Source: Bifidobacterium gallicum DSM 20093 = LMG 11596
GTDB taxonomy: Bacteria > Actinomycetota > Actinomycetes > Actinomycetales > Bifidobacteriaceae
Reading direction: 5' to 3'
DNA length: 64,000 nt
Assembly (NCBI RefSeq): GCF_000741205.1
Contig: NZ_JGYW01000002.1
Location: 124,001 to 188,000, forward strand
Shown: positions 1 through 64,000 of the stretch, one piece after another
Layout of the letters: every line of letters begins with the position of its first letter
Numbering within the stretch: the stretch's first letter is position 1
Position numbers and translations under genes: made by a program
The notes under the pieces: model-generated
The model's database searches: none
What the model saw: the letters and a program-made list of their open reading frames with translations, nothing else
What the model was told of the DNA's origin: nothing

Positions 1-166
1 GGCGAATCACGCGCATCAGGCCACACGCATCGTGCCACATGCCGTCGCCCTGCACGGCCATGGACGCGACCACAGCAATCATCCATCATCAACCCGCCGC
101 CGACACACAAGGAGCCGCACCCCCTAAAGCTTTGTTGACCCACTGATCCACAACCCAACCCAGCAA

Positions 167-208
167 TGGGCGCGGTGACGAGGCGCGATCATCTCGTCAC
201 CGCGCCCA
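167..208. other. Strong intergenic hairpin
   Basis: A perfect 16-bp inverted repeat (167-182 against 193-208) with a 10-nt loop lies in the first 258 bases, which otherwise show no gene I can support. There is no clear T-run on either side, so it may be a terminator of a gene to the left of the window or simply a hairpin. Confidence 0.5.
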
Positions 209-258
209 CTTACTATTCCAGCCAACCAAACCAATCTCCTGAAATCCCCTAATTTATT

Positions 259-1761
259 GTGAAGAAAAGCAGTATCCCCATGACAACGAAATCCAATCCG
301 GAGACGCAAACAGACGCGCAGGCGCGCACGGCAAACGGTTCATCCGTACGTTCCTTGGGTGCGCTACGCCCGGCAACTCAGCCTGGCACGCCGCAAACCA
401 ATGGATCCGACGCTGCCGAGGTTGCCAGGCGCGCGCGTAAAACATTGTTCCCGTTGTTGGGTATCTATCTGCTTGGCGCGCTGTGTTTGCAGGCTTTCAA
501 TATGGTGTTCGCCAAAATCGGTTCGGATTTGGGTGCCGCGACGAACGCTTCGCTGATTACAGCCATCCCTGGCGTCGTGCTTGCCATCGTGTGTTTCATT
601 TACGGTTCACTCGGTGATTTCGCGAGCCTGAAAACAATGACCGTGTTTGGCATTGTGACGCTGGTTGTAGGGTCCGTTGGCGGATTCTTCCTGCACGGTT
701 CGCTCGTGTTCGTCATCCTGTTCCGTATCATTCAAACGATCGGTTTTCAAACCGCCGGTTCCGTGTATCTGGTTGTTGTGGCCCGATATTTGACGGAGCG
801 TGAGAAACTGCTGTATTTCGGCCTGTTCACGGCCGACTACCAGTTGGCTACCGCCATTGGCGTGGTGTCTGCCGGCGTGTTTTCGGCCATCGATTGGAAG
901 TTCCTGTTCCTCATTCCGGTCATTGCTGTGGTCTTTATTGTGCCGCTGCTGAAGTATCTGCCTGGCAAAACCGGCGGCAAGACGCATATTGACGTGCCCG
1001 GTTTCGGTTTGTTTGGTGCGGCCATTTTGTTCTTGACGCTGTTCTTCTCGGTGTTGGACTGGTGGATGCTGGCTGTGAGCGCCGCGTTCCTCGTGCTGTT
1101 CGCCATATACATCACGAAGGCCGACAACCCGTTTGTCACGCCCGAGTTCTTCAAGAACACGGCCTGGCGTGAATCGGTGTTGCTGATTGTCATCTTCTAT
1201 TTCATCAACTTTGCGATTACTCCGTTGTGCAATGATTTCGGCGCGGGCCTGTTCGGCATGTCGAGCACCCAGGTGTCGCTCATGCTGCTGCCCGGCTTGA
1301 TTATCGCCACGATCACCGGTTGCTTCTCGGGACGTATCGTCACCAAGCTCGGCAAACGCTGGTCCATCACGCTGGGTGCCGGACTCATGGCTGTCGGTTT
1401 CATCGTCGGCGGTTTGTTGTTGCGTTTGGGCCCTGTGCTCATTGGCATTTGTGCCGCACTGATTTACGCTGGCATGGCCACGCTTTACTCCCCGACGGCC
1501 AACACGGTGCTCGGCACGCTGCCGCCTGAGCAGACAGGCCGCGGCGTGGGTATGAACGATCTGGCCATGCAGGGTTCCGGCGCCGTGGGCATCGCGCTGT
1601 TCGGCGGCCCGATCTCCACTCACGCGTTCGCTGGCAACACGATTCTCGGCCCCGAGGGCACCTACGCGAGTTCCGCCACGATGCTCATCATTTTCGGCGT
1701 CATCGTCGCCTCTGGCGTCTTGTGGCTACAACTGCACCACAAGAAGTTCTACCAAGCCTAG
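259..1761 (+). CDS. MFS transporter (DHA2-like)
   Basis: A major facilitator superfamily permease of about 500 residues. A hydrophilic N-terminal stretch of about 60 residues is followed by many hydrophobic segments, beginning around LFPLLGIYLLGALCLQ, and a short basic C-terminus. Length and segment number fit the 12-14 segment drug:proton antiporter type. The substrate cannot be read from the sequence, and no regulator or partner gene is adjacent. The start is uncertain: GTG at 259 and ATG at 280 are both in frame and neither has a strong Shine-Dalgarno sequence. The coding sequence is followed by a run of palindromic repeats rather than a classical terminator. Confidence 0.8.
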   Translation: MKKSSIPMTTKSNPETQTDAQARTANGSSVRSLGALRPATQPGTPQTNGSDAAEVARRARKTLFPLLGIYLLGALCLQAFNMVFAKIGSDLGAATNASLITAIPGVVLAIVCFIYGSLGDFASLKTMTVFGIVTLVVGSVGGFFLHGSLVFVILFRIIQTIGFQTAGSVYLVVVARYLTEREKLLYFGLFTADYQLATAIGVVSAGVFSAIDWKFLFLIPVIAVVFIVPLLKYLPGKTGGKTHIDVPGFGLFGAAILFLTLFFSVLDWWMLAVSAAFLVLFAIYITKADNPFVTPEFFKNTAWRESVLLIVIFYFINFAITPLCNDFGAGLFGMSSTQVSLMLLPGLIIATITGCFSGRIVTKLGKRWSITLGAGLMAVGFIVGGLLLRLGPVLIGICAALIYAGMATLYSPTANTVLGTLPPEQTGRGVGMNDLAMQGSGAVGIALFGGPISTHAFAGNTILGPEGTYASSATMLIIFGVIVASGVLWLQLHHKKFYQA

Positions 1762-2024
1762 CCTTTCCTCCCATTCCGCCCTTCGCCCCTCTCCCCTTTC
1801 CTCATCATCCCGCACGTAAGCTAGTTGCGTTACGTGCGGGATGATTCCAGCCAGTCTCATGCAACATCTTCAGTTACATCCCACCTTCCCGCACGTAAGC
1901 CAGTTGCGTTACGTGCGGGAACATCACCGGCACTCTTTTGCAATGTTCTTAGTTACATCACATTCCCGCCTCTTCCGCACGTAAGCTAGTTGCGTTACGT
2001 GCGGGAGGGCGAACGAAATAAGAA

Positions 2025-2039
2025 TGATAATCATTTTCA
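2025..2039. promoter_or_regulatory. Zur/Fur-like box
   Basis: TGATAATCATTTTCA is a near-perfect 7-1-7 inverted repeat resembling the actinobacterial Zur box and the core of the Fur box. It lies 20 bp after a palindromic repeat and is not placed in front of a recognisable metal-uptake gene, so function is uncertain. Confidence 0.4.
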
Positions 2040-2119
2040 ATATCATTCCCGCCTGCGGCCGCCCCTCCATGCATCATCCCGCACGTAAGCTAGTTGCGTT
2101 ACGTGCGGGAACATGCGTA

Positions 2120-2134
2120 TGAGAATTATTTTCA
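2120..2134. promoter_or_regulatory. Zur/Fur-like box
   Basis: TGAGAATTATTTTCA is a second 7-1-7 box, 10 bp after the repeat at 2078-2109. It has the same character as the box at 2025-2039. Confidence 0.35.
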
Positions 2135-2395
2135 ACATTCCTGCTCGCCCGGTTTCAGGGCACTCTTGTTCATCTTCCGTTCCGCCTTCCACTTCCCCTT
2201 TCGCTCTACTTTCCGCGCTCATTCCCATTGATTCACGCACCACCCTCCCGCACGTAAGCCAGTTGCGTTACGTGCGGGAGAGAAAAGATAGAGGGAACAG
2301 GAAGATATTGATATTGATTACCGAAACGCCCGCATGGAGTATCGTGTACCTCCATGCGGGCGCTTCCCGTATTTGTGGGTTGGCGGGAATGATAA

Positions 2396-3076
2396 TCAGG
2401 CTTCAACTGCGCGAGCGCGCACAGCACGGCCCGACGCGAAGCGGTCGAGCGCTCCAGTGCGAGCGATGGCCATGAATAAGAACCATGTCGCCAGACCAGC
2501 GATGACCACACCGCCAATCACTTCCGTAATTATGTGCACCATGCCGCGGGGGCTGAGCAACGAAACCCCTTGGTATCGCGTGAATAACAGGAACACCCCA
2601 TATTCGAGCGCAACACAGACGCCTGAAATCATCGTTATCGGCAGCGTAAAGACACGCAGTCGCGTGACATAGAACGGCAGCTCGGTGAACAAGCCCTGCA
2701 AAATGGCGGAAGCGAACGTCATCACGATGTCATATTGAGTGCCCATGACCATTTGCGCGAGTACGGTGACGACGTTGACGAACATGGCCGCGCCAGGTTT
2801 GCGCAAAATGAGCATGGCCAGCGGTCCCGAGAAATACCAGACCGCATGCATGATGCTCGTCACGCCGGGAAGGATTGCACTCAGCACTGGCGAGATGGCG
2901 GCGTATGCAAAATTGAACCCCCAGAAAATGACGCCGCATGCCACGCCTAGTGCGGCGCCAACGGCGACATCAGCGGTCCTCCAACGCATGCTCGCACGGC
3001 GCACGGCGGCTGCGGATGCTGCAGAGGAAACGCTGGAGGATGATGAAGGAACTGGTGATTGGGGACGCAAAGACAT
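2396..3076 (-). CDS. YkoE-like ECF transporter permease/S component
   Basis: A 226-residue integral membrane protein. After a Ser/Ala-rich N-terminus of about 30 residues, the sequence MRWRTADVAVGAALGVACGV and the later segments match the YkoE family (ABC_cobalt, PF09819), a membrane component of energy-coupling-factor type vitamin importers often tied to thiamine or hydroxymethylpyrimidine. ATG at 3076 is preceded by AGGAG at good spacing. The ATPase and T component normally needed are not adjacent, so it may use shared modules or its partners may be elsewhere. I looked for a TPP riboswitch upstream and did not see one; the substrate assignment rests on the family only. Confidence 0.65.
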   Translation of the reverse strand: MSLRPQSPVPSSSSSVSSAASAAAVRRASMRWRTADVAVGAALGVACGVIFWGFNFAYAAISPVLSAILPGVTSIMHAVWYFSGPLAMLILRKPGAAMFVNVVTVLAQMVMGTQYDIVMTFASAILQGLFTELPFYVTRLRVFTLPITMISGVCVALEYGVFLLFTRYQGVSLLSPRGMVHIITEVIGGVVIAGLATWFLFMAIARTGALDRFASGRAVRARAVEA

Positions 3077-3308
3077 GGCTCTCCTGCCGCTCGGTGCCGC
3101 ACACAGAATAATCAGAGACGTTCCTTGACCTGCGCGGCTCGGGCGGGAACGCCAAGGACACCGTAGCAGAAGAACGCGGTCGAGCGCATATGTAGCTCAA
3201 CCGATGGCCCTTGGCATGCCCACACCCGAACGCCGATGGTGAACAACTTCATCAATCATCAATCACCGGTCCGTCAATCATCAGAATGTAGCTCAGTCCA
3301 ATACATAT

Positions 3309-4541
3309 TCACGGCAACGGAGGCAGCAAGAAATCAACTGGATTTTCCAAAAAATAACGCAAACCAGTCTGAGCAGCCCCCACGAGCGCCGGATGTTTCA
3401 CACCCATAACTCGTTTTATTTCCACACGCACATTCTCTCTAGCCAAAATCTGTTGCTGAATATCGGTACGCAAATTATCGATATGCTCATCAAGCAATCG
3501 AGCCCATAAACCACCCAATATAACCGTAGAAGTATCCGAAATATTGATAGTGGAAGTCAGTGCAGAAACCATGGCGTGGAACGCATCGGACATCACGCGC
3601 AGCACAGCCGGATCACCATTCTTGCCACGTTTGATGAGCTCTTCAAGCGATTCAAGGCTTGCCGCCTCAGCATCGGATGCGATGCCCGAAAGCTCCACCA
3701 TGGAACGTCGACCCGCATACGCTTCAAGACAGCCCAACCTGCCACACGGGCACTGCGGTCCGTTCAACGACACTGATAAATGACCAAACTCGCCGGCATA
3801 CCCATGCTCTCCGGTCACCAAGTTTCCATTGCGCACCAACGCGCCGCCAATACCGATGTCAGTGGATACATAAATAAACGAGCCATTGGGAGCCGCCGGC
3901 GCGTCAGGGCTGACAGGCGTGGCATACCCGGAGATTTGGGAGATCGCAGCCATATTGGCTTCATTCGATACCTTGACATTCAAGCGCGAGATAAACGGCA
4001 GTTCGGACAAATCCAACTGCTCCCAGCCCAGATTGCGCGCCACCAACAACTTGTTGCCGTCCGCAACCAAACCCGGAAGCGCCAAACCCGCCCCGGCAAT
4101 CAGATACCCCTGCTCCCGCAAAATGGCTTCCTGCTCGCTCAGCATGTCATCAATATGGGAAAAAATAATTGGGGCTTGGGCCAAATGGAAATCCCCGGCA
4201 ATCCAGCGCTCAGCGATGACATTGCCATCAAGATCCATGGCCAGGATGCCGTATCCGTCCGTGTTGACTTGAATGCCAATGCCGCAAATCACACCACCGT
4301 TAATGACCAACGGCGTACTGGGTCGGCCATATACGGCCTGCATTGCCGGGAGCCCCTCCTTAAGAATGCCCCCTTCCAGCAACTTCGTCGCCAACAACGA
4401 TATCGTCGCTTTGGTCAAACCGGTTTTCTTGGCGATGTCAGCACGGCTGAGCGCACGCTCCGAATGCAGAATGGTCGAAATCATCACTGACAGGTTATGG
4501 TTCCGCAAATCCTCTTGATTGATACGACGTAGAGTAGCCAT
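3309..4541 (-). CDS. xylR: ROK-family repressor, XylR type
   Basis: A 410-residue transcription factor with an N-terminal winged helix-turn-helix (LSRADIAKKTGLTKATISLL, residues about 31-50) and a C-terminal ROK sugar-kinase-like domain carrying the zinc-binding CPCGRLGCLEAY signature. Proteins of this type repress xylose genes and are released by the sugar. It is divergent from xylB across about 600 bp, which supports the assignment. ATG 4541 is preceded by AAGGGG. Its probable operator is the TTAAATCATTAAAC site in front of xylB, repeated before the acetyltransferase gene and, with variation, before xylA. Catalytic kinase function is not expected in this subgroup. Confidence 0.85.
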   Translation of the reverse strand: MATLRRINQEDLRNHNLSVMISTILHSERALSRADIAKKTGLTKATISLLATKLLEGGILKEGLPAMQAVYGRPSTPLVINGGVICGIGIQVNTDGYGILAMDLDGNVIAERWIAGDFHLAQAPIIFSHIDDMLSEQEAILREQGYLIAGAGLALPGLVADGNKLLVARNLGWEQLDLSELPFISRLNVKVSNEANMAAISQISGYATPVSPDAPAAPNGSFIYVSTDIGIGGALVRNGNLVTGEHGYAGEFGHLSVSLNGPQCPCGRLGCLEAYAGRRSMVELSGIASDAEAASLESLEELIKRGKNGDPAVLRVMSDAFHAMVSALTSTINISDTSTVILGGLWARLLDEHIDNLRTDIQQQILARENVRVEIKRVMGVKHPALVGAAQTGLRYFLENPVDFLLPPLP

Positions 4542-4816
4542 GCCATCCCCTTAAGTCCTCATCCATAACGATGCCAGTGTATCGCGCTCCACACCTTATT
4601 TTTTAATGCAAGAACACGCCACGCTCACGCATACGGTCGAGCCGTCCGACAGTTACACGCCATACGCCCCGTTGGCTTGGCATCCTCGTAAGGCGCCTCA
4701 GAGGCCACCACCCCCGCAGCACCTTCCATCGGCCACGATAGCGCGAGTGCGCGATTGTACGCACCCCGCGCATCCGCTGCATTCGTGTTGAGCAAAACGA
4801 ACCATCCATGATATAA

Positions 4817-4830
4817 TTAAATCATTAAAC
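4817..4830. promoter_or_regulatory. Candidate XylR operator, xylB side
   Basis: TTAAATCATTAAAC, an imperfect palindrome centred on the C at 4823. The identical 14 bases occur at 7484-7497 before the acetyltransferase gene, and a variant occurs at 23316-23329 before xylA. Confidence 0.55.
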
Positions 4831-4895
4831 TATTGCGTTGGGTGAAGCGGCCACACGGCCACTCGCCGCCACAGCCAGGATCAACCGGCATCCTT

Positions 4896-4927
4896 CCCGC
4901 ACGTAAGGCAACTACGTTACGTGCGGG
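4896..4927. repeat. Palindromic repeat copy
   Basis: A complete copy with perfect 11-bp arms and centre GGCAACTACG, located in the xylB leader region. Confidence 0.9.
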
Positions 4928-5153
4928 AAGGCGATGAGCACAGGAAGCGATGCGTAAGTATGCGTAGGCACTGAAGCCAAGCATCACACAACAAGACCGG
5001 CACCCGTGCTCGCATCCACCCCTGCGGTGACGGCCACCCAGCGCAACAGTTACAGCCCAACCACCGAACAATTCAATCAATCAAACAACTTCCCTGAAGT
5101 GCACCAATCCATCTACCAACATCCACCCACACATCTCGGCAAAGGAGACGATG

Positions 5154-6695
5154 ATGACACAATCCACAGAACGCACACTGGTTGCCGGCGTCGACACGTC
5201 AACCCAATCCTGCAAGGTACGCGTCACCGACGCAGCCACCGGCGAGCTCGTACGCTTCGGACAGGCCAAGCATCCCGACGGCACGACAATCAACCCGGAA
5301 TGCTGGTGGACCGCGTTCCAAGAGGCCGCGGCACAGGCGGGCGGCCTCGACGACGTGCAAGCCATCGCCGTGGGCGGTCAGCAGCACGGTATGGTGCTGC
5401 TCGACCAGCAAGGCAACATCATCCGCGACGCCATGCTTTGGAACGACACCAGTTCAGCCCCGCAAGCCGCCGAGCTCATCGAAAAAATGGGGTGGGCGCC
5501 GACCGCCGACGGCGAGCCTGACGATGTGCTCGCGCGCGGACGCTTCCGCTGGGTCCAGGCGGTCGGCTCGTCCCCCGTCGCCTCCTACACGTTGACCAAA
5601 GTCGCATGGGTCGCCCAACATGAGCCCGAAAATGCCGCCCGCATAGCGGCTATTTGCTTGCCGCACGACTGGCTGAGCTGGCGCATTGCCGGGTACGGGC
5701 CGGTAGCCGAAGGGGAGGATGCCCATCTTGACGCGCTCTTCACCGACCGCTCCGACGCGTCGGGCACGTCCTACTATGATGCCGCCAACAACCAGTATCG
5801 TCGGGACCTGATCGCCATGGCATTGCAATCTGACGCTACGGGAACGCCAAGCGACGCCACCACAGAAATAGCCAATTCCCTTACGCTGCCCACCGTATTG
5901 CAGCCCAACCAAGCCGCGCCCGTCAAAGCCGACCCGAACATTGCCGGACGCAACGTGCCCGGCGGCTGCCTGATCGCACCCGGAGGCGGCGACAACGCCA
6001 TGGCCGCGCTCGGCTTGGGCATGACGGAAGGTGACGTGTCGATCTCACTGGGTACGTCCGGCGTGGCCGCAGCCGTGAGCGCTACTCCCGTTTACGATCC
6101 GACAGGAGCCGTGTCGGGGTTCGCCGACTGCACAGGGCACTTCCTGCCATTGGCGTGCACAATCAACGGCTCGCGAATTCTCGACGCCGCACGAATGATT
6201 CTGGACGTCGATTACGAGGGGCTCAACACGCTGGCGCTCGCTTCCAAGCCCGGCGCGTGCGGCATCACGCTCGTGCCATATTTCGACGGCGAGCGCACAC
6301 CGAACCGTCCCGACGCAACGGCAACGCTGTCGGGGATGACACTACAGAACATGCATCGCGAGAATTTCGCGCGCGCTTTCGTCGAGGGGATGCTGTGCTC
6401 GCAGCGCGACTGCATGGAGCTGATTCGTTCGCTTGGCTCCCCGATCGACCGCATTCTGCTGATTGGCGGCGGCGCCAAGTCGACTGCCGTGCGCACGCTG
6501 GCCCCTTCAATTCTCGGCATGGACGTCAACATGCCCGCCACGGATGAGTATGTGGCCATCGGTGCCGCACGTCAGGCCGCTTGGGTACTGTCCGGCGAGC
6601 AGCAAGCGCCGCGCTGGGATGTGCGGATTGAATCTACACAGACCGGCAAGAGTCATCCGGCTGTGTACGAAGCGTACGCTGCCGCACGCGGCTGA
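5154..6695 (+). CDS. xylB: Xylulokinase
   Basis: FGGY-family kinase of 513 residues phosphorylating D-xylulose to xylulose-5-phosphate in the cytoplasm, which feeds the bifid shunt phosphoketolase. Visible marks are the N-terminal nucleotide-binding segment AGVDTSTQS, the substrate loop GGQQHGMVLLD, LPHDWLSWRIAG, the SLGTSG phosphate motif near residue 300 and a C-terminal LIGGGAKS motif. ATG codons at 5151 and 5154 are both possible; 5154 gives better spacing from AAAGGAG. It is divergent from xylR and followed by a good terminator. Expected regulation is relief of XylR repression by xylose. Confidence 0.93.
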   Translation: MTQSTERTLVAGVDTSTQSCKVRVTDAATGELVRFGQAKHPDGTTINPECWWTAFQEAAAQAGGLDDVQAIAVGGQQHGMVLLDQQGNIIRDAMLWNDTSSAPQAAELIEKMGWAPTADGEPDDVLARGRFRWVQAVGSSPVASYTLTKVAWVAQHEPENAARIAAICLPHDWLSWRIAGYGPVAEGEDAHLDALFTDRSDASGTSYYDAANNQYRRDLIAMALQSDATGTPSDATTEIANSLTLPTVLQPNQAAPVKADPNIAGRNVPGGCLIAPGGGDNAMAALGLGMTEGDVSISLGTSGVAAAVSATPVYDPTGAVSGFADCTGHFLPLACTINGSRILDAARMILDVDYEGLNTLALASKPGACGITLVPYFDGERTPNRPDATATLSGMTLQNMHRENFARAFVEGMLCSQRDCMELIRSLGSPIDRILLIGGGAKSTAVRTLAPSILGMDVNMPATDEYVAIGAARQAAWVLSGEQQAPRWDVRIESTQTGKSHPAVYEAYAAARG

Positions 6696-6710
6696 GATTA
6701 GTTGACCACA

Positions 6711-6746
6711 AGCGCCGCACTATCTTCCGGCAGTGCGGCGCTTTTT
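6711..6746 (+). terminator. Rho-independent terminator of xylB
   Basis: An 11-bp perfect stem AGCGCCGCACT / AGTGCGGCGCT with a 10-nt loop is followed by a TTTTT run (6742-6746), 16 bp after the xylB stop codon. Confidence 0.9.
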
Positions 6747-6834
6747 ATTGTATGGTGATATGTATTTCTGATATTGCCTCAATACCACCCGAACCGTCAC
6801 CACTCTTGCCCGCGCATATATATCGCACCAATAA

Positions 6835-7455
6835 TCATGCAAAAAATGGATCAATTTCCGGTAGTGGACGAATAATGTTGCAAGGGTTGCCCGCTGCTAT
6901 CGTGTTTGCCGGAATATCGCCCACCACTACGGATCCGGCGCCAATAATCGTGTTGTCGCCCACGCTGGCTCCCGGACAGACGGTCACATTGCTGCCAAAC
7001 CACACGTTATTGCCAATCACCACAGGCAACGCATGCTCCCAACCATCCAACCGATTGTGCACGTCGAGCGCATGGTTCGGCGTATTGATGGTGCACCGCG
7101 GACCAATCAGGCAGTCCTCGCCGATGGTCACGAGGCCACCGCCGCAAATCATGAAGTCTTTATTGAGAAATGTGCCACGTCCAATAGTCAGCGCCATACC
7201 GTATTCAATTTCAAAGCGCGGGGTGAACTGCACGCCCTCGCCAGCGCCTGGAACGAATTCATGAAACAGCCGGTACGCCTCATCCGGATTGTCATAGTAC
7301 ACCGCATTGATACGCGAGCACATGCGCGCCGCCTCAGCCACATGCCTCGGCAACGTCATCGACTTGCGATACTGCGTAGGCTCGCCTTCAAATAAGCGGC
7401 GCAAATCGTCATCATCAGGATAATTCCGCAATGCTTCCTCGACCCGTGCGTCCAT
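6835..7455 (-). CDS. Sugar O-acetyltransferase (maltose/galactoside type)
   Basis: A 206-residue left-handed beta-helix acetyltransferase of the LacA/Maa/NodL group. The N-terminal Mac domain (about residues 20-75, with YDNPDEAYRLFHEF) precedes hexapeptide repeats and the TPNHALD and VWFGSNVTVCPGASVG segments typical of the family. These enzymes transfer acetyl from acetyl-CoA to sugars, often to detoxify excess intracellular sugar. It is convergent with xylB. The XylR-like site at 7484-7497 lies just upstream of its start, suggesting control by xylose. Confidence 0.85.
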   Translation of the reverse strand: MDARVEEALRNYPDDDDLRRLFEGEPTQYRKSMTLPRHVAEAARMCSRINAVYYDNPDEAYRLFHEFVPGAGEGVQFTPRFEIEYGMALTIGRGTFLNKDFMICGGGLVTIGEDCLIGPRCTINTPNHALDVHNRLDGWEHALPVVIGNNVWFGSNVTVCPGASVGDNTIIGAGSVVVGDIPANTIAAGNPCNIIRPLPEIDPFFA

Positions 7456-7483
7456 GCACCCACATCCTCTCCATCGAGATATG

Positions 7484-7497
7484 TTAAATCATTAAAC
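7484..7497. promoter_or_regulatory. Candidate XylR operator, acetyltransferase side
   Basis: TTAAATCATTAAAC, identical to the site at 4817-4830, 28 bp upstream of the acetyltransferase start codon. Confidence 0.55.
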
Positions 7498-7736
7498 GAT
7501 TATATCAGCCCTTTCATTTCCGCTCCCGTTTTCACCCTCACCCCATCCCCTCTTCCCCACCCCATCCCTTCTCCCACACACCAGCCTATCCCCCAACGCC
7601 GCCCTTCCCGCACGTAACGTAACTGGCTTACGTGCGGGAAGAATATAGGGTGAAAAGCCAACCACCCCAAGCCGCACGTAACGCAACTGGCTTACGTGCG
7701 GGAGGGAAGCCGACAAGAGGCCGCACCACATCTCAA

Positions 7737-7751
7737 CGATAATCATTCTCA
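7737..7751. promoter_or_regulatory. Zur/Fur-like box
   Basis: CGATAATCATTCTCA, a 7-1-7 box five bases before the palindromic repeat at 7756-7787. Confidence 0.35.
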
Positions 7752-7992
7752 CCTATCCGCACGTAACGCAACTAGCTTACGTGCGGGAAAGCTCCCTGCA
7801 CTACTACCCCTCTAAACGAGTCACCCTCCCCATCCTTCCCGCACGTAACGTAACTGGCTTACGTGCGGGAAGAGATCTGGCAAGAGATGGGCCAATCGCC
7901 AAATGATAACGACGCCCACTCATTCGCGTCTAAGACAACTGGCTGACGCGCGGAATAGCGCCTCATTGACGGCAACGACCCACGAAGGCGTC

Positions 7993-8044
7993 CATCCGCC
8001 CTCTCACGTAACACAACTAGCTTACGTGCGGGAGAGGGCGGATG
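7993..8044. repeat. Palindromic repeat with long flanking stem
   Basis: The left arm has lost CCCGC, but the flanks CATCCGCCCTCTC and GAGAGGGCGGATG are perfectly complementary over 13 bp and extend the ACGTAA/TTACGT stem. The flank sequence is specific to this copy. Confidence 0.8.
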
Positions 8045-8151
8045 GAGGAAAGGAAGTGTAAGGGAAGGCGGGAGAAACATTAAAGCATATAACAATAGCG
8101 CACCACGACGCTGAACGTGTGGTGCGCAGGAGGGATAAATATATTCAATAA

Positions 8152-10608
8152 TTAATCTTCTATACGTAAGCGGAACGGTGGCATGGGAGTGATGGTCGAG
8201 CCCATCACCAGACCGTCATGGGGATTCCGCGACCAGGCGTAACGCAGTTCGAGCAGATCTTCCCGATCAGCATCGGGTAGTTGCACCATGAGCTGGCCTT
8301 GATTGATGCACGCTTGCGTAGGTACCGATGTCCCGTCGCGTAGAATCCACTCGAAACCTAATGGTGCCATGCCATCTTCCGTAAAGAGCACACCCGTCCA
8401 AGGGCTGCGTGATGCGTATCCCTGATGCAATGTATCCGCTTCAACGGCAATAGGAACCCAACCATTGTCGTTCTGCTGCCAGTCAATGCCAACCGCCACC
8501 GGAGTCGGCTTGTCATCCTCGCTACCGAATACGAAGCACATCGCAGCATGGGCCAAACGCTCTGCAATTTCACGCTTATGCACGGGATGCAAATCATAGG
8601 GATCACCACAACCCAATGCGACAATGGTGGCCACATCACTTACAGCACCACTGACATCTTGCGGTTCTTGTGGCACATCATCGCCAGCACCCCCCTCATT
8701 GCCATACTCGTCACACGCATCAAGGGAATAAAGCGGCTGTCCCGTATACGCATCCATAATGCGCCATTGTGCTTCGCGCACGGTTGGCCAGCCCCCGTCA
8801 TCAGCGCATTCGGTTAACAACTCGGGCAATTGCACAATAAAGAATGGCAGTCGGTCAACATTCCAATTGGCGCGCCACAACTTGATCATGGCTTCCAACA
8901 TGGCTTGATACCATTTGCTATCCGGACCGGTATTCGACTCTCCTTGATACCACAACACTGCACGCACCGCATAATCAAAACAGGGCGCGAGCATGGCATT
9001 GAACAACGCCATGGGTTTCCAGTTGATAAACACTTGTTGCGGGCATGCATCAGGCATCGCGGATGACATCGCACATTGCCACGCGCCATTCAAGTTCACC
9101 ACCTGCAATGATTGGGAAAAATCATGCTGAATAATACGATTCTTGGTCGGCTCTTCCAAGCCGTCCAACGGTCGACCATCCACTTCCACAATGTCGTTGC
9201 ACAAATCCCACAATGCCGCATGTTCTTCACGGGCCGCTTGCTTCGCCGCTTGCCTGCGGCGGTCTGGAACGACATGCGGTACGCCCACCAGGCTCAACCG
9301 TCGAGCAAGACGCTTCGGTTCCTTGCTCTCCCAGAACTCCTCAATATCATCCACATCCACAAGCCCATCGCCAATACGCAACTCCAGCCGTTTTCCTATG
9401 GCGACGCGAGCATCATCACCCTCGATACGCAGCCGCACCTCAATCACATTGTCCCCGGCACGCAGCGTACCTGCCGGCACTTCATATGACCGTGGCGTAT
9501 AGCGATCAAACGACTCCCCCACCTTCACACCATTGACATACGTCTCATCAGCATCGGTCATCGTACCCAAATCAAGCAATGCCGGCAATGTCTCATAGTC
9601 GGCCAAGGAGATACGCTCAGGCAATCGCACTATGCGCTTAAGCGTCAATTCGCCGTGGTACCCATCCAAGGCAGGAAGTTGCGATGCAAGGTCGCCCGGA
9701 AGTACCACATCATGCCACTTCAAATCCTGATCTTCTAAACGCTGCTGAACACAGTGCTGACGCCAGCGTTCCTGCTCGACGATACTGTCTTGGGCGAGCT
9801 GCTCAGCCTTGTCAGTGAAACGAAATTGCGCAATCGACTCCGCAAGGTGAGGGAACGAAGACGCGGTAGCCTTATCCATCCATGATTCCACAGGGGAACC
9901 ACCCAAAGAAATATTCAACAACCCAACCGGCACGCCCAGCAACCGGCGTAGGGCACGGCCAAACCAAGCACCCACTGTAGTAAACCTGCGGCGATGCTGA
10001 CCTTCATATGGCTCCCACACCACGCTACGGGGTTCCCCAAGAGGCCCCTCAAAGCAATGGTCAGGCATGATTTTGCACTGCCGCAACAACGGGTCTTCCC
10101 ACTGCAACAGCGCCGGATCGTCACGCCACGTCCACGACACGGGCAACTCCATGTTCGATTGCCCAGAACACACGAACACTTCCCCAACATAACAAGTACG
10201 CTGCAACGTTTCAGTCATACACAAGCCGGCACGATGCATGGCGAGCTTGGCATTGGGCAGCAAATCCATTTTGGCCACAGCCTCACGGAACCGCCGCTCC
10301 TCCTCAACACTGTAATTCACCGGTCCCCTGCGCCGACGCTTCGACGCCTGGACTGCGGAAATATCGTCATCCCCTAACGCGCCGACGGTGGAAACGAACG
10401 ATTGGGCAATCAAAGAGACACACTCATTGGCACGCAGCGGCTCAAACCAAGCTTCCCACGTACCCTCTTCCTCCACGATTACTGTCTGGCACATCGGCCC
10501 CAACGTGACTTCAATCTGGGCGCCCGGCGTGCCCCATCCCCAAATCTTGATCGGCACGTCCCGCTGCAGCACGCATCCATCGCCAAACAGTACGGGCAAA
10601 CGCAACAT
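8152..10608 (-). CDS. SASA-type carbohydrate O-acetylesterase
   Basis: An 818-residue enzyme of the sialate O-acetylesterase-like SGNH family (PF03629). Block I is GQSNM (VFVCSGQSNMELPV), a second conserved block is AVLWYQGESNT, and DPYDLHPVHK near the C-terminus supplies the probable catalytic Asp/His. A jelly-roll carbohydrate-binding-like segment (residues about 315-405, with DADETYVNGVKVGE) interrupts the hydrolase fold as in family members. In this xylan-oligosaccharide locus it probably removes acetyl groups from acetylated xylo-oligosaccharides rather than from sialic acid. No signal peptide is seen, so it acts in the cytoplasm. ATG 10608 has a strong GAGGAGG; an in-frame ATG at 10659 lacks one. 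Confidence 0.82.
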   Translation of the reverse strand: MLRLPVLFGDGCVLQRDVPIKIWGWGTPGAQIEVTLGPMCQTVIVEEEGTWEAWFEPLRANECVSLIAQSFVSTVGALGDDDISAVQASKRRRRGPVNYSVEEERRFREAVAKMDLLPNAKLAMHRAGLCMTETLQRTCYVGEVFVCSGQSNMELPVSWTWRDDPALLQWEDPLLRQCKIMPDHCFEGPLGEPRSVVWEPYEGQHRRRFTTVGAWFGRALRRLLGVPVGLLNISLGGSPVESWMDKATASSFPHLAESIAQFRFTDKAEQLAQDSIVEQERWRQHCVQQRLEDQDLKWHDVVLPGDLASQLPALDGYHGELTLKRIVRLPERISLADYETLPALLDLGTMTDADETYVNGVKVGESFDRYTPRSYEVPAGTLRAGDNVIEVRLRIEGDDARVAIGKRLELRIGDGLVDVDDIEEFWESKEPKRLARRLSLVGVPHVVPDRRRQAAKQAAREEHAALWDLCNDIVEVDGRPLDGLEEPTKNRIIQHDFSQSLQVVNLNGAWQCAMSSAMPDACPQQVFINWKPMALFNAMLAPCFDYAVRAVLWYQGESNTGPDSKWYQAMLEAMIKLWRANWNVDRLPFFIVQLPELLTECADDGGWPTVREAQWRIMDAYTGQPLYSLDACDEYGNEGGAGDDVPQEPQDVSGAVSDVATIVALGCGDPYDLHPVHKREIAERLAHAAMCFVFGSEDDKPTPVAVGIDWQQNDNGWVPIAVEADTLHQGYASRSPWTGVLFTEDGMAPLGFEWILRDGTSVPTQACINQGQLMVQLPDADREDLLELRYAWSRNPHDGLVMGSTITPMPPFRLRIED

Positions 10609-11042
10609 CGCAACCTCCTCGTCGCAGTATTTCCATGGATTGACAACTATCCCCTTCACCGAGGTCGATCAAGCAGCGCTCGAACCGCCCTCAATGCACT
10701 CACCCTAGGCATAATAAGAAGCAGTATGCAAACAATCCGGCGAGTATCCGCAAAAACTCAACAATTCATAATCACAACGATTCTTCATCTACACAGCTGT
10801 ATCTGCTGATTCCGCCACATTTGTACACCCGCAACCGTTTTCGAACCGTTGCGTCACCCTTCTCCACTTCCGCTTGTGCCCTACGCTCCTTCCCGCACGT
10901 AACGCAACTAGCTTACGTGCGGAAAAGGGATGAAGCGACCCCAGCCCCATCCCGCACGTAACGCAACTAGCTTACGTGCGGAAAAGGGACGAAACAATCC
11001 GGCCCCATCCCGCACGTAACGCAACTGCATACTCAGCGTCCC
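10609..11042. repeat. Esterase leader with a tandem of repeat units
   Basis: Upstream of the esterase lie an imperfect 24-bp palindrome (10830-10853) and then repeats at 10892-10922 and 10951-10981 plus a left half at 11009-11026. Starts are 59 and 58 bp apart, and the spacer (ggaaaaggga... ggccccat) is conserved, so this is a tandem array of about 2.5 units. The third unit is cut off just before the end of the GH43 gene. Confidence 0.85.
10830..10853. promoter_or_regulatory. LacI-type operator candidate
   Basis: An imperfect palindrome with outer arms CGCAAC and GTTGCG, and TTTTCGAA inside, lies about 220 bp upstream of the esterase start. It resembles LacI-family sites in general form only. 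Confidence 0.3.
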
Positions 11043-12701
11043 TTAGACCTCGTCAGCGCTATCCGCGCAGGACTCGGCAGCAGCTTCAACAGCCTGGTAA
11101 TCAAACTCGGTAAACCGGGCTTGACGACCATAACGCGTCATATCAACGCAAGCCAGACCAACGAACGCTCCAGTGAAGAAACCCCAATACCTATCCGCGG
11201 CATAGTCGTCGGACAGCAGCTTCGCGTCCAGCCACACGCCGGTTTCCTGCCAGTTCTCACCGTCGAAGGAATAGTCATAGGTGTACCGTCCGGTACGCAC
11301 GCGCGTGCGGAACCACACGCGCTCGCAATCCTCGGGAACTGATACAGAACCTTCAGGCAGCAGCACTGTGGTCACATAGTTGTCGCACTGGGCGATGTTG
11401 ATCGTGCGGCAATCATGCTGGTCATCCCAAGTCACATAAATCCACGACCACAGCATCGACGAATAGTAATTCGTTAAACCCGCCATTTGCGTGTACCAAT
11501 TCGGTTGGAATTCCACGCAGACACTCGCGTCGAATTCAAAATGACGCCAGCGACGAGCCACCATCGATTGCGCGAACCGGTCAACGAGCGATCCTTGACC
11601 GATCAACGTCAACGCACCCCCGCCAACACTGCCCATCGCATCACTGAACGGCACTCGTTGCGTATTCCAGCCGATCTCCAGTTCATCAGTACTGAAATCG
11701 TCATGGAACGTTGCAATATCGGGCACTTGCATTTCAATGGCGTCACTTGGCGCCGGCACTTCCACTTGTCCGGCAATGCCGCCAACAATGCGCGGCCAAC
11801 CGTCCGCATCCCACTCGACTTTCTGCAGCGACGTCTCGCGTCCCAGCGTGCACCATCCGCGCGTGCCGTGCGCAGGTTCGTCGGCATGTCGCCATGGGCG
11901 AGACATCAACGACGCGTAGTACCACTCGCCTCCCGGCGTTTGCACGAGCGCGCCATGGCCTTGCTTTTGAATCGGAAAATCAGGCGTCGTGAAGTTGGAA
12001 ATGAACGGTCCGTCGGGTTCCAGTTCGAATGTTCCGTCAATCGTCCGCGAGCGCGCCACGACCTCCTGGTGCTCCCAGCGGGTGCCCCCTTCCGCGCAGA
12101 ACAGATAGTACCAGCCGTTGATTTTATAAAGATGTGGACCTTCCACCACCTTCACATCGGTGCCGTTCCACAGCCTGCGCATACTTTCCGGCTTGAGGCG
12201 TTGTTCGTCGACGTCATATTCGGTGATGGTGATGCCATTGAACGGATGGTGTCCCGGACGCCAATCGGTCGTTTGCTGCACGAGATATTTGCGTCCATCA
12301 TCATCGTGGAACAGGCTGGCGTCGAAACCGACACCATTCAAGGCGATGGGTTCGCTCCACGGCCCTTCGATGCTATCAGCCGTGGTCAGATAGTTCATCA
12401 TGTCGGTGAAACCGCCGTCCATGCCTTTGACATCGGTGTAGACGAGCCAGAACTTGCCGTCCGCATACGACAAATCCGGCGCCCAAATACCACCCGAAGG
12501 CGGATTGCCTTTCATGTCAAGCAATGACACACGGTTCAACGGACTTGGCAGCGGCTTCCAGTGGACCATGTCAGTCGAGGCGTGCAAGGTGACGCCGGGC
12601 CACCATTCGAATGTGGAATTGGCGATGATGTATGTGTCATTGACACGCACAATTGACGGATCGGCATAAAAACCAGGAAGCACAGGATTGGTAATGATCA
12701 T
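11043..12701 (-). CDS. GH43 beta-xylosidase/arabinofuranosidase
   Basis: A 552-residue glycoside hydrolase family 43 protein. The five-bladed propeller starts at the N-terminus with PVLPGFYADPS, whose Asp is the expected general base. GGIWAPDLSY gives the middle region and VEGPHLYKINGWYYLF carries the likely general acid Glu. A C-terminal beta-sandwich (about residues 320-540) matches the GH43 plus beta-sandwich (XynB-like) architecture. It lacks a signal peptide, so it hydrolyses imported xylo- or arabinoxylo-oligosaccharides. ATG 12701 is 8 bp from AAGGAG; ATG 12707 is too close to it. It lies just downstream of the transporter genes on the same strand. Confidence 0.9.
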   Translation of the reverse strand: MIITNPVLPGFYADPSIVRVNDTYIIANSTFEWWPGVTLHASTDMVHWKPLPSPLNRVSLLDMKGNPPSGGIWAPDLSYADGKFWLVYTDVKGMDGGFTDMMNYLTTADSIEGPWSEPIALNGVGFDASLFHDDDGRKYLVQQTTDWRPGHHPFNGITITEYDVDEQRLKPESMRRLWNGTDVKVVEGPHLYKINGWYYLFCAEGGTRWEHQEVVARSRTIDGTFELEPDGPFISNFTTPDFPIQKQGHGALVQTPGGEWYYASLMSRPWRHADEPAHGTRGWCTLGRETSLQKVEWDADGWPRIVGGIAGQVEVPAPSDAIEMQVPDIATFHDDFSTDELEIGWNTQRVPFSDAMGSVGGGALTLIGQGSLVDRFAQSMVARRWRHFEFDASVCVEFQPNWYTQMAGLTNYYSSMLWSWIYVTWDDQHDCRTINIAQCDNYVTTVLLPEGSVSVPEDCERVWFRTRVRTGRYTYDYSFDGENWQETGVWLDAKLLSDDYAADRYWGFFTGAFVGLACVDMTRYGRQARFTEFDYQAVEAAAESCADSADEV

Positions 12702-12859
12702 TGTCATTTCTCCTTGAAAGGTTGGTATGCGTGGAATCAGCCACGCAACGGTGCGGCACGCTTCGTTGCATGCGCAGAAATATCAATATGTATTGCAGAA
12801 AAGCCGTAAACCAAGGTCCCGGTTGGACAACGAATCCAAACCGGGACCGTCAACCATAA

Positions 12860-13774
12860 TCAGCCCTTCACAGCGCCAGTCAAGCCGCCCACAATCTTCT
12901 TCTGGAAAATCGTGAAGAAGATGAGGGCCGGAAGCATGGCGAGCGATGTGAATGCCAGTACGCGGGCCGTGTCCACGGAATGCTGCGAACTGAACATTTG
13001 CACGCCCAGAGGCAACGTGTACTTGTTTTCCTGGCTGAGCACGAACAGCGGCAGCATGTAGGAGTTCCAGCTACCCACGAACTGCAAGATGCCGCAGGTG
13101 GCGACGCCTGGCATGGCCAGCGGGATGACCATACGCCAGAAGAAACCGAGACGGGAGCAACCGTCAAGCAAGCAGGCTTCCTCAAGTTCGAGCGGGATCG
13201 ACTGCAAGAACGGCACGAGAATCACGATGGTCTGTGGCAAGCCGAACGCGATCTGCGGCAGGATGATGCCGAGCAGTGAGTTGGCCATGCCCAGGTTGCG
13301 GATCATCAAGTACAACGGCGTGATGGCGACGGTCATCGGGAACATGAGGCCGGCAGTGAACAGTGCGTACATGGCCTTGGAACCCTTGAAATGGTAGCGG
13401 GCGATCACAAAGCTGACCATGATGCCGAGCACCACGACGCCAACCATCGTGCAAATGGCGACGATGAGCGAGTTGACGAGCTCACCCCAGAACCCTGCGT
13501 TCTGGATCACGTCAATGTAGTTCTGAACCTGCCAAGGATCGGGCAGACCCGCGGGATTGTTCGTGATCTGGGCGTTCGTGCGGAAACCGCCAAAGATGAT
13601 GTAGAGGACGGGCACCACGCAAATCGCGACGAGAATTAATGAGAAGAAGTAGACGATCGGGTTGCCCCACGGGGTCTTCGATGACTTGCGGTAGCCGTTC
13701 TTAGCGGAGTAACGATCATTCTTCTTGCCTGCTTTGCCGGTCTTGCCAGCAAACGAAATTGATGCGGAGGTCAT
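12860..13774 (-). CDS. CUT1 sugar ABC transporter permease (MalG type)
   Basis: About 304 residues with six hydrophobic segments and the conserved EAA-like loop (ELEEACLLDGCSRLGFFWRM) of MalG-type permeases, which contacts the ATPase. ATG 13774 follows AGGAG and lies one base after the stop of the preceding permease, so the two are translationally linked. It forms the membrane channel with the neighbouring MalF-type permease and the lipoprotein encoded at 16030-17307. No ATPase is present in the cluster; CUT1 systems in this group usually share one encoded elsewhere. Confidence 0.92.
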   Translation of the reverse strand: MTSASISFAGKTGKAGKKNDRYSAKNGYRKSSKTPWGNPIVYFFSLILVAICVVPVLYIIFGGFRTNAQITNNPAGLPDPWQVQNYIDVIQNAGFWGELVNSLIVAICTMVGVVVLGIMVSFVIARYHFKGSKAMYALFTAGLMFPMTVAITPLYLMIRNLGMANSLLGIILPQIAFGLPQTIVILVPFLQSIPLELEEACLLDGCSRLGFFWRMVIPLAMPGVATCGILQFVGSWNSYMLPLFVLSQENKYTLPLGVQMFSSQHSVDTARVLAFTSLAMLPALIFFTIFQKKIVGGLTGAVKG

Positions 13775-13775
13775 C

Positions 13776-14939
13776 TTACTTCTCCTCTCCCTCAGATGCA
13801 GCCAGCACTGCCTCGGAAGCAGCGACCTGGGTGTTCGAGGACTCATTCTTGAACTTCTTGAAGCCAAACTTCTTCTTGGCCTTGCCATCCGTAAGAGCGC
13901 CATCCAGGTCGCGGTTGAGCACGAACTTCTGGTACGTCAGGGCGATGATGAGCGAGATGACGAAGATGATCAGGGCGACGGCCGAGCCGTAACCGTAGTT
14001 GCCAGCGCCTCGTCCTTCACGAACCATGTAGGTGGCCATCGTGGAGACACCTGCCGTGGTGGACACGTAGTTGCCCCAGACGATGTACACGAGGTCGAAC
14101 AGCTGCAGTGAACCGATCATGGACAGGAACGCCCAGATGCGCAGCGTCGGTGCCAGCAGCGGCAGCGTGATGTTCTTCTGCATCTGCCAGAAGCCTGCCC
14201 CATCAACCCTGGCGGCCTCGTAGAGTTCCTCGGGGATTGATTGCAAACCGGCGAGCATCAGGATGACTGCGAAACCGATATACTTCCAGCTGATAATGAG
14301 CAGCAGCGTCCAAATGGCGATCTTGGGGTTGGCGAGCCAATCCACAGCCGGCAGGCCGATGCTCGTTAAAATCTGGTTGACCGCGCCCGTCTTCTGCAGC
14401 AGCAGGCTCCAGCCCGTGCCAACGATAACTTCGGAGACCACGTATGGTACGAAAATCAGCGTACGGATCAACGCACGGCCCTTGAACTTCTGGTTGAGCA
14501 ACAGGGCAAACAACACCGCGAGCGGGCCTTGGATGACCAGCGAACCAATCATGATCAACAGCGGGTGCCCGATGGCCGCCTGGAAGTTGGGGTCTTTGAG
14601 CGCGATAATGTAGTTTTGCAAGCCTACGAACTTGCCGTTCGTGGATGGGCTGCCGAAGCCCTTCCACTGATAGAGGCCGTAGTAGGCGCCCAGGATGATC
14701 GGCAGGATCACAAAACCGACGAACAAGATGATTGCAGGTGCGGAAAGCACGAGAATCTCGAGCCGGTTGCGACCTTTGCCGCTTGACTGCTTGCTGGTCT
14801 TCGTTGTCTTCATGTTGGCTTCTTTGTCGTTGTGACGCAGCCGTGCATCTGGGACGACTGCGATTCGATTCGTTGCACTCATGGCTGACCTCACATCGTT
14901 GATACGGGTTCTGACGAATCCGAGTTTTTTTGGGGGCAT
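13776..14939 (-). CDS. CUT1 sugar ABC transporter permease (MalF type)
   Basis: About 388 residues with six membrane segments, the first around LVLSAPAIILFVGFVILPII, and the EAA motif (EELYEAARVDGAGFWQMQ). It pairs with the MalG-type permease next to it. Three starts are possible: ATG 14939 (after AGGAGGAGG, my choice), ATG 14882 and ATG 14813. A long charged C-terminal tail of about 50 residues follows the last segment. Upstream, about 1.1 kb without a gene separates it from the binding-protein gene. Confidence 0.9.
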   Translation of the reverse strand: MPPKKLGFVRTRINDVRSAMSATNRIAVVPDARLRHNDKEANMKTTKTSKQSSGKGRNRLEILVLSAPAIILFVGFVILPIILGAYYGLYQWKGFGSPSTNGKFVGLQNYIIALKDPNFQAAIGHPLLIMIGSLVIQGPLAVLFALLLNQKFKGRALIRTLIFVPYVVSEVIVGTGWSLLLQKTGAVNQILTSIGLPAVDWLANPKIAIWTLLLIISWKYIGFAVILMLAGLQSIPEELYEAARVDGAGFWQMQKNITLPLLAPTLRIWAFLSMIGSLQLFDLVYIVWGNYVSTTAGVSTMATYMVREGRGAGNYGYGSAVALIIFVISLIIALTYQKFVLNRDLDGALTDGKAKKKFGFKKFKNESSNTQVAASEAVLAASEGEEK

Positions 14940-15807
14940 CTCCACCTCCTCCTGGCTTCTTGAAGGTGACGAACGGTGATGAACAGTGTCACCTGCTCAC
15001 TTGCTTACCTGCTCACCTGCCATCAACGATGATGGCGATGCCTGGAAGGAGGGTTTCTTTGAAAGCTGTGCATGTGTAGCGATTGGCAAGTTTCGGCAAT
15101 TTCGTAATTCCTGTGGACAGTTCCTGCGGACCTTCAACGATTCAAGGAATATGCATGAAGAGCGAGGAACGGGGAACTGGAAAGGTTGGGAAGGAACCGG
15201 AAAGAGGGAACGACTTGCCAGATCGAATACTACGTTATGGTTTTCTCGGGATGATGGTGGTTATGTAGTGGATTGTGGTTGATGTTGCGCTGATGAACGT
15301 TCAGATGGCGTAATGGGGACCCCGACCGGCCACCGGGGAGGTAAACCGGCTAACAGGAATCCGGACCGGCAATGTTCACAACAATCGCGTGGACTTTCCT
15401 GGCGAACTTACGTGTATGCGACGATATTGCGTCTGCGGGGTCACCCGAAAACGTTGATCAGGGCGATCAACGTCGTTGAGGTTCCGGCATACAGACCAGC
15501 AGTATGGGCACTGCATATTACTTCGTACTGTTATACGCTGTTATACGTATACCGCACTTGTAGTGAACTATTTTCCGTTATCCGTCCCAGTTTTGCGCTC
15601 AATTCTCGGTTCAGCTGCTGTACTAAATGCGTTGCTCCTCTCGTTTGATTGTTCAGGCTTTCTGGCTTTGATGTTTTCTGCTACGCGAATCTGCTGGCCA
15701 GGGATACTGGCTGTCAATGATGATTTGACTGGGCACCGGTGAGCGATACTGCGATTCGGGCCAGCACTTTCCAACACTTTCCTCGGCATCCCCTCCCCAC
15801 CACCCCT

Positions 15808-15839
15808 CCCGCACGTAACGCAACTACGTTACGTGCGGG
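15808..15839. repeat. Palindromic repeat copy
   Basis: A complete copy with perfect arms and centre CGCAACTACG between the permease and binding-protein genes. Confidence 0.9.
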
Positions 15840-15952
15840 AAGTTCAGAAGGTGAGGTATGAGGTATGAGCAAGGACCGCAAATACGTTCAGCAGAAGTTA
15901 AATAGGGAAGGGCGAGGGAACTCCTGGACACCAGTCCAGCTGCATGACATGG

Positions 15953-15997
15953 CAATCATGTCAATCATGCCAATCGTGTCAATCGCGTAAATCATGC
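15953..15997. repeat. 9-bp tandem repeat
   Basis: Five imperfect copies: CAATCATGT, CAATCATGC, CAATCGTGT, CAATCGCGT, AAATCATGC. They lie 33 bp downstream of the binding-protein stop codon. Confidence 0.75.
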
Positions 15998-16029
15998 AGC
16001 CGGACATATGCACAGTTCAGTTCAACCTG

Positions 16030-17307
16030 TCAGCCCTTGGCTCCTGCATCCTGCATTGCCTTGACGATGTCTTCCGGAGTGCCATTGCCCGAGAGCATGT
16101 TTACCACTGCGGAGTTCAGAGCGTTGCCAACATTGGTGCCGAGTTCGGTATCCATCCACAGCTGCATCGACGGCGCCTTGTCGAGATACTCCAACACCTG
16201 CTTGAGGGCCGGATCGGTTACCACCGCGCGAGCCGGTTCCGACGCCGGAATCGTGGAGAAGGCCTTCGCGTAGGCTTCCTGGTTCTTCTGCTCACCAATG
16301 AAGTTCACGAACTTGACTGCATTGTCGCCTGCGGTTGCGTTCACAGAGAAGTAGGTGACGCCACCCATGAGCGCACCCTTTTCACCTTGACCGCCAGCAA
16401 TGGAGGGGAATGCGAAGAAGCCCAAATCAGCCATGGCTTTGCCGTCCTCGGTCAGATCCTTGACCACGCCTGGCTCCCACGCACCCATGAGTTCCATGGC
16501 AGCCTTATGGTTCGCCAGCAAACCTGCCGACGAGTTGGCACCCTGCTGAGCCGTGGTGGTCAAGTAACCATCATTGAACACATTGAGCTTGTTAAGTTCT
16601 TCCAGCTTCTCACCTGCAGTGACCCAGCACTGATCCGAGAAGTCCTTGTCTTGCACGCTCTTTTCGTACACCGAATTGGAGCATTCGCGAAGGGCGATCC
16701 AGTAATACCAGTGCGCTGCCGGCCATGCATCCTTGGCACCCAGGGCGATAGGAGCAATACCGGCATCTTTCAGCGTTGTGGCATCCTTGAGCAGGTCTTC
16801 CCAGGTGGAAGGAGTGTCGGCAATGCCTGCCTTGGTGAACAGATCTTTGGAATACCACAGACCGCCCGGCTCAACGGAAACCGGCACGCCATATACCTTG
16901 TTGTCGTAAGTGGCGGCTTTCAGGGCCGTCTTCATATCGGTCTTCACGGTATCGGAAATCTTGTCGGTCAGATCCATAAGCTGACCGGCGTCAATCATCT
17001 CCTGGGTCTTTTCACCGCCAAGGGCCATGAACACGTCCGGCCCAGTGGACGGGTCCTGCATGGCGGTCTGAATCTTGCCCGCAAAATCCTCATTTTGGAT
17101 GGCCTGGATTTCAACCTTAACTCCCGGATTTGCAGCCTCAAAGTCTTTGGCCACTTGCTCCCAGTAGGCTTTGCCGTCGCCGGCTGTGGAGTTGTGCCAG
17201 AACGTGATTGTGCTGTCGTCATTGGTGGCGCCGGAGCTGCCGCATGCGCTCATGCCAACGACCGCAGCAGCTGCCAAGGCTGCTGCTAGAACGGACTTGA
17301 CCTTCAT
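16030..17307 (-). CDS. Sugar ABC transporter substrate-binding lipoprotein
   Basis: A 425-residue CUT1 solute-binding protein. The N-terminus is a lipoprotein signal peptide ending in the lipobox MSAC (Cys about 22), followed by a short Ser/Gly/Thr linker and the mature fold ([20 protein letters not shown]). It captures oligosaccharides outside the membrane for the two permeases. ATG 17307 has AAGGAGG at good spacing. The ligand is inferred from context to be xylan- or arabinoxylan-derived. Its promoter region holds TTTCGAAA-type palindromes, likely targets of the divergent LacI-family regulator. Confidence 0.92.
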
Positions 17308-17448
17308 GATTCCTCCTTGAATGATGTGCAAAGCACCATTGCCTCACACTGTTCAGTCGTTCGACCTCTCCAGCTCTCCCTCATGCAGACTGCGCCAATA
17401 CTTGGCATCGACATCCATTCAGGAAAACCATCGAAAACTGATGTAGGA

Positions 17449-17458
17449 TTTTCGAAAA
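17449..17458. promoter_or_regulatory. LacI-family operator candidate
   Basis: TTTTCGAAAA is a perfect palindrome about 140 bp upstream of the binding-protein gene, with a related half-site just before it. Confidence 0.4.
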
Positions 17459-17619
17459 CTACTTCGCTGTGTTTTCGTAATTCTCAGATTAGACCGACTA
17501 TCCAACATTGTCAATTCAGCTTACTTAGTATGTGTCGAGATGCGTAATCCCTTATAATTAAATGGGTTCACAACTCAACAATCTGTAATTTGCTCCTGTT
17601 TTCCCTGCAAGCAAAACTA

Positions 17620-17630
17620 CGAAAGTTTCG
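17620..17630. promoter_or_regulatory. LacI-family operator candidate (autoregulation)
   Basis: CGAAAGTTTCG is palindromic around a central G, 29 bp upstream of the probable LacI start codon. Confidence 0.4.
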
Positions 17631-17659
17631 ATATGTTGGAGGCTACGGAAGGTACAATC

Positions 17660-18703
17660 ATGGACATAACACCCTTGGCAAAGCCGCCAGCAGCACAATC
17701 GAAGCCCTTGCTCAGCGACATCGCACGCACCACAGGCTTCTCACTGGCCACCGTTTCCAAAGTGCTCAATGGACGAGCCGACGTATCCTCACAGACACGG
17801 CAAATCATTACCCAAGCACTCAACGATGCGGGATACAGCAAACATGGACGTTCCAAAACCTCATCCTCCACACTCATCGAGGTGGTATTCCAAGATTTCA
17901 AAACCGTGTGGGCTTTGGAAGTACTGCGCGGAGTCGTACACGAATGCAGCCAACACAACCTCAGCGTAGTCACCTCGGAAATCGGACACGGCCCAACCAG
18001 CATCACCGACTGGATCGATCGCGTGGCCCAACGCGGCATCATGGGAGCCATCCTTGTCTTTTCCGAACTCAGCCAGACTGAAGAGCGCAAACTTCAGTTC
18101 CACCACATCCCCTACGTCATTTTCGACCCCTCAGGAGATCCCAAGCCCACCAAACTGTGCGTCCAGGCCGACAACTGGACCGGCGGTTTGCTGGCCACAC
18201 GACATCTTCTGACACTAGGGCACCGTCGTATCGGCATCATCACCGGCCCCGATGACATGCTGTGCTCACGTGCACGCCTTGACGGGTACACCACCGCGCT
18301 TGCTGAGGAAGGCATCCTCATCGATCCAGCACTCATCACTGAAGGAGACTTCACGACGCCCGGCGGTTACGCCCAAGCCATGGAACTGCTGCTCAACCCC
18401 GAGCGCCCCACCGCCATCTTCGCAGGCAGCGACCTTCAGGCCATGGGCGTTTACGAGGCCGCGCGCCAGTGCGGTCTTCGCATTCCTGACGATTTATCCG
18501 TCGTCGGATTTGACGATGTGCAAACCGCCGCTTTTCTCGGCCCACCCCTGACCACAGTCCGCCAGCCGCTGCAGGACATGGCCGTGGAGGCGACCCGCAT
18601 GATTATTGAAACCAATAAAGATTCCACTTTTCAAAAACAGGTCATCCTGCCCACCACACTGGTCGTGCGCAACAGCACCGCCGCTCCTCCACAGCCCGAA
18701 TAG
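17660..18703 (+). CDS. LacI-family transcriptional regulator
   Basis: A 347-residue regulator. The helix-turn-helix (LSDIARTTGFSLATVSKVLN) and hinge (LNDAGYS) occupy about residues 16-65, followed by a periplasmic-binding-protein-like effector domain with the family marks HLLTLGHRRIGIITGP and DDLSVVGFDDV. It probably represses the transporter and glycosidase genes in response to a xylan-derived sugar. ATG 17660 is preceded by ACGGAAGG; ATG 17633 has no ribosome-binding site and would overlap the operator. It is divergent from the binding-protein gene. Confidence 0.9.
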   Translation: MDITPLAKPPAAQSKPLLSDIARTTGFSLATVSKVLNGRADVSSQTRQIITQALNDAGYSKHGRSKTSSSTLIEVVFQDFKTVWALEVLRGVVHECSQHNLSVVTSEIGHGPTSITDWIDRVAQRGIMGAILVFSELSQTEERKLQFHHIPYVIFDPSGDPKPTKLCVQADNWTGGLLATRHLLTLGHRRIGIITGPDDMLCSRARLDGYTTALAEEGILIDPALITEGDFTTPGGYAQAMELLLNPERPTAIFAGSDLQAMGVYEAARQCGLRIPDDLSVVGFDDVQTAAFLGPPLTTVRQPLQDMAVEATRMIIETNKDSTFQKQVILPTTLVVRNSTAAPPQPE

Positions 18704-19512
18704 ATTACCACCCCTCACTCTCCTCTCTCTTCCCGCACGTAAGCCAGTTACGTTACGTGCGGGACGATACTGGTAGAGCAGAGCAAGTATCTACAGCAGA
18801 AATAAATATGGAAAACCAGGGAACCAGATAAATAACGCAGGCCACTCTCCCCTTGCCGCACGTAAGGCAGTTATCTTACGTGCGGCAGAGCGACGCCTGC
18901 ATTGTTCAGGAGAAGAACGTTCAGAAGGATCTGCGGCCATCACATCAGCGCGGGCCAGTATCCGGTCAGCGTATCGCAATACAGTAACGCAGCCCAGAAG
19001 CGTACGGACGCGCGGACCAGTATCCAGTTTATTGACAGCCCAAGCTCCACACGCAAGCCAATTATGTTGAACGCGCCATCTATGGTGAACATGCCATCCG
19101 TCCGCACATGCCAGCCTTCCCGCACGTAAGCCAGTTACGTTACGTGCGCGAAGAAGACGGAGAAGATACCAAAGCCAAGTCGGCCGCTGCCCATCTCCCC
19201 TCCCTTCCCGCACGTAAGCCAGTTACGTTACGTGCGGATTGATAACGTGTTTCGTTACGCACAGCTTCACCAGAAATAACTTCATGTATTTCTGCAGTTT
19301 CCCAGACCCGCCACAGCCCCGCAGCCAGCGCGTCGCTTCCACGGCACATCCAAAAACTTGGCAAAGCAGCACACGACGCGCGACCCTTCATAAAAACTCC
19401 CCACCCTCACATAACAATTCCCGCACGTAACGCAATTGCGTTACGTGCGGGAATTGGGCGCGACGACGCTGTCGCGGGCGCAGACAAGATTCCCCAGCTT
19501 GCTTTACCTGAA
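18704..19512. repeat. Intergenic cluster of five palindromic repeats
   Basis: Copies lie at 18732-18763, 18854-18887, 19119-19148, 19207-19237 and 19420-19451. The 18854 copy has matched changes in both arms (TGCCGC against GCGGCA). The last is part of a perfect 42-bp palindrome. The rest of the 800 bp shows no gene. Confidence 0.85.
19415..19456. repeat. Perfect 42-bp palindrome
   Basis: This copy has the symmetrical centre CGCAATTGCG, so both arms plus the flanks CAATT/AATTG form one uninterrupted perfect palindrome without a loop. All other complete copies have an asymmetric centre. Confidence 0.9.
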
Positions 19513-21384
19513 CTAACTCAGTGCACGACCCACCAAGCAGCCCACAAAACCGCCTGACCATTCCGTGCTGAGGAATCTGGCATCGATGTCATCAAGCATG
19601 AGCACAGATTCGAGCTCTTCATCAGCCATAAGTCCCAAACCAAGACGCCCATCGGCAAAGACTGCCACCAAACAGCCCTCAGGGTTATCCGGAAGAGTCA
19701 CCATTCGGTCATCAATATGGGCGCCATTGACCACTCGCCAAGTCACACATAGCGAACCGTCATCCTGCGCAACCGGAGGCTGGATGATCACATGATGCAG
19801 ATTATTCTGACGCAGAGTGATGTCGCAATCCGAAGGAAGCACTATGACCGTGCGATCCGATTCCAAACGATGCCACAATACGGAATCGTCGCAACGAAGA
19901 CTCATCCAGTCTGCACCACGCTGTGGCGTGATAGTCAGATCAAGAATTCGCCAAGTGTCCGGTCCTTCCTCAATCACAACATCCGCAACAGCGTCCGCAT
20001 CCGTGTCAATAGTTAATGATTCGACCAAACGACCCAAATTGTACCGGCCCACCAGCCAGCCAGGATCATCAATAGTGTTGTTGTCAGATGCAACAGATGG
20101 CTGTGGATCCCTATCCCACTTCACCGGGTAGAGATAGCTTTGACGGCCAAGGAAATTCAGATGGGATCCATCCTCACACGGTGTTTGAGGCGAACCAAGC
20201 GCTACGAGCCACCAACCCAACGTAGGATGACATAACACGTCAGCGTGGCCGACACATTGCACGCGTTCATCTGACCCGAGATGACGATGGGTAAGAATCG
20301 GGTTTTTCTTGTCAGGATGGAACAAACGGTTACGATCCGTATACACCGTCCGCTCGAGGCGGCATGTATCCGCCCGCGCCCCATCTTCCGTTTCCATTTC
20401 TTCTTTTCCGTCCACATCTTCAACCGCACGTAACGTATCTGTCTTACGTGCGGGAAGGGAGGGGTCGGATGGGCGGTCAGGAGACAATGGAGAGGATGTT
20501 TGCTCAGCATCGTCTTTAATAGCGGCGCGCATGACATAGGGGGAATCCGCAGTCAGGTCGGTATCACAGGAATCAGCATGATGAGAAATCAGCCGAACTG
20601 AGGGGAACTCAGCGAGCGCGGCAGCGAAACCTTCGGGAGCGAGCGTGCGCATGAGCATCTCACTGTGATCAAAAGAAGTGCCACCTTCGGCCGTCATCAG
20701 ATACACATACGGGCCGTGGCGGAATAAATGTGGTCCTTCAGCCCAAACCGCTTCAATACCAAAGCCTTCCCAAATAACAGTCCGAGAGAACGGACCGTAG
20801 TCATCGGCATCCGGCTGCAGCTGCCAGGTGACAGGATTAATTTGTTGCGTCCATACCTGAGTATTCCCTTCCCAACGCGGGTCAACAGATGGGCGCGTTT
20901 GGGTCCACCACACAGAGCCATCAATATCTTCAAATAAATCGGGATCGATGCCGTTAGCACCACGCACCCAGAAGGGGCCATGCCACGGACCTTCCAAGCG
21001 GTCGGCAGTAATCACAAAATTGCCTTCCGCTTCCATAATTTCTTCAACATCACAGCCAGCATCGCGAGCCGCTTGAAAATCGATGTTGGCGACAGTGCAT
21101 GCAATGGCATAACCATTGCCAATGCGACGCAATGTGGGAGCGAAAATCCCGCCAGAATCAGGGACAAAACGCAACAGCAAACGCTCAGCCATGGCGTCGT
21201 CAATCGCGGAGCCCAGCAATTCCCAATGTTGCAAGTCCTGCGACACATGAATCGGAAGGCCTGGAGACATTTCAAAAGAGGAATTCACAAGCGCCACACG
21301 AGTATTGGGCGCATCCCAAATCCAACTGGGATCCGGGTACATACCCGCCAGCACAGGATTGTCAATGGTGAACAGCGAATCCAT
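19513..21384 (-). CDS. GH43 glycosidase with an in-frame palindrome insertion
   Basis: A 623-residue GH43 beta-xylosidase/alpha-L-arabinofuranosidase. It has NPVLAGMYPDPS at the N-terminus (general base Asp), GGIFAPTLRR, and AVWAEGPHLFRHGPYVYL with the likely general acid, then the NPILTHRHLG...GHAD region seen in GH43_11/12 enzymes, and a C-terminal beta-sandwich. Between the blade carrying YVMRAA and NPILTHRHLG lies a polar, acidic stretch of about 60 residues (roughly 295-355) that is foreign to the family and contains the palindromic repeat translated as LPARKTDTLRAV. ATG 21384 has AGGA upstream. It is predicted cytoplasmic and acts on imported oligosaccharides. Confidence 0.85.
   Translation of the reverse strand: MDSLFTIDNPVLAGMYPDPSWIWDAPNTRVALVNSSFEMSPGLPIHVSQDLQHWELLGSAIDDAMAERLLLRFVPDSGGIFAPTLRRIGNGYAIACTVANIDFQAARDAGCDVEEIMEAEGNFVITADRLEGPWHGPFWVRGANGIDPDLFEDIDGSVWWTQTRPSVDPRWEGNTQVWTQQINPVTWQLQPDADDYGPFSRTVIWEGFGIEAVWAEGPHLFRHGPYVYLMTAEGGTSFDHSEMLMRTLAPEGFAAALAEFPSVRLISHHADSCDTDLTADSPYVMRAAIKDDAEQTSSPLSPDRPSDPSLPARKTDTLRAVEDVDGKEEMETEDGARADTCRLERTVYTDRNRLFHPDKKNPILTHRHLGSDERVQCVGHADVLCHPTLGWWLVALGSPQTPCEDGSHLNFLGRQSYLYPVKWDRDPQPSVASDNNTIDDPGWLVGRYNLGRLVESLTIDTDADAVADVVIEEGPDTWRILDLTITPQRGADWMSLRCDDSVLWHRLESDRTVIVLPSDCDITLRQNNLHHVIIQPPVAQDDGSLCVTWRVVNGAHIDDRMVTLPDNPEGCLVAVFADGRLGLGLMADEELESVLMLDDIDARFLSTEWSGGFVGCLVGRALS
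20424..20453. repeat. Palindromic repeat inside the GH43 gene
   Basis: CCGCACGTAA and TTACGTGCGG arms with centre CGTATCTGTC, read in frame on the minus strand. It keeps the reading frame and stops neither protein half. Confidence 0.9.
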
Positions 21385-21819
21385 GAAGAGTCCTTTCACA
21401 AGGCGGATGAACGAATAATGACATCCCTAATGACGAAAACAATGGATGAATATAAACCATCGCCAATCCCTTTCCCGCACGTAACGCAACTACGTTACGT
21501 GCGGGAAAGAGAAAAAGGTCTGACCTGACGATGCCGGCAGATCAGGGAAGAATTGAATTTACTGATATTGGATAAGGCCACCAGACGTGAGTGCAGACGG
21601 CTTATCTGACAACATCACGCCCCAATGGATAGGCGAAAGCCGCCGGTGACTTAAAGCCGGCGGCTTTCGTCGAAGTTCCGCAAATCATACAACAATTGTC
21701 TGATTAGAGAACTTTATTACGGAAAGAAAGAGAAATAATCGAATGGAAACCTGCACAGCCGGTAGAGACGAGAGAAAGGAACTCCGGCTACACAGGCCGA
21801 TTGAGGAAATGTATGACGG
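21385..21819. other. Gap between GH43 and xylA genes
   Basis: Contains one palindromic repeat at 21474-21505 (flanks CTTT/AAAG) and a perfect 13-bp stem-loop at 21634-21669 (CGAAAGCCGCCGG and its complement). The latter may end xylA transcription, although no U-run follows on the minus strand. Confidence 0.7.
21634..21669 (-). terminator. Possible xylA terminator hairpin
   Basis: A perfect 13-bp stem with a 10-nt loop about 150 bp past the xylA stop codon. The missing T-run makes terminator function uncertain. Confidence 0.4.
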
Positions 21820-23169
21820 TCAGGCCTCCTTCAATGCATCAATGATGTAGTTGTTGATCGTTGCCTTGACGGACTCCAGGTGATCAGGCTTCATCGAAGC
21901 GAGAATCTCGGACTGCGGCATGTCAATCGCATAATCGTTGAGCGAGGCGAGCGTGGCGGTGCCGTCATCAATGGTCTTGCCAATGCCCGAATCGTAGGAC
22001 GAGTAACGGTCGGCGACGAGGTCTTCGATGAACTTGTCCTGATGCATCTTGTCGGCAACGAGCAGGCCGGCGGCGAAAGAATCCATACCGGCGATATGGG
22101 CGCGGAACAAATCCTCAGCGGCGAAGGAAGTACGACGAGGCTTGGCATCGAAGTTCAGACCACCATGAGGGCCAATCTGGCCTTCCTCAAGGACCTCCCA
22201 CATGACCGAGCTGGTCTCGTAGAGGTTGGTCGGGAACTCATCCAGATCCCAGCCAAGCAGCATGTCGCCCTGATTGGCATCGAGGGAACCGAGCACACCG
22301 TTGTCACGAGCGACGCGGATTTCGTGCTGATAGGTGTGGCCTGCCAAGTTGGCGTGGTTGCCCTCAAGATTGAGCTTGAACACGTCGATGAGGTCGTACG
22401 CACGCAAGAAATTGCAGGCTGTGGCGGCGTCAAAGTCGTACTGATGCGTCATCGGCTCCTTGGCCTTGGGCTCAATCAGGAACTGGGCATCCATACCAAT
22501 TTCCTTGGCATAGTCGGCGCACATGTGGAAGAACTGGGCCATATGGTCCTGCTCGCGCTTCATGTTTGTGATCCACAGGTTCTCGTAGCCTTCACGACCA
22601 CCCCAGAACACATAGTTCTCAGCACCAAGGCGCTTACCAATCTCCAAGGAGTGCTTGAGCTGTGCAGCTGCGTATGCGTAGACATTGGCGAATGGTGAAG
22701 TGGAGCCGCCCATTGCGAAACGAGGGTTCGTGAACAGTGAGGAGGTGTTCCACAGCAGCTTCTTGCCCGTGGCCTTCATGTTCTCCTCGATCTTGTCGAC
22801 CACGCGATCGAGGTTCGCGTTGGTTTCACGCAATGTATCGCCTTCGGGAGCGATATCGCGATCGTGGAAGCAGAAGTAGTCGACGCCGAGCTTGTCCAGA
22901 AACTCAAAGGCGTAATCAACCTTGGCCAGGGCATTGTCCATCGGATCAGAGAACTTGCCGCCCCACGGACGCTGGGCCGTGCCATCGCCGAACGGATCGA
23001 CGAGCGGAGCGTCAAACGTATGCCACCATGCCACACCGAAACGCAGCCAATCCTTCATCTTCTTGCCGGCAACAACCTTGTCGGCATCGTAGTATTGGAA
23101 GCCAAGGCCTTCGACCGGGCCGTTGCCGCGTCCAACGTATTCAATCTTGTCGATGTCCCACAGTCCCAT
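21820..23169 (-). CDS. xylA: Xylose isomerase
   Basis: A 449-residue D-xylose isomerase converting xylose to xylulose. Active-site signatures are present: [12 protein letters not shown] (catalytic His/Asp), [23 protein letters not shown] and [16 protein letters not shown] with metal-binding Glu, Asp and His residues. Length is as expected for the class II enzymes. It is the first step feeding XylB, although the two genes are 15 kb apart at opposite ends of the island. A candidate XylR site lies about 150 bp upstream. Confidence 0.96.
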
Positions 23170-23315
23170 GAGATACTCCTTTGTTGATCATCATGCGGGG
23201 TTTGCCATGAGTGCATATCTACCCGCCGTTGGGATTCATATGCGCCAACGAATGATTCGCATCACTGCGGTTTCCTTGGCTACATGACCATGGTAAAACC
23301 GTTAAACTATATTTG

Positions 23316-23329
23316 TCAAATCATTGAAT
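23316..23329. promoter_or_regulatory. Candidate XylR operator, xylA side
   Basis: TCAAATCATTGAAT differs at three positions from the two identical sites near xylB and the acetyltransferase gene, with GTTAAAC also present at 23301-23307. Confidence 0.45.
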
Positions 23330-23518
23330 TATACATGATCAGAACGGCGTGTTGACTGCAAATACAATGATTTCCAATGGTTATGGGGGGCGGCATGGAT
23401 TACGGGAGTTCTTTCGCAGTTGCAAGTATGCACGCCCTTCGCGCTCTCTACACTCTTCGGCTCTCTACACGATTCGCACACTTCACACCGCTATCACTCG
23501 TCTTGAATCCGCTACCCA

Positions 23519-23550
23519 CTCGCACGTAAGACAACTACATTACGTGCGAG
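23519..23550. repeat. Palindromic repeat with paired arm change
   Basis: Arms are CTCGCACGTAA and TTACGTGCGAG. Relative to the consensus, the second C has become T and its partner G has become A, preserving pairing. Confidence 0.85.
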
Positions 23551-23702
23551 GGGACGCGCGGCAGGAACGCGAAACCGATTGCGACATCGACAAACAAACG
23601 CAACAAACAAACACGGAACGACAGATTCGAACTACACCCAGAACTACAGCCACATGCCTGAAATGCAGGCACCACTACTCAATTGGCATATCCAGCTGAT
23701 AC

Positions 23703-23737
23703 AAAAAGGCGCATGGCACCGAAGTGCCACGCGCCCT
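23703..23737 (-). terminator. Intrinsic terminator with TTCG loop
   Basis: A 12-bp stem with one G-T pair, a TTCG tetraloop and a T-run on the minus strand, about 480 bp beyond the end of the deformylase-like gene. Confidence 0.75.
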
Positions 23738-23818
23738 TAGCGAATCACAGCATCCCCCGCTTTCTCAAGCGACGAAGACCGCTCTATCAACCACGGCCCT
23801 CGATGACTCACCCCCCAA
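23703..23818 (-). ncRNA. Candidate small RNA with intrinsic terminator
   Basis: On the minus strand a TATAGT box (23825-23830) is followed by about 115 GC-rich bases ending in a strong hairpin with a TTCG loop (GGCGCGTGGCAC / GTGCCATGCGCC) and a TTTTT run. Surrounding DNA is AT-rich and contains no gene. It lacks the conserved SRP RNA core, and I recognise no RNA family. Confidence 0.3.
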
Positions 23819-24214
23819 TTGCTCACTATAACACATATCTAAAGCGGAGACATATATTGACACCACTCTTCACACAATATACACATTTCAACACAAAAAT
23901 TTCGCTTACTACAACCAACAATCAATCCAAGACACCGTCCATCATGAAAACAAAACATGAAATAAAGGCTATAAATACCTAGAAATTATGACAGAACGAC
24001 GGCGAGAAAGGAGCGAGAGAAAGGAAATGAGAGTCATCCACACGTCATTTATTTATTGTCAGTTTATTGTCACCATAAGCACACGCAATCCCAACAATAA
24101 CGTTTTTATAGCTTCATAAAGTCGCCCATCTGGCAACTAAATCCGCTACATCCCAGGAAATTGAATGATTCCCTACCTATTGCATGAATCGTCAAAAAAC
24201 CATATGAGCAGTTA

Positions 24215-24643
24215 TCAAATTATCTTTCCCAAGCAATGATCAACTTCATGTTGAATAATCTGCGCAGTGAACCCCTCAAACCGAGCATGCCTAGGTTTAC
24301 CCTTAGTGTTGTCATAATCAACCTCAATGTATTGAGCTCTCGTTACAGCTCGCTCGCCATCCAACGACAGGCAGCCTTCAGCAGTTTCATAATACTGTTG
24401 CGCAGTAGTTATCCGCGGATTCAACATTGTGGTAATGCCGCCACCCATCTCATCATCAACAAAGACAATAATGGCCACCGGCTCGCCAATCATGTTCGCC
24501 GCCATACCCACGCACCCATCACTATGAGCTCGCAGAGTATCTTTCAAATCTTGAGCAATCTGCAAATCTTCAGGATTTGAAGGATCCGCAGGTCGCGCAG
24601 GCTTGGCGAGATTGACAATCTGAGTTTCTATGGGTTGCTGCAT
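24215..24643 (-). CDS. Peptide-deformylase-like protein
   Basis: A short protein (about 142 residues) of the polypeptide deformylase family, which removes formyl groups from nascent N-terminal methionine. Two of three signature motifs are intact: EGCLSL with the metal-binding Cys, and HEVDH with the metal-binding His residues and catalytic Glu. The first motif, normally GxGxAAxQ, reads VGMAANMIG, so the catalytic Gln position is Met. This marks a divergent subgroup whose activity is uncertain. ATG 24643 is preferred over ATG 24673; neither has a clear ribosome-binding site. Confidence 0.8.
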   Translation of the reverse strand: MQQPIETQIVNLAKPARPADPSNPEDLQIAQDLKDTLRAHSDGCVGMAANMIGEPVAIIVFVDDEMGGGITTMLNPRITTAQQYYETAEGCLSLDGERAVTRAQYIEVDYDNTKGKPRHARFEGFTAQIIQHEVDHCLGKII

Positions 24644-24986
24644 TCGTTCAGTGTATCGCGTCAGCGGCAGCATTCAAATTCATCGCGGCCGCCGCCTCGC
24701 CCGCACGTAAGATAGTTGGCTTACGTGCGGGAAGCAACGTTTACAGCATTCCTCAAGACATTCATCCACACATCTCTCGCACCAGAGCCTTGTTGCCGCC
24801 CACCACCTCGCCTCACCCCCGCTTGCATTTCCCAATAAATAATCCCCGCACGTAACGCAGTTGGCTTACGTGCGAGGAAAAGAAGCCAGATCCGCCGTTA
24901 TCTAACACGGCAATCTGGCAACGAGGGTGCTCGTAGTCGTACTGGACTAAAGATGACGAAAGATGACGTTATATCAAGGATGAAGC
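24644..24986. repeat. Intergenic region with two palindromic repeats
   Basis: Copies lie at 24700-24731 (centre GATAGTTGGC) and 24845-24877 (right arm ends CGTGCGAGG). No gene is visible. Confidence 0.8.
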
Positions 24987-26270
24987 TCAGTCCTTCACCG
25001 CATCCAGCGCTTGGTCCAAGTCGGCAATGATATCATCGGCATTTTCGATACCGCAGCTCAAACGCACCAAATCAATGCCCACACCAGCTTCCTCAAGCTG
25101 TTCTTCAGTGAGCTGACGATGGGTCGTTCCCGCTGGATATAGCGTACAAGAGCGCGCATCCGCCACATGCGTCGCAATAGCAATCATCTTGAGAGCATCC
25201 AGTACAGCGGATACCTTTTCACGGCCCCCTGGAACACCAAACGCGATAACACCGCACGTTCCGTTCGGCATATAACGTTGCGCAAGCTCATGATATTCGT
25301 CGCCCGGCAGCCCCGGATAATTTACCCAAGAAATACGCGGATCTTGTGCCAGCCATTCGGCAACCTTCTGTGCATTCTCGCAATGACGTTGCATGCGCAC
25401 GCCCAATGACTCAAGATGGGTGCCGAGAATCCATGCGTTAATTGGCGCTGGCGTCGATCCCAAATCTCGCATGAGCTGCACGGTCGCTTTGGTAATAAAC
25501 GCCGCCTTCCCGAAATCCTTGGCATACGTCACGCCGTGATAGGAATCGTCCGGCTGCGTCATTCCCGGGAACTTCTCCGCGTACTTCATCCAATCGAAGT
25601 TTCCAGAATCAATAATTGCACCTCCGACAACCGTTGCATGGCCATCCATATATTTCGTAGTGGAGTGCGTAACTATATCAACGCCAAACTCAATCGGTCG
25701 ACAGTTGATTGGAGTCGGGAACGTATTATCGACAATAAGCGGCACACCATGCGAATGAGCAGCATTGACAAACTTGTCAAAATCAAGCACCTTCACTGAA
25801 GGATTCGACAGAGACTCCGCAAATACTGCTTTCGTATTAGACTGGAATGCGGCATCCAATTCTTCAGGAGTGCAATCCGGATTCACAAACGTACATTCAA
25901 TACCCATTTTGCGCATGGTGACGTTAATGAGGTTATACGTGCCGCCATAGATAGCACTGGATGCCACAATGTGATCACCCGCATTGCAAATATTAAATAG
26001 CGCAAAGAAATTAGCCGCCTGTCCCGATGAAGTAAGCATGGCAGCTGCGCCGCCCTCCATCTCGCAAATCTTCTGCGCCACCGTGTCAGAGGTCGGATTC
26101 TGCAAACGAGTATAGAAATAGCCGCTTTCCGACAAATCGAACAGTCGGCTCATCTGCTCGCTGGACGTGTATTTGAACGTCGTGGAAGCGACAATCGGAG
26201 GGGTACGAGGTTCGCCATTGTTCGGCTGGTAACCGCCCTGCACACAAGTAGTGTCGACATGGTTCGACAT
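24987..26270 (-). CDS. metY: O-acetylhomoserine sulfhydrylase (MetY type)
   Basis: A 427-residue PLP enzyme of the Cys/Met metabolism family, expected to make homocysteine from O-acetylhomoserine and sulfide. The N-terminus TTCVQGGYQPNNGEPRTPPI, the SSGQAANFFALFN segment, VDNTFPTP, and the PLP lysine in HSTTKYMDGHATVVGG are all present, with RLSCGIE near the C-terminus. ATG 26270 follows GAGGAG; the ATG at 26306 is weaker. Neighbours give no pathway context. A cystathionine gamma-synthase or lyase role cannot be fully excluded, but length and motifs favour MetY. Confidence 0.88.
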   Translation of the reverse strand: MSNHVDTTCVQGGYQPNNGEPRTPPIVASTTFKYTSSEQMSRLFDLSESGYFYTRLQNPTSDTVAQKICEMEGGAAAMLTSSGQAANFFALFNICNAGDHIVASSAIYGGTYNLINVTMRKMGIECTFVNPDCTPEELDAAFQSNTKAVFAESLSNPSVKVLDFDKFVNAAHSHGVPLIVDNTFPTPINCRPIEFGVDIVTHSTTKYMDGHATVVGGAIIDSGNFDWMKYAEKFPGMTQPDDSYHGVTYAKDFGKAAFITKATVQLMRDLGSTPAPINAWILGTHLESLGVRMQRHCENAQKVAEWLAQDPRISWVNYPGLPGDEYHELAQRYMPNGTCGVIAFGVPGGREKVSAVLDALKMIAIATHVADARSCTLYPAGTTHRQLTEEQLEEAGVGIDLVRLSCGIENADDIIADLDQALDAVKD

Positions 26271-26569
26271 GAATGCTCCTCTATTCATTTCCTCAGCACT
26301 GATCATGCACTACTTCCCTCGCAATATCACCAACTGTACGTTGTTCGGCGTTCTCCCAGTCAAGGACTCAGTCGCGATGGAGGTAGTAGTGCCGACCACC
26401 CTAACATTTCAACCCCTCCACCCGTTGCCATATCTCATTTTTAAGAACATAAGGGGGCTCCCCACCACACCCGGTCCTACCGCACACTCCCCTCTCCATT
26501 TCCCGCACGTAAGCCAACTACATTACGTGCGAAATATCGTATGCAGATATGCGCAACCATTCCTAGCGG

Positions 26570-26603
26570 TGCCGCAGATAAGACAACTACCTTATCTGCG
26601 GCA
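26570..26603. repeat. Strongly covarying palindromic repeat
   Basis: Compared with the consensus ACGTAA/TTACGT, this copy has AGATAA/TTATCT, and G in place of the outer C with its partner changed. The 13-bp stem remains perfect while the sequence has moved, with the centre (ACAACTAC) retained. Confidence 0.85.
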
Positions 26604-26771
26604 AGGCCCTCTCATGACACCCGATATTCTCTCAGACAATCCCGCACGTAAGCCAACTACGTTACGTGCGGGAAGGAGGGGCGATGCGGTGGTGAAAAAG
26701 TTGGAGAGACGCTGATGCTTGAATTGAATGAAGAGTATTTGAAGGATATTCAATATGTGTATATCACTAAT

Positions 26772-26800
26772 ATAAAAAGGCCACCCAAAAGGGTGGCCTT
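26772..26800 (-). terminator. Rho-independent terminator of ettA
   Basis: Stem AAGGCCACCC/GGGTGGCCTT with a four-base loop and, on the minus strand, a following TTTTTATA. It lies 20 bp past the ettA stop codon. Confidence 0.9.
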
Positions 26801-26821
26801 GGTAGGAACAAATTGGCAAAA

Positions 26822-28498
26822 TCAACGAGTCAACTTGCGGTGCAGGCGATGCGGACGAGCAGCATCTTCACCCAAACGAGCTATTTTGTTCTCTTGATAT
26901 GCCTGGAAATTACCCTCAAACCAATACCAGTTTGCAGGGTTCTCATCAGTGCCTTCCCACGCAAGAATATGCGTAGCGATGCGGTCAAGGAACCAGCGAT
27001 CGTGGGAGATGACTACGGCACAGCCGGGGAACTCCAGCAAAGCGTTTTCCAATGATTCAAGCGTTTCGACATCGAGATCATTCGTAGGCTCATCAAGCAA
27101 CAACAGGTTGCCGCCCTGCTTGAGGGTCAGCGCCAGGTTCAAACGATTGCGTTCACCACCCGACAGTATGCCCGTCAACTTCTGCTGGTCAGATCCCTTG
27201 AAGCCAAAGCTGGCTACATACGCGCGGGTTGGCACTTCAACCCCGCCAACTTCCATGAAGTCCAAACCATCCGAGACGGCTTCCCAGAGGTTCTTGTTAG
27301 GATCCAAGCCAGCACGGTTCTGATCGACATAGCTGATCTTGACGGTCTCACCCAGCTTGAGTGAGCCGCTTGTAGGCTCTTCAAGTCCCACAATCGTTTT
27401 GAACAACGTAGACTTGCCTACACCATTAGGACCAATCACGCCGACAATGCCGTTACGCGGCAGTGTGAAAGACAGGTCATCAATAAGCACCCGGTCACCA
27501 AACGCCTTATGGATATGTTCGGCTTCCAGCACGGTAGAGCCCAGACGCGGTCCCGGAGGAATCTGGATTTCCGAGAAATCAAGCTTCTTGGAGTTGCGTG
27601 CCTCCTGCTCCATCTGGTCGTATCGCTCCAGACGAGCCTTGTTCTTAGCCTGACGAGCTTTGGGGCTGGAACGCACCCATTCCAGCTCGTTCTTCAGACG
27701 CTTGGCGAGCTTGGCGTCCTTGGCACCCTGGATTTCCATACGCTTGGCTTTGGTCTCCAAGTAAGTGGAGTAGTTACCCTTGTATGGATACAGATGTCCT
27801 CGATCAACCTCACAAATCCACTCTGCGACGTTATCCATGAAATAACGATCGTGGGTAACAGCAATCACAGCACCCTTATATTGGTGCAAGAACTTTTCCA
27901 GCCAAAGAATGGATTCTGCGTCAAGATGGTTGGTAGGTTCGTCAAGCAGTAGTAAATCAGGAGCTTCCAGAAGCAGCTTGCACAACGCCACACGGCGACG
28001 TTCGCCGCCCGAACATACGGATACCGGCGTATCTGGATCAGGGCATTGCAACGCATCCATCGCCTGTTCCAGCTGCGAGTCAAGATCCCAACCGTCAGCG
28101 GCGTCGATTTCAGTCTGGAGCTTGCCCATCTCCTCCATCAACGAATCGAAGTCAGCATCAGGATTGGCCATTTCTTCGCCAATCTCATTGAAACGCGCAA
28201 CTTTGGCAGCAATCTCACCAAATGCCATCTTGATGTTTTCACCAACGGTTTTTTCATCATCCAGGGGAGGTTCCTGCTGCAGGATACCAACTGTGAAACC
28301 AGGTGTCAGCGTAGCCTCACCATTGCTTACGGTATCGAGGCCAGCCATGATTTTCAGCAATGTTGATTTACCCATACCATTAGGGCCTACAACGCCAATT
28401 TTGGCACCAGGCAGGAAGCTCAACGTCACATCATCAAGGATCACACGATCTCCATAGGCTTTGCGTGCCTTGATCATTTGATAAATAAACTCAGCCAA
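26822..28498 (-). CDS. ettA: Energy-dependent translational throttle protein EttA
   Basis: An ABC-F protein of about 558 residues with two ATPase domains: Walker A GPNGMGKST and GPNGVGKST, signatures CSGGERRRVAL and LSGGERNRLNL, and Walker B LLLLDEPTN in both. The linker between domains (about residues 240-310) is the P-site tRNA interaction segment. The family N-terminus AEFIYQMIKARKAYGDRVIL suggests a TTG start at 28498 rather than the upstream ATG at 28534. EttA acts on the ribosome to gate elongation by the ATP/ADP ratio. It is transcribed alone with its own terminator. Confidence 0.93.
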   Translation of the reverse strand: MAEFIYQMIKARKAYGDRVILDDVTLSFLPGAKIGVVGPNGMGKSTLLKIMAGLDTVSNGEATLTPGFTVGILQQEPPLDDEKTVGENIKMAFGEIAAKVARFNEIGEEMANPDADFDSLMEEMGKLQTEIDAADGWDLDSQLEQAMDALQCPDPDTPVSVCSGGERRRVALCKLLLEAPDLLLLDEPTNHLDAESILWLEKFLHQYKGAVIAVTHDRYFMDNVAEWICEVDRGHLYPYKGNYSTYLETKAKRMEIQGAKDAKLAKRLKNELEWVRSSPKARQAKNKARLERYDQMEQEARNSKKLDFSEIQIPPGPRLGSTVLEAEHIHKAFGDRVLIDDLSFTLPRNGIVGVIGPNGVGKSTLFKTIVGLEEPTSGSLKLGETVKISYVDQNRAGLDPNKNLWEAVSDGLDFMEVGGVEVPTRAYVASFGFKGSDQQKLTGILSGGERNRLNLALTLKQGGNLLLLDEPTNDLDVETLESLENALLEFPGCAVVISHDRWFLDRIATHILAWEGTDENPANWYWFEGNFQAYQENKIARLGEDAARPHRLHRKLTR

Positions 28499-28846
28499 AC
28501 TTGATTCCAATCTGTGGTTCACTATGGTTAGCAAGCCTCATCAGGCCGCAAACCAAGCATGTCAAGTGGACACAATGCATTGTTCATTATTCCAAAAGGG
28601 TGATACATGCACTTATTCCCCGTTACTCCCTCGCCCGTACCCGGACAATTGCGTTCAAAATCGATTCAGGGCGGCATCAATTTACCATGTTCTCAGAAAA
28701 CGAGATGCGAAAATGAACACAGCACATCAAAAACGGCATTATTCCGCCGAATAAGTTATCCACATCCTCAAAGTATGCACATACATGTTTTCCACATCGG
28801 TCGCCGCGGCTTGCCTGCGTGAATGGCCAGATTCTAGCGTGGAAGC
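28499..28846. promoter_or_regulatory. Divergent ettA / DUF559-like intergenic region
   Basis: No gene and no palindromic repeat here. A perfect DnaA-box sequence TTATCCACA lies at 28756-28764 and a similar TTTTCCACA at 28788-28796. With only two sites and no replication genes nearby, origin function is unlikely. Confidence 0.4.
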
Positions 28847-29812
28847 ATGCGGAAGAAGAATGTGCGCTTAGCAAGCTTGACCGAAAATAAACTGGCGGCA
28901 ATCAGAAGAGACGCCGTCACCCTATGCCGCGCCTTGTTGCGACTGCTCAATATGCCACAGGTATTTGCATTACGCACCGCCTTGGAACTACAAGGCATTG
29001 AAGTACCACAATTACCCCGTTCATTACGCAAGTGCAGACTGATGCTCGTAGTCGATACACCAAAGAAGCGCCACTGGATGCTGGGACGTAAGTGGGTCTG
29101 CTGGAGCGGACCATGCGAAGTGGTGGATCTGGGCGAAGGGATCCAGTGCACAAATCCTGTGTGCACTTGGGCCATGTTCTCGTCATGGCTCGATCTTGGT
29201 GAACTCGTGCAACTGGGAGACGCGCTCATGAGGCGCAATCCAAGGCTGCGCAAAGTTTCCATGGCTGATTTCCATGAATACTTGCGCAAATGGGAACGCT
29301 ATGTGAGCGAGTGCCGCAGTGCGGGCAGTGCACGTCGAACATTCCGTGGAATCGCCAAATGTCGACGCGCACTACGCCTCATGTGCCCTGGAACTGATTC
29401 CATGCCTGAAACAATGACGCGCTTGACGCTGCAGCGTTACGGCGTTGAACGAGCCGTCGTGAATTGGGTGGTGCGAGGCGCCGATGGGCACATCATCGCC
29501 ATACTCGACAACGCCTATGTGGGCGCAAAAACCGATGTGGAATATAACGGAAATTATCATAAAAATCAACCAATTCAAGACGCAAAAAGAACCGGAAATC
29601 TCAAAGCTGCGGGATGGGAGGTCGTAACTATAACGAAAGAAGATTTAGCAAACACCAAATCGCAGTACAACATGGCGCTTCGAGTGGTTGAACTGCTCAA
29701 CACAAGGGACCCCAAGTATTCATATACCGTGCGTAAGAAGCCGCTGACACTGTGGGAAGTTTCTGACGCACGCCGCACACGTTGGAAGACTGAACGCCCC
29801 AGCAATCTTTAG
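28847..29812 (+). CDS. DUF559/Vsr-like endonuclease-fold protein
   Basis: A 321-residue protein. The first 200 residues show no recognisable domain but are rich in Arg and Cys. The C-terminal region (about 225-285) has TDVEYNGNYHKNQPIQDAKR followed by LKAAGWEVVTIT, the pattern of the actinobacterial DUF559 family related to very-short-patch-repair endonucleases (D, E and a later D/R-containing helix). Such proteins are common in this phylum and their role is unknown. It is monocistronic with no defence genes next to it. Confidence 0.6.
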   Translation: MRKKNVRLASLTENKLAAIRRDAVTLCRALLRLLNMPQVFALRTALELQGIEVPQLPRSLRKCRLMLVVDTPKKRHWMLGRKWVCWSGPCEVVDLGEGIQCTNPVCTWAMFSSWLDLGELVQLGDALMRRNPRLRKVSMADFHEYLRKWERYVSECRSAGSARRTFRGIAKCRRALRLMCPGTDSMPETMTRLTLQRYGVERAVVNWVVRGADGHIIAILDNAYVGAKTDVEYNGNYHKNQPIQDAKRTGNLKAAGWEVVTITKEDLANTKSQYNMALRVVELLNTRDPKYSYTVRKKPLTLWEVSDARRTRWKTERPSNL

Positions 29813-30232
29813 TAAGAACACACAGCACACTACAGTAATACGATTAGATTTTTTTTATAAATCAAAAATAGCAACCTTACATGAGGGACCGTGATAAGAC
29901 GCCGGTAACGAGGCCACATCTTGAACTAAAGCATGTTCAGTTTTTCAATTCGCACAACCGTAACGTTTCGTGACATAAGTTCGTTAGACTTGCCAAGCAT
30001 TAGTTATGGAGCCCTCATGTGGGGATACCAAACGGTTACCACCAGAACCATCGTTCGCCGACGCAGCCTCGACAGGCCTTGCGGAAACGGACAGAACGAA
30101 ATCTGAGATAACTATGCCCATAAAATGAGAGACGCACCATACGCAAGTAACGCGATTATGCAATACCGCGGGAGCACTGCGCAATAGCAGGTCAATCACG
30201 CATCGATGATGGGCGAAGACGGGAGAATGAAC
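29813..30232. other. Gap with no recognised feature
   Basis: A 420-bp region between two plus-strand genes. It begins AT-rich (a T-run near 29850 could help end the preceding transcript). I see no gene, no palindromic repeat and no clear operator. Confidence 0.5.
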
Positions 30233-31132
30233 ATGGCCGCAGAGACAACGCCACTACAGCAATTGGTAAAAGTGCTCGAACTGGGCACCCCCTCGCAATC
30301 GCGAGGCCACACGTTCATAACCGGCGAAAGCATGTACTTCCCGACAGGTCGCGTATATGGAGGCCAAGTCATTGCACAATCTTTGATCGCAGCATCGAAG
30401 ACAGTCCCCGACGAGCGTGAACCCGATTCCATTCATGGCTATTTCATCGCGCCTGGAGATATCCACCAAGATTTGCTGTTCGACGTCGAAACCCTGCGCG
30501 ACGGACATTCGTTCTCTGCGCGTCGGGTCAACGTCACGCAAACGCAAGGGGCTATCCTGACCGCTATCGCCAGTTTCCAGAAGCGAGGGCAGACTGGCGT
30601 TGACTTCGCCGACTCGATGCCTCCAGATGTTCCGGCGCCCGAAACGCTCAAGAGCGCCAAAGAGCTTATGGCTCCGTATGCGGACAACAATCCGTTCGCA
30701 GATTTTTACGCTACAAAATCACCATTTGATTTGCGTCATATCAAACGCACTATTCTCCTTGGACCCGACAAAGAAAGCGCACAGAAAGATTGCGGATATC
30801 AAATGGTGTGGATGCGCGCAGAAGGAGAACTCGACGTTTCCCAGACGATGCATCGCGCCCTGCTGGCTCTTGGCTGCGATCAGATTATGCTGGAACCGAT
30901 TATTCGCCGATCCGGCCTGAGTGCCCTCACCCCAGGCCTTTCGTTCGCATCAATCGACCATTCGATGTGGTGGTATCGCGATATTGATGTGACCAAGTGG
31001 CATCTGTATGTTCAAGATTCACCGACAGCCGCCCACGGTCGCGGCTTGAGCATGGCCAAAGTCTACACACAGGATGGTGAACTTGCTGCAGCGATGGTCC
31101 AGGAAGCCATGCTGCGTGCCCCACAAATCTGA
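30233..31132 (+). CDS. tesB: Acyl-CoA thioesterase II
   Basis: A 299-residue TesB-type double hotdog thioesterase that hydrolyses acyl-CoA to free fatty acid and CoA. Recognisable parts are RVYGGQVIAQSL, HGYFIAPGD, SARRVNVTQ in the first hotdog and SFASIDHSMWWYRD with WHLYVQDSPTAAHGRGL in the second, matching the family's catalytic Asp, Gln and Thr/Ser network region. ATG 30233 follows GGGAGA; upstream in-frame ATGs are less likely. Bifidobacteria lack beta-oxidation, so the physiological substrate is open. Confidence 0.88.
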   Translation: MAAETTPLQQLVKVLELGTPSQSRGHTFITGESMYFPTGRVYGGQVIAQSLIAASKTVPDEREPDSIHGYFIAPGDIHQDLLFDVETLRDGHSFSARRVNVTQTQGAILTAIASFQKRGQTGVDFADSMPPDVPAPETLKSAKELMAPYADNNPFADFYATKSPFDLRHIKRTILLGPDKESAQKDCGYQMVWMRAEGELDVSQTMHRALLALGCDQIMLEPIIRRSGLSALTPGLSFASIDHSMWWYRDIDVTKWHLYVQDSPTAAHGRGLSMAKVYTQDGELAAAMVQEAMLRAPQI

Positions 31133-31616
31133 CATGATGTAATGTTGCAGCCCTTGGGCATTCAATGATCGCAAGAGACAAGCGGTTGACCAACGAATTC
31201 CTGATTATATATTTAGGGAGACTATTCTAGCCCTTTTTCGCTGCTCCATAAACCTATTTTGTCTTTCCCGCACGTAAGACAACTAGCTTACGTGCGGGAA
31301 AGACAAGAACAAGTGCAAGAAGCACCCCCCTGAATCAAAGACGATCCCCGCTTCTTCTTCAGTTTCAGTTCGCTATCGCCTCCCGCCGCCAAGCAATTGG
31401 GCAGAAACTTGAGCTTGCAGGGCTTCAGTTAACCAACGCCATTGCTATTCATCCCAATCGACCGCACCACACGCTGCCCAGCGCACTCCAGCGTCCCCAC
31501 TGCACCCCAGCACATCCCACCCAGTGCCCACAGTACCTGACGACTCACTCCAGCAACTGCAATCGGCACAGTTCAATCATCGAAATATTTGCTCAGCAGT
31601 TCCTAACCGTCACCTT
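31133..31616. repeat. Gap with one extended palindromic repeat
   Basis: A repeat at 31267-31298 is extended by complementary flanks TTGTCTTT/AAAGACAA to give a 48-bp stem-loop (31259-31306) between the convergent tesB and DUF3180 genes, well placed as a two-way terminator. No gene is visible in the remainder. Confidence 0.75.
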
Positions 31617-32165
31617 TCACGCCGAGCAAGGCTTCCCTTGTCCAGCTTGCAGACGTGTCTGAGAAGCCCGCGCGCGCTGACGCATTTTTGGATGTTCAGG
31701 ACCCTCATTCGGCGGTAATTGGCAAAACCTTTCGCTAATAATTCCCAAAATCATGTCGATGAATGAAGCTCCCGCTGCAAGACCGCATTGAATCATTGCT
31801 GTCTTGTAGTAAGCAGCTTCGGCATGCCCAATGCACATAATGAGCTGCCCACAATACCATCCGAGCAATATTGATCCAGCCAATGCCAATGCTTTGGCCA
31901 ATATCAACGTATTCACCGCCCGTTCCGGCGTGATGGTCTTGAGCTCCACACGTTTTCTCGCGTCGGCTTTGGCATAGCGTTGCACCTGCCAAGCGAGCGC
32001 AACCACCACAAATCCCAGCAAAACCATGATTGCCGATATGAACCATGGTGCCCCCAATACACCAAGCGCAAATTTTTCATCAATAATCTTCACTAAAATT
32101 CCGCCGACTAGACCGATTGCGACAGTCAAGACATATACCCACCAGGCAATTCTGTGTGCTCGCAT
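31617..32165 (-). CDS. DUF3180 membrane protein
   Basis: A 182-residue protein with four hydrophobic segments (WWVYVLTVAIGLVGGILV, WFISAIMVLLGFVVVALAW, ILAKALALAGSILLGWYCG and a fourth around residues 115-140) and a basic C-terminal tail. The arrangement, including VNTLILAKALALAGS, matches the actinobacterial DUF3180 family, typically encoded directly after folK. That position is kept here: it starts 3 bp after the stop of the HPPK-like gene. Function unknown. Confidence 0.75.
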   Translation of the reverse strand: MRAHRIAWWVYVLTVAIGLVGGILVKIIDEKFALGVLGAPWFISAIMVLLGFVVVALAWQVQRYAKADARKRVELKTITPERAVNTLILAKALALAGSILLGWYCGQLIMCIGHAEAAYYKTAMIQCGLAAGASFIDMILGIISERFCQLPPNEGPEHPKMRQRARASQTRLQAGQGKPCSA

Positions 32166-32167
32166 GG

Positions 32168-33055
32168 TTATTTTCCTTCCGTGCCATCGTATGCGTTACC
32201 AGCTGCGTGTCCTTCAGCCTCGCCCAGTCGGTCATCCATTCGCGCACCAGGCTTATGCACTCCCTCCACTTTAGGAGCATCTTTGGCAAGAGTTCCAGCG
32301 CATGGCGCGTCCATTGACTGCGCAGCATTCCGCAGCAGCCAAGTGTCACTCACCATAGCCACTTGAGTCGCATCCGGAGCCATGGCGAGCAGAAACGCCA
32401 ACGGATCACCATTTACTTCACCATTCGGGTCCATATCCAGCCATGGAGCCAGCACAGCCGCACGCTGTATATCCTCGCCCATTCCAGCTCCGTCGAATGA
32501 TACGCAGCTCAACGACACCAATCCCTCATGCGCTACGGATAAATCCGACAGGACATGCTGCAGTGTGTCCGGTTCGAGTATCGTTCGGATTTGCACAACT
32601 GCGGTTTGCGTATCAAGCGCATCATAATGAGTGACATGGTAGAGCGGAGAAACTCCTTCAACCATATTTCCCGGGACCGCATCAATGGACACGATAGACT
32701 TGCGGAACAACGCTTCCGCGGATTGAACAGCACTCTCCATGAATATGACTGCTGTTTGCTGCACAGTGTTGCGTTCAGAGCTGTTTGATTCTTTGTTTTC
32801 ACAGCTCGTCATCTGAGCATCCGAACCATTGTTTTGTTCCACATCATTGTGGTCAACCGTCACGCTCTCCCTGTTCACAGCTTGCTCAATGATGCTGGCC
32901 GGTACAGCAATGTTGAACGACGTTCCAATCTCGTCAGACGGCATTCCCGCTACATGAACCCGCATTTCCAGTCGCGCACCATGCTCATCCTGTTCCCATT
33001 CAGCTTCAATAAGGAATGGTCCCGCTTTCATTGGTTCAGCTCGTCGACGACTCAT
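32168..33055 (-). CDS. Divergent HPPK (FolK)-like protein
   Basis: A 295-residue protein of uncertain function. The segment from about 125 to 225 (ALFRKSIVSIDAVPGNMVEG, SPLYHVTHYD, AVVQIRTILEPDTLQHVLSD and AVLAPWLDMDPN) resembles the fold elements of 6-hydroxymethyl-dihydropterin pyrophosphokinase. The ATP- and pterin-binding motifs of active enzymes (a GSN start and an R..DLDLL core) are absent. The N-terminal 110 residues are not recognisably FolB. Its place between ftsH and DUF3180 is where the bifidobacterial folate genes normally lie, so it may be a degenerate remnant. ATG 33055 follows GGAAGG. Confidence 0.5.
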   Translation of the reverse strand: MSRRRAEPMKAGPFLIEAEWEQDEHGARLEMRVHVAGMPSDEIGTSFNIAVPASIIEQAVNRESVTVDHNDVEQNNGSDAQMTSCENKESNSSERNTVQQTAVIFMESAVQSAEALFRKSIVSIDAVPGNMVEGVSPLYHVTHYDALDTQTAVVQIRTILEPDTLQHVLSDLSVAHEGLVSLSCVSFDGAGMGEDIQRAAVLAPWLDMDPNGEVNGDPLAFLLAMAPDATQVAMVSDTWLLRNAAQSMDAPCAGTLAKDAPKVEGVHKPGARMDDRLGEAEGHAAGNAYDGTEGK

Positions 33056-33773
33056 TATCGCGCCTTCCTTACTTTTCATCACACCAACAGCATGTTTTCC
33101 AGCTGCTGCCGTATTTCCTACACAGTTATATTTATTTTTTTCCTGCGCTCTTCAGTTTGCTTGAGCACATTGGGATGGTTGAGTTGCGATGCCGTTGAAT
33201 TCCGACATGGACTTCCGGTAGCCGCTAAATTTCATCCTGTTCGTTCTTCATGTCCTTTCAATTCCTCCTCCTCGCACGCAAGGCAGTTGACAACACGCCT
33301 TCCCGTAGTACCTGTTGCTGGATGCTAGCGCGGGGTGTTGGGTAACGAGAAGCACCCACCACCCTTTCCCCGCACGTAAGACAGTTGCGCTACGTGCGGG
33401 AGAGAGGGGGAAGCATATGGGTATTTCTGGAATTGGTACTGTGGCTATTCCAGAAATACCAATCATTACGTTGCTCCTGCTGCACACAACGCAAGTCTTC
33501 TCCCTCCCCGTAATCTCGAACCATACAGGGCTTTACCCGATTCTTCTCCCCTCTTTCCCACCTCTTCCCCGCACGTAACGCAACTAGCTTACGTGCGGGA
33601 AGAAAAGGGAGGAGATGATGAAAAGGAGGGTAAGGGTAAGGGTAATGGGGAGGGCGAAAAATGATAATGCTAAAAACGAGGGGTGAGGGGGATGTAACAA
33701 ACGAGTGAGAAGCCAAGGGCGCCCACACGGGTGAAGGCACCGAGGGAAGAGTCTCTCGGTGCCTTCGGGATGG
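33056..33773. repeat. Gap downstream of ftsH with palindromic repeats
   Basis: Contains a degenerate left-half copy at 33268-33297 and complete copies at 33369-33400 and 33568-33599, plus a direct repeat of a ggtatttctggaatt-like segment around 33419-33464 that is partly self-complementary. folE and folP, expected after ftsH in related genomes, are not here. The ftsH hairpin closes the region. Confidence 0.7.
33733..33766 (-). terminator. ftsH 3' hairpin
   Basis: A perfect 12-bp stem GAAGGCACCGAG/CTCGGTGCCTTC with a 10-nt loop begins 8 bp after the ftsH stop codon. No T-run follows, so termination efficiency is uncertain. Confidence 0.6.
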
Positions 33774-35849
33774 TCACTGCTGTGCGATGCCGACAGTCTG
33801 CTTCAGGGATTCCGGAATCGGAACCGGAGGCTTGTCGGAATCGGGGCGATGCGGGTCGCTGAGCCACACCACACGTTCCGGAGCCTTCTTGATGTCCCTG
33901 AAGATGGCATTCAGTTCGGTTTCGTTCAGCGTCTGCTTCACCAGCAGCTGGCGAACGAGTTCATCGAGAATATCGCGATTCTCATTGATAATCGTCCACG
34001 CTTCAGTGTGGGCGTTCTCAATGAGGGCCAGCACTTCTTCATCCATACGCTCAGCCGTAGCATCCGAGTAATCGCGAGGACGCAGGCTATCGAGGCCGGA
34101 CTGGTCTTCATCATCAGTCCATTTCACAGCGCCCAGCGCAGTGGAGAATCCATACTCTCCAATCATCTTGCGCGCGATATTGGTCGCCTTCTCGATGTCG
34201 TTGGACGCGCCAGTGGACGGATCATGGAACACGACTTCTTCAGCGGTACGACCGCCCATGGCATAAGCCATCTGGTCGAGCAGCTGATTACGGGTTTGGG
34301 AGTACCGATCTTCCGTAGGCATGACCGCGGTATAACCCAGCGCGCGGCCGCGGGGAAGAATCGTGACCTTGGTGACCGGGTCCGTGTTACGCAACGCAGC
34401 AGCCACCAGGGCATGGCCACCCTCATGATAGGCCGTGTTACGCAGCTCATCCAAAGCCATACCCTTGGAACGGCGACGCGGACCGGACATGACTCGGTCA
34501 ATGGCTTCATCAATGGCGCGGTTGTCGATGAGCTGAGCACCTACACGAGCGCACAGCAACGCTGCTTCGTTGAGCACGTTGGCCAAATCGGCGCCTGTGA
34601 AGCCCGGCGTACGCACAGCGATGGAACGCAAGTCGATGTTCGGCACGAACGGCTTGCCTTTGGCATGCACCTTAAGGATCGCGTAACGGCCTTCCAAATC
34701 AGGAGCTTCCACAGCGACCTGACGGTCGAAACGGCCAGGACGCAGCAATGCGGGATCAAGCACATCAGGACGGTTCGTTGCGGCGATAATGATCAGGTTC
34801 GTGTCATTGTTGAAACCATCCATCTCGACCAGCAGCTGGTTCAATGTCTGCTCACGCTCATCATGGCCACCGCCCATGCCGGAGCCACGCTTGCGGCCCA
34901 CGGCGTCAATCTCGTCGATGAAGATGATTGCCGGAGCGTTCTTCTTCGCCTCATCAAACACGTCACGCACACGGGACGCGCCAAGGCCGACGAACATTTC
35001 CACGAAGTCCGAGCCAGCCATGGAGTAGAACGGCACGCCTGCTTCACCAGCAATAGCTCGCGCCAACAGCGTCTTACCGGTGCCAGGAGGGCCATACAGC
35101 AACACGCCACGAGGGATACGGGCACCCAGCGCCTTGTATTTCGACGGGTCCTTGAGGAAGTCCTTGATTTCCTCAACTTCCTGTACGGCAGCATCTTCAC
35201 CGGCCACATCAGAGAACTTGGTATGTGGGACCTGGCCATCAAGCAGCTTGCCATTGTTCTTCTTGCCGCCCATGCCCAGCATGCCGCCGGCAGAACCCAT
35301 GCGGCTCATCAAGAACCATACGAGCACGAAGAAAATAATGAAAGGCAGAATCGAGGTCAGCAGATACGTCCACACACTCGTCTGCTGCATTGTGGCTGTC
35401 CAACCGTTAGCCGGATCAGCTTTCTGCACGGCTTTGACCACATCGGCGCTTTGGGCATACGTGTAGTAGAACTGCACATTTTTGCCGTAATTATGGTCTT
35501 TACCCGTATCGGGGTCCTTGGCCGTGTAATCGTCTTTCAGCTTCAGTTGCACTTGCTGGGTATTATCGACGATTTTGGCATATTGGATATTGCCCGAATC
35601 GGACTCAAGGATATTCATACCATCTTTGGTATCAATGGTCTGCGCCCCTGATCCCGAGAACATTTGGAACAGCACCACGGCAAAAACCACGATGATCGCT
35701 CCCCACAACCATGGCGAGCGCCAAAGCGAACGTGGCCCCTTGCCGTTCTGCCCGTTGCCGCCATCAGGTGAGCCGCCATTGCGGAACGGGTTGTTTGACC
35801 CGTTCGGCGGTCTGTTGCCGGGCTGCTGAGGCCCTTGTTGAAAGCTCAT
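33774..35849 (-). CDS. ftsH: ATP-dependent zinc metalloprotease FtsH
   Basis: A 691-residue membrane AAA+ protease that degrades membrane and regulatory proteins. An N-terminal disordered Gly/Asn/Pro segment precedes a first membrane helix ([17 protein letters not shown]), an external domain, and a second helix ([15 protein letters not shown]). The AAA module carries Walker A GPPGTGKT, Walker [12 protein letters not shown] and an SRH. The peptidase has the zinc site HEGGHA. Its ATG overlaps the hpt stop by 4 bp (ATGA), so the two are co-translated. Confidence 0.97.
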
Positions 35850-36412
35850 TGCGTAAGCGCTCCTTCATACACTTCAGGCTTCAGCACGGCGATGCAGTCC
35901 AGATTTCGATACTGCTCATCGCAATCAAGTCCGAAGCCGACGACAAACTCGTCGGGGATTTCGAATCCCTTATATTTCACATCAACATCTACCACGTGGC
36001 GAGCGGGCTTTTCCAACAGCGCGAAAATTTCTACGGAAGCCGCTCCCCTATCCTTGAGCTCCTGTACGAGCCAATTCAGGGTATAGCCCGAATCGACGAT
36101 GTCCTCAACTATGAGTACATCCCTTCCCTTGACGTCTGCTGACAAATCCTGTCGAATCGTGATGGTTCCCGTCGAAGACATGCTCTTGCCGTAGCTGGAG
36201 ATACTCATGAAATCCATTTCCAAAGGGCATGACATGGCTTGGGTAAACGCTGTCAGCGTGTTCACAGCACCTTTGAGCACCGCGATGACCAAAGGCACGC
36301 GACCCTCGTAATCCTTGCTGGCCTGGACTGCAACTTCTTCGATTTTTGCCATAATCTCGTCATGAGAAATCAGCTCATGATCGATGTTTTCCTGAATATC
36401 CGCGATTCGCAT
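35846..36412 (-). CDS. hpt: Hypoxanthine phosphoribosyltransferase
   Basis: A purine salvage enzyme of about 188 residues transferring phosphoribose from PRPP to hypoxanthine and guanine. The PRPP-binding motif [15 protein letters not shown] and the VAVLKGAVN-type N-terminal loop (here [15 protein letters not shown]) are present. The start at 36412 is the family-like MRIADIQ; no ribosome-binding site is seen, and the start lies inside the end of tilS, which suggests translational coupling. It overlaps ftsH by 4 bp. Confidence 0.94.
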
Positions 36413-37820
36413 GCACATTATCATGACACAGACGAATGACGTGGCCATAACGTTTCAGCACATACCCTGCAGGCAACTGCACCCCCCGAGATTGTTGGTT
36501 TTCTATGAGGTTCAAGGCCGCCGTCACGTGCACGGCGGAAGCGCGAATGTTTAATTGCGCAAAGACTCGTGCAAGAACTCGCCTACGCAATGCGGGATGT
36601 GCCTCCAACAGCACGTCGCGATCAATCAGCGCGAGGGTTGTGCCGCTATCTGTCGCAACATCAGAAATACCATCAGCATTATCAACGCTCTGCGCACCGA
36701 ACGAGACGGCCTGCTCGTAAACGAGCGCCGCCTGCTCCTGTAGAAAATCAACATCGTCACGATTCGCTGCCGCGAAGGAAGCAAGACGTGACACCATGTC
36801 GCCTCCCGTAAACCGGCTCAGCTGTGGCAGCAGAAGCTGTCTGATCCGCGAGCGCAACGGCAGGTGCACGGCTGATCGAGCACGCCCCTGCGCCTTTTCC
36901 TGATTGGTCCGCCCTTGCTTTTCTCTCTTTTCTTCCCCGCACGTAACGCAGTTATCTAACGTGCGGGAAGACGGGGGGAACGGGGGGCGCGAGGTGCGCT
37001 GTGCTGTTGCATAGTCCGTCACACAGTCAGTTCCATGGCTCGTTCCATGGCTCGTTCCATGGCCCGCAGACGGCTGGGAGGAGTCAGAAGAGACCGAAGA
37101 TGCGTGCTGGGACGATTCATCCGACGTGTCCGTCTCACCGCAAGCGTTACGCGCGCTCAGAAACTCGCCGTTCGTAGGATCATCCCAAAACTCGAGTCCC
37201 AGCGATTCGCAGATTTGCGTGGTGTCTGCGCGCGTCAGATCAAGTAGGGGACGCAGCAAAGCAACGTCCGCAATTTGCGTGCGCTCAGGCATGCCGGCCA
37301 TGCCGTCCAACCCACCCGACGTCAGCAGGTTGATGAGCACGGTTTCCGCCTGATCATTGCGCGTATGGGCAAGCAACACAGCCTCGGCGCCAGTCCGGCC
37401 GGCCACCCGAGTGATCGTCTCATACCTCATCTGACGGGCCGCAGCCTCGGAACCGCGTTGGCGCATCGTTTGCGGGTCCAGCACGATACGTTCCACGATG
37501 ACTGGCTCGAGCCCCAGATCGGCGCACTGTTTAGCAGCGCGAGCAGCAACTTCCGCAGACCCCTGCTGCATGCTGTGGTCCACAATCACCGCGCCGCACC
37601 GCAGTCCCCACGAAGTACAGACCGTGCGCGCCGCCGCTGCCAACGCGAGCGAGTCGCGGCCTCCTGAACAGGCGACAAGGATGAGCGGAGCGTCTTTGTT
37701 GACCTGATGCTCGCCGTGCGTACGAAACCGCTCGTCCCAGCCGTTCAAGGTCGCGTCAAACCGTGTCAGCGATTTACGAACGGCTCCGATTGCCAGTTTC
37801 ATTGGCGCGCTATAGACCAT
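36375..37820 (-). CDS. tilS: tRNA(Ile)-lysidine synthetase with large insertion
   Basis: TilS modifies the CAU anticodon of tRNA-Ile with lysine and is essential. The PP-loop motif CSGGRDS (residues 51-57) and the LAHTRNDQAET segment are intact, as is WDDPTN near 212-217. In ordinary family members the arginine-rich segment (here RSRIRQLLLPQL, from 323) follows DPTN after about 8-10 residues; here about 100 residues intervene. That insertion is Ser/Thr/His-rich, contains a 12-bp tandem (GTSH repeated) and, at about residues 285-295, a translated palindromic repeat. ATG 37820 has AAGGAG. It is upstream of, and overlaps, hpt. Confidence 0.9.
   Translation of the reverse strand: MVYSAPMKLAIGAVRKSLTRFDATLNGWDERFRTHGEHQVNKDAPLILVACSGGRDSLALAAAARTVCTSWGLRCGAVIVDHSMQQGSAEVAARAAKQCADLGLEPVIVERIVLDPQTMRQRGSEAAARQMRYETITRVAGRTGAEAVLLAHTRNDQAETVLINLLTSGGLDGMAGMPERTQIADVALLRPLLDLTRADTTQICESLGLEFWDDPTNGEFLSARNACGETDTSDESSQHASSVSSDSSQPSAGHGTSHGTSHGTDCVTDYATAQRTSRPPFPPSSRTLDNCVTCGEEKREKQGRTNQEKAQGRARSAVHLPLRSRIRQLLLPQLSRFTGGDMVSRLASFAAANRDDVDFLQEQAALVYEQAVSFGAQSVDNADGISDVATDSGTTLALIDRDVLLEAHPALRRRVLARVFAQLNIRASAVHVTAALNLIENQQSRGVQLPAGYVLKRYGHVIRLCHDNVHANRGYSGKHRS
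36936..36967. repeat. Palindromic repeat inside tilS
   Basis: A copy with left arm CCCGCACGTAA and right arm TAACGTGCGGG (one mismatch), read in frame on the minus strand as SSRTLDNCVTCG. The translation frame differs from the one used by the copy inside the GH43 gene. Confidence 0.9.
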
Positions 37821-38373
37821 TGGGGCTCCTTCCAGCGACCATCCTAAGTCAAGGTCTCCTCTCCCCTTTCGTTCTCATTTCCAGATTCCGCTCCCCTTCT
37901 TTCCCGCACGTAACGCAACTAGCTTACGTACGGGATGATGGCGCGGAAGAATAGGGGAAACGCTGTATCGATATTTATTACAACCATCTTCACCGCACGT
38001 AAGGCAGTTGCGTTACGTGCGGGATACTATGGCGACATAGATGTATCGACAGTTGTTGCACCCACCCCCTCCCGCACGTAACGTAACTGGCTTACGTGCG
38101 GGAGGGGGAAAGCAAGTAAGTTGGGAACTGTTCTCAATTTCTATGATTGGAGGCTCCCCACGAGAAACGTAATATACCTGGCATCAAGGGCACGGCCGTC
38201 CCCGTCACTCACCCTTCCCGCACGTAACGCAACTGGTTTACGTGCGGGAAGGAAACAAGAGGAGGGACGCAAGCCGACCAGCAATACACAATGCAGTTGA
38301 TAGACAGCCATCAAGGAGGCCCTACCAAGTAAGCCCCCTCCAAGGAGCTCCCCCAAACCGCCCGCTTGCATGC
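37821..38373. repeat. Intergenic cluster of four palindromic repeats
   Basis: Copies lie at 37903-37934, 37993-38022, 38071-38102 and 38217-38248. The third is extended by CCCCCT/AGGGGG flanks (38065-38108). The second has the opposite centre orientation to the others. No gene is visible. Confidence 0.85.
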
Positions 38374-39900
38374 TTAGAGCCGTGCCAGCGACGCGGCGAA
38401 ACGGTCGACGGCTTCCTTGGCCGCGTCCATATCTTGAGGATTGTTGACGACCACGCTAAACGCGACTACTCCGCCCTGCTCCCGCGAAATATTCCCCGTC
38501 AGCGACGTGACCGTGCCAAGCGAGCCGGTTTTCAGCCGCATCAGACCCGCGGCTTTCGTATCAGCAAGACGCAGCGTGACTGTGCCGTTCAGCCCTGCGA
38601 CAGCCAATCCTTCCGCAGCGGCGACAGCCCCACCGACCTGCAGATTGCGCGCCTGCACGGTGACCAGCGTACGCACGCTGACGCGGCTGCCAGGCGAGAG
38701 ACCAGAACAGTCCGCCATTATCAAGCCGTCCGTAGGGACACCGAGCGAGGCTACCACTGATTGCACAGTCGAACGCGCCCCGTCCGGCGTGTTGGGTGCG
38801 TGTTCGTGCAATGCCAGCAAACGTCCGAATTCTTCCGCCAACGTGTTGTCTGAGTGGCGCAGCATGAACATCATGACGGCGCTCAGCGGCGCGGATTCGA
38901 CTTGCGCAATCGGCTGCGTGCCAGTTTCAGTCGTTTCATTGCCGTTCTTGACGCTGATACCCTGCGCGTTCAGCGCCGTACGGAACGTCGCCACCGCATC
39001 GGCCGCCGGATGCTGCGACAGCTGCGGGTAATCATGGAACACGTCCGGATTGGCGAGCGCGCCAGCACGCTGCCGTCCGCCATCCACGGCCATCGAGGAA
39101 ACCGCCGTGTAGTACAGCTGCATTTCACCCGACATGTCAAGGTTGGCTGGGTATCGATCCTTGCCGAACAGCGAGTCATCGTAGTCGAGTGTCACTGCTG
39201 AGATACCGCGAGATTTGAGCGCGACCGCTGTCTGGCGCGCGAGTGTGCCCAGTCCCGCACGTCCGTTGATATGGTTGGGGTCGCTTTGCCCGGCTCCCAG
39301 CAGCATGTCACCGTTGCCTTTGAGCACGATACGCTGGTCACTGTCGTTCTGGTGCAGAAACACTTGCGTCGCCAGCGTCGAACCCATGTTGAGCTTGGAT
39401 GCCGCGGCCAACGCCGTCACTGTTTTGAGCGTGGACGCCGGTTCACGCACCGTGTCCGGCTCATGGGCGCCCACAATTGTGCCGTCCGCCTGCGCCACCG
39501 CCACAGACGTATCACGTCCCAGACCGTTCGCGCCCATCAGTTCATCAACGAGCGCTTGCGCACGCTGAGCATCCACCGGTTTCGTCGTATCGGCATTTTT
39601 TATGATTTCCGCGGCACCGATACTATAGGCGACCTTCTCATACTCGGGTTGTTGCGCCACGTTCACGGTCAAAGGTCCTGGAAGCACATCGCTCACATCA
39701 CCAATGACATATCCCACACACAATCCCAGCGTCACCAGGGCAGACAGTATGACAAGCGCCATACGGCGATGCCGCAGATGGGCGGTCATCGCCGGTATGG
39801 AACGATTCTCAAGCTGCGCGCCGCCCTCATGATCGACAGTGGCAGCACTCTGCTCATGAGACTGCGTTTCGGGAAGGCGCTCTTCATGGTTCGCCGCCAT
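38374..39900 (-). CDS. dacB: D-alanyl-D-alanine carboxypeptidase (PBP4/S13 type)
   Basis: A 508-residue penicillin-binding protein of peptidase family S13, trimming peptidoglycan stem peptides. A single membrane anchor (about residues 42-65, ALVILSALVTLGLCVGYVIG) precedes the extracellular domain. The three active-site motifs are visible: STLK in REPASTLKTVTAL, SDN in RHSDNTLAEEFG, and KTG in LKTGSLG. ATG 39900 follows GGGGAGG. It lies at the head of the dacB-tilS-hpt-ftsH cluster known from related genomes. Confidence 0.92.
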   Translation of the reverse strand: MAANHEERLPETQSHEQSAATVDHEGGAQLENRSIPAMTAHLRHRRMALVILSALVTLGLCVGYVIGDVSDVLPGPLTVNVAQQPEYEKVAYSIGAAEIIKNADTTKPVDAQRAQALVDELMGANGLGRDTSVAVAQADGTIVGAHEPDTVREPASTLKTVTALAAASKLNMGSTLATQVFLHQNDSDQRIVLKGNGDMLLGAGQSDPNHINGRAGLGTLARQTAVALKSRGISAVTLDYDDSLFGKDRYPANLDMSGEMQLYYTAVSSMAVDGGRQRAGALANPDVFHDYPQLSQHPAADAVATFRTALNAQGISVKNGNETTETGTQPIAQVESAPLSAVMMFMLRHSDNTLAEEFGRLLALHEHAPNTPDGARSTVQSVVASLGVPTDGLIMADCSGLSPGSRVSVRTLVTVQARNLQVGGAVAAAEGLAVAGLNGTVTLRLADTKAAGLMRLKTGSLGTVTSLTGNISREQGGVVAFSVVVNNPQDMDAAKEAVDRFAASLARL

Positions 39901-39981
39901 GATGCCTCCCCTCACTCATGTCACTCATGCGCTACTCATGCAACCTTGGGCGAGCATACGCGACCGCGCTCAAGGTGACGT

Positions 39982-41610
39982 TTATTTCTGCAGCGAGGCA
40001 AAATCCTCCAACGTGTGCAAGATTTTCAACTCGCGAGCATCGAACATTCTAGCGCCCAACCATGTACCGAGCACGAGGATGCCGATGCCATTGAGCAACG
40101 CGACTGAGGAAATGATTAACGCCCATGCCTGCCAGTGCATCAGCATGGCGATGATTGCCACGGCGATTGTAGGCACCATCGCAACCAGAGCAATCAACAT
40201 ATACAAAAACGGGAAGAACCCTTGTGCTGCGGCACGTCCTTGCGGAGAGGAGAACGGCTTGTCGATGGAGGCGACGGGATAGAGGAACACGGTCGAAAAC
40301 CATTCGGCGACACCCAGTGCGGCGAGCGCGGTGGCGAAACCGCTGAGCGTGAACGTCAATCCCAGTGCGATGCCGTCGGCACTCTTCCAATCACCCGTCA
40401 CGAGGAACGTGGCGATGCCCATGAGCACATACAGGACGGCAAGAATGACGAGATAGAGCCGCACGCGGCCGACACGATCCTGCTTTCCGGAAGTGCCCGT
40501 GATGACCTCCATGGCGAAACCGCGACCATCATACGGGAAACTATTGCTTTCCGGCATGCATAATATCCAACCAATCCAAATTAATGATTGCCAAACTATC
40601 ACAGAAAAACCGTGCGATTCGAGCGCAAAAATGGCGATGAACAACACAGGGAACACAAACAGCATGCCTTGACGCGGGTCACGGCGCAACTGCGTGGCGG
40701 CGCGGGCGGTAATCGCGCCTGACGGGGAGTCTGGCACGTGCGCGAACATGCCGATACCTTTGGCGGTCTTGTAGCCTTGCGTCGGGTCGGTCAGCAAACG
40801 CTCGCGGCGGATGCACCATACCGACACCAGGAAACACAAGCAGGAGAATGCTGCGGCGATGACAATGCGCACAATCCACGCGCCCCATCTGCCGGCCTGG
40901 GCGTCGAACGGCAATTCAAATAGCGAGCCGAGCGGCAGCCAGCCCAGCACATTGGTGAGGTGTTCCACATCCGACATGCGCACGGACAGCGTGTCTTCGT
41001 TGTTCAGCACGATGCCGGGGATTTGGGCGCTCACCACAACGGCCAACGTCAATATCACATAGAAGAGGTTTCGTCCACGCTGGGAACGCACGAGCGTCGT
41101 GGACAGCGACAGCACGGCTTTACACATGCACATGAGCGTAATGATGACGAGCGGGGCCGCAATACAACCGCTGATGACCGCACCGGCACCCATCCAACGG
41201 TACCCAGGCGCCCAACACAACAACAGCAACATGCCCATGATCGCCGGCAATCCGCAGACACCGGCGACAGTGAGTCCCAGTTGCAAACGCGAGTCCGGAA
41301 TACCGTATATTTCGAACTTTTTCAAGTTCATGCTGGAGCCCTCGCCGAGCAGCATGATTTGCAGCAACGCAACCAGCAAAAGCACGAACGTGCCACCGCA
41401 GACCATAACAATGCGCACAACTTGCGTCCATGTTGCGTCGTCACCGGCAAGACGCGGACCATTGCCCAAGATGAGGCCAGCCAGCAGCGCGCCGGCAACG
41501 CAGCTCAATCCCGCTACGGCGGCCAACACATAGGCGACAATCTGCCAAGGGGATGTCGAAAACCCGCGTAACGTCAATGCCCAGCGCAAGCGCGTCAATG
41601 TGGCGATCAT
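39982..41610 (-). CDS. ABC transporter permease (ABC-2 type)
   Basis: A 542-residue integral membrane protein with about 12 hydrophobic segments. It is translationally coupled to the ATPase gene (ATGA overlap at 41607-41610, with GGAGG inside the upstream gene). Together they form an exporter whose substrate cannot be told from sequence; such pairs often move lipids, peptides or antibiotics. The N-terminal half contains MNLKKFEIYGI, typical of actinobacterial ABC-2-like permeases. Confidence 0.8.
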   Translation of the reverse strand: MIATLTRLRWALTLRGFSTSPWQIVAYVLAAVAGLSCVAGALLAGLILGNGPRLAGDDATWTQVVRIVMVCGGTFVLLLVALLQIMLLGEGSSMNLKKFEIYGIPDSRLQLGLTVAGVCGLPAIMGMLLLLCWAPGYRWMGAGAVISGCIAAPLVIITLMCMCKAVLSLSTTLVRSQRGRNLFYVILTLAVVVSAQIPGIVLNNEDTLSVRMSDVEHLTNVLGWLPLGSLFELPFDAQAGRWGAWIVRIVIAAAFSCLCFLVSVWCIRRERLLTDPTQGYKTAKGIGMFAHVPDSPSGAITARAATQLRRDPRQGMLFVFPVLFIAIFALESHGFSVIVWQSLIWIGWILCMPESNSFPYDGRGFAMEVITGTSGKQDRVGRVRLYLVILAVLYVLMGIATFLVTGDWKSADGIALGLTFTLSGFATALAALGVAEWFSTVFLYPVASIDKPFSSPQGRAAAQGFFPFLYMLIALVAMVPTIAVAIIAMLMHWQAWALIISSVALLNGIGILVLGTWLGARMFDARELKILHTLEDFASLQK

Positions 41611-42635
41611 CGCTCGCCTCCGTTCAACGAGCCGGAAGAAGAAGTGGCCGGAGAAGCCGGGAAGGCGGCCGCGCCGGATTCGATTCCGGAAACGGTATCT
41701 ACCGTATTTGCGGAATCGTCGCCGCCGTCAAGCCAACTCAAATGCGCCGCACCGTGACGTCCTCCAACGAGCTGCAGGAACCGTTCTTCCAAATCTTCAC
41801 CGGCAGCCACCTGGTCAACCGTGCCGGCCGCAGCCACTTGGCCATGATTAATGACGGCGACATGCGTACACATGCGTTCCACCATCGCCATGACGTGCGA
41901 CGAGATGATGACCGTGCCACCCGTAGCCACATATTCCTGCAAAATATCTTTGATATTGGCACTCGAAATCGGGTCCACGGCTTCAAACGGCTCATCGAGC
42001 ACCAGAATGCGAGGACTATGAATCATAGCGGTCGCCAAACAAATCTTTTTAGTCATACCAGCTGAATAATCAGACACGGATTTATTGGCCGCTTCCGTCA
42101 AATCGAATGCTGACAGTAAATCGTTGGCGCGCTTGACCACTTCAGCGCGCGGCAGCCCGCGCAACATGCCCGCATAAGTCAGCAACTGCATGCCGCTGAG
42201 CAAATCAAAAATCTGGTCAGGCTGCGGCATCAGGCCGATTTCATGCTTGGCACGATTCACGTCGCTCCACACATCGTTGCCCAGAATCATGGCCGAACCC
42301 GCATCAGGCTTGAGCAAGCCCGTCATCATGCTGATCGTAGTGGTTTTGCCGGCGCCGTTAGGGCCGACCAAACCATAGAACGAACCCACAGGGATATCCA
42401 GCGACAGGTTATTGACCGCCACTTTCTGCCCGAACTGCTTGAACAGGCCGCGCAAAGAAACAGCCGCGTCCGGATTGCCAGGTGCAGCAGACGGAAAGGC
42501 CGGCATCGGGCGCGTCGGCGCTTGGGATGGCTCGGCGGGCTGGGTAGCCTGAATCGGACGAGCCGGTTGGGTCGGATGATTGGATTGCATGCTCGGTGCC
42601 GTTGAACCATTCGGCAAGGGGGTATTACTTGTCAT
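41607..42635 (-). CDS. ABC transporter ATP-binding protein
   Basis: About 342 residues. A Pro/Thr/Gln-rich N-terminal extension of about 55 residues precedes a DrrA/CcmA-like ATPase: Walker A GPNGAGKTT, Q-loop MPQPDQIFDLL, signature DYSAGMTKKI (a degenerate LSGGQ) and Walker B ILVLDEPFEAVDP, followed by the H-loop SSHVMA. A Gly/Ser-rich tail follows. ATG 42635 has AAGGTGG. It energises the permease encoded by the overlapping gene. Confidence 0.9.
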   Translation of the reverse strand: MTSNTPLPNGSTAPSMQSNHPTQPARPIQATQPAEPSQAPTRPMPAFPSAAPGNPDAAVSLRGLFKQFGQKVAVNNLSLDIPVGSFYGLVGPNGAGKTTTISMMTGLLKPDAGSAMILGNDVWSDVNRAKHEIGLMPQPDQIFDLLSGMQLLTYAGMLRGLPRAEVVKRANDLLSAFDLTEAANKSVSDYSAGMTKKICLATAMIHSPRILVLDEPFEAVDPISSANIKDILQEYVATGGTVIISSHVMAMVERMCTHVAVINHGQVAAAGTVDQVAAGEDLEERFLQLVGGRHGAAHLSWLDGGDDSANTVDTVSGIESGAAAFPASPATSSSGSLNGGER

Positions 42636-43426
42636 ACTTATCCACCTTACCGGCTCAGTGCCGCGCCACACTCATGACAAAAGTAATAGACCATATCCCC
42701 CCCTTCCGTTATTGTGTTCCACCCACTCAAACCATTCATATTTGCGACCATTTCAAACACCTTCAAACACCGCACCCGCTCGTCACCCCGGCGTGTCGAA
42801 CACAATCACCCCCCTCAGCTCCTCCTGACCGCCCCACCCCAGCGCTCTCTCTACCCACCCCTCTCTATCTCCACCACTAGAATCCGCCACATCCGCCTTC
42901 CCACACCATCCCTCCTCTTTCACCTTCCCGCACGTAAGCTAGTTGCCTTACGTGCGGGGAAGAAATCGCCGGGAGCGCAGAAATTGCTGATATCCCTGTC
43001 GTATCGCGCAGCACGGTAACAGCCGGGATTGCAGATCCTTCAGGTGGCTCAGCGGACCGCTCGGTCTACTAGGAAACCCTGCCGCTCGTTCCTCCCTTTA
43101 TTATTTCCCCTTCCTCCCCTTTCTTCCACCCCAGCCCGCACGTAAGGCAACTGTCTTACGTGCGGGAGGAAAAAGGCACACATTCATCAAGATTCAAGGA
43201 CGCCCCAAACGCGTTCTTATGCCCGTCCTTACGCAGAACAGACCCCGCTCTCTTTCCACACGTAACGTAACTGGCTTACGTGCGGGAAGAAACGAAAGAC
43301 AACGTCCATAAAGATTCCGGAATATCCCGCAAACTTAATAATTATTTCCGCTATTGCGCCGCACGAACCCCACCCCACCATCCCGCACGTAACGTAACTG
43401 GCTTACGTGCGGGAGGAAGCGAAGGG

Positions 43427-43441
43427 TGAGAATGATTCCCA
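43427..43441. promoter_or_regulatory. Zur/Fur-like box
   Basis: TGAGAATGATTCCCA, 14 bp after the palindromic repeat at 43382-43413. Confidence 0.3.
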
Positions 43442-43590
43442 TTGCCACACAACCTTAGGCAGCATTAGGCAACCTTAGGCAACCCCAGACAGTCCCAGGC
43501 GGCTCCACCCCACCAGCATCCGGCAGACATCGCGCCCAACCCTACCGCGCACGTAACGTAACTGGCTTACGTGCGGGATAAGTAGAAGCG

Positions 43591-43605
43591 TGAGAACGAT
43601 TCCCA
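43591..43605. promoter_or_regulatory. Zur/Fur-like box
   Basis: TGAGAACGATTCCCA, 14 bp after the palindromic repeat ending at 43577. Sequence and spacing repeat those of the box at 43427-43441. Confidence 0.3.
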
Positions 43606-43831
43606 TTACCGCGCAGCTTCAGCAAGATTCTCTCAACTGCCTCTATTTGTTACCCAACTAGCCCCCATCCCGCACGTAACGCAACTAGCTTACGTGCGGG
43701 ATAGAGGATGATCAGGAGGTGAGATAGTTCGTTGGGGTATGCGCGCAATTGCTAGCATGAATGGCCATTGCACACGGTCAACGACGGCCCGTGCCATAAC
43801 GCGTCAGAGACGAGCGCAGAAAGGCTTCATC

Positions 43832-44992
43832 GTGACTGACCAGAACAATGTCAACAATCCGCAGCAGCCGTCATATGGCAATCCACAGCCTGGCGACGAA
43901 TCGGCGCCAGCTTATCCTGCGCCAACCACGGCCGGACAGGATGACGTGGTTTCCGGACCGTCATACCCGACCACATCTACACAAGATGGCAGCGTTTCCG
44001 GACCGACTTACCCCACCATGACTGGGCAAAATAGCGGCACTTCGGAATCGACATACCCCACCACACCCGCACAAGATGGCAGCGTTTCCGGACCGACGTA
44101 TCCGACTACGCCCATTCCAACCATTCCTCAATCCCAAGCATCAACATCAACGTCGCCATATCAGGCCCCAACGCAGCCACCGTATCCCTCTGACAACCAG
44201 ACGTCAGTTCTTGGGACTCCTGGAGCTTACGGGGACAATGCTCCCACAACAGCCATGCCAGCTTCACCGTACCAGGTCAAGATGCCAGCACAACCGCAGT
44301 ATCCTGCGGATCAGCCGACGACAGCGCTGCCACCGGTATCATCCACGATGCCCGCGGCGTACCCGCCTCAACAAAGGTTACCGCAAGGACCACAAGACCC
44401 TGGCAACAAGAAGAAGCTGTCTCCTGCCGCAATTGTTGGTATTGTGGCCGGCGCGCTGGTACTCATCGCTCTTGTTGTGTGGGGCATAGTGTCAATCACG
44501 CATCGTCAAGACACACCGACTGCTTCTACGACGTCCACATCCCAAGCCACCCCATCGCCATCAGATCACAGCAAAGATAACGGCAAAGACAAAGACACCG
44601 ATGACTTGGCAGATGAGCTCGATGAAGATCTTGATGATTTCAGCGATCTTGACGATTCCAATGCCACGCGCATTCCACAAGGTGAGAGCCTCGAAGAATT
44701 CCTGACGAGCACAGGGTCGCTTGACATGCTGCGCGAATCCATTGAAAGCCAGTCGAATGAGAATGCGTCCGGCACGGTGCGCGTGCAAGGCGACACGTTG
44801 ATTATTGAGTTCCGTTTGAAAACGATCCGTGGGGACGCCGCCAAGGAAGTTGCAAAAGCCGATGTGTTTGATGACGACGATTCGATTCGAGAACAGCTGG
44901 AAAGCTTGCATGAGTACTTCCCGAATGCAGCAATCAAGGTGGTCGTCTATGACGCTGACGGCGCGACAGTATTGGAGCGGACCTACGAGTAA
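43832..44992 (+). CDS. DUF4854-like single-pass membrane protein
   Basis: A 386-residue protein of unknown function. The N-terminal 200 residues are Pro/Thr/Gln/Tyr-rich, with four imperfect repeats of an SGPTYPTT...QDGSV unit (about residues 40-100). One membrane helix (AAIVGIVAGALVLIALVVWG) follows a KKK stop. An acidic stretch (DDLADELDEDLDDFSDLDD) leads to a C-terminal domain (about 300-386) resembling DUF4854. The likely topology is cytoplasmic N-terminus and outside C-terminus. GTG 43832 with AGAAAGG is preferred; an ATG at 43739 lacks a ribosome-binding site. Confidence 0.7.
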   Translation: MTDQNNVNNPQQPSYGNPQPGDESAPAYPAPTTAGQDDVVSGPSYPTTSTQDGSVSGPTYPTMTGQNSGTSESTYPTTPAQDGSVSGPTYPTTPIPTIPQSQASTSTSPYQAPTQPPYPSDNQTSVLGTPGAYGDNAPTTAMPASPYQVKMPAQPQYPADQPTTALPPVSSTMPAAYPPQQRLPQGPQDPGNKKKLSPAAIVGIVAGALVLIALVVWGIVSITHRQDTPTASTTSTSQATPSPSDHSKDNGKDKDTDDLADELDEDLDDFSDLDDSNATRIPQGESLEEFLTSTGSLDMLRESIESQSNENASGTVRVQGDTLIIEFRLKTIRGDAAKEVAKADVFDDDDSIREQLESLHEYFPNAAIKVVVYDADGATVLERTYE

Positions 44993-45052
44993 TCCGTCTC
45001 GACGCTGACCTCATCACGTTGCCGGTGGGCAGCGGCACAGTTATTCATTAGC

Positions 45053-45086
45053 TGACTGTTCTGCGGAAATGGCCGCAGAACAGTCA
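45053..45086. terminator. Bidirectional hairpin between convergent genes
   Basis: A perfect 14-bp stem (TGACTGTTCTGCGG and its complement) with a 6-nt loop lies between the DUF4854-like gene and the glycosyltransferase gene. It has no clear T-run on either strand. Confidence 0.6.
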
Positions 45087-45113
45087 TACAACGTCACAGA
45101 TGCCACTGCGGCG

Positions 45114-46481
45114 TTACGCAGCGCTTGATTTCGCATCAAACGTTCGCGACGTCACAGCAGCCTTATCATCAACGCTCGTATCATCAAGGCTTCCAGCATG
45201 TTCGGGTGCCGCCGCAGATATCGCGACAGGCACCGTTGTGCCACCGTCATCCGGCTGGGACCCTTTATGCACAATCGGTTTCCACTGCGCCTTGCTGAAT
45301 ACTGCTTGGAATGAAATCGGCACATAGCTGAGCATATATATCGGGAAACTCAGCACGTAGGCCACAAGTTCGCGGTTCGTCGCACCAATCTGGTCACGCT
45401 CCACCACAATCGTCAACGCGGCCAATGCCATCATGAAAATGACCGACCAGATGATGCCGCTGGCCCAATTGACCAGCGAACCGAACTGGCTGGCCCACGA
45501 CACAAAACCGAATGCGGCGAACAATGCGCCCAAGCCAATGCGCAGCATGGCCAGCACGGTGAACGGACACAGCAGTAACGTAAAATCGATAGCCGAAAAA
45601 TCGCGTTCTGTTACGGCGCGACGGACCAACGGCATGCCGTAATAGCGGAACACTTGCAGGAATCCCTTGCTCCAGCGCAACCGCTGACGCCAACTCTGCG
45701 CGAATGTCGTCGGCTGTTCGTCATACAGAATGGCCGATCCCACATAGCCAATGCGGTCACCATGCAACACGGAATCCATCGTGAACTCAAGGTCTTCCGT
45801 AAGCAAATGGAATTTCCAACCTTTGTTGCGCCGCATCACCGACTGGGAAAACATGAATCCCGTGCCGCCCACATGGCATGAATTGCCGAGCATCATGCGC
45901 GACGCCGACAAGAATCGTGATTCACGGATGAACCACAACGCCGATCCCGACGACACCCAATTATCCGACAGGTTCACCGAGTTGCGGTAGCTTGTCAAAA
46001 TACGGAATCCCGCATGGAACGCTTTGTTCATCTCAGCGAAATAGTTGCGATCGAGACGGTTGTCGGCATCGAAAACGAAGAACGCATCGTACGGATCAGC
46101 TGCATGCGTGTCGATCATGTGGTTCAGCAAGTAGGTCAGCGCATACCCTTTGCCCACTTGTGTTTGGTCAAAACGTTCGACGACGTGACATCCCAACGCC
46201 CGCACCACTTCAGCCGTATTGTCGGTGCAGTTGTCGGCCACAAGCCAGATGTCAATCAGTTCCGCCGGGTACGACTGGTGCGTGATGTCGTGAATAAGAT
46301 TGCCGATGACTTGCGCTTCGTTGCGTGCTGAAATCAGCACGGCGTAACGCTTGTCGTACGCAGCGTCCGCAAATGGCTGGGGTTTGGCGAACAACGACAG
46401 CACGATGCACAGGCCCTGATAAACCATGCCCGCACCGCCCACGATGACCAACAGCACGTCCAGCACGTTTAGCAACGCCAT
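45114..46481 (-). CDS. Membrane family 2 glycosyltransferase
   Basis: A 455-residue processive-type GT2 enzyme. One N-terminal membrane segment precedes the catalytic domain with VADNCTDNT, FDADNRLD (metal-binding Asp), TEDLEF and QRLRWSKG (the Q/RxxRW motif of cellulose/chitin/hyaluronan synthase relatives). Three or four C-terminal membrane helices form the export channel. A polysaccharide product is likely, sugar unknown. Its ATG overlaps the stop of the AI-2E gene (TAATG). Confidence 0.88.
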   Translation of the reverse strand: MALLNVLDVLLVIVGGAGMVYQGLCIVLSLFAKPQPFADAAYDKRYAVLISARNEAQVIGNLIHDITHQSYPAELIDIWLVADNCTDNTAEVVRALGCHVVERFDQTQVGKGYALTYLLNHMIDTHAADPYDAFFVFDADNRLDRNYFAEMNKAFHAGFRILTSYRNSVNLSDNWVSSGSALWFIRESRFLSASRMMLGNSCHVGGTGFMFSQSVMRRNKGWKFHLLTEDLEFTMDSVLHGDRIGYVGSAILYDEQPTTFAQSWRQRLRWSKGFLQVFRYYGMPLVRRAVTERDFSAIDFTLLLCPFTVLAMLRIGLGALFAAFGFVSWASQFGSLVNWASGIIWSVIFMMALAALTIVVERDQIGATNRELVAYVLSFPIYMLSYVPISFQAVFSKAQWKPIVHKGSQPDDGGTTVPVAISAAAPEHAGSLDDTSVDDKAAVTSRTFDAKSSAA

Positions 46482-48343
46482 TATTTCCAGCTTCTCCTCG
46501 GATTGTCCTGTGAACCGGCCCCTTCAGACTGTGCGCTATCAGGGCCTGGTTCGTCTTCCCCGTCCGTCTTCGATTCTAACTGCTGGCCGTCCAATCGAGT
46601 CGAGCCGTCGGCCGATGAGTTGGTGGGCACGTCACTGTGGGTATCAGAGAAATCATTATTATTCCTGTTGGAAGCCGCAATATCGTTCGATTGCGACGCT
46701 ACCGTCGCCTCACTGTCTGAACGGGACCGGTCAGCGTCATCATGTTCCAAATGCAACTTGTGCAGCAAGGAAGTGCGCCCATGGTGGGACTGGTTGCGCT
46801 GCGGAATCGCAACTGTGGGCAAGTCAGCATCCCCGGACGAATCTGTGGACGTGGGATCAATGCCATAAATCTGGTCTTGCAGCAAACGCACCTTCTCATC
46901 GAGCGGAACATACGCCGTCGAACCTTTCGCTGCACGCGGCGCATGCTTGGACACGCTATCGCTCAACGCCTCACCAGCCTGTGCGACACGGGACTTGCGT
47001 TTGGGCTCGGGATCGGACATGAGCGGCACATCCACTAGATCATATTGCTTGGTTGACACCTTGAACAGCACCTGGATGCTGGCCGTGATCGGCAACGCCA
47101 GGAACGCACCCAGCGCACCGAAAATCGAGCCAAAGAACAACACAGTCAAGAACGCGACGCACGGGTTGATATCCATTGTGCGTTCCGAAACCTTTGGCGA
47201 AAGCAGTAGATTCTCGATCTGCTGATAGACCGTGATAAACACGACAACGCCCACGGCATACCAAATGCCACGGTCACCCCAAGCAAACAGCACAGGCAGC
47301 GCGCCACCCAAATACGTACCGATTGTGGGCACAAACTGTGATACGACGCCGCTGAACAACGCGAGTGGCAACCAATACGGCACATGGATGATCATCAAGA
47401 AAATCGCCATGCAGGTGGCCGAGCAGGCGGCAAGAATCGTGCGTGAGAACAAGTAGTTCGACGTCTGGTCCTGCACCACAGTCCAAGCGAGCAGAAAACG
47501 ACGCTGCGTGGACGGCGCTAACCAGTGGCACACGCTACGGCGCAAACGCGGACCGGCAATCGAAATATAGAACGCAACCATAATGGCTGTTGTCAAATTC
47601 AACACGCCACCGAGCACTTCAACAGCGGTGCTCACAGCGGTGCCGGCGAAATTCGTAATCCAGGACGACTGCACATTCTTCAGAATTTCAGGCCCGATTG
47701 CGCTGATTTCCGGCAAACGGAATTTGGTATATTGCTCGACCGTGGTGACGAGGTCGTCATACACGGCAGGCAACCCCTTCATCATCGAAATGAACTGTTG
47801 CACAAACAAGTTGCCGAACGCGGCCATCAAGCCGACAATGATCAGCAGCAAACCAACCAAACAGGTCACAGCGGCCACACCACGGCGCCAACCATGCCGA
47901 ATCAGACGAAGGACAAGCGGTTCCACAGCCAGCGAAAGGAACAACGCGATGACGATATCGAGGACAATGTAAGAGATCTTGAACCAGGTTCGGTAGCAAA
48001 AATACCCTACGAATACAGCAATAACCGCATACATGAGCGCACGACTGAGCCAAAGTGGAGGTCGACGCGGATCATTTTTTGCAGGAAAAATCGAAGCCAA
48101 GTCCAGTTTGGAACGATGGTCCTGGTCATTGAGCAACTCCTTGCGGGCGCGCTGCTGGGCAATGGCCATGGTATCCATCCTGTGGGCTTGGTCACCGTCG
48201 TCTGGACCGGCTGGGGATGTGTCCCAGCCACGATGCGTAGGTTCTGCCGATGACAATGCCGAGGCTGCGACAGCGCCAAAAGCGGTGTCGCCTTGGACGT
48301 CCATGCCGGAATCGTCCGGTGATGTGGTGCTACGTTCGCTCAT
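46481..48343 (-). CDS. AI-2E family transporter
   Basis: A 620-residue protein of the AI-2E/PerM family (PF01594). About eight membrane segments lie between residues 95 and 430, including the conserved region YWLPLALFSGVVSQFVPTIG and IFGALGAFLALPI. The last 190 residues are polar, Ser/Asp-rich and probably disordered, much longer than usual. Functions in the family range from autoinducer export to Na+/H+ exchange, and the substrate is unknown here. It is translationally coupled to the downstream glycosyltransferase. Confidence 0.88.
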   Translation of the reverse strand: MSERSTTSPDDSGMDVQGDTAFGAVAASALSSAEPTHRGWDTSPAGPDDGDQAHRMDTMAIAQQRARKELLNDQDHRSKLDLASIFPAKNDPRRPPLWLSRALMYAVIAVFVGYFCYRTWFKISYIVLDIVIALFLSLAVEPLVLRLIRHGWRRGVAAVTCLVGLLLIIVGLMAAFGNLFVQQFISMMKGLPAVYDDLVTTVEQYTKFRLPEISAIGPEILKNVQSSWITNFAGTAVSTAVEVLGGVLNLTTAIMVAFYISIAGPRLRRSVCHWLAPSTQRRFLLAWTVVQDQTSNYLFSRTILAACSATCMAIFLMIIHVPYWLPLALFSGVVSQFVPTIGTYLGGALPVLFAWGDRGIWYAVGVVVFITVYQQIENLLLSPKVSERTMDINPCVAFLTVLFFGSIFGALGAFLALPITASIQVLFKVSTKQYDLVDVPLMSDPEPKRKSRVAQAGEALSDSVSKHAPRAAKGSTAYVPLDEKVRLLQDQIYGIDPTSTDSSGDADLPTVAIPQRNQSHHGRTSLLHKLHLEHDDADRSRSDSEATVASQSNDIAASNRNNNDFSDTHSDVPTNSSADGSTRLDGQQLESKTDGEDEPGPDSAQSEGAGSQDNPRRSWK

Positions 48344-48412
48344 GGCACTGTATTGTACAGATTTCGTCGTTCACAGGTATTCGTGTACGGATGAACTCAT
48401 ATTCTTGTGCAT

Positions 48413-49405
48413 ATGCTGAATGTCTCGATTGTGATTCCCGCATGGAATGAGGAAGAACGCATTATCGACTGTCTGACCAATGCGACACGTCAAACGGTGA
48501 TGCCACATGAAGTCATTGTTGTTGATAACCGCTCCACCGACCGTACGGTCGAGCTCGTCGAGCAGTTCATCGCCGAACATCCGCAGGCGCCCGTCAAAAT
48601 CATGCATCAGGACGAGGAACAGGCGCTAATTCCCACACGCAATTACGGGTTGAATCACGCTACTGGCGATGTGCTTGGACGCATCGACGCCGATTGCATG
48701 CTCAAGCCCGATTGGGTGGAGATTGTCGCCGGCGTATTTACCGAAGACCCTGAAGCGATGGGCGCCACAGGGCCTGTGACGTATTACGACATGCCTGCAC
48801 GCCGCATCAGTTTGCGCGGCGACAACCGCGTGCGTCGACATTCGTATCGCGCCGATGGTGGTCAAGTGCTGCTGTTCGGGTCGAACATGGCGCTTCGAGC
48901 CTCGGCATGGCACACCATTGCCGACGAAGTGTGTCTGGATCGCGAAGACAAAATGCACGAAGACATTGACATTTCGCTGCACCTGCTTGGCCGCGGCATG
49001 AAAACTGTCTATTCGCAGCGCATGGTCTGCGGCATTTCGGCAAGGCGCATGGACACCACATTCAAATCGTTCCGCAACTACATGCAGCGTTTCAAAAACA
49101 CATTCCAGGCCCATCCGGAACATTGGCGCCGCCACAAGTCGGAGCATACGTTGTACCTCATGTATCCGTGGCTGCATGCCCTGTACCCGATCTACCAGCA
49201 GTACCTGGAAGCCAAGGACATCAATCCGGCGCTGCGCGTGTGGCTCAAAGAACAAGTCGAGCTCGCCCACAAAGACGGCGATTTGATCGATTTGCCGGAA
49301 GTCGAATCCGTGGACGACCTGGAGCCGGTCGGTACCGCGCAACATCTGGCCGCGAACGGCACGCTGCCGTTTGAAGATTTGCCAGAGCCCGAAGAGGTGC
49401 ACTGA
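48413..49405 (+). CDS. Family 2 glycosyltransferase
   Basis: A 330-residue soluble GT2 enzyme. The N-terminus VSIVIPAWNEEERI, VVDNRSTDRTVELVE and RIDADCMLKPDW (metal-binding DAD-like motif) define the nucleotide-sugar fold, and HEDIDISLHLLGRG gives the ED motif. No membrane segments are evident. It is divergent from the AI-2E/GT2 pair and may work on the same glycan. The GTG at 48407 and ATG at 48413 are both possible; neither has a clear ribosome-binding site. Confidence 0.87.
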   Translation: MLNVSIVIPAWNEEERIIDCLTNATRQTVMPHEVIVVDNRSTDRTVELVEQFIAEHPQAPVKIMHQDEEQALIPTRNYGLNHATGDVLGRIDADCMLKPDWVEIVAGVFTEDPEAMGATGPVTYYDMPARRISLRGDNRVRRHSYRADGGQVLLFGSNMALRASAWHTIADEVCLDREDKMHEDIDISLHLLGRGMKTVYSQRMVCGISARRMDTTFKSFRNYMQRFKNTFQAHPEHWRRHKSEHTLYLMYPWLHALYPIYQQYLEAKDINPALRVWLKEQVELAHKDGDLIDLPEVESVDDLEPVGTAQHLAANGTLPFEDLPEPEEVH

Positions 49406-49503
49406 GCTGTTCGGTGCGTCGCAGTGCGGTGCGGCGCGGTTGGAACCTTATCGGTAAGCGTCACCGTCACCAGTACGAACTACCATAAATTCAGCTTCCA
49501 TAC

Positions 49504-49550
49504 ATTCCACTCAAGCGTTATCTATTCTTCACTGCTTGAGTGGAATTTTT
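49504..49550 (+). terminator. Rho-independent terminator of the GT2 gene
   Basis: A 13-bp stem ATTCCACTCAAGC/GCTTGAGTGGAAT with a 17-nt loop is followed by TTTTT, about 100 bp past the stop codon. Confidence 0.88.
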
Positions 49551-49596
49551 ATTACTCCCTTCCCGACACGCCCACCCCATCCTCTCCCCTCTCACC

Positions 49597-49660
49597 TGCA
49601 CACCCCCTTTATCCCGCACGTAAGCTAGTTACGTTACGTGCGGGATAAAGGGGGTGTGCA
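49597..49660. repeat. Palindromic repeat in a 64-bp extended palindrome
   Basis: The copy at 49613-49644 (centre GCTAGTTACG) is flanked by TGCACACCCCCTTTAT and its exact 16-bp complement, so the whole is a 27-bp stem around a 10-nt centre. Confidence 0.9.
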
Positions 49661-49993
49661 GGCCATGAGGCAAGATCGGAAATGAGAATACTGTTTTCCG
49701 TACAGCGGACCACAAAAGATGCGAAATCTGGCGGATTGCACAACATGTCCTCCCACCCCCAGCCTGGACCGGACTTCTCTTCCATCAGCGCCGCCTTGCG
49801 CATCCCCAACCATCTTCTTATCGCCATACTCGCCCCTTCCCGCACGTAACGCAATTGCCTTACGTGCGGGAGGGAAACTTTTTAATGGGACATTCAAAAA
49901 CAGAACAATATCTGCTCAATAGCGCAAAATCAGGGAAGGAAAGGCTGCCGAAAGACAGCACCACGCAATCCAGATACGCAGCTGCTGTAGTAA

Positions 49994-50019
49994 ACAAAAA
50001 CCCCGCTCAAGGCGGGGTT
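49994..50019 (-). terminator. Terminator of the tRNA cluster
   Basis: Stem AACCCCGC/GCGGGGTT followed on the minus strand by TTTTTGTTT, just after tRNA-Phe. Confidence 0.88.
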
Positions 50020-50022
50020 CCA

Positions 50023-50098
50023 TGGTGGCTCCGAGCGGCATCGATCCGCTGACCTAACGATTTTCAGTCGTTCGCTCTACCAACTGAGCTACAGAGCC
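50023..50098 (-). tRNA. tRNA-Phe (GAA)
   Basis: A 76-nt gene including an encoded CCA. Acceptor GGCTCTG pairs with CGGAGCC, the D-arm has GCTCAGTTGGTAGAGC, the anticodon loop reads CTGAAAA (anticodon GAA), and the T-arm has GATCGATGCC in place of the usual GGTTCGA. It is cotranscribed with two tRNA-Asp genes. Confidence 0.95.
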
Positions 50099-50099
50099 G

Positions 50100-50173
50100 C
50101 GACCCCGGCCGGACTTGAACCGGTGACCTCCGCCGTGACAGGGCGGCGCTCTAACCAACTGAGCTACGGGGCC
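50100..50173 (-). tRNA. tRNA-Asp (GTC), copy 1
   Basis: A 74-nt cloverleaf: acceptor GGCCCCG/CGGGGTC with discriminator G, anticodon loop CTGTCAC (GTC), T-loop GGTTCAAGTCC. CCA is not encoded. It lies one base from tRNA-Phe. Confidence 0.96.
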
Positions 50174-50212
50174 AAATCTGAAAGAGTCCATAAAAGGATT
50201 TTCCCAGACTCG

Positions 50213-50286
50213 CGACCCCGGCCGGACTTGAACCGGTGACCTCCGCCGTGACAGGGCGGCGCTCTAACCAACTGAGCTACGGGGCC
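50213..50286 (-). tRNA. tRNA-Asp (GTC), copy 2
   Basis: Identical in sequence to copy 1 and separated from it by 39 bp. It is the first gene of the three-tRNA unit. Confidence 0.96.
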
Positions 50287-50418
50287 GTGTGCTCTGATTT
50301 CTCAGAGGCAACAGACGTTTATCTTACACAAGTGAACAGGAATGGCAAATCGCGGCGTGTCGCCCTCAATGCCCAGCCTTTCCCCGACGGTGCGTCAAAA
50401 CCCAACAGAAAAGATACG

Positions 50419-50886
50419 TCAAGCATGAACCAACACCAGCGCTTGATATACAGCGCGCAAGGTCGCTGCCAAACTGTCATAATCCACGACATCTTCAGGA
50501 ATGGAATAATCCAATATCCAAGAGGTAATTCCAATTATAAATACAAATACATAAAACACTATCAAAATACTCAATATTGACAACGCCGCTCCAACCGAAA
50601 TCCCAGCTATCGCCATCGTTTTGTTATTCTCACCGGTTTTATTGATTTGCACGAGCGCGATAATCGAGAGAACCAATCCCACCGGCGGCGCAATAAAACA
50701 AAGCACAAACCCAACGATGCATAAGGTATTCCACTGCTGTTTGACCGGTCGAGGTACGCCGTAAGACTGCGGGGGCATCATACGAACAGGCCCCTGCCCC
50801 GGCGCATACCCTCCAGGCATTTGAGGAGGAGCCTGACCGCCCTGGGAGTATTGAGGTTGCTGGGGATACTGCTGATAATTATTCAT
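50419..50886 (-). CDS. DUF4190-domain membrane protein
   Basis: A 155-residue protein. The N-terminal 55 residues are Gln/Pro/Gly/Tyr-rich and disordered. Two membrane segments follow (CIVGFVLCFIAPPVGLVLSI and a second of about 30 residues), with ALVQINKTGENNKTMAIAGI between them, the pattern of DUF4190. The function is unknown; such proteins often accompany cell-envelope or signalling proteins. ATG 50886 directly follows GGGAG, an unusually short spacing. Confidence 0.7.
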   Translation of the reverse strand: MNNYQQYPQQPQYSQGGQAPPQMPGGYAPGQGPVRMMPPQSYGVPRPVKQQWNTLCIVGFVLCFIAPPVGLVLSIIALVQINKTGENNKTMAIAGISVGAALSILSILIVFYVFVFIIGITSWILDYSIPEDVVDYDSLAATLRAVYQALVLVHA

Positions 50887-51603
50887 CTCCCTATTGTAGG
50901 TCCTACCATTCTTCCCTCCCGCACGTAACGCAACTGGCTTACGTGCGGAGGAGGTGACCAAAGAGCATCGACTACACCATCATCAACCACATGCACTCAC
51001 CATAAGAACCATCAAGAACCTCGACAAAGTCAAGCCGTCCGGCCACTCGCCGACCTCCCGTCCCCGCACGTAACGCAACTGGCTTACGTGCGGGGACGGG
51101 AGGCTGGAGAGAAACCACCGGGACCATCACCCTCCATAAGAAATCACAACACAACGCTTCAAAACCTCAGCAAACTCGTCGCCCAATCCGCCCCCCCCTC
51201 CCGCACGTAACGCAACTGGCTTACGTGCGCGAAAGACGAGGGTACGAATGTGGAAATCATATACGAAAATCAGGAATGCAATATATACTATTTATTTCGA
51301 TATAAGTAATTATTAACACCCACAAATAGTCAAACTATACAACCATATACTATTAACATTATTCACAATTTATATTGGATTGTTTTCTGCAAACTTATAT
51401 TTCCCTTTACTTCACTCACCATGTGCCAATCCAAGCCATATCTAGCTGAACGTTTCATGAATCGCGCTCAGAGCACACTCTCAAGAAGATTTCAGCAACA
51501 ACATTTAGCGTAAGAGCAAACGTGTCAAGCCAATACACCTACGCCCTGTAGTGACTTGACATCAAACCAACCCAGACACCCTATAGAAGAAACGAGGCCG
51601 ATC
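50887..51603. repeat. Gap with three palindromic repeats and AT-rich stretch
   Basis: Copies lie at 50918-50948, 51063-51094 (extended to 51054-51103 by CCTCCCGTC/GACGGGAGG flanks) and 51200-51229, all with centre CGCAACTGGC. From 51250 to 51400 the DNA is markedly AT-rich, likely promoter DNA for the plus-strand gene. No other gene is visible. Confidence 0.8.
51054..51103. repeat. Palindromic repeat with 9-bp extended stem
   Basis: The consensus copy is lengthened by flanks CCTCCCGTC and GACGGGAGG, unique to this copy. Confidence 0.9.
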
Positions 51604-52083
51604 ATGACTGACGCCACTAAGCACCCCAACGAGTCCAAAGCCGCCGAAACGGCCGAAGACCACAAGACCGCCACACCGGAAACCGCAGCCGCTGACAACA
51701 CAACCACCCAAGCCAAGCCCGCTGAGCCAAAAACGGCACATCACACATCCAAGCATCGCGGCAAGGCAGCATCCGTCACCGCAACTCCAACTGCAACTCC
51801 AGCCACAGAAGACACATCCAAGGCTGATCAAGACGACCAAGCCCAGACCACTACGCCTACTCCCTCCACGGCTGATGACCAGTCAGGCGATGAGCTCGTC
51901 TACACATCACAATCCGACACTGGCGCCCAGCTTGAGGAGCCGCAGGACAGTGACGATGACAAGAAGTCGCAGTGCAAGTGCCCGCTGCCGGTGCACACGC
52001 GTATCGTCATGATGGCCGGCGCCGTGCTCGTGATTGCCGGCATCGCACTTGGCGTTCACTTCTCCCACAAAACCAATCGCTGA
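51604..52083 (+). CDS. Ala/Thr/Asp-rich tail-anchored protein
   Basis: A 159-residue protein of unknown function. About 125 residues are low-complexity (Thr, Ala, Lys, Glu, Asp, Gln) with no fold visible. A short Cys pair (QCKCPLP) precedes a single C-terminal membrane helix (VMMAGAVLVIAGIALGVHF). ATG 51604 has ACGAGG upstream; the ATG at 51556 is less likely. Codon composition is consistent with a real gene, but no homologous family is recognised. Confidence 0.6.
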   Translation: MTDATKHPNESKAAETAEDHKTATPETAAADNTTTQAKPAEPKTAHHTSKHRGKAASVTATPTATPATEDTSKADQDDQAQTTTPTPSTADDQSGDELVYTSQSDTGAQLEEPQDSDDDKKSQCKCPLPVHTRIVMMAGAVLVIAGIALGVHFSHKTNR

Positions 52084-52128
52084 ATAGTGACCACTATTAT
52101 GCGAGGCACCTCGCCTCATGAGGGTGAG

Positions 52129-52189
52129 CGGAAATAATTTTCAATATCCTTTCTGCGCCGCACGTAAGCCAACTGCGTTACGTGCGGCG
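52129..52189. repeat. Palindromic repeat with adjacent Zur/Fur-like box
   Basis: A copy at 52156-52189 has paired outer changes (CGCCGC/GCGGCG). A weaker 7-1-7 box CGGAAATAATTTTCA lies 12 bp before it at 52129-52143. Confidence 0.75.
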
Positions 52190-52328
52190 GAACTCTGCGC
52201 GGCTCCGAACGTCACACGTTATCCATGTCCCTGCGCCTCGCACGTCTCTCGACAAGAACCCCACCCGTCACGAAACGCTTGAACCAAGCCCCAAAAAGAA
52301 GCAGAACACCCCCAACAGGACGTTGGGT

Positions 52329-53321
52329 ATGAAGCACACTGAACTTCTCAAGGCCCCGAGCGCGGACGACGTTACGCACCAGCAACTTCGCGCTCCAGCA
52401 ATACTGCACGCCAAGAAAACCGCTCACGTCAACGACGACGGTCACAATGACAACATGAACGAATCACGCGACCCACACTCCACGCACCCCCAAAACCCCT
52501 CACAACTATCTCCCCAGCCTCCCCAACCTCCCCAGCCTCCCCAACGTTCCAATCAACCTGGCGAGCCGGTGTCCACTTATCAGCTTCCCGGCGGACTGCA
52601 GCATTGCAGCAAACTTCAGCCCGTACTCGACGCACCCACAGCGCTGGAACGGGTCCGTCAAATCGTACGAATCTTGCATGAACCAGGCGGCTGTCCGTGG
52701 GACGGGGAACAAACCAACCGCTCGTTGATCAAGCCGCTGCTCGAAGAAACGTACGAATATATTGACGCTGTGGAGACCGACGACCGCGACAATATGCGTG
52801 AGGAACTTGGCGACATGCTGCTGCAGTCAATATTTCAAGCGCAAATTTGCTCGGAAGATTCTGCCGATCCGTTCACCCTTGATGAAGTCTGTGATCGTCT
52901 CGTCGACAAGCTCATTACACGACATCCCAACGTATTTCAAGACGACACGGCGAACAGCAATGAGAACCAGGCACTGCAAGAGGCAATCGACGCCGACACC
53001 ACCTTGCAGCTGTGGGAACGCATGAAACAGCAAGAGAAGCAACGCACGTCCGTTCTCGACGGCATTGCACAGGCGCAGGGAGCGCTGCCGAGATCTGCGA
53101 AAGTGGCCGCTCGCATCCGTAAATCTGCGCAGCCCCAACGTTTTGACGAAGCGTTCCATCTGAACACCGAAAATGAGACGGAGCAACTCGCCGACGAATT
53201 GCTGGATCTGGTGCGCCGCGCCGACGCGTCCGGCATCGATATTGAGTGTGCGTTGCGCAACCGGTTACGTCAAGTTGAGCAGGCCGTACGCACCATAGAG
53301 CAGGATTCTTCAGAACAATAA
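52329..53321 (+). CDS. mazG: MazG-type nucleoside triphosphate pyrophosphohydrolase
   Basis: A protein of about 330 residues that hydrolyses NTPs to NMP and pyrophosphate. The MazG signature GGCPWDGEQTNRSLIKPLLE with EETYEYIDAVE gives the metal-binding Glu helix, followed by EELGDMLLQSIFQ. The N-terminal 75 residues are variable and include a 9-bp tandem repeat coding PQPPQPPQPPQ. The start is uncertain: ATG 52329 (after AGGA) or ATG 52455, and the domain proper begins near 52620. Confidence 0.88.
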   Translation: MKHTELLKAPSADDVTHQQLRAPAILHAKKTAHVNDDGHNDNMNESRDPHSTHPQNPSQLSPQPPQPPQPPQRSNQPGEPVSTYQLPGGLQHCSKLQPVLDAPTALERVRQIVRILHEPGGCPWDGEQTNRSLIKPLLEETYEYIDAVETDDRDNMREELGDMLLQSIFQAQICSEDSADPFTLDEVCDRLVDKLITRHPNVFQDDTANSNENQALQEAIDADTTLQLWERMKQQEKQRTSVLDGIAQAQGALPRSAKVAARIRKSAQPQRFDEAFHLNTENETEQLADELLDLVRRADASGIDIECALRNRLRQVEQAVRTIEQDSSEQ

Positions 53322-53469
53322 GTTCAGGAGGATCAAACAACGCTCTGGCAAACCGCGATTCTATTGATTTGTGCAGCGCAATTGTATATATGCGCTGCAC
53401 AACGATTTCACAGGAATTATATCTCTAAATATTAAGTTGTTATCTTTTTCAACTATTCAGACGGCAAGA

Positions 53470-53790
53470 CTACTCAGCTGCCAGAACCCCGTCTTGAATA
53501 GGCGTGAATTCACTCGTCAATTTCCACGAATGTTCTTCGTCAATCTTGGCGGGATCATCGTAGCGCAACAGTTGGCGCGCAAACTCATCTTCCGTGATCT
53601 GCTTGGCACGCAGCTGCTCGAGCAGCGAGCGCACCACATTGCCGGGATTACTGTCGCGCAGGTCATGATCCATGACGCGCACCTGAGTCGTCTCCCCTTG
53701 GTCGTCGGCAATTGTGCCGACCCAAAAATCAACGGTGTCCCACTCGTTGGGCCCCTGATATGTATAGTTCGTCAGTTGTTGAACTTTCAT
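53470..53790 (-). CDS. Small conserved hypothetical protein
   Basis: A 106-residue soluble acidic protein (MKVQQLTNYTYQGPNEWDTV at the N-terminus). It has no membrane segment and no motif I recognise. ATG 53790 follows GGAG with good spacing, and its codon use matches its neighbours, so it is probably real. It stands alone between convergent and divergent genes. Confidence 0.65.
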   Translation of the reverse strand: MKVQQLTNYTYQGPNEWDTVDFWVGTIADDQGETTQVRVMDHDLRDSNPGNVVRSLLEQLRAKQITEDEFARQLLRYDDPAKIDEEHSWKLTSEFTPIQDGVLAAE

Positions 53791-54291
53791 TGTCCGCTCC
53801 ATTCGCATCGTCGGCCGCGCTTGCCGCGGCTGTGTTGAAGTTCAGTCTAGATGCTGTACAGCGGCTCCACCGTGCGCTGAGACGGCCGCTTGCTTTGTCC
53901 TTTTTTTCTTCTCTTTGTTATTTCCGCAGTTTCCACATACATAAAGCCACGCAGCGTATCTCTCCCTCAGTGTCGAGGTGGCAACCGGAGCAGACCAATA
54001 CCACAGCCACATGGCGTGACGATACCGAAGACATTGCGGGTACTGAACAATGTGACGCCCGGCAACATTGGGGTAACATGCCATTTCCTCCACGGAAACC
54101 AATGATGCAGTTGCCGGAAATGCGCGCTCCATATTGTCTGGAACATCCCGCATTTCATCATGCGATACAGGCCTTCTCAATATCAAGTTACTTGTTTGAC
54201 ATGAAACACAAGGTATCAATCAAGTTGCGCAATGGCCAGCATGGCGGGATTCCCGAGAGTGACAGAAGAAAACAGAAGAAGAGGTACCCCT
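53791..54291. other. Leader of the nitrilase gene
   Basis: A 500-bp region containing a T-run near 53905 and the upstream region of the cell-wall nitrilase gene. No repeat, operator or additional gene is recognised. Confidence 0.4.
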
Positions 54292-57135
54292 ATGCATCTT
54301 CCCGCATCATCAGGTCTTCAAACGACCAAAGCCAAGACTTGGCGCCGTATCATGGCAGCCGCAGGCGCCTTGACCTTATGCACCTCACTGGGTGTCTCAG
54401 GTATTGGAACCAACGCGGCATTTGCCGACACCTATTCCAGTTCAGCCATTGCGATGAATGCCAATGCTGTGACCAAGGGCACCATTGCCGCCGGAGAACT
54501 GGCTGTCGTCAATTTCGCACCAGTCTGGGGAGACAAGCAAGCCAACAAAGAGCACATGCTTGAAATCATGAAACAAGCAGCCGATTGCGCAGTGAAGATG
54601 ATTGTCTTCCCCGAAATGGCATTGACCGGGTACGTCTCGTCCAGCGATCCTGAATCGCAGGCTTACCGGATGGCGGTCAGCCAGGCTGAAACTACGGCCA
54701 GCCCCATTACCCAGGAAATTGCACAGGCTGCCAAAGGATATGGCATGTGGGTGGTGTTCGGCACCTCTGAACGTATCCCGGGCGACGATGACCATGCCTA
54801 CAATTCGGCATTCGCCATTTCCCCTGAGGGCCAAGTGAGCAGCTATCAGAAAATCGCTCCGGTTGAGGGTTCATGGGCTACGCCGGGATCCACGCCAGTA
54901 ATATTGCAAACTCCGTGGGGCCTGATGGGCCTGAGCATTTGTTACGACACCTACGCCAATCCTGAGATTGAACGCTACTATGCGGCAAGCGGTGTCGGAT
55001 TGCTCGTCAACCCCACGGCCACGTCACGCAGCTACACCGATATTGACAACGATGGTGTCAAGGATGGTAAAGGTTGGGAGTGGTATTACCGCAACCGCTT
55101 GGAGTCCATCTCTTCGCGTGATGGCATGGTCATTGCGAGCGCCGATCTTGTGGGGCCTGACGGTCCGACGGCTGCTGACGGTTCACGCGCCTATGATTTC
55201 CCTGGAGGGAGCGTCATTCTTACGGGCGGCACCACCTATGCGGCAGGGTTGGCTCAGGATGGCACGATTGCCGTCGGCACAGCCGGATTGCTGACGAATG
55301 ACCGGGCGCTGCGTGTTTCTGTGCCGTCCACTACAAAAGTGGCCAACGATTTCCATCCTGATTATTACGCCAAGTGGTATGGCGAACTTGCCGACCGTCA
55401 AGAATCAGGTGAATCGTTACGATATTCATTCGGTTCTTCCGATGGCCCCACAGCAGCTGTGGCCAATGTCAGCGCGGTGTGGGCGGACAAGACAGCCAAC
55501 ACGCAGATGATGCTTGATTATGCTGATATTGCGCATGAGAAGGGTATTGATTTGCTGGTCTTCCCGGAAACCATCCTGACCGGGTACGACAGCACTGATC
55601 CCAAGGGGAGCGCTGACGCCCATTCAAGCAATGCGGAGGTCAACCGGCAGCTGGCAGCAAGCGATGATTATATGCAGGTGCTGTTGGCTGAGAAGGTTGT
55701 AGGCGCCGATGGGGATACCACGCGCGGCGAATCTGTGCAGCGTATGGCGGCGAAGGCCAAGGAACTGGGCATGTACATCGTGTTCGGCTTGGCGGAAATG
55801 CCTGAAGGCGGTCCCGTCAATGATGGCGGTACGAATAAAGTCTATAATTCCGCTGCTGTCTGTTTCCCTGACGGACACACCGAGTCGTATCAGAAGATGC
55901 ATCGTGCCGGCTCTGAAGAAACAGTATGGTCGGTGCCAGGCGACACGCCTCTCATGTTCGAGATGCCACAGTGGAAGGGCAAGGACGGTTCAGCGCTCAA
56001 GGCAGGTGTGAATATCTGCAGGGATGGTCATTTTTATCCCGAACTTGGCCGATTCTACGCAGCCAGTGGTGCTGAGTTGCTGATTCATCCCACGGCCACC
56101 ACGGGCAATGCATGGTATCGCGAATCACGCATCGGCAGCTACACGGACCGCGACAGCATGGCTGCGGTAACCGCCAATATCTGGGGTCCGGATGGATACC
56201 CGTTGGATGCTGAAGGACAACCCATCTACTCGGTGAATGATGCCGGCGAAACGGTGTCCAGCGACAAGCCAGTGGCGGGATATAGCTATGCTGGCGTGGG
56301 CCGCAATCCGTTCCATTCCACCAGCTTGGTGATTACCGCATGGAATCGTAAAGACGGTACACGATTCAATTACCTCACAGGCTCCGCTTTGGATACGAGC
56401 GACACTGGTGCCGGTGCCGACCTGGCAGCCACCCAGGATTGGACATTCGCACAAGGTGCGGTTGATTCCGACAATCTCGAATATCGTACGATGAACCTCT
56501 CTGCTGCGGGATTCGGCATTACGAACTTCCAGCCGCGCCTGTTCTCGAAGATGTACGACGCGCTCGCCCAACGCATGGTGCCAGAATATGCAGCGATGTA
56601 CACCGCGCCTTCGGCACTTGATGCTTCCGCCTTGCAACCCTCGATTGATCAGGCTGCATCTGCATTGACCAAGACCGACACATACACGGCTGAGTCGCTG
56701 GAGGTTCTCACTAGCGCATATGAGGAAGCGCTTTCCTTGCGTGACAACACCACGTTCGGCTCGCAACAACAGCCGCTGGTCACCGCTGCCGCTGAGGAAC
56801 TTGACAAAGCGCTGAGCGCTTTGCAGCTTGTTCACGCTCATGAACAGGACGCAACGGATGATGCACAGAACAATTCCGACGCATCCAGCCCCAGCGCCGG
56901 CACCGGCACCGATACCGAAAAGCAGCCATCTTCCGCGGAGTCTGCCGTTGCACCAGATACGGCTGATACGAATCAGGATGAATCTGCGACCAATGATGCG
57001 TCAGCGGATGGCGAGGACCAGGATGACAGTCCTTTGGCTTCAACGGGTTCCCCGATACTCGTCATGGCTGTACTGGCTGCGGTTGCCGCTCTGACTGCGG
57101 GTGGACTAATCCTCAAGGCAAAGCGCAGCGTATGA
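54292..57135 (+). CDS. Cell-wall-anchored protein with two nitrilase domains
   Basis: A 947-residue secreted protein. A long signal peptide (basic KTWRR, then AAAGALTLCTSLGVSGIG, cleavage near AFA) is followed by two carbon-nitrogen hydrolase domains. Both keep the Glu-Lys-Cys triad: first FPEMALTGY, YQKIAPVEG, SICYDTY; second FPETILTGYD, YQKMHRAG, NICRDGHF. A FIVAR-like three-helix segment (about 795-865), an acidic linker, the sorting-type motif LASTG, a membrane helix and a basic tail end the protein. It probably hydrolyses amides or nitriles outside the cell; substrate unknown. ATG 54292 follows AGAGG. Confidence 0.85.
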   Translation: MHLPASSGLQTTKAKTWRRIMAAAGALTLCTSLGVSGIGTNAAFADTYSSSAIAMNANAVTKGTIAAGELAVVNFAPVWGDKQANKEHMLEIMKQAADCAVKMIVFPEMALTGYVSSSDPESQAYRMAVSQAETTASPITQEIAQAAKGYGMWVVFGTSERIPGDDDHAYNSAFAISPEGQVSSYQKIAPVEGSWATPGSTPVILQTPWGLMGLSICYDTYANPEIERYYAASGVGLLVNPTATSRSYTDIDNDGVKDGKGWEWYYRNRLESISSRDGMVIASADLVGPDGPTAADGSRAYDFPGGSVILTGGTTYAAGLAQDGTIAVGTAGLLTNDRALRVSVPSTTKVANDFHPDYYAKWYGELADRQESGESLRYSFGSSDGPTAAVANVSAVWADKTANTQMMLDYADIAHEKGIDLLVFPETILTGYDSTDPKGSADAHSSNAEVNRQLAASDDYMQVLLAEKVVGADGDTTRGESVQRMAAKAKELGMYIVFGLAEMPEGGPVNDGGTNKVYNSAAVCFPDGHTESYQKMHRAGSEETVWSVPGDTPLMFEMPQWKGKDGSALKAGVNICRDGHFYPELGRFYAASGAELLIHPTATTGNAWYRESRIGSYTDRDSMAAVTANIWGPDGYPLDAEGQPIYSVNDAGETVSSDKPVAGYSYAGVGRNPFHSTSLVITAWNRKDGTRFNYLTGSALDTSDTGAGADLAATQDWTFAQGAVDSDNLEYRTMNLSAAGFGITNFQPRLFSKMYDALAQRMVPEYAAMYTAPSALDASALQPSIDQAASALTKTDTYTAESLEVLTSAYEEALSLRDNTTFGSQQQPLVTAAAEELDKALSALQLVHAHEQDATDDAQNNSDASSPSAGTGTDTEKQPSSAESAVAPDTADTNQDESATNDASADGEDQDDSPLASTGSPILVMAVLAAVAALTAGGLILKAKRSV

Positions 57136-57277
57136 TGACCACTGCCGCCACGCTTGGCAGCCCTTGAATGCAGCGCGGCCACATCATGCATGACGTGATG
57201 TGGCCGCGTTCTTCATACGGAGTACTCCTTGCGGCGAAGGCGCCATGGTACGGCATTTTCACATCAATGCCGTACCT

Positions 57278-58075
57278 TCACCCCACAAGCCACTTGGCGT
57301 TCTTAACACTGTAGAGCGGAATCAACGGGATAAGGATTGGCGTATGCGTGCTGTAATGGCGGTATGCCGGGTCCTGACCATAGTTGCGTTCCTGGCGCAG
57401 TTCCAACCGGCGAGCGCCGCCAAACATAATCCATACAATGCACACATAGCCAATGATGGCAGCAGCCCATTGCCAAAATCCGCGTAGTACGGTCACGCCG
57501 GACACGAATACACCCGTCCACGTCAATACTTCACCAAGATAATTAGGGCAACGCACGATGCGGAACACGCCCACGTCACAGAACCTGTCTGGATGATGGC
57601 GCTTGAAGCGGTTCTTCGTAAAATCGGCCACCGACTCGAGTATGATGCCGGTTCCCATAATTGCAGCACCCACAATGCCCACAGCATCCACGGGAGCATG
57701 ATTACTCAAGCGGAATAACACGGGACTCGCTTCACAAGCATACAGTGCGGCGCAAGCAATCCATGTCAGCACTTTCAGCGGTAATGCCACAGTGCGTCCA
57801 TGCTCAATCGCGGCTTGGCCCACATCACGGTAGGAAGCGCTACGGCTTTCACGCACAATCAGGTATGTGCCCAGCCGCAGGCCATACACTACCAGCAATG
57901 CCGACATCACAATAGTCAACGGATCAAGGCCGCCCCATATGCCGAACGCGACGAGCATTGTCACGCCAATGCCCGCGATGGAGAAGCCGTATCCCACAGA
58001 AATAAACCAGATATACCGGTAAAACCCAATGGCACTGATAATAAGTGCCACAATACATATCAAGAGAAATGCCAT
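57278..58075 (-). CDS. DUF1295 membrane protein (steroid reductase-like fold)
   Basis: A protein of about 265 residues with six or seven membrane segments and the DUF1295 pattern FRIVRCPNYLGEVLTWTGVF near residue 195, which is shared with isoprenylcysteine methyltransferase and 5-alpha-reductase relatives. It may be a NAD(P)H-dependent or SAM-dependent membrane enzyme acting on a lipid. The only in-frame ATG is at 58075 with no ribosome-binding site; TTG starts upstream (to 58153) would give an extra basic N-terminus. Confidence 0.75.
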   Translation of the reverse strand: MAFLLICIVALIISAIGFYRYIWFISVGYGFSIAGIGVTMLVAFGIWGGLDPLTIVMSALLVVYGLRLGTYLIVRESRSASYRDVGQAAIEHGRTVALPLKVLTWIACAALYACEASPVLFRLSNHAPVDAVGIVGAAIMGTGIILESVADFTKNRFKRHHPDRFCDVGVFRIVRCPNYLGEVLTWTGVFVSGVTVLRGFWQWAAAIIGYVCIVWIMFGGARRLELRQERNYGQDPAYRHYSTHTPILIPLIPLYSVKNAKWLVG

Positions 58076-58274
58076 GGTAAAAGTGTAAACGAAGTTCAAC
58101 TCCCTGACATCTTTCGCGAGGGTATGGTCTCGCCGTGGACGTATCACGCGCAATGCCGTTTACAGGGGGTAAAGGACAAAATGTGTGTCTCAACATGCTG
58201 CGAAGGCGTTGTATTTGCTGGCATGTCGCAGTGTTATTTTGGTCGTTCACTCCAAGAGTTTCAGTCACAACGAC

Positions 58275-58304
58275 GAAGGCGCCATCCTTGCGGATGACGC
58301 CTTC
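58275..58304 (-). terminator. tRNA-Glu 3' hairpin
   Basis: Stem GAAGGCGCCATCC/GGATGACGCCTTC (one mismatch) with a 4-nt loop, just downstream of tRNA-Glu on the minus strand. No T-run. Confidence 0.6.
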
Positions 58305-58310
58305 TGGTTG

Positions 58311-58382
58311 TACCCCCTGAGAGAGTCGAACTCTCGTTGTCAGATTGAAAGTCTGGTGTCCTAACCGTTAGACGAAGGGGGC
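58311..58382 (-). tRNA. tRNA-Glu (TTC)
   Basis: A 72-nt cloverleaf. Acceptor GCCCCCT/AGGGGGT, the TCGTCTAACGG D-arm pattern of tRNA-Glu, anticodon loop CTTTCAA (TTC), T-loop AGTTCGACT. CCA is not encoded. Confidence 0.95.
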
Positions 58383-59005
58383 CTGACAACTCGATTAATA
58401 TTACAGGAATCTCGACGTCATGCAACTTCGGCGTGTCGCGCCCATTTCTCACGATTTCACACTTCCCGTCTTGCTCCCCATCACTTCCCCGAGCCACCCC
58501 GCATCGGCAAGTATGTACCGCTTCTCCCAACCTTCCATCACCATCTCCCATCATCCTCTCTACTTCCCGCACGTAAGCCAGTTACGTTACGTGCGGGAAG
58601 TGCGGGCCCAGGACTAGGATCACGACCTTCACACCCCTACTCGTCACCACCTGCGCAGTCAACAGCATCACAGCCCAACATTCACTCGCCCGCACGTAAG
58701 CCAGTTACGTTACGTGCGGAGTTCAGGCCTAGAAAACCCTTGGTAGGCAACACAGTGATAATCATTCTCATCTTCCCGCACGTAACGCAACTGGCTTACG
58801 TGCGGCGAAGGGAGCAAAACGGGAAGGCGCATCAGCCGGGAAGGCAAGACAGGAGAGACAAGAGGACGACGGAGAGCTTGAAAAACGGAGGGTGATAGAA
58901 CGTGAACAAGAAGACGACGGGAGCCAAGGGGGCAACACAAGTAAGCGGGCGACACGGCCAAGCCAGCCGCCCATGCCGAGCAGCCTCCACCGTCACCGAC
59001 ACTCG
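58383..59005. repeat. Gap with three palindromic repeats and a Zur/Fur-like box
   Basis: Copies lie at 58566-58597, 58689-58719 and 58775-58805; the first two share one centre orientation and the third has the other. A clear 7-1-7 box TGATAATCATTCTCA lies at 58756-58770, four bases before the third copy. No gene is visible. Confidence 0.8.
58756..58770. promoter_or_regulatory. Zur/Fur-like box
   Basis: TGATAATCATTCTCA, near-perfect 7-1-7 inverted repeat between two palindromic repeat copies. Confidence 0.4.
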
Positions 59006-59896
59006 TCAGGCACGACGGTACGTGAAATCGTGAATGACGCGGCCTGCGTCGAGCCCCTTGCGCTCAAAGTTCGTCAGCACGCGGCCATCGAACCGTGGGG
59101 ACTCCATAAAATCGGCATGTGGCAGTGCAGCCGCCTCCTCGGCGTTGCCTTTGCCCACATGTTCAGTCGGCAGTGAGACAGTCAACTCACCGACGTTGTC
59201 AAAATCATCGCGGCCGTCCATGACTTCATGCACGTGCAGCGCGTAATCTTCAATATCGGTCGCAATACGCCACACACCGCCCTCACGCAGCGCGGCATGC
59301 ACGTGCGCTGCCAACTCGGGCTGCACAATGCGTCGCTTGTGATGACGCATTTTGGGCCACGGGTCGGGGAAAAACGTCCAGACTTCATCGAGCACTCCCA
59401 GCGCGCTCGCTGCAAGCAGCTCCGGAGCGTTGATTTGTGCGATCCGCAAGTTTGCGAGGTCCTGTTTGCCGGCAAGCAGCATCGTGTGCGCCACTCCCGG
59501 ATCGTAGACTTCAACGGCCAGGAAATTGCGTTCCGGATGCGCCGCCGCGGCGGCGACAATGTTCTCACCTTGTCCCGTGCCGATTTCCACAGTCAGCGAC
59601 GCGTCATTGCCATAATGCTCGCGGATGAACGCCTGGTCGATTCGCAAGGTTTCAGCAGCCGCCAACGACCCCTCACCTGCCGTCACATCAAGCAGGTAGC
59701 GTTCGGCATAACGGTCCCACGCTCGCTGCAGACGGTCATCAAGACGCGCCGACCTGCGCACGAATGACAGCACTTTGCGTCCGTGCAACGGGTTGCTTGC
59801 CTGCTGCTCAGCCTGCGTTTGTGGGGTACTTGGGACTAGAGTGGTTTGGGTATCCGCAGCCGCGACCGGCTCGGCAGTATTCTTCTGTTCCTGCAT
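59006..59896 (-). CDS. trmB: tRNA (guanine-N7-)-methyltransferase
   Basis: About 296 residues, methylating G46 of tRNA with SAM. A variable N-terminus of about 75 residues precedes the Rossmann-like domain: [12 protein letters not shown] binds [13 protein letters not shown] follows, and the family signature [17 protein letters not shown] is intact with its catalytic-region Asp and Lys/Arg residues. ATG 59896 is preferred; an ATG at 59995 would add 33 residues. It is divergent from galE. Confidence 0.93.
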
Positions 59897-60079
59897 ACCT
59901 TTATTTATAGAGGGTGCAGCCGAACTGCCGCCTTCCCCTACCGGCCTGGTGGAAGTGGATTGTTGATTTCTGTTGATACGCCGTGGGCTGCACACCTTCG
60001 TGAAGTCCCCACAGTCGCTGTCACGGAAATCAATATAACTGAAAACAACAGCAACATATGAACAAACGAAAGGTCAATC

Positions 60080-61090
60080 ATGACTGTTCTCGTCACCGGA
60101 GGCTGCGGATATATCGGAGCGCACGTGGTCCACGCACTGCATGAGAAGGGTGAGAACGTTGTTGTCGTAGATGATTTGAGCTACGGCAAGCCAACGCGTA
60201 TCGGGAATTCGCGACTGTACGGCATGGACGTGGCCGATCCGGGCGCTGCTGAACGCCTGACCCAAATCATGAAAGACGAAAACGTGGACGCCGTCATTCA
60301 CTTCGCCGCACGCAAGCAGGTTGGCGAGTCCGTCGAAAAGCCGCTGTGGTATTACCAGCAGAACATCAACGGCATGCTCAACGTACTGACGGCCATGCGC
60401 GATGCCGGCGTGAAGAAACTCGTATTCTCATCATCGGCCGCAACGTACGGCGAGCCGCCTGTTGACGTGGTTCCTGAAGACGTGGTGCCGATGCTGCCGA
60501 TCAATCCTTACGGACAGACGAAACTGTTCGGCGAATGGATGGCGCGCGCCTGTGAACAGCCGTTCGGCATCCGTTTCTGCGGACTGCGCTATTTCAACGT
60601 GGCCGGATGCGGTCCTGTGGAACTTGAGGATCCGGCGATCCTCAACCTGATCCCGATGCTGTTTGACCGCCTGAAGCAAGGCAAGGCGCCAGCCATTTTC
60701 GGCGACGACTACCCGACTCCGGACGGCACGTGCATCCGCGACTATATTCACGTGTCCGACCTTGCTGACGCGCATGTGGCGGCACTCGATTATCTTGACC
60801 GTGACGAACGCGAGTACGACGTGTTCAATGTGGGCACAGGCAAAGGCACTTCCGTACGCCAGATTGTTGATGAAGTCAAGAAGGTGACAGGGCTGCCGTT
60901 CACCGAAACGGTTATGGCACGCCGTGCAGGCGACCCGCCGCAGCTGATTGGTGACGCGACGCGCATCAACACGGTGATGGGCTGGCACGCCCAGTACGAT
61001 GTGGACGATATTGTCAAGTCGGCATGGGAAGCCTGGCAAGCGAACCCGGAACACCATATTGATGTGGCGACGTGGACGCAGGAAGACTGA
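60080..61090 (+). CDS. galE: UDP-glucose 4-epimerase
   Basis: A 336-residue short-chain dehydrogenase-like epimerase interconverting UDP-glucose and UDP-galactose. The NAD-binding motif VTGGCGYIGAHV, VIHFAARKQVGES and the catalytic Tyr/Lys in NPYGQTKLFGEWM are intact, with C-terminal segments typical of GalE. ATG 60080 follows AAAGG. Other galactose genes are not adjacent, so it may be one of several epimerases in the genome. Confidence 0.94.
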   Translation: MTVLVTGGCGYIGAHVVHALHEKGENVVVVDDLSYGKPTRIGNSRLYGMDVADPGAAERLTQIMKDENVDAVIHFAARKQVGESVEKPLWYYQQNINGMLNVLTAMRDAGVKKLVFSSSAATYGEPPVDVVPEDVVPMLPINPYGQTKLFGEWMARACEQPFGIRFCGLRYFNVAGCGPVELEDPAILNLIPMLFDRLKQGKAPAIFGDDYPTPDGTCIRDYIHVSDLADAHVAALDYLDRDEREYDVFNVGTGKGTSVRQIVDEVKKVTGLPFTETVMARRAGDPPQLIGDATRINTVMGWHAQYDVDDIVKSAWEAWQANPEHHIDVATWTQED

Positions 61091-61154
61091 GCGAGTTCTG
61101 AACGATTGCTGAAGCGGCCTTTCCAGCTATCCCGTGAGAGCGTGCAGAGCGTAG

Positions 61155-61184
61155 AATGCTTTCGAAATAAATGCTTTCGAAACA
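61155..61184. repeat. 15-bp direct repeat containing TTTCGAAA
   Basis: AATGCTTTCGAAATA and AATGCTTTCGAAACA are directly adjacent. Each contains the palindrome TTTCGAAA. They lie 65 bp after galE. Confidence 0.7.
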
Positions 61185-61221
61185 CACGAAATACACGGAT
61201 AGCGGGAGGGCCGCTTCATAT

Positions 61222-61278
61222 CAGATACGGTGTGGGGCCGGTAGCTGCGAAACAGCTACCGGCCCCACACCGTATCTG
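61222..61278. terminator. 26-bp perfect hairpin between convergent genes
   Basis: Two perfectly complementary 26-nt arms (61222-61247 and 61253-61278) enclose the loop CGAAA. It lies between galE and the convergent phosphatase gene and could end both transcripts, although no T-run follows on either side. Confidence 0.6.
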
Positions 61279-61360
61279 CGTATATGCGGACGTTTCTGCG
61301 GACGTTTATATCAGCTGTATCAGCACCGAACGAAAACCGTTGATTTGCAGGCGTCGTTCC

Positions 61361-61903
61361 CTAGTCCTGCTGCTCGAGTTGCTTCTGCACATAATCAGCG
61401 ATGAACGGGGCGACGTGCTCAATCTGGTCGATGGCCACCTCAAAATCCTTGAGACCGCCATACCAAGGATCGACCAGGTCAATGTCGCTCTCACGGCCGC
61501 TCGACACGGCGGAAGCCAAATCGGGATCAAAGCTGCGGTACATGAACACTTCATCGCGCTTGGCGGCGGGAAGCTGACGAACCAGAGCGTTCTTGTGCGA
61601 CGCGGTCATCGGCAGGAACAGATCAGTGCGCTCAATTTCATCGCGCGTGACACGATGGGCGAAATGGTGCGCGGGCAGCTCGTAACCGTGCTCACGCAGC
61701 ACCTTGACAGCGCGACGGTCGATAGGATTGCCGTACTCCTCGTCGCTAACGCCGCTTGACATCACGCGGACGCGGTCAGCCAAGCCACGGCGTTCAAATT
61801 CAGCACGCAAAATGATCTCCCCCATCGGAGACCGGCAAATGTTGCCCGTACATACGGTCATCACGGTGTAGGGATGTTGCGCGTCTTTGGTTGCGTTCGC
61901 CAC
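61361..61903 (-). CDS. Low-molecular-weight protein tyrosine phosphatase
   Basis: A protein of about 180 residues of the LMW-PTP family. The P-loop VCTGNICRSPM carries the catalytic CX5R pair, and VDPWYGG supplies the general acid Asp. Such enzymes often act on exopolysaccharide kinases or other phosphotyrosine proteins. GTG 61903 with GAGG upstream is the likely start; ATG 61927 is the alternative. It is downstream of folA on the same strand by 240 bp. Confidence 0.9.
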   Translation of the reverse strand: MANATKDAQHPYTVMTVCTGNICRSPMGEIILRAEFERRGLADRVRVMSSGVSDEEYGNPIDRRAVKVLREHGYELPAHHFAHRVTRDEIERTDLFLPMTASHKNALVRQLPAAKRDEVFMYRSFDPDLASAVSSGRESDIDLVDPWYGGLKDFEVAIDQIEHVAPFIADYVQKQLEQQD

Positions 61904-62140
61904 TGTTTCCTCATTCCTCACAGTCATAGACCAGTCATAGCCCAGTCACAGTACAGACCAAACCGGCCCATGTGCCAGTCGGCCTTCGAGACTTTCCGGC
62001 ATTCATCGATTCCACTCGCCCGCAGCATTCATCATGAACCAGGCGTATCTGCGAAACCGTATATGCAGCACGGCAGCCGGCAGATCCACGAGCAGACTCA
62101 CTGGCAGACTCACTGGCAGGCTTACTGGCAGGTAGTGGAA

Positions 62141-62827
62141 TCACTCCCCTTCTTCATCACCATCGTGGTCCGCCCGCTGGTAGGTCACGAAACGGAACCG
62201 GCCAATCGGCGAGTCGGGATTTGAAGGAGTCTTCCATCCGGATCCCTCGGCCACTTCCCACAAGCCGTCCTTGACCAATGGCGATATGGCTGGCGCATAC
62301 GTATCGGCATCCACAGGCATGTCGATCTCGGTGATACAAATTTTGGAAGCCAACGGCAGCAATTGTTCAAAAAGCTGCGCGCCGCCAATCACCCAGATTT
62401 CACTGCGGTCAAGCCCGTCGTCAGGAATCGCTTCCTGGCGGGCGATGTCGAGCGCGTCATCAATGTTGTCCACCACCACAGCGCCAGTGGCATCGAAATC
62501 CTTGCTGCGCGAGACCACAATATTGTCACGGTTCGGCAGCGGACGGTACTTGGGATTCAACGCTTCCCAAGTGCGACGTCCCATAATGATTGGATGGGAA
62601 ACAGTCAGCTCTTTGAAATGCTTGAGATCCTCAGGCAGATGCCAAGGCATGCCACCATTGAACCCGATGGCGCCGGGGCGCCCGTCGCGATCGAAGGCCT
62701 CAGCCCAGATCATATTGAGCGAGAAAGTCTTGGGGAAATCATCACCCCAATCGTCCTCCAGCTCTTCCAGCCCGGCAAATCCGGGCACGGGTTCGTGATA
62801 GCCACTGCGGCTACTGTCATGCTCCAT
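62141..62827 (-). CDS. folA: Dihydrofolate reductase
   Basis: A 228-residue DHFR reducing dihydrofolate with NADPH. An acidic N-terminal extension of about 35 residues precedes the core: NMIWAEA, GFNGGMPWHLPEDLKHFK (substrate and cofactor loop), IIMGRRTWEAL and VIGGAQLFEQLL. ATG 62827 has AAGGAG. It follows thyA on the same strand across 210 bp, the usual thymidylate-cycle pairing. Confidence 0.95.
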   Translation of the reverse strand: MEHDSSRSGYHEPVPGFAGLEELEDDWGDDFPKTFSLNMIWAEAFDRDGRPGAIGFNGGMPWHLPEDLKHFKELTVSHPIIMGRRTWEALNPKYRPLPNRDNIVVSRSKDFDATGAVVVDNIDDALDIARQEAIPDDGLDRSEIWVIGGAQLFEQLLPLASKICITEIDMPVDADTYAPAISPLVKDGLWEVAEGSGWKTPSNPDSPIGRFRFVTYQRADHDGDEEGE

Positions 62828-63039
62828 TTCGACTCCTTGCGTATGCGCCTAATCGGGTCACAGTCTATTCATGGCTCGCGACGGGTCGCAATGATTATGC
62901 ACATATGTTTCACAGGCAGCAAGAGTGCACCAACCAGTGTGGAAAGGGGGATGGCGGTTGTTTGGCGCACTACACCCCTTTCCGGTTGGGCTCTTGGCAA
63001 GTCATGTTGCCGCTGAGCCCATACCGCCACTGGCTGGCG

Positions 63040-63909
63040 TCACACGGCGATCGGCGCTTTGATTGTGGGATGGTACTGGTAATTCTGAATCGTGAAATCA
63101 TCCCAGTCATACTCGAACAGCGAGTCCGCCTTGCGAATCTCCAACTGCGGGTAAGGATACGGTTCTCGAGACAGTTGCTCCAACACCTGCTCCACATGGT
63201 TGTCGTAAATATGGCAGTCGCCGCCCGTCCATACGAACTCACCTGGCTCAAGCCCCGCCTGCTGGGCCATCATCATCGTGAGCATCGAATACGACGCGAT
63301 ATTGAACGGCACACCAAGGAACATGTCGCACGAACGCTGATACAACTGGCAACTGAGCTTGCCGTTGGCCACATAGAACTGGAACAGCGCATGGCACGGA
63401 GGCAACGCCATCTGCTCAACCTCGGCCGGGTTCCAAGCCGACACCACCATGCGGCGAGAATCAGGATTGGTGCGAATCAATTCAAGCACATTGCTGATCT
63501 GGTCAATCGTGCGATTGGGATCGTCTGCAGTTGGCGCCGGCCAGCTGCGCCACTGCACACCGTATACGGGTCCCAGATCACCGTGCTCATCGGCCCATTC
63601 ATCCCAAATATGCACATTGTGCTCCTGCAGCCAGCGCACATTACTCGAACCTTTAAGGAACCACAGCAATTCATAGGTGATGCCTTTCAGGAACACGCGT
63701 TTCGTGGTCAACAGCGGGAACCCCTGGGTCAAATCAAACCGCATCTGCTGTCCAAACAGCGAGATGGTTCCCGTTCCAGTCCGATCGGATTTGAGGTTGC
63801 CTTCCATCAAAATCTTGCGCAGCAAATCTTCATATGGCATCGGAATGTCAGTCTGAGGCCGCGCCGGCACGCGCGCACGAATGGCATCGAGTTCTTCTTG
63901 AGTCAGCAT
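63040..63909 (-). CDS. thyA: Thymidylate synthase
   Basis: A 289-residue ThyA converting dUMP to dTMP with methylene-tetrahydrofolate. [12 protein letters not shown], the catalytic Cys in [29 protein letters not shown] and [10 protein letters not shown] are all present. ATG 63909 and an in-frame TTG at 63921 are possible starts; neither has a strong ribosome-binding site within the visible sequence. Confidence 0.96.
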
Positions 63910-64000
63910 ATCTTCAGTCAACCATATTGCGCGGGCAATGGCACCGTCTCCTTCATATCCTCACCATTCCTCCTGCATCCTCTTACGTCCCCATACATCC

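What the first reader, a model, noticed from the sequence alone, without database searches (positions are those of the whole stretch)
1809..58805. A dense family of short palindromic repeats (53 copies in the window)
Nearly every gap from 1.8 to 52 kb and at 58.6 kb carries one to six copies of a 32-bp palindrome: arm CCCGCACGTAA, 10-nt asymmetric centre (GCYAGTTRCG or its complement), arm TTACGTGCGGG. They average about one per 1.2 kb, but none occur in 44-49.5 kb or 59-64 kb. Copies in one gap mostly share orientation. Size and placement recall REP/BIME elements, but the arms match no REP family I know, and no REP-associated transposase is seen here.
Basis: partly seen in the sequence, partly recalled or inferred. 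Interest (0 to 1): 0.82.

Follow-up and report, generated by a model that had tools for sequence, protein, structure and literature searches.

The report
Regional palindrome family in Bifidobacterium chromosome
A 32-base DNA palindrome is repeated about a hundred times, mostly between genes, in one 180,000-base stretch of a Bifidobacterium chromosome and practically nowhere else in that genome, which looks like a selfish repeat that spreads only locally or like marks on one chromosome domain.

Summary
The repeat is real: 49 window copies at up to 3 mismatches, 0 expected. The new fact is territory: 106 of 107 genomic copies lie in C2:82.8-262.3 kb. Of 112 Bifidobacterium genomes held, only this one (107) and B. 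dolichotidis (51) are rich in it; G010 has 7 of a variant form, the rest 0-3. All 51 of B. dolichotidis lie in a collinear 150-kb stretch; 14 of 16 comparable gaps occupied here carry half-sites there. The stretch is core chromosome, mid-replichore in six relatives. Arms differ at 0.7% of sites while the centre varies, except an inner A and T, suggesting protein recognition. No Y1 (RAYT-type) transposase on C2, no GTAG head, almost no T tracts. A second family, nearly exclusive to this genome, is absent from C2 1-320 kb. Best reading: a REP-like repeat multiplying locally under an unidentified protein. REP territories around rayt genes are in print (PMC2817692), so a variant, not a new category. 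Rival: selected domain-marking sites. Mobility is not shown.

The parts
1809..2278 (.). 5 copies of the 32-bp palindrome (1809, 1888, 1974, 2078, 2247), same core orientation, convergent gap; the orthologous gap carries half-sites in B. dolichotidis
4896..4927 (.). 1 copy, divergent gap
7607..8032 (.). 5 copies (7607, 7671, 7756, 7838, 8001) plus one decayed copy at about 7923-7954
10892..11040 (.). 2 copies at 59-bp spacing plus a broken third unit at about 11009
15808..15839 (.). 1 copy
18732..19451 (.). 5 copies (18732, 18855, 19119, 19207, 19420)
20423..20454 (.). 1 copy inside a called gene (GH43-type protein, ORF 19513-21399, minus strand)
21474..21505 (.). 1 copy
23519..23550 (.). 1 copy
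24700..24876 (.). 2 copies
26502..26672 (.). 2 copies plus a diverged but self-complementary copy at about 26571-26602
31267..31298 (.). 1 copy with 8 extra matching flank pairs (long-armed)
33369..33599 (.). 2 copies
36936..36967 (.). 1 copy inside a called gene (36375-37820, minus strand); the aligned codons carry a copy with 2 mismatches in B. dolichotidis
37903..38248 (.). 4 copies
42927..43700 (.). 6 copies, divergent gap
49613..49870 (.). 2 copies; the first has 18 extra flank pairs (29-bp perfect arms)
50918..51231 (.). 3 copies; the middle one has 9 extra flank pairs
52157..52188 (.). 1 copy
58566..58806 (.). 3 copies

Best explanation
A territorial, REP-like repeat. The unit is an asymmetric 10-bp centre between two 11-bp half-sites that a protein reads base by base. 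New copies arise locally: inside a gap by tandem duplication (59-bp units, shared orientation), between gaps by copying into nearby non-coding DNA and protein linkers. The family therefore stays within the 150-180 kb where it began, before this species and B. dolichotidis split. The recognising enzyme is not a Y1 transposase encoded in the territory; it is unidentified, or was lost. Some copies later gain longer arms by copying their own flank backwards, as fold-back synthesis at a hairpin would do. Shown: territory, conservation pattern, longer gaps, tandem units, arm extension in a few copies, absence of a Y1 gene on C2. Inferred: that a protein acts on the sites, that copying is local, and the fold-back step.
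For: 106 of 107 copies in C2:82.8-262.3 kb; 29 of 97 gaps over 100 bp occupied inside, 0 of 66 outside on C2 1-320 kb; 0 copies in 360 kb sampled from four other contigs. Of 112 genus genomes only this one and B. dolichotidis are rich in the family; the second keeps 51 of 51 copies in a collinear stretch, and of 16 comparable gaps occupied here 14 hold at least one half-site there. Occupied gaps are longer than in four species without the family (medians 609-750 against 152-240 bp, 7-9 gaps each); empty gaps by medians of 20-100 bp. Repeated 59-bp units, some with identical spacers, and mostly shared orientation within gaps. 5 copies have at least 8 extra flank pairs, 0.14 expected. A second family, 169 copies at up to 1 mismatch, is absent from C2 1-320 kb; of 111 other genus genomes 106 have 0 exact copies and 5 have 1-2. 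REPs are described as species-specific, and territories of at most 200 kb around rayt genes are described (PMC2817692, section 8 read).
Against: No transposase or recombinase shared by both territories was found, but the look was incomplete: Y1 family over this genome, 10 proteins by Pfam, and for B. dolichotidis only a list of ORFs and tblastn with two Y1 queries over 320 kb. No insertion with clean edges was seen. Arms are nearly invariant among copies at up to 3 mismatches (94 with 0, 11 with 1, 1 with 3); only about 12 further half or decayed copies show at 4-5 mismatches in the territory (my count). This also fits selection on each copy. Added DNA per copy (medians 96-171 bp against four species, 65 against B. 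dolichotidis) exceeds the 32-bp unit. In B. dolichotidis the arms do not covary, so a hairpin is not being kept there.
Confidence: 0.45

Rival explanations
1. Domain-marking protein-binding sites. A DNA-binding protein covers this chromosome stretch through about 100 sites kept by selection and acts in folding, segregation or silencing of that domain, as MatP does through matS in E. coli.
For: Conservation is patterned: arms 0.7% changed (copies at up to 3 mismatches), six centre positions 13-45% changed once oriented, but central A and T 106 of 106. A second species keeps the family in a collinear stretch and largely in the same gaps although flanks have diverged. Half-sites in B. dolichotidis change independently and also occur singly and in direct arrays, as protein half-sites may. 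Few decayed copies in this genome. Exact 59-bp spacing recurs, in one array with spacers only 10-20 of 31 bases alike.
Against: The stretch is mid-replichore in six relatives, neither origin nor terminus. 110 of 112 genus genomes lack a rich family, so it is not a conserved need. Up to six copies per gap with longer gaps is more than a marker needs. No candidate protein was found.
Confidence: 0.28
2. Passive sequence turnover: slippage, tandem duplication and fold-back template switching at a chance palindrome, with no protein involved.
For: Tandem 59-bp units; excess of long-armed copies with private flank sequence (in B. dolichotidis 7 of 61 with at least 4 extra pairs, 1.08 expected); half-site direct arrays of 24-28, 36-37 and 57 bp in B. 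dolichotidis.
Against: Does not explain why arms stay nearly invariant while centre and spacers change, nor presence in 29 gaps with mostly unlike flanks. By local alignment the inverted match of a copy's own flanks is not significant (z 1.6 to 1.9) and goes once the few high-scoring copies are set aside; the direct-orientation control reached z 2.4 at 45 bp.
Confidence: 0.12
3. RNA-level element: terminators or mRNA-stabilising hairpins.
For: Mostly intergenic, hairpin-capable; a few copies have very long arms; three sub-gathering miRNA-model hits overlap copies.
Against: 0 of 106 copies have a T-rich tail after the right arm and 3 an A-rich stretch before the left; nearest gene end is a stop in 56 of 106 (53%), random 50%. 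Arms do not covary in B. dolichotidis. No reason for a territory.
Confidence: 0.07

Closest known systems
REP/BIME repeats with RAYT transposases, in particular the territorial REPs (at most 200 kb around a rayt gene) of Nunvar et al. 2010, PMC2817692 (section 8 and passages read)
   Same: Short palindrome with a non-complementary middle, high copy number, mostly intergenic, species-limited, several copies per gap, and a territory of the same size.
   Different: No GT(A/G)G head in the consensus flanks, no Y1 transposase on the contig, none of the genome's three Y1 genes flanked by the repeat, arms almost invariant, overlapping collinear territory and largely the same gaps in two species.
MatP/matS (E. 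coli Ter macrodomain) and other domain-specific binding sites (PMC3116907: start of abstract seen in a search listing; details recalled)
   Same: Palindromic, protein-readable sites restricted to one chromosome domain.
   Different: Many more sites in a smaller domain, clustered in gaps, mid-replichore, rich in 2 of 112 genus genomes; no protein known.
Rickettsia palindromic elements (recalled, no call)
   Same: Palindromic repeats that also sit in frame inside genes.
   Different: Shorter, regional, unrelated sequence.
lox/dif-type recombination sites (recalled, no call)
   Same: Two inverted arms around a short asymmetric core.
   Different: About a hundred copies in both orientations in one region; no recombinase identified.

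Membership tests
REP with RAYT | short imperfect palindrome, many copies, mostly extragenic | tested here: met
   106 copies in the region, 102 in gaps
REP with RAYT | GT(A/G)G head beside the palindrome (PMC2817692, passages read) | tested here: not met
   by consensus only: commonest flank bases reading outward from the 9-mer arms are C C T T on the left and G G A A on the right; no GTAG or GTGG
REP with RAYT | cognate Y1 (PF01797) gene flanked by the repeat | tested here: not met
   3 Y1 genes, on C5 and C3, none on C2; no 9-mer arm within the fetched 1.5-kb flanks. B. dolichotidis tested only by tblastn with two Y1 queries over 320 kb, nothing better than E 1.9
REP with RAYT | BIME-type alternating orientation | tested here: inconclusive
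   copies in a gap mostly share orientation; a half-element alternates with full copies in the gaps near 208, 224 and 232 kb of C2
territorial REP | copies confined to at most about 200 kb | tested here: met
   180 kb here, 150 kb in B. dolichotidis
territorial REP | territory surrounds a rayt gene | tested here: not met
   no PF01797 match on C2
MatP/matS-type domain sites | sites restricted to one chromosome domain | tested here: met
MatP/matS-type domain sites | domain is the terminus | tested here: not met
   prfA ortholog lies at 0.22-0.34 of the genome from dnaA in 6 single-contig relatives; inferred for this genome from shared gene order
MatP/matS-type domain sites | a cognate binding protein | not testable with these tools
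   needs pull-down or ChIP
intrinsic terminator | T tract after the stem | tested here: not met
   0 of 106 on the right side, 3 of 106 on the other strand
Rfam RNA families | match at gathering score | tested here: not met
   over gathering only tRNAs, in the window, in 7 further loci and in 5. Below gathering, miRNA models overlap copies at 49.6 kb (two models, best E 1.7e-4) and 33.6 kb

The most novel reading that the evidence does not exclude
The chromosome of this Bifidobacterium is divided into territories, each marked by its own palindrome family: TTACGTGCG sites over about 180 kb, CTGACCA-N3-TGGTCAG arrays of 53-bp period over much of the rest. The families are read by different proteins and are mutually exclusive, a sequence-coded domain map of a bacterial chromosome that is replaced as species diverge.
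Probability: 0.15. Interest if true: 0.87.

Novelty: new variant of a known kind. Interest (0 to 1): 0.6.

Why it matters
Short palindromic repeats are usually genome-wide. A family that has stayed in one collinear 150-180 kb stretch, partly in the same gaps, through the divergence of two species lets one ask directly what keeps a repeat local: local copying or selection for a chromosome domain. It shows a REP-like territory without a rayt gene. In the listings I saw (3 of 3 papers, 20 of 56, none found, 12 of 154) no title or abstract start described such repeats in Bifidobacterium; that is not proof of absence from print.

Tried and rejected
By my reading much of the arm variation there is at CpG, so neutral decay would give the same result. 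Flank pairing beyond the arms is weak position by position; the run-length test shows an excess, carried by few copies; the local-alignment test is not significant.

Genomic island, plasmid or phage origin: the stretch has largely the gene order of the relatives compared. No match of window 1600-11100 or 7590-8045 in the plasmids or of 7590-8045 in the phages. One viral contig matches the pattern but with a different centre. The four other taxa found carry single hairpins with unlike centres.

Terminus or origin domain: not supported. A dif-like consensus typed from recall gave nothing in C2 and one 4-mismatch hit in the B. dolichotidis stretch. No rRNA in five 20-kb loci at the edges. The middle of the territory was looked at for ORFs without result. 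The corresponding stretches of G010, G024, G037 and G045 hold no comparable family.

Candidate proteins: Pfam on 10 less conserved or unplaced products of the territory gave no recombinase shared by both species; one IS607-type resolvase (C2:234989-235459) has no counterpart in the B. dolichotidis stretch. B. dolichotidis ORFs without a counterpart were only listed.

Limits: gene calls are my own script's; gene names are recognised from N-termini except for the 20 proteins scanned with Pfam. No tree was built, so 'closest relative' rests on presence of the family and protein identity. A first Y1 tblastn used the wrong reading frame for two of three loci and was repeated with two. Gap lengths in relatives are estimated from tblastn ends. 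Papers: one search listed 20 of 45; some searches were seen as listings only.
Full report
What is there. The window lies at C2:124001-188000 of a 2.0-Mb, 12-contig genome. It carries 49 copies of CCCGCACGTAA-N10-TTACGTGCGGG at up to 3 mismatches, none expected. In the whole genome the inner 28-bp pattern occurs 94 times exactly and 107 times at up to 3 mismatches, against 1 for the reversed control. I found 106 of these in C2:82,816-262,344; the place of the last one was not listed. In C2 1-320 kb, 29 of 97 gaps over 100 bp inside this stretch hold copies and 0 of 66 outside. In 360 kb sampled from C1, C3, C4 and C5 there was none. The half-site CTTACGTGCGG gives 105 matches in the genome; the 100 listed all lie in the same stretch.

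The stretch. By my recognition its genes are ordinary core genes, in an order largely shared with the congeners compared. In six single-contig relatives with dnaA at the start, the prfA ortholog lies at 0.22-0.34 of the genome, so the stretch is mid-replichore there. Non-coding DNA is 26% inside against 17-19% outside on C2. 102 of 106 copies are in 29 gaps of all orientations, and the nearest gene end is a stop in 56 of 106, close to random.

Who else has it. Among 84,980 species genomes the exact pattern was found in six stretches (the tool may leave the window's own genome out); the only kindred ones are two in Bifidobacterium dolichotidis. Among the 112 genomes held of the genus, at up to 3 mismatches, this one has 107, B. 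dolichotidis 51, G010 7 of a variant form, and the others 0-3, in the range of the control (0-5). All 51 of B. dolichotidis lie in C2:162-312 kb, collinear with the stretch here; the edges are not identical, since its first two lie about 8-14 kb further out than the first copy here. Of the 29 occupied gaps here 16 could be compared: 14 hold at least one half-site 9-mer in B. dolichotidis; of 54 comparable empty gaps 22 do (Fisher p 0.0013; 0.0055 for gaps over 150 bp). Outside the stretch 4 of 48 comparable gaps hold a half-site there and none here. One copy inside a gene sits at aligned codons in both species. The simplest conclusion is that the family was in this territory before the two split. 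The same stretch in G010, G024, G037 and G045 has no comparable family.

Anatomy. Among the 106 copies at up to 3 mismatches the arms carry 14 substitutions in 1908 sites (0.7%); 94 copies have none, 11 have one, 1 has three. About 12 more half or decayed copies show at 4-5 mismatches in the territory (my count). The centre is variable (13-45% at six positions in the 94 copies that could be oriented) except an A and a T present in all 106. The centre is asymmetric: typically one half reads CTRGC, the other TTRCG before TTACGTGCGG. Typed by the last two bases, 69 of 106 copies are GC/CG, 7 CG/CG, none GC/GC, and 30 have another half. Common descent from one asymmetric ancestor would give the same. 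Flanks are pyrimidine-rich to the left and purine-rich to the right (purines 25% and 75%). Some gaps carry a half-element that alternates with full copies. B. dolichotidis has more degenerate palindromes, often at 36-38 or about 50 bp spacing, and direct arrays of half-sites at 24-28, 36-37 and 57 bp.

How it grows. Gaps with copies have medians of 609-750 bp here against 152-240 bp in four species without the family (7-9 gaps each), and 716 against 394 bp in B. dolichotidis (16 gaps); empty gaps differ by medians of 20-100 bp and -20 bp. Of 80 neighbour spacings 9 are exactly 59 bp, in arrays whose spacers range from identical to 10-20 of 31 bases alike. In-gene copies lie in poorly conserved linkers. 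The arms of 16 copies run on for at least 4 pairs (4.05 expected) and of 5 for at least 8 (0.14 expected), with private sequence. In B. dolichotidis 7 of 61 run on for at least 4 (1.08 expected). A local-alignment test over all copies is not significant (z 1.6 to 1.9), its direct-orientation control reached 2.4 at 45 bp, and without the few high-scoring copies nothing is left. So a few copies seem to have been extended by something that copies one flank backwards, and most have not.

What it is not. Not an intrinsic terminator by its tails, not an Rfam RNA at gathering score, no match to the plasmids and phages held with the pieces tried. Pairing is not kept in B. dolichotidis, though that can also be neutral decay. 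Not a classical REP of a resident RAYT: three PF01797 genes exist, none on C2, none beside the repeat.

Second family. CTGACCA-N3-TGGTCAG occurs 78 times exactly and 169 times at up to one mismatch, often in arrays of 53-bp period or multiples; listed places are on C1, C3, C4, C5, C7, C8 and the last 6 kb of C2, and there is none in C2 1-320 kb. Of 111 other genus genomes 106 have no exact match and 5 have 1-2; B. dolichotidis has none. The listings were capped, so the full map on C4 and C5 is not known; seven 20-kb samples of C5, two of C4, one of C1 and one of C3 had none. The two families are complementary as far as seen.

Reading. Two facts must be joined: strict territory and base-specific constraint. 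REP territories of at most 200 kb around rayt genes are described (PMC2817692, section 8) and were explained there by preferential production near the gene. The simplest account here is the same kind of local multiplication with another, unidentified or lost, recognising protein. Species-limited families, tandem units and longer gaps fit this. The rival, selected sites marking a chromosome domain, explains better why few decayed copies exist here and why the same gaps stay occupied; it lacks a protein and is burdened by the absence of a rich family from 110 of 112 genus genomes. The experiments named under next steps would separate them.

Noticed in passing
G000 C1, C3, C4, C5, C7, C8 and C2:322353-322477 (e.g. 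L150 4038-4780, L152 256-1646): A second palindrome family, CTGACCA-N3-TGGTCAG, often in arrays of 53-bp period with diverged spacers; almost exclusive to this genome in the genus and absent from C2 1-320 kb.
   Followed up: partly
L099 8766-8855, L100 9138-9349, L101 12665-12816, L102 8245-8334, L103 7973-8124 (genome G010): In another congener, arrays of long palindromes (CGCACGCAAA..TTTGCGTGCG) of 61-62 bp period at five places on two contigs; perhaps a related family. These stretches were fetched because a search had hit them, so its spread is unknown.
   Followed up: partly
G101 C2:209349-209657 (L093 9349-9657): Tandem units of mostly 57 bp (19 codons) each carrying the half-site, upstream of the part aligned with gene 88, the neighbour of a rho-like gene; whether it is coding was not settled.
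   Followed up: partly
C2:208480-209120, 224360-224940, 232680-233080, 262220-262300: A half-element (GTAACTCGCTTACGTGCGGG or its complement, near CCTTGGAAATAAGG-like sequence) lies among full palindromes; these four gaps share this longer unit.
   Followed up: partly
C2:234989-235459 (L014 14989-15459): IS607-type MerR-resolvase protein in a stretch without counterpart in B. dolichotidis.
   Followed up: partly
C2:267809-268027 and L155 12243-12483: Small clusters of ACCGTGGTA at about 52-106 bp spacing, possibly operators.
   Followed up: no
window 50026-50286 and 58311-58382: Four tRNA genes on the minus strand near palindrome-bearing gaps.
   Followed up: no
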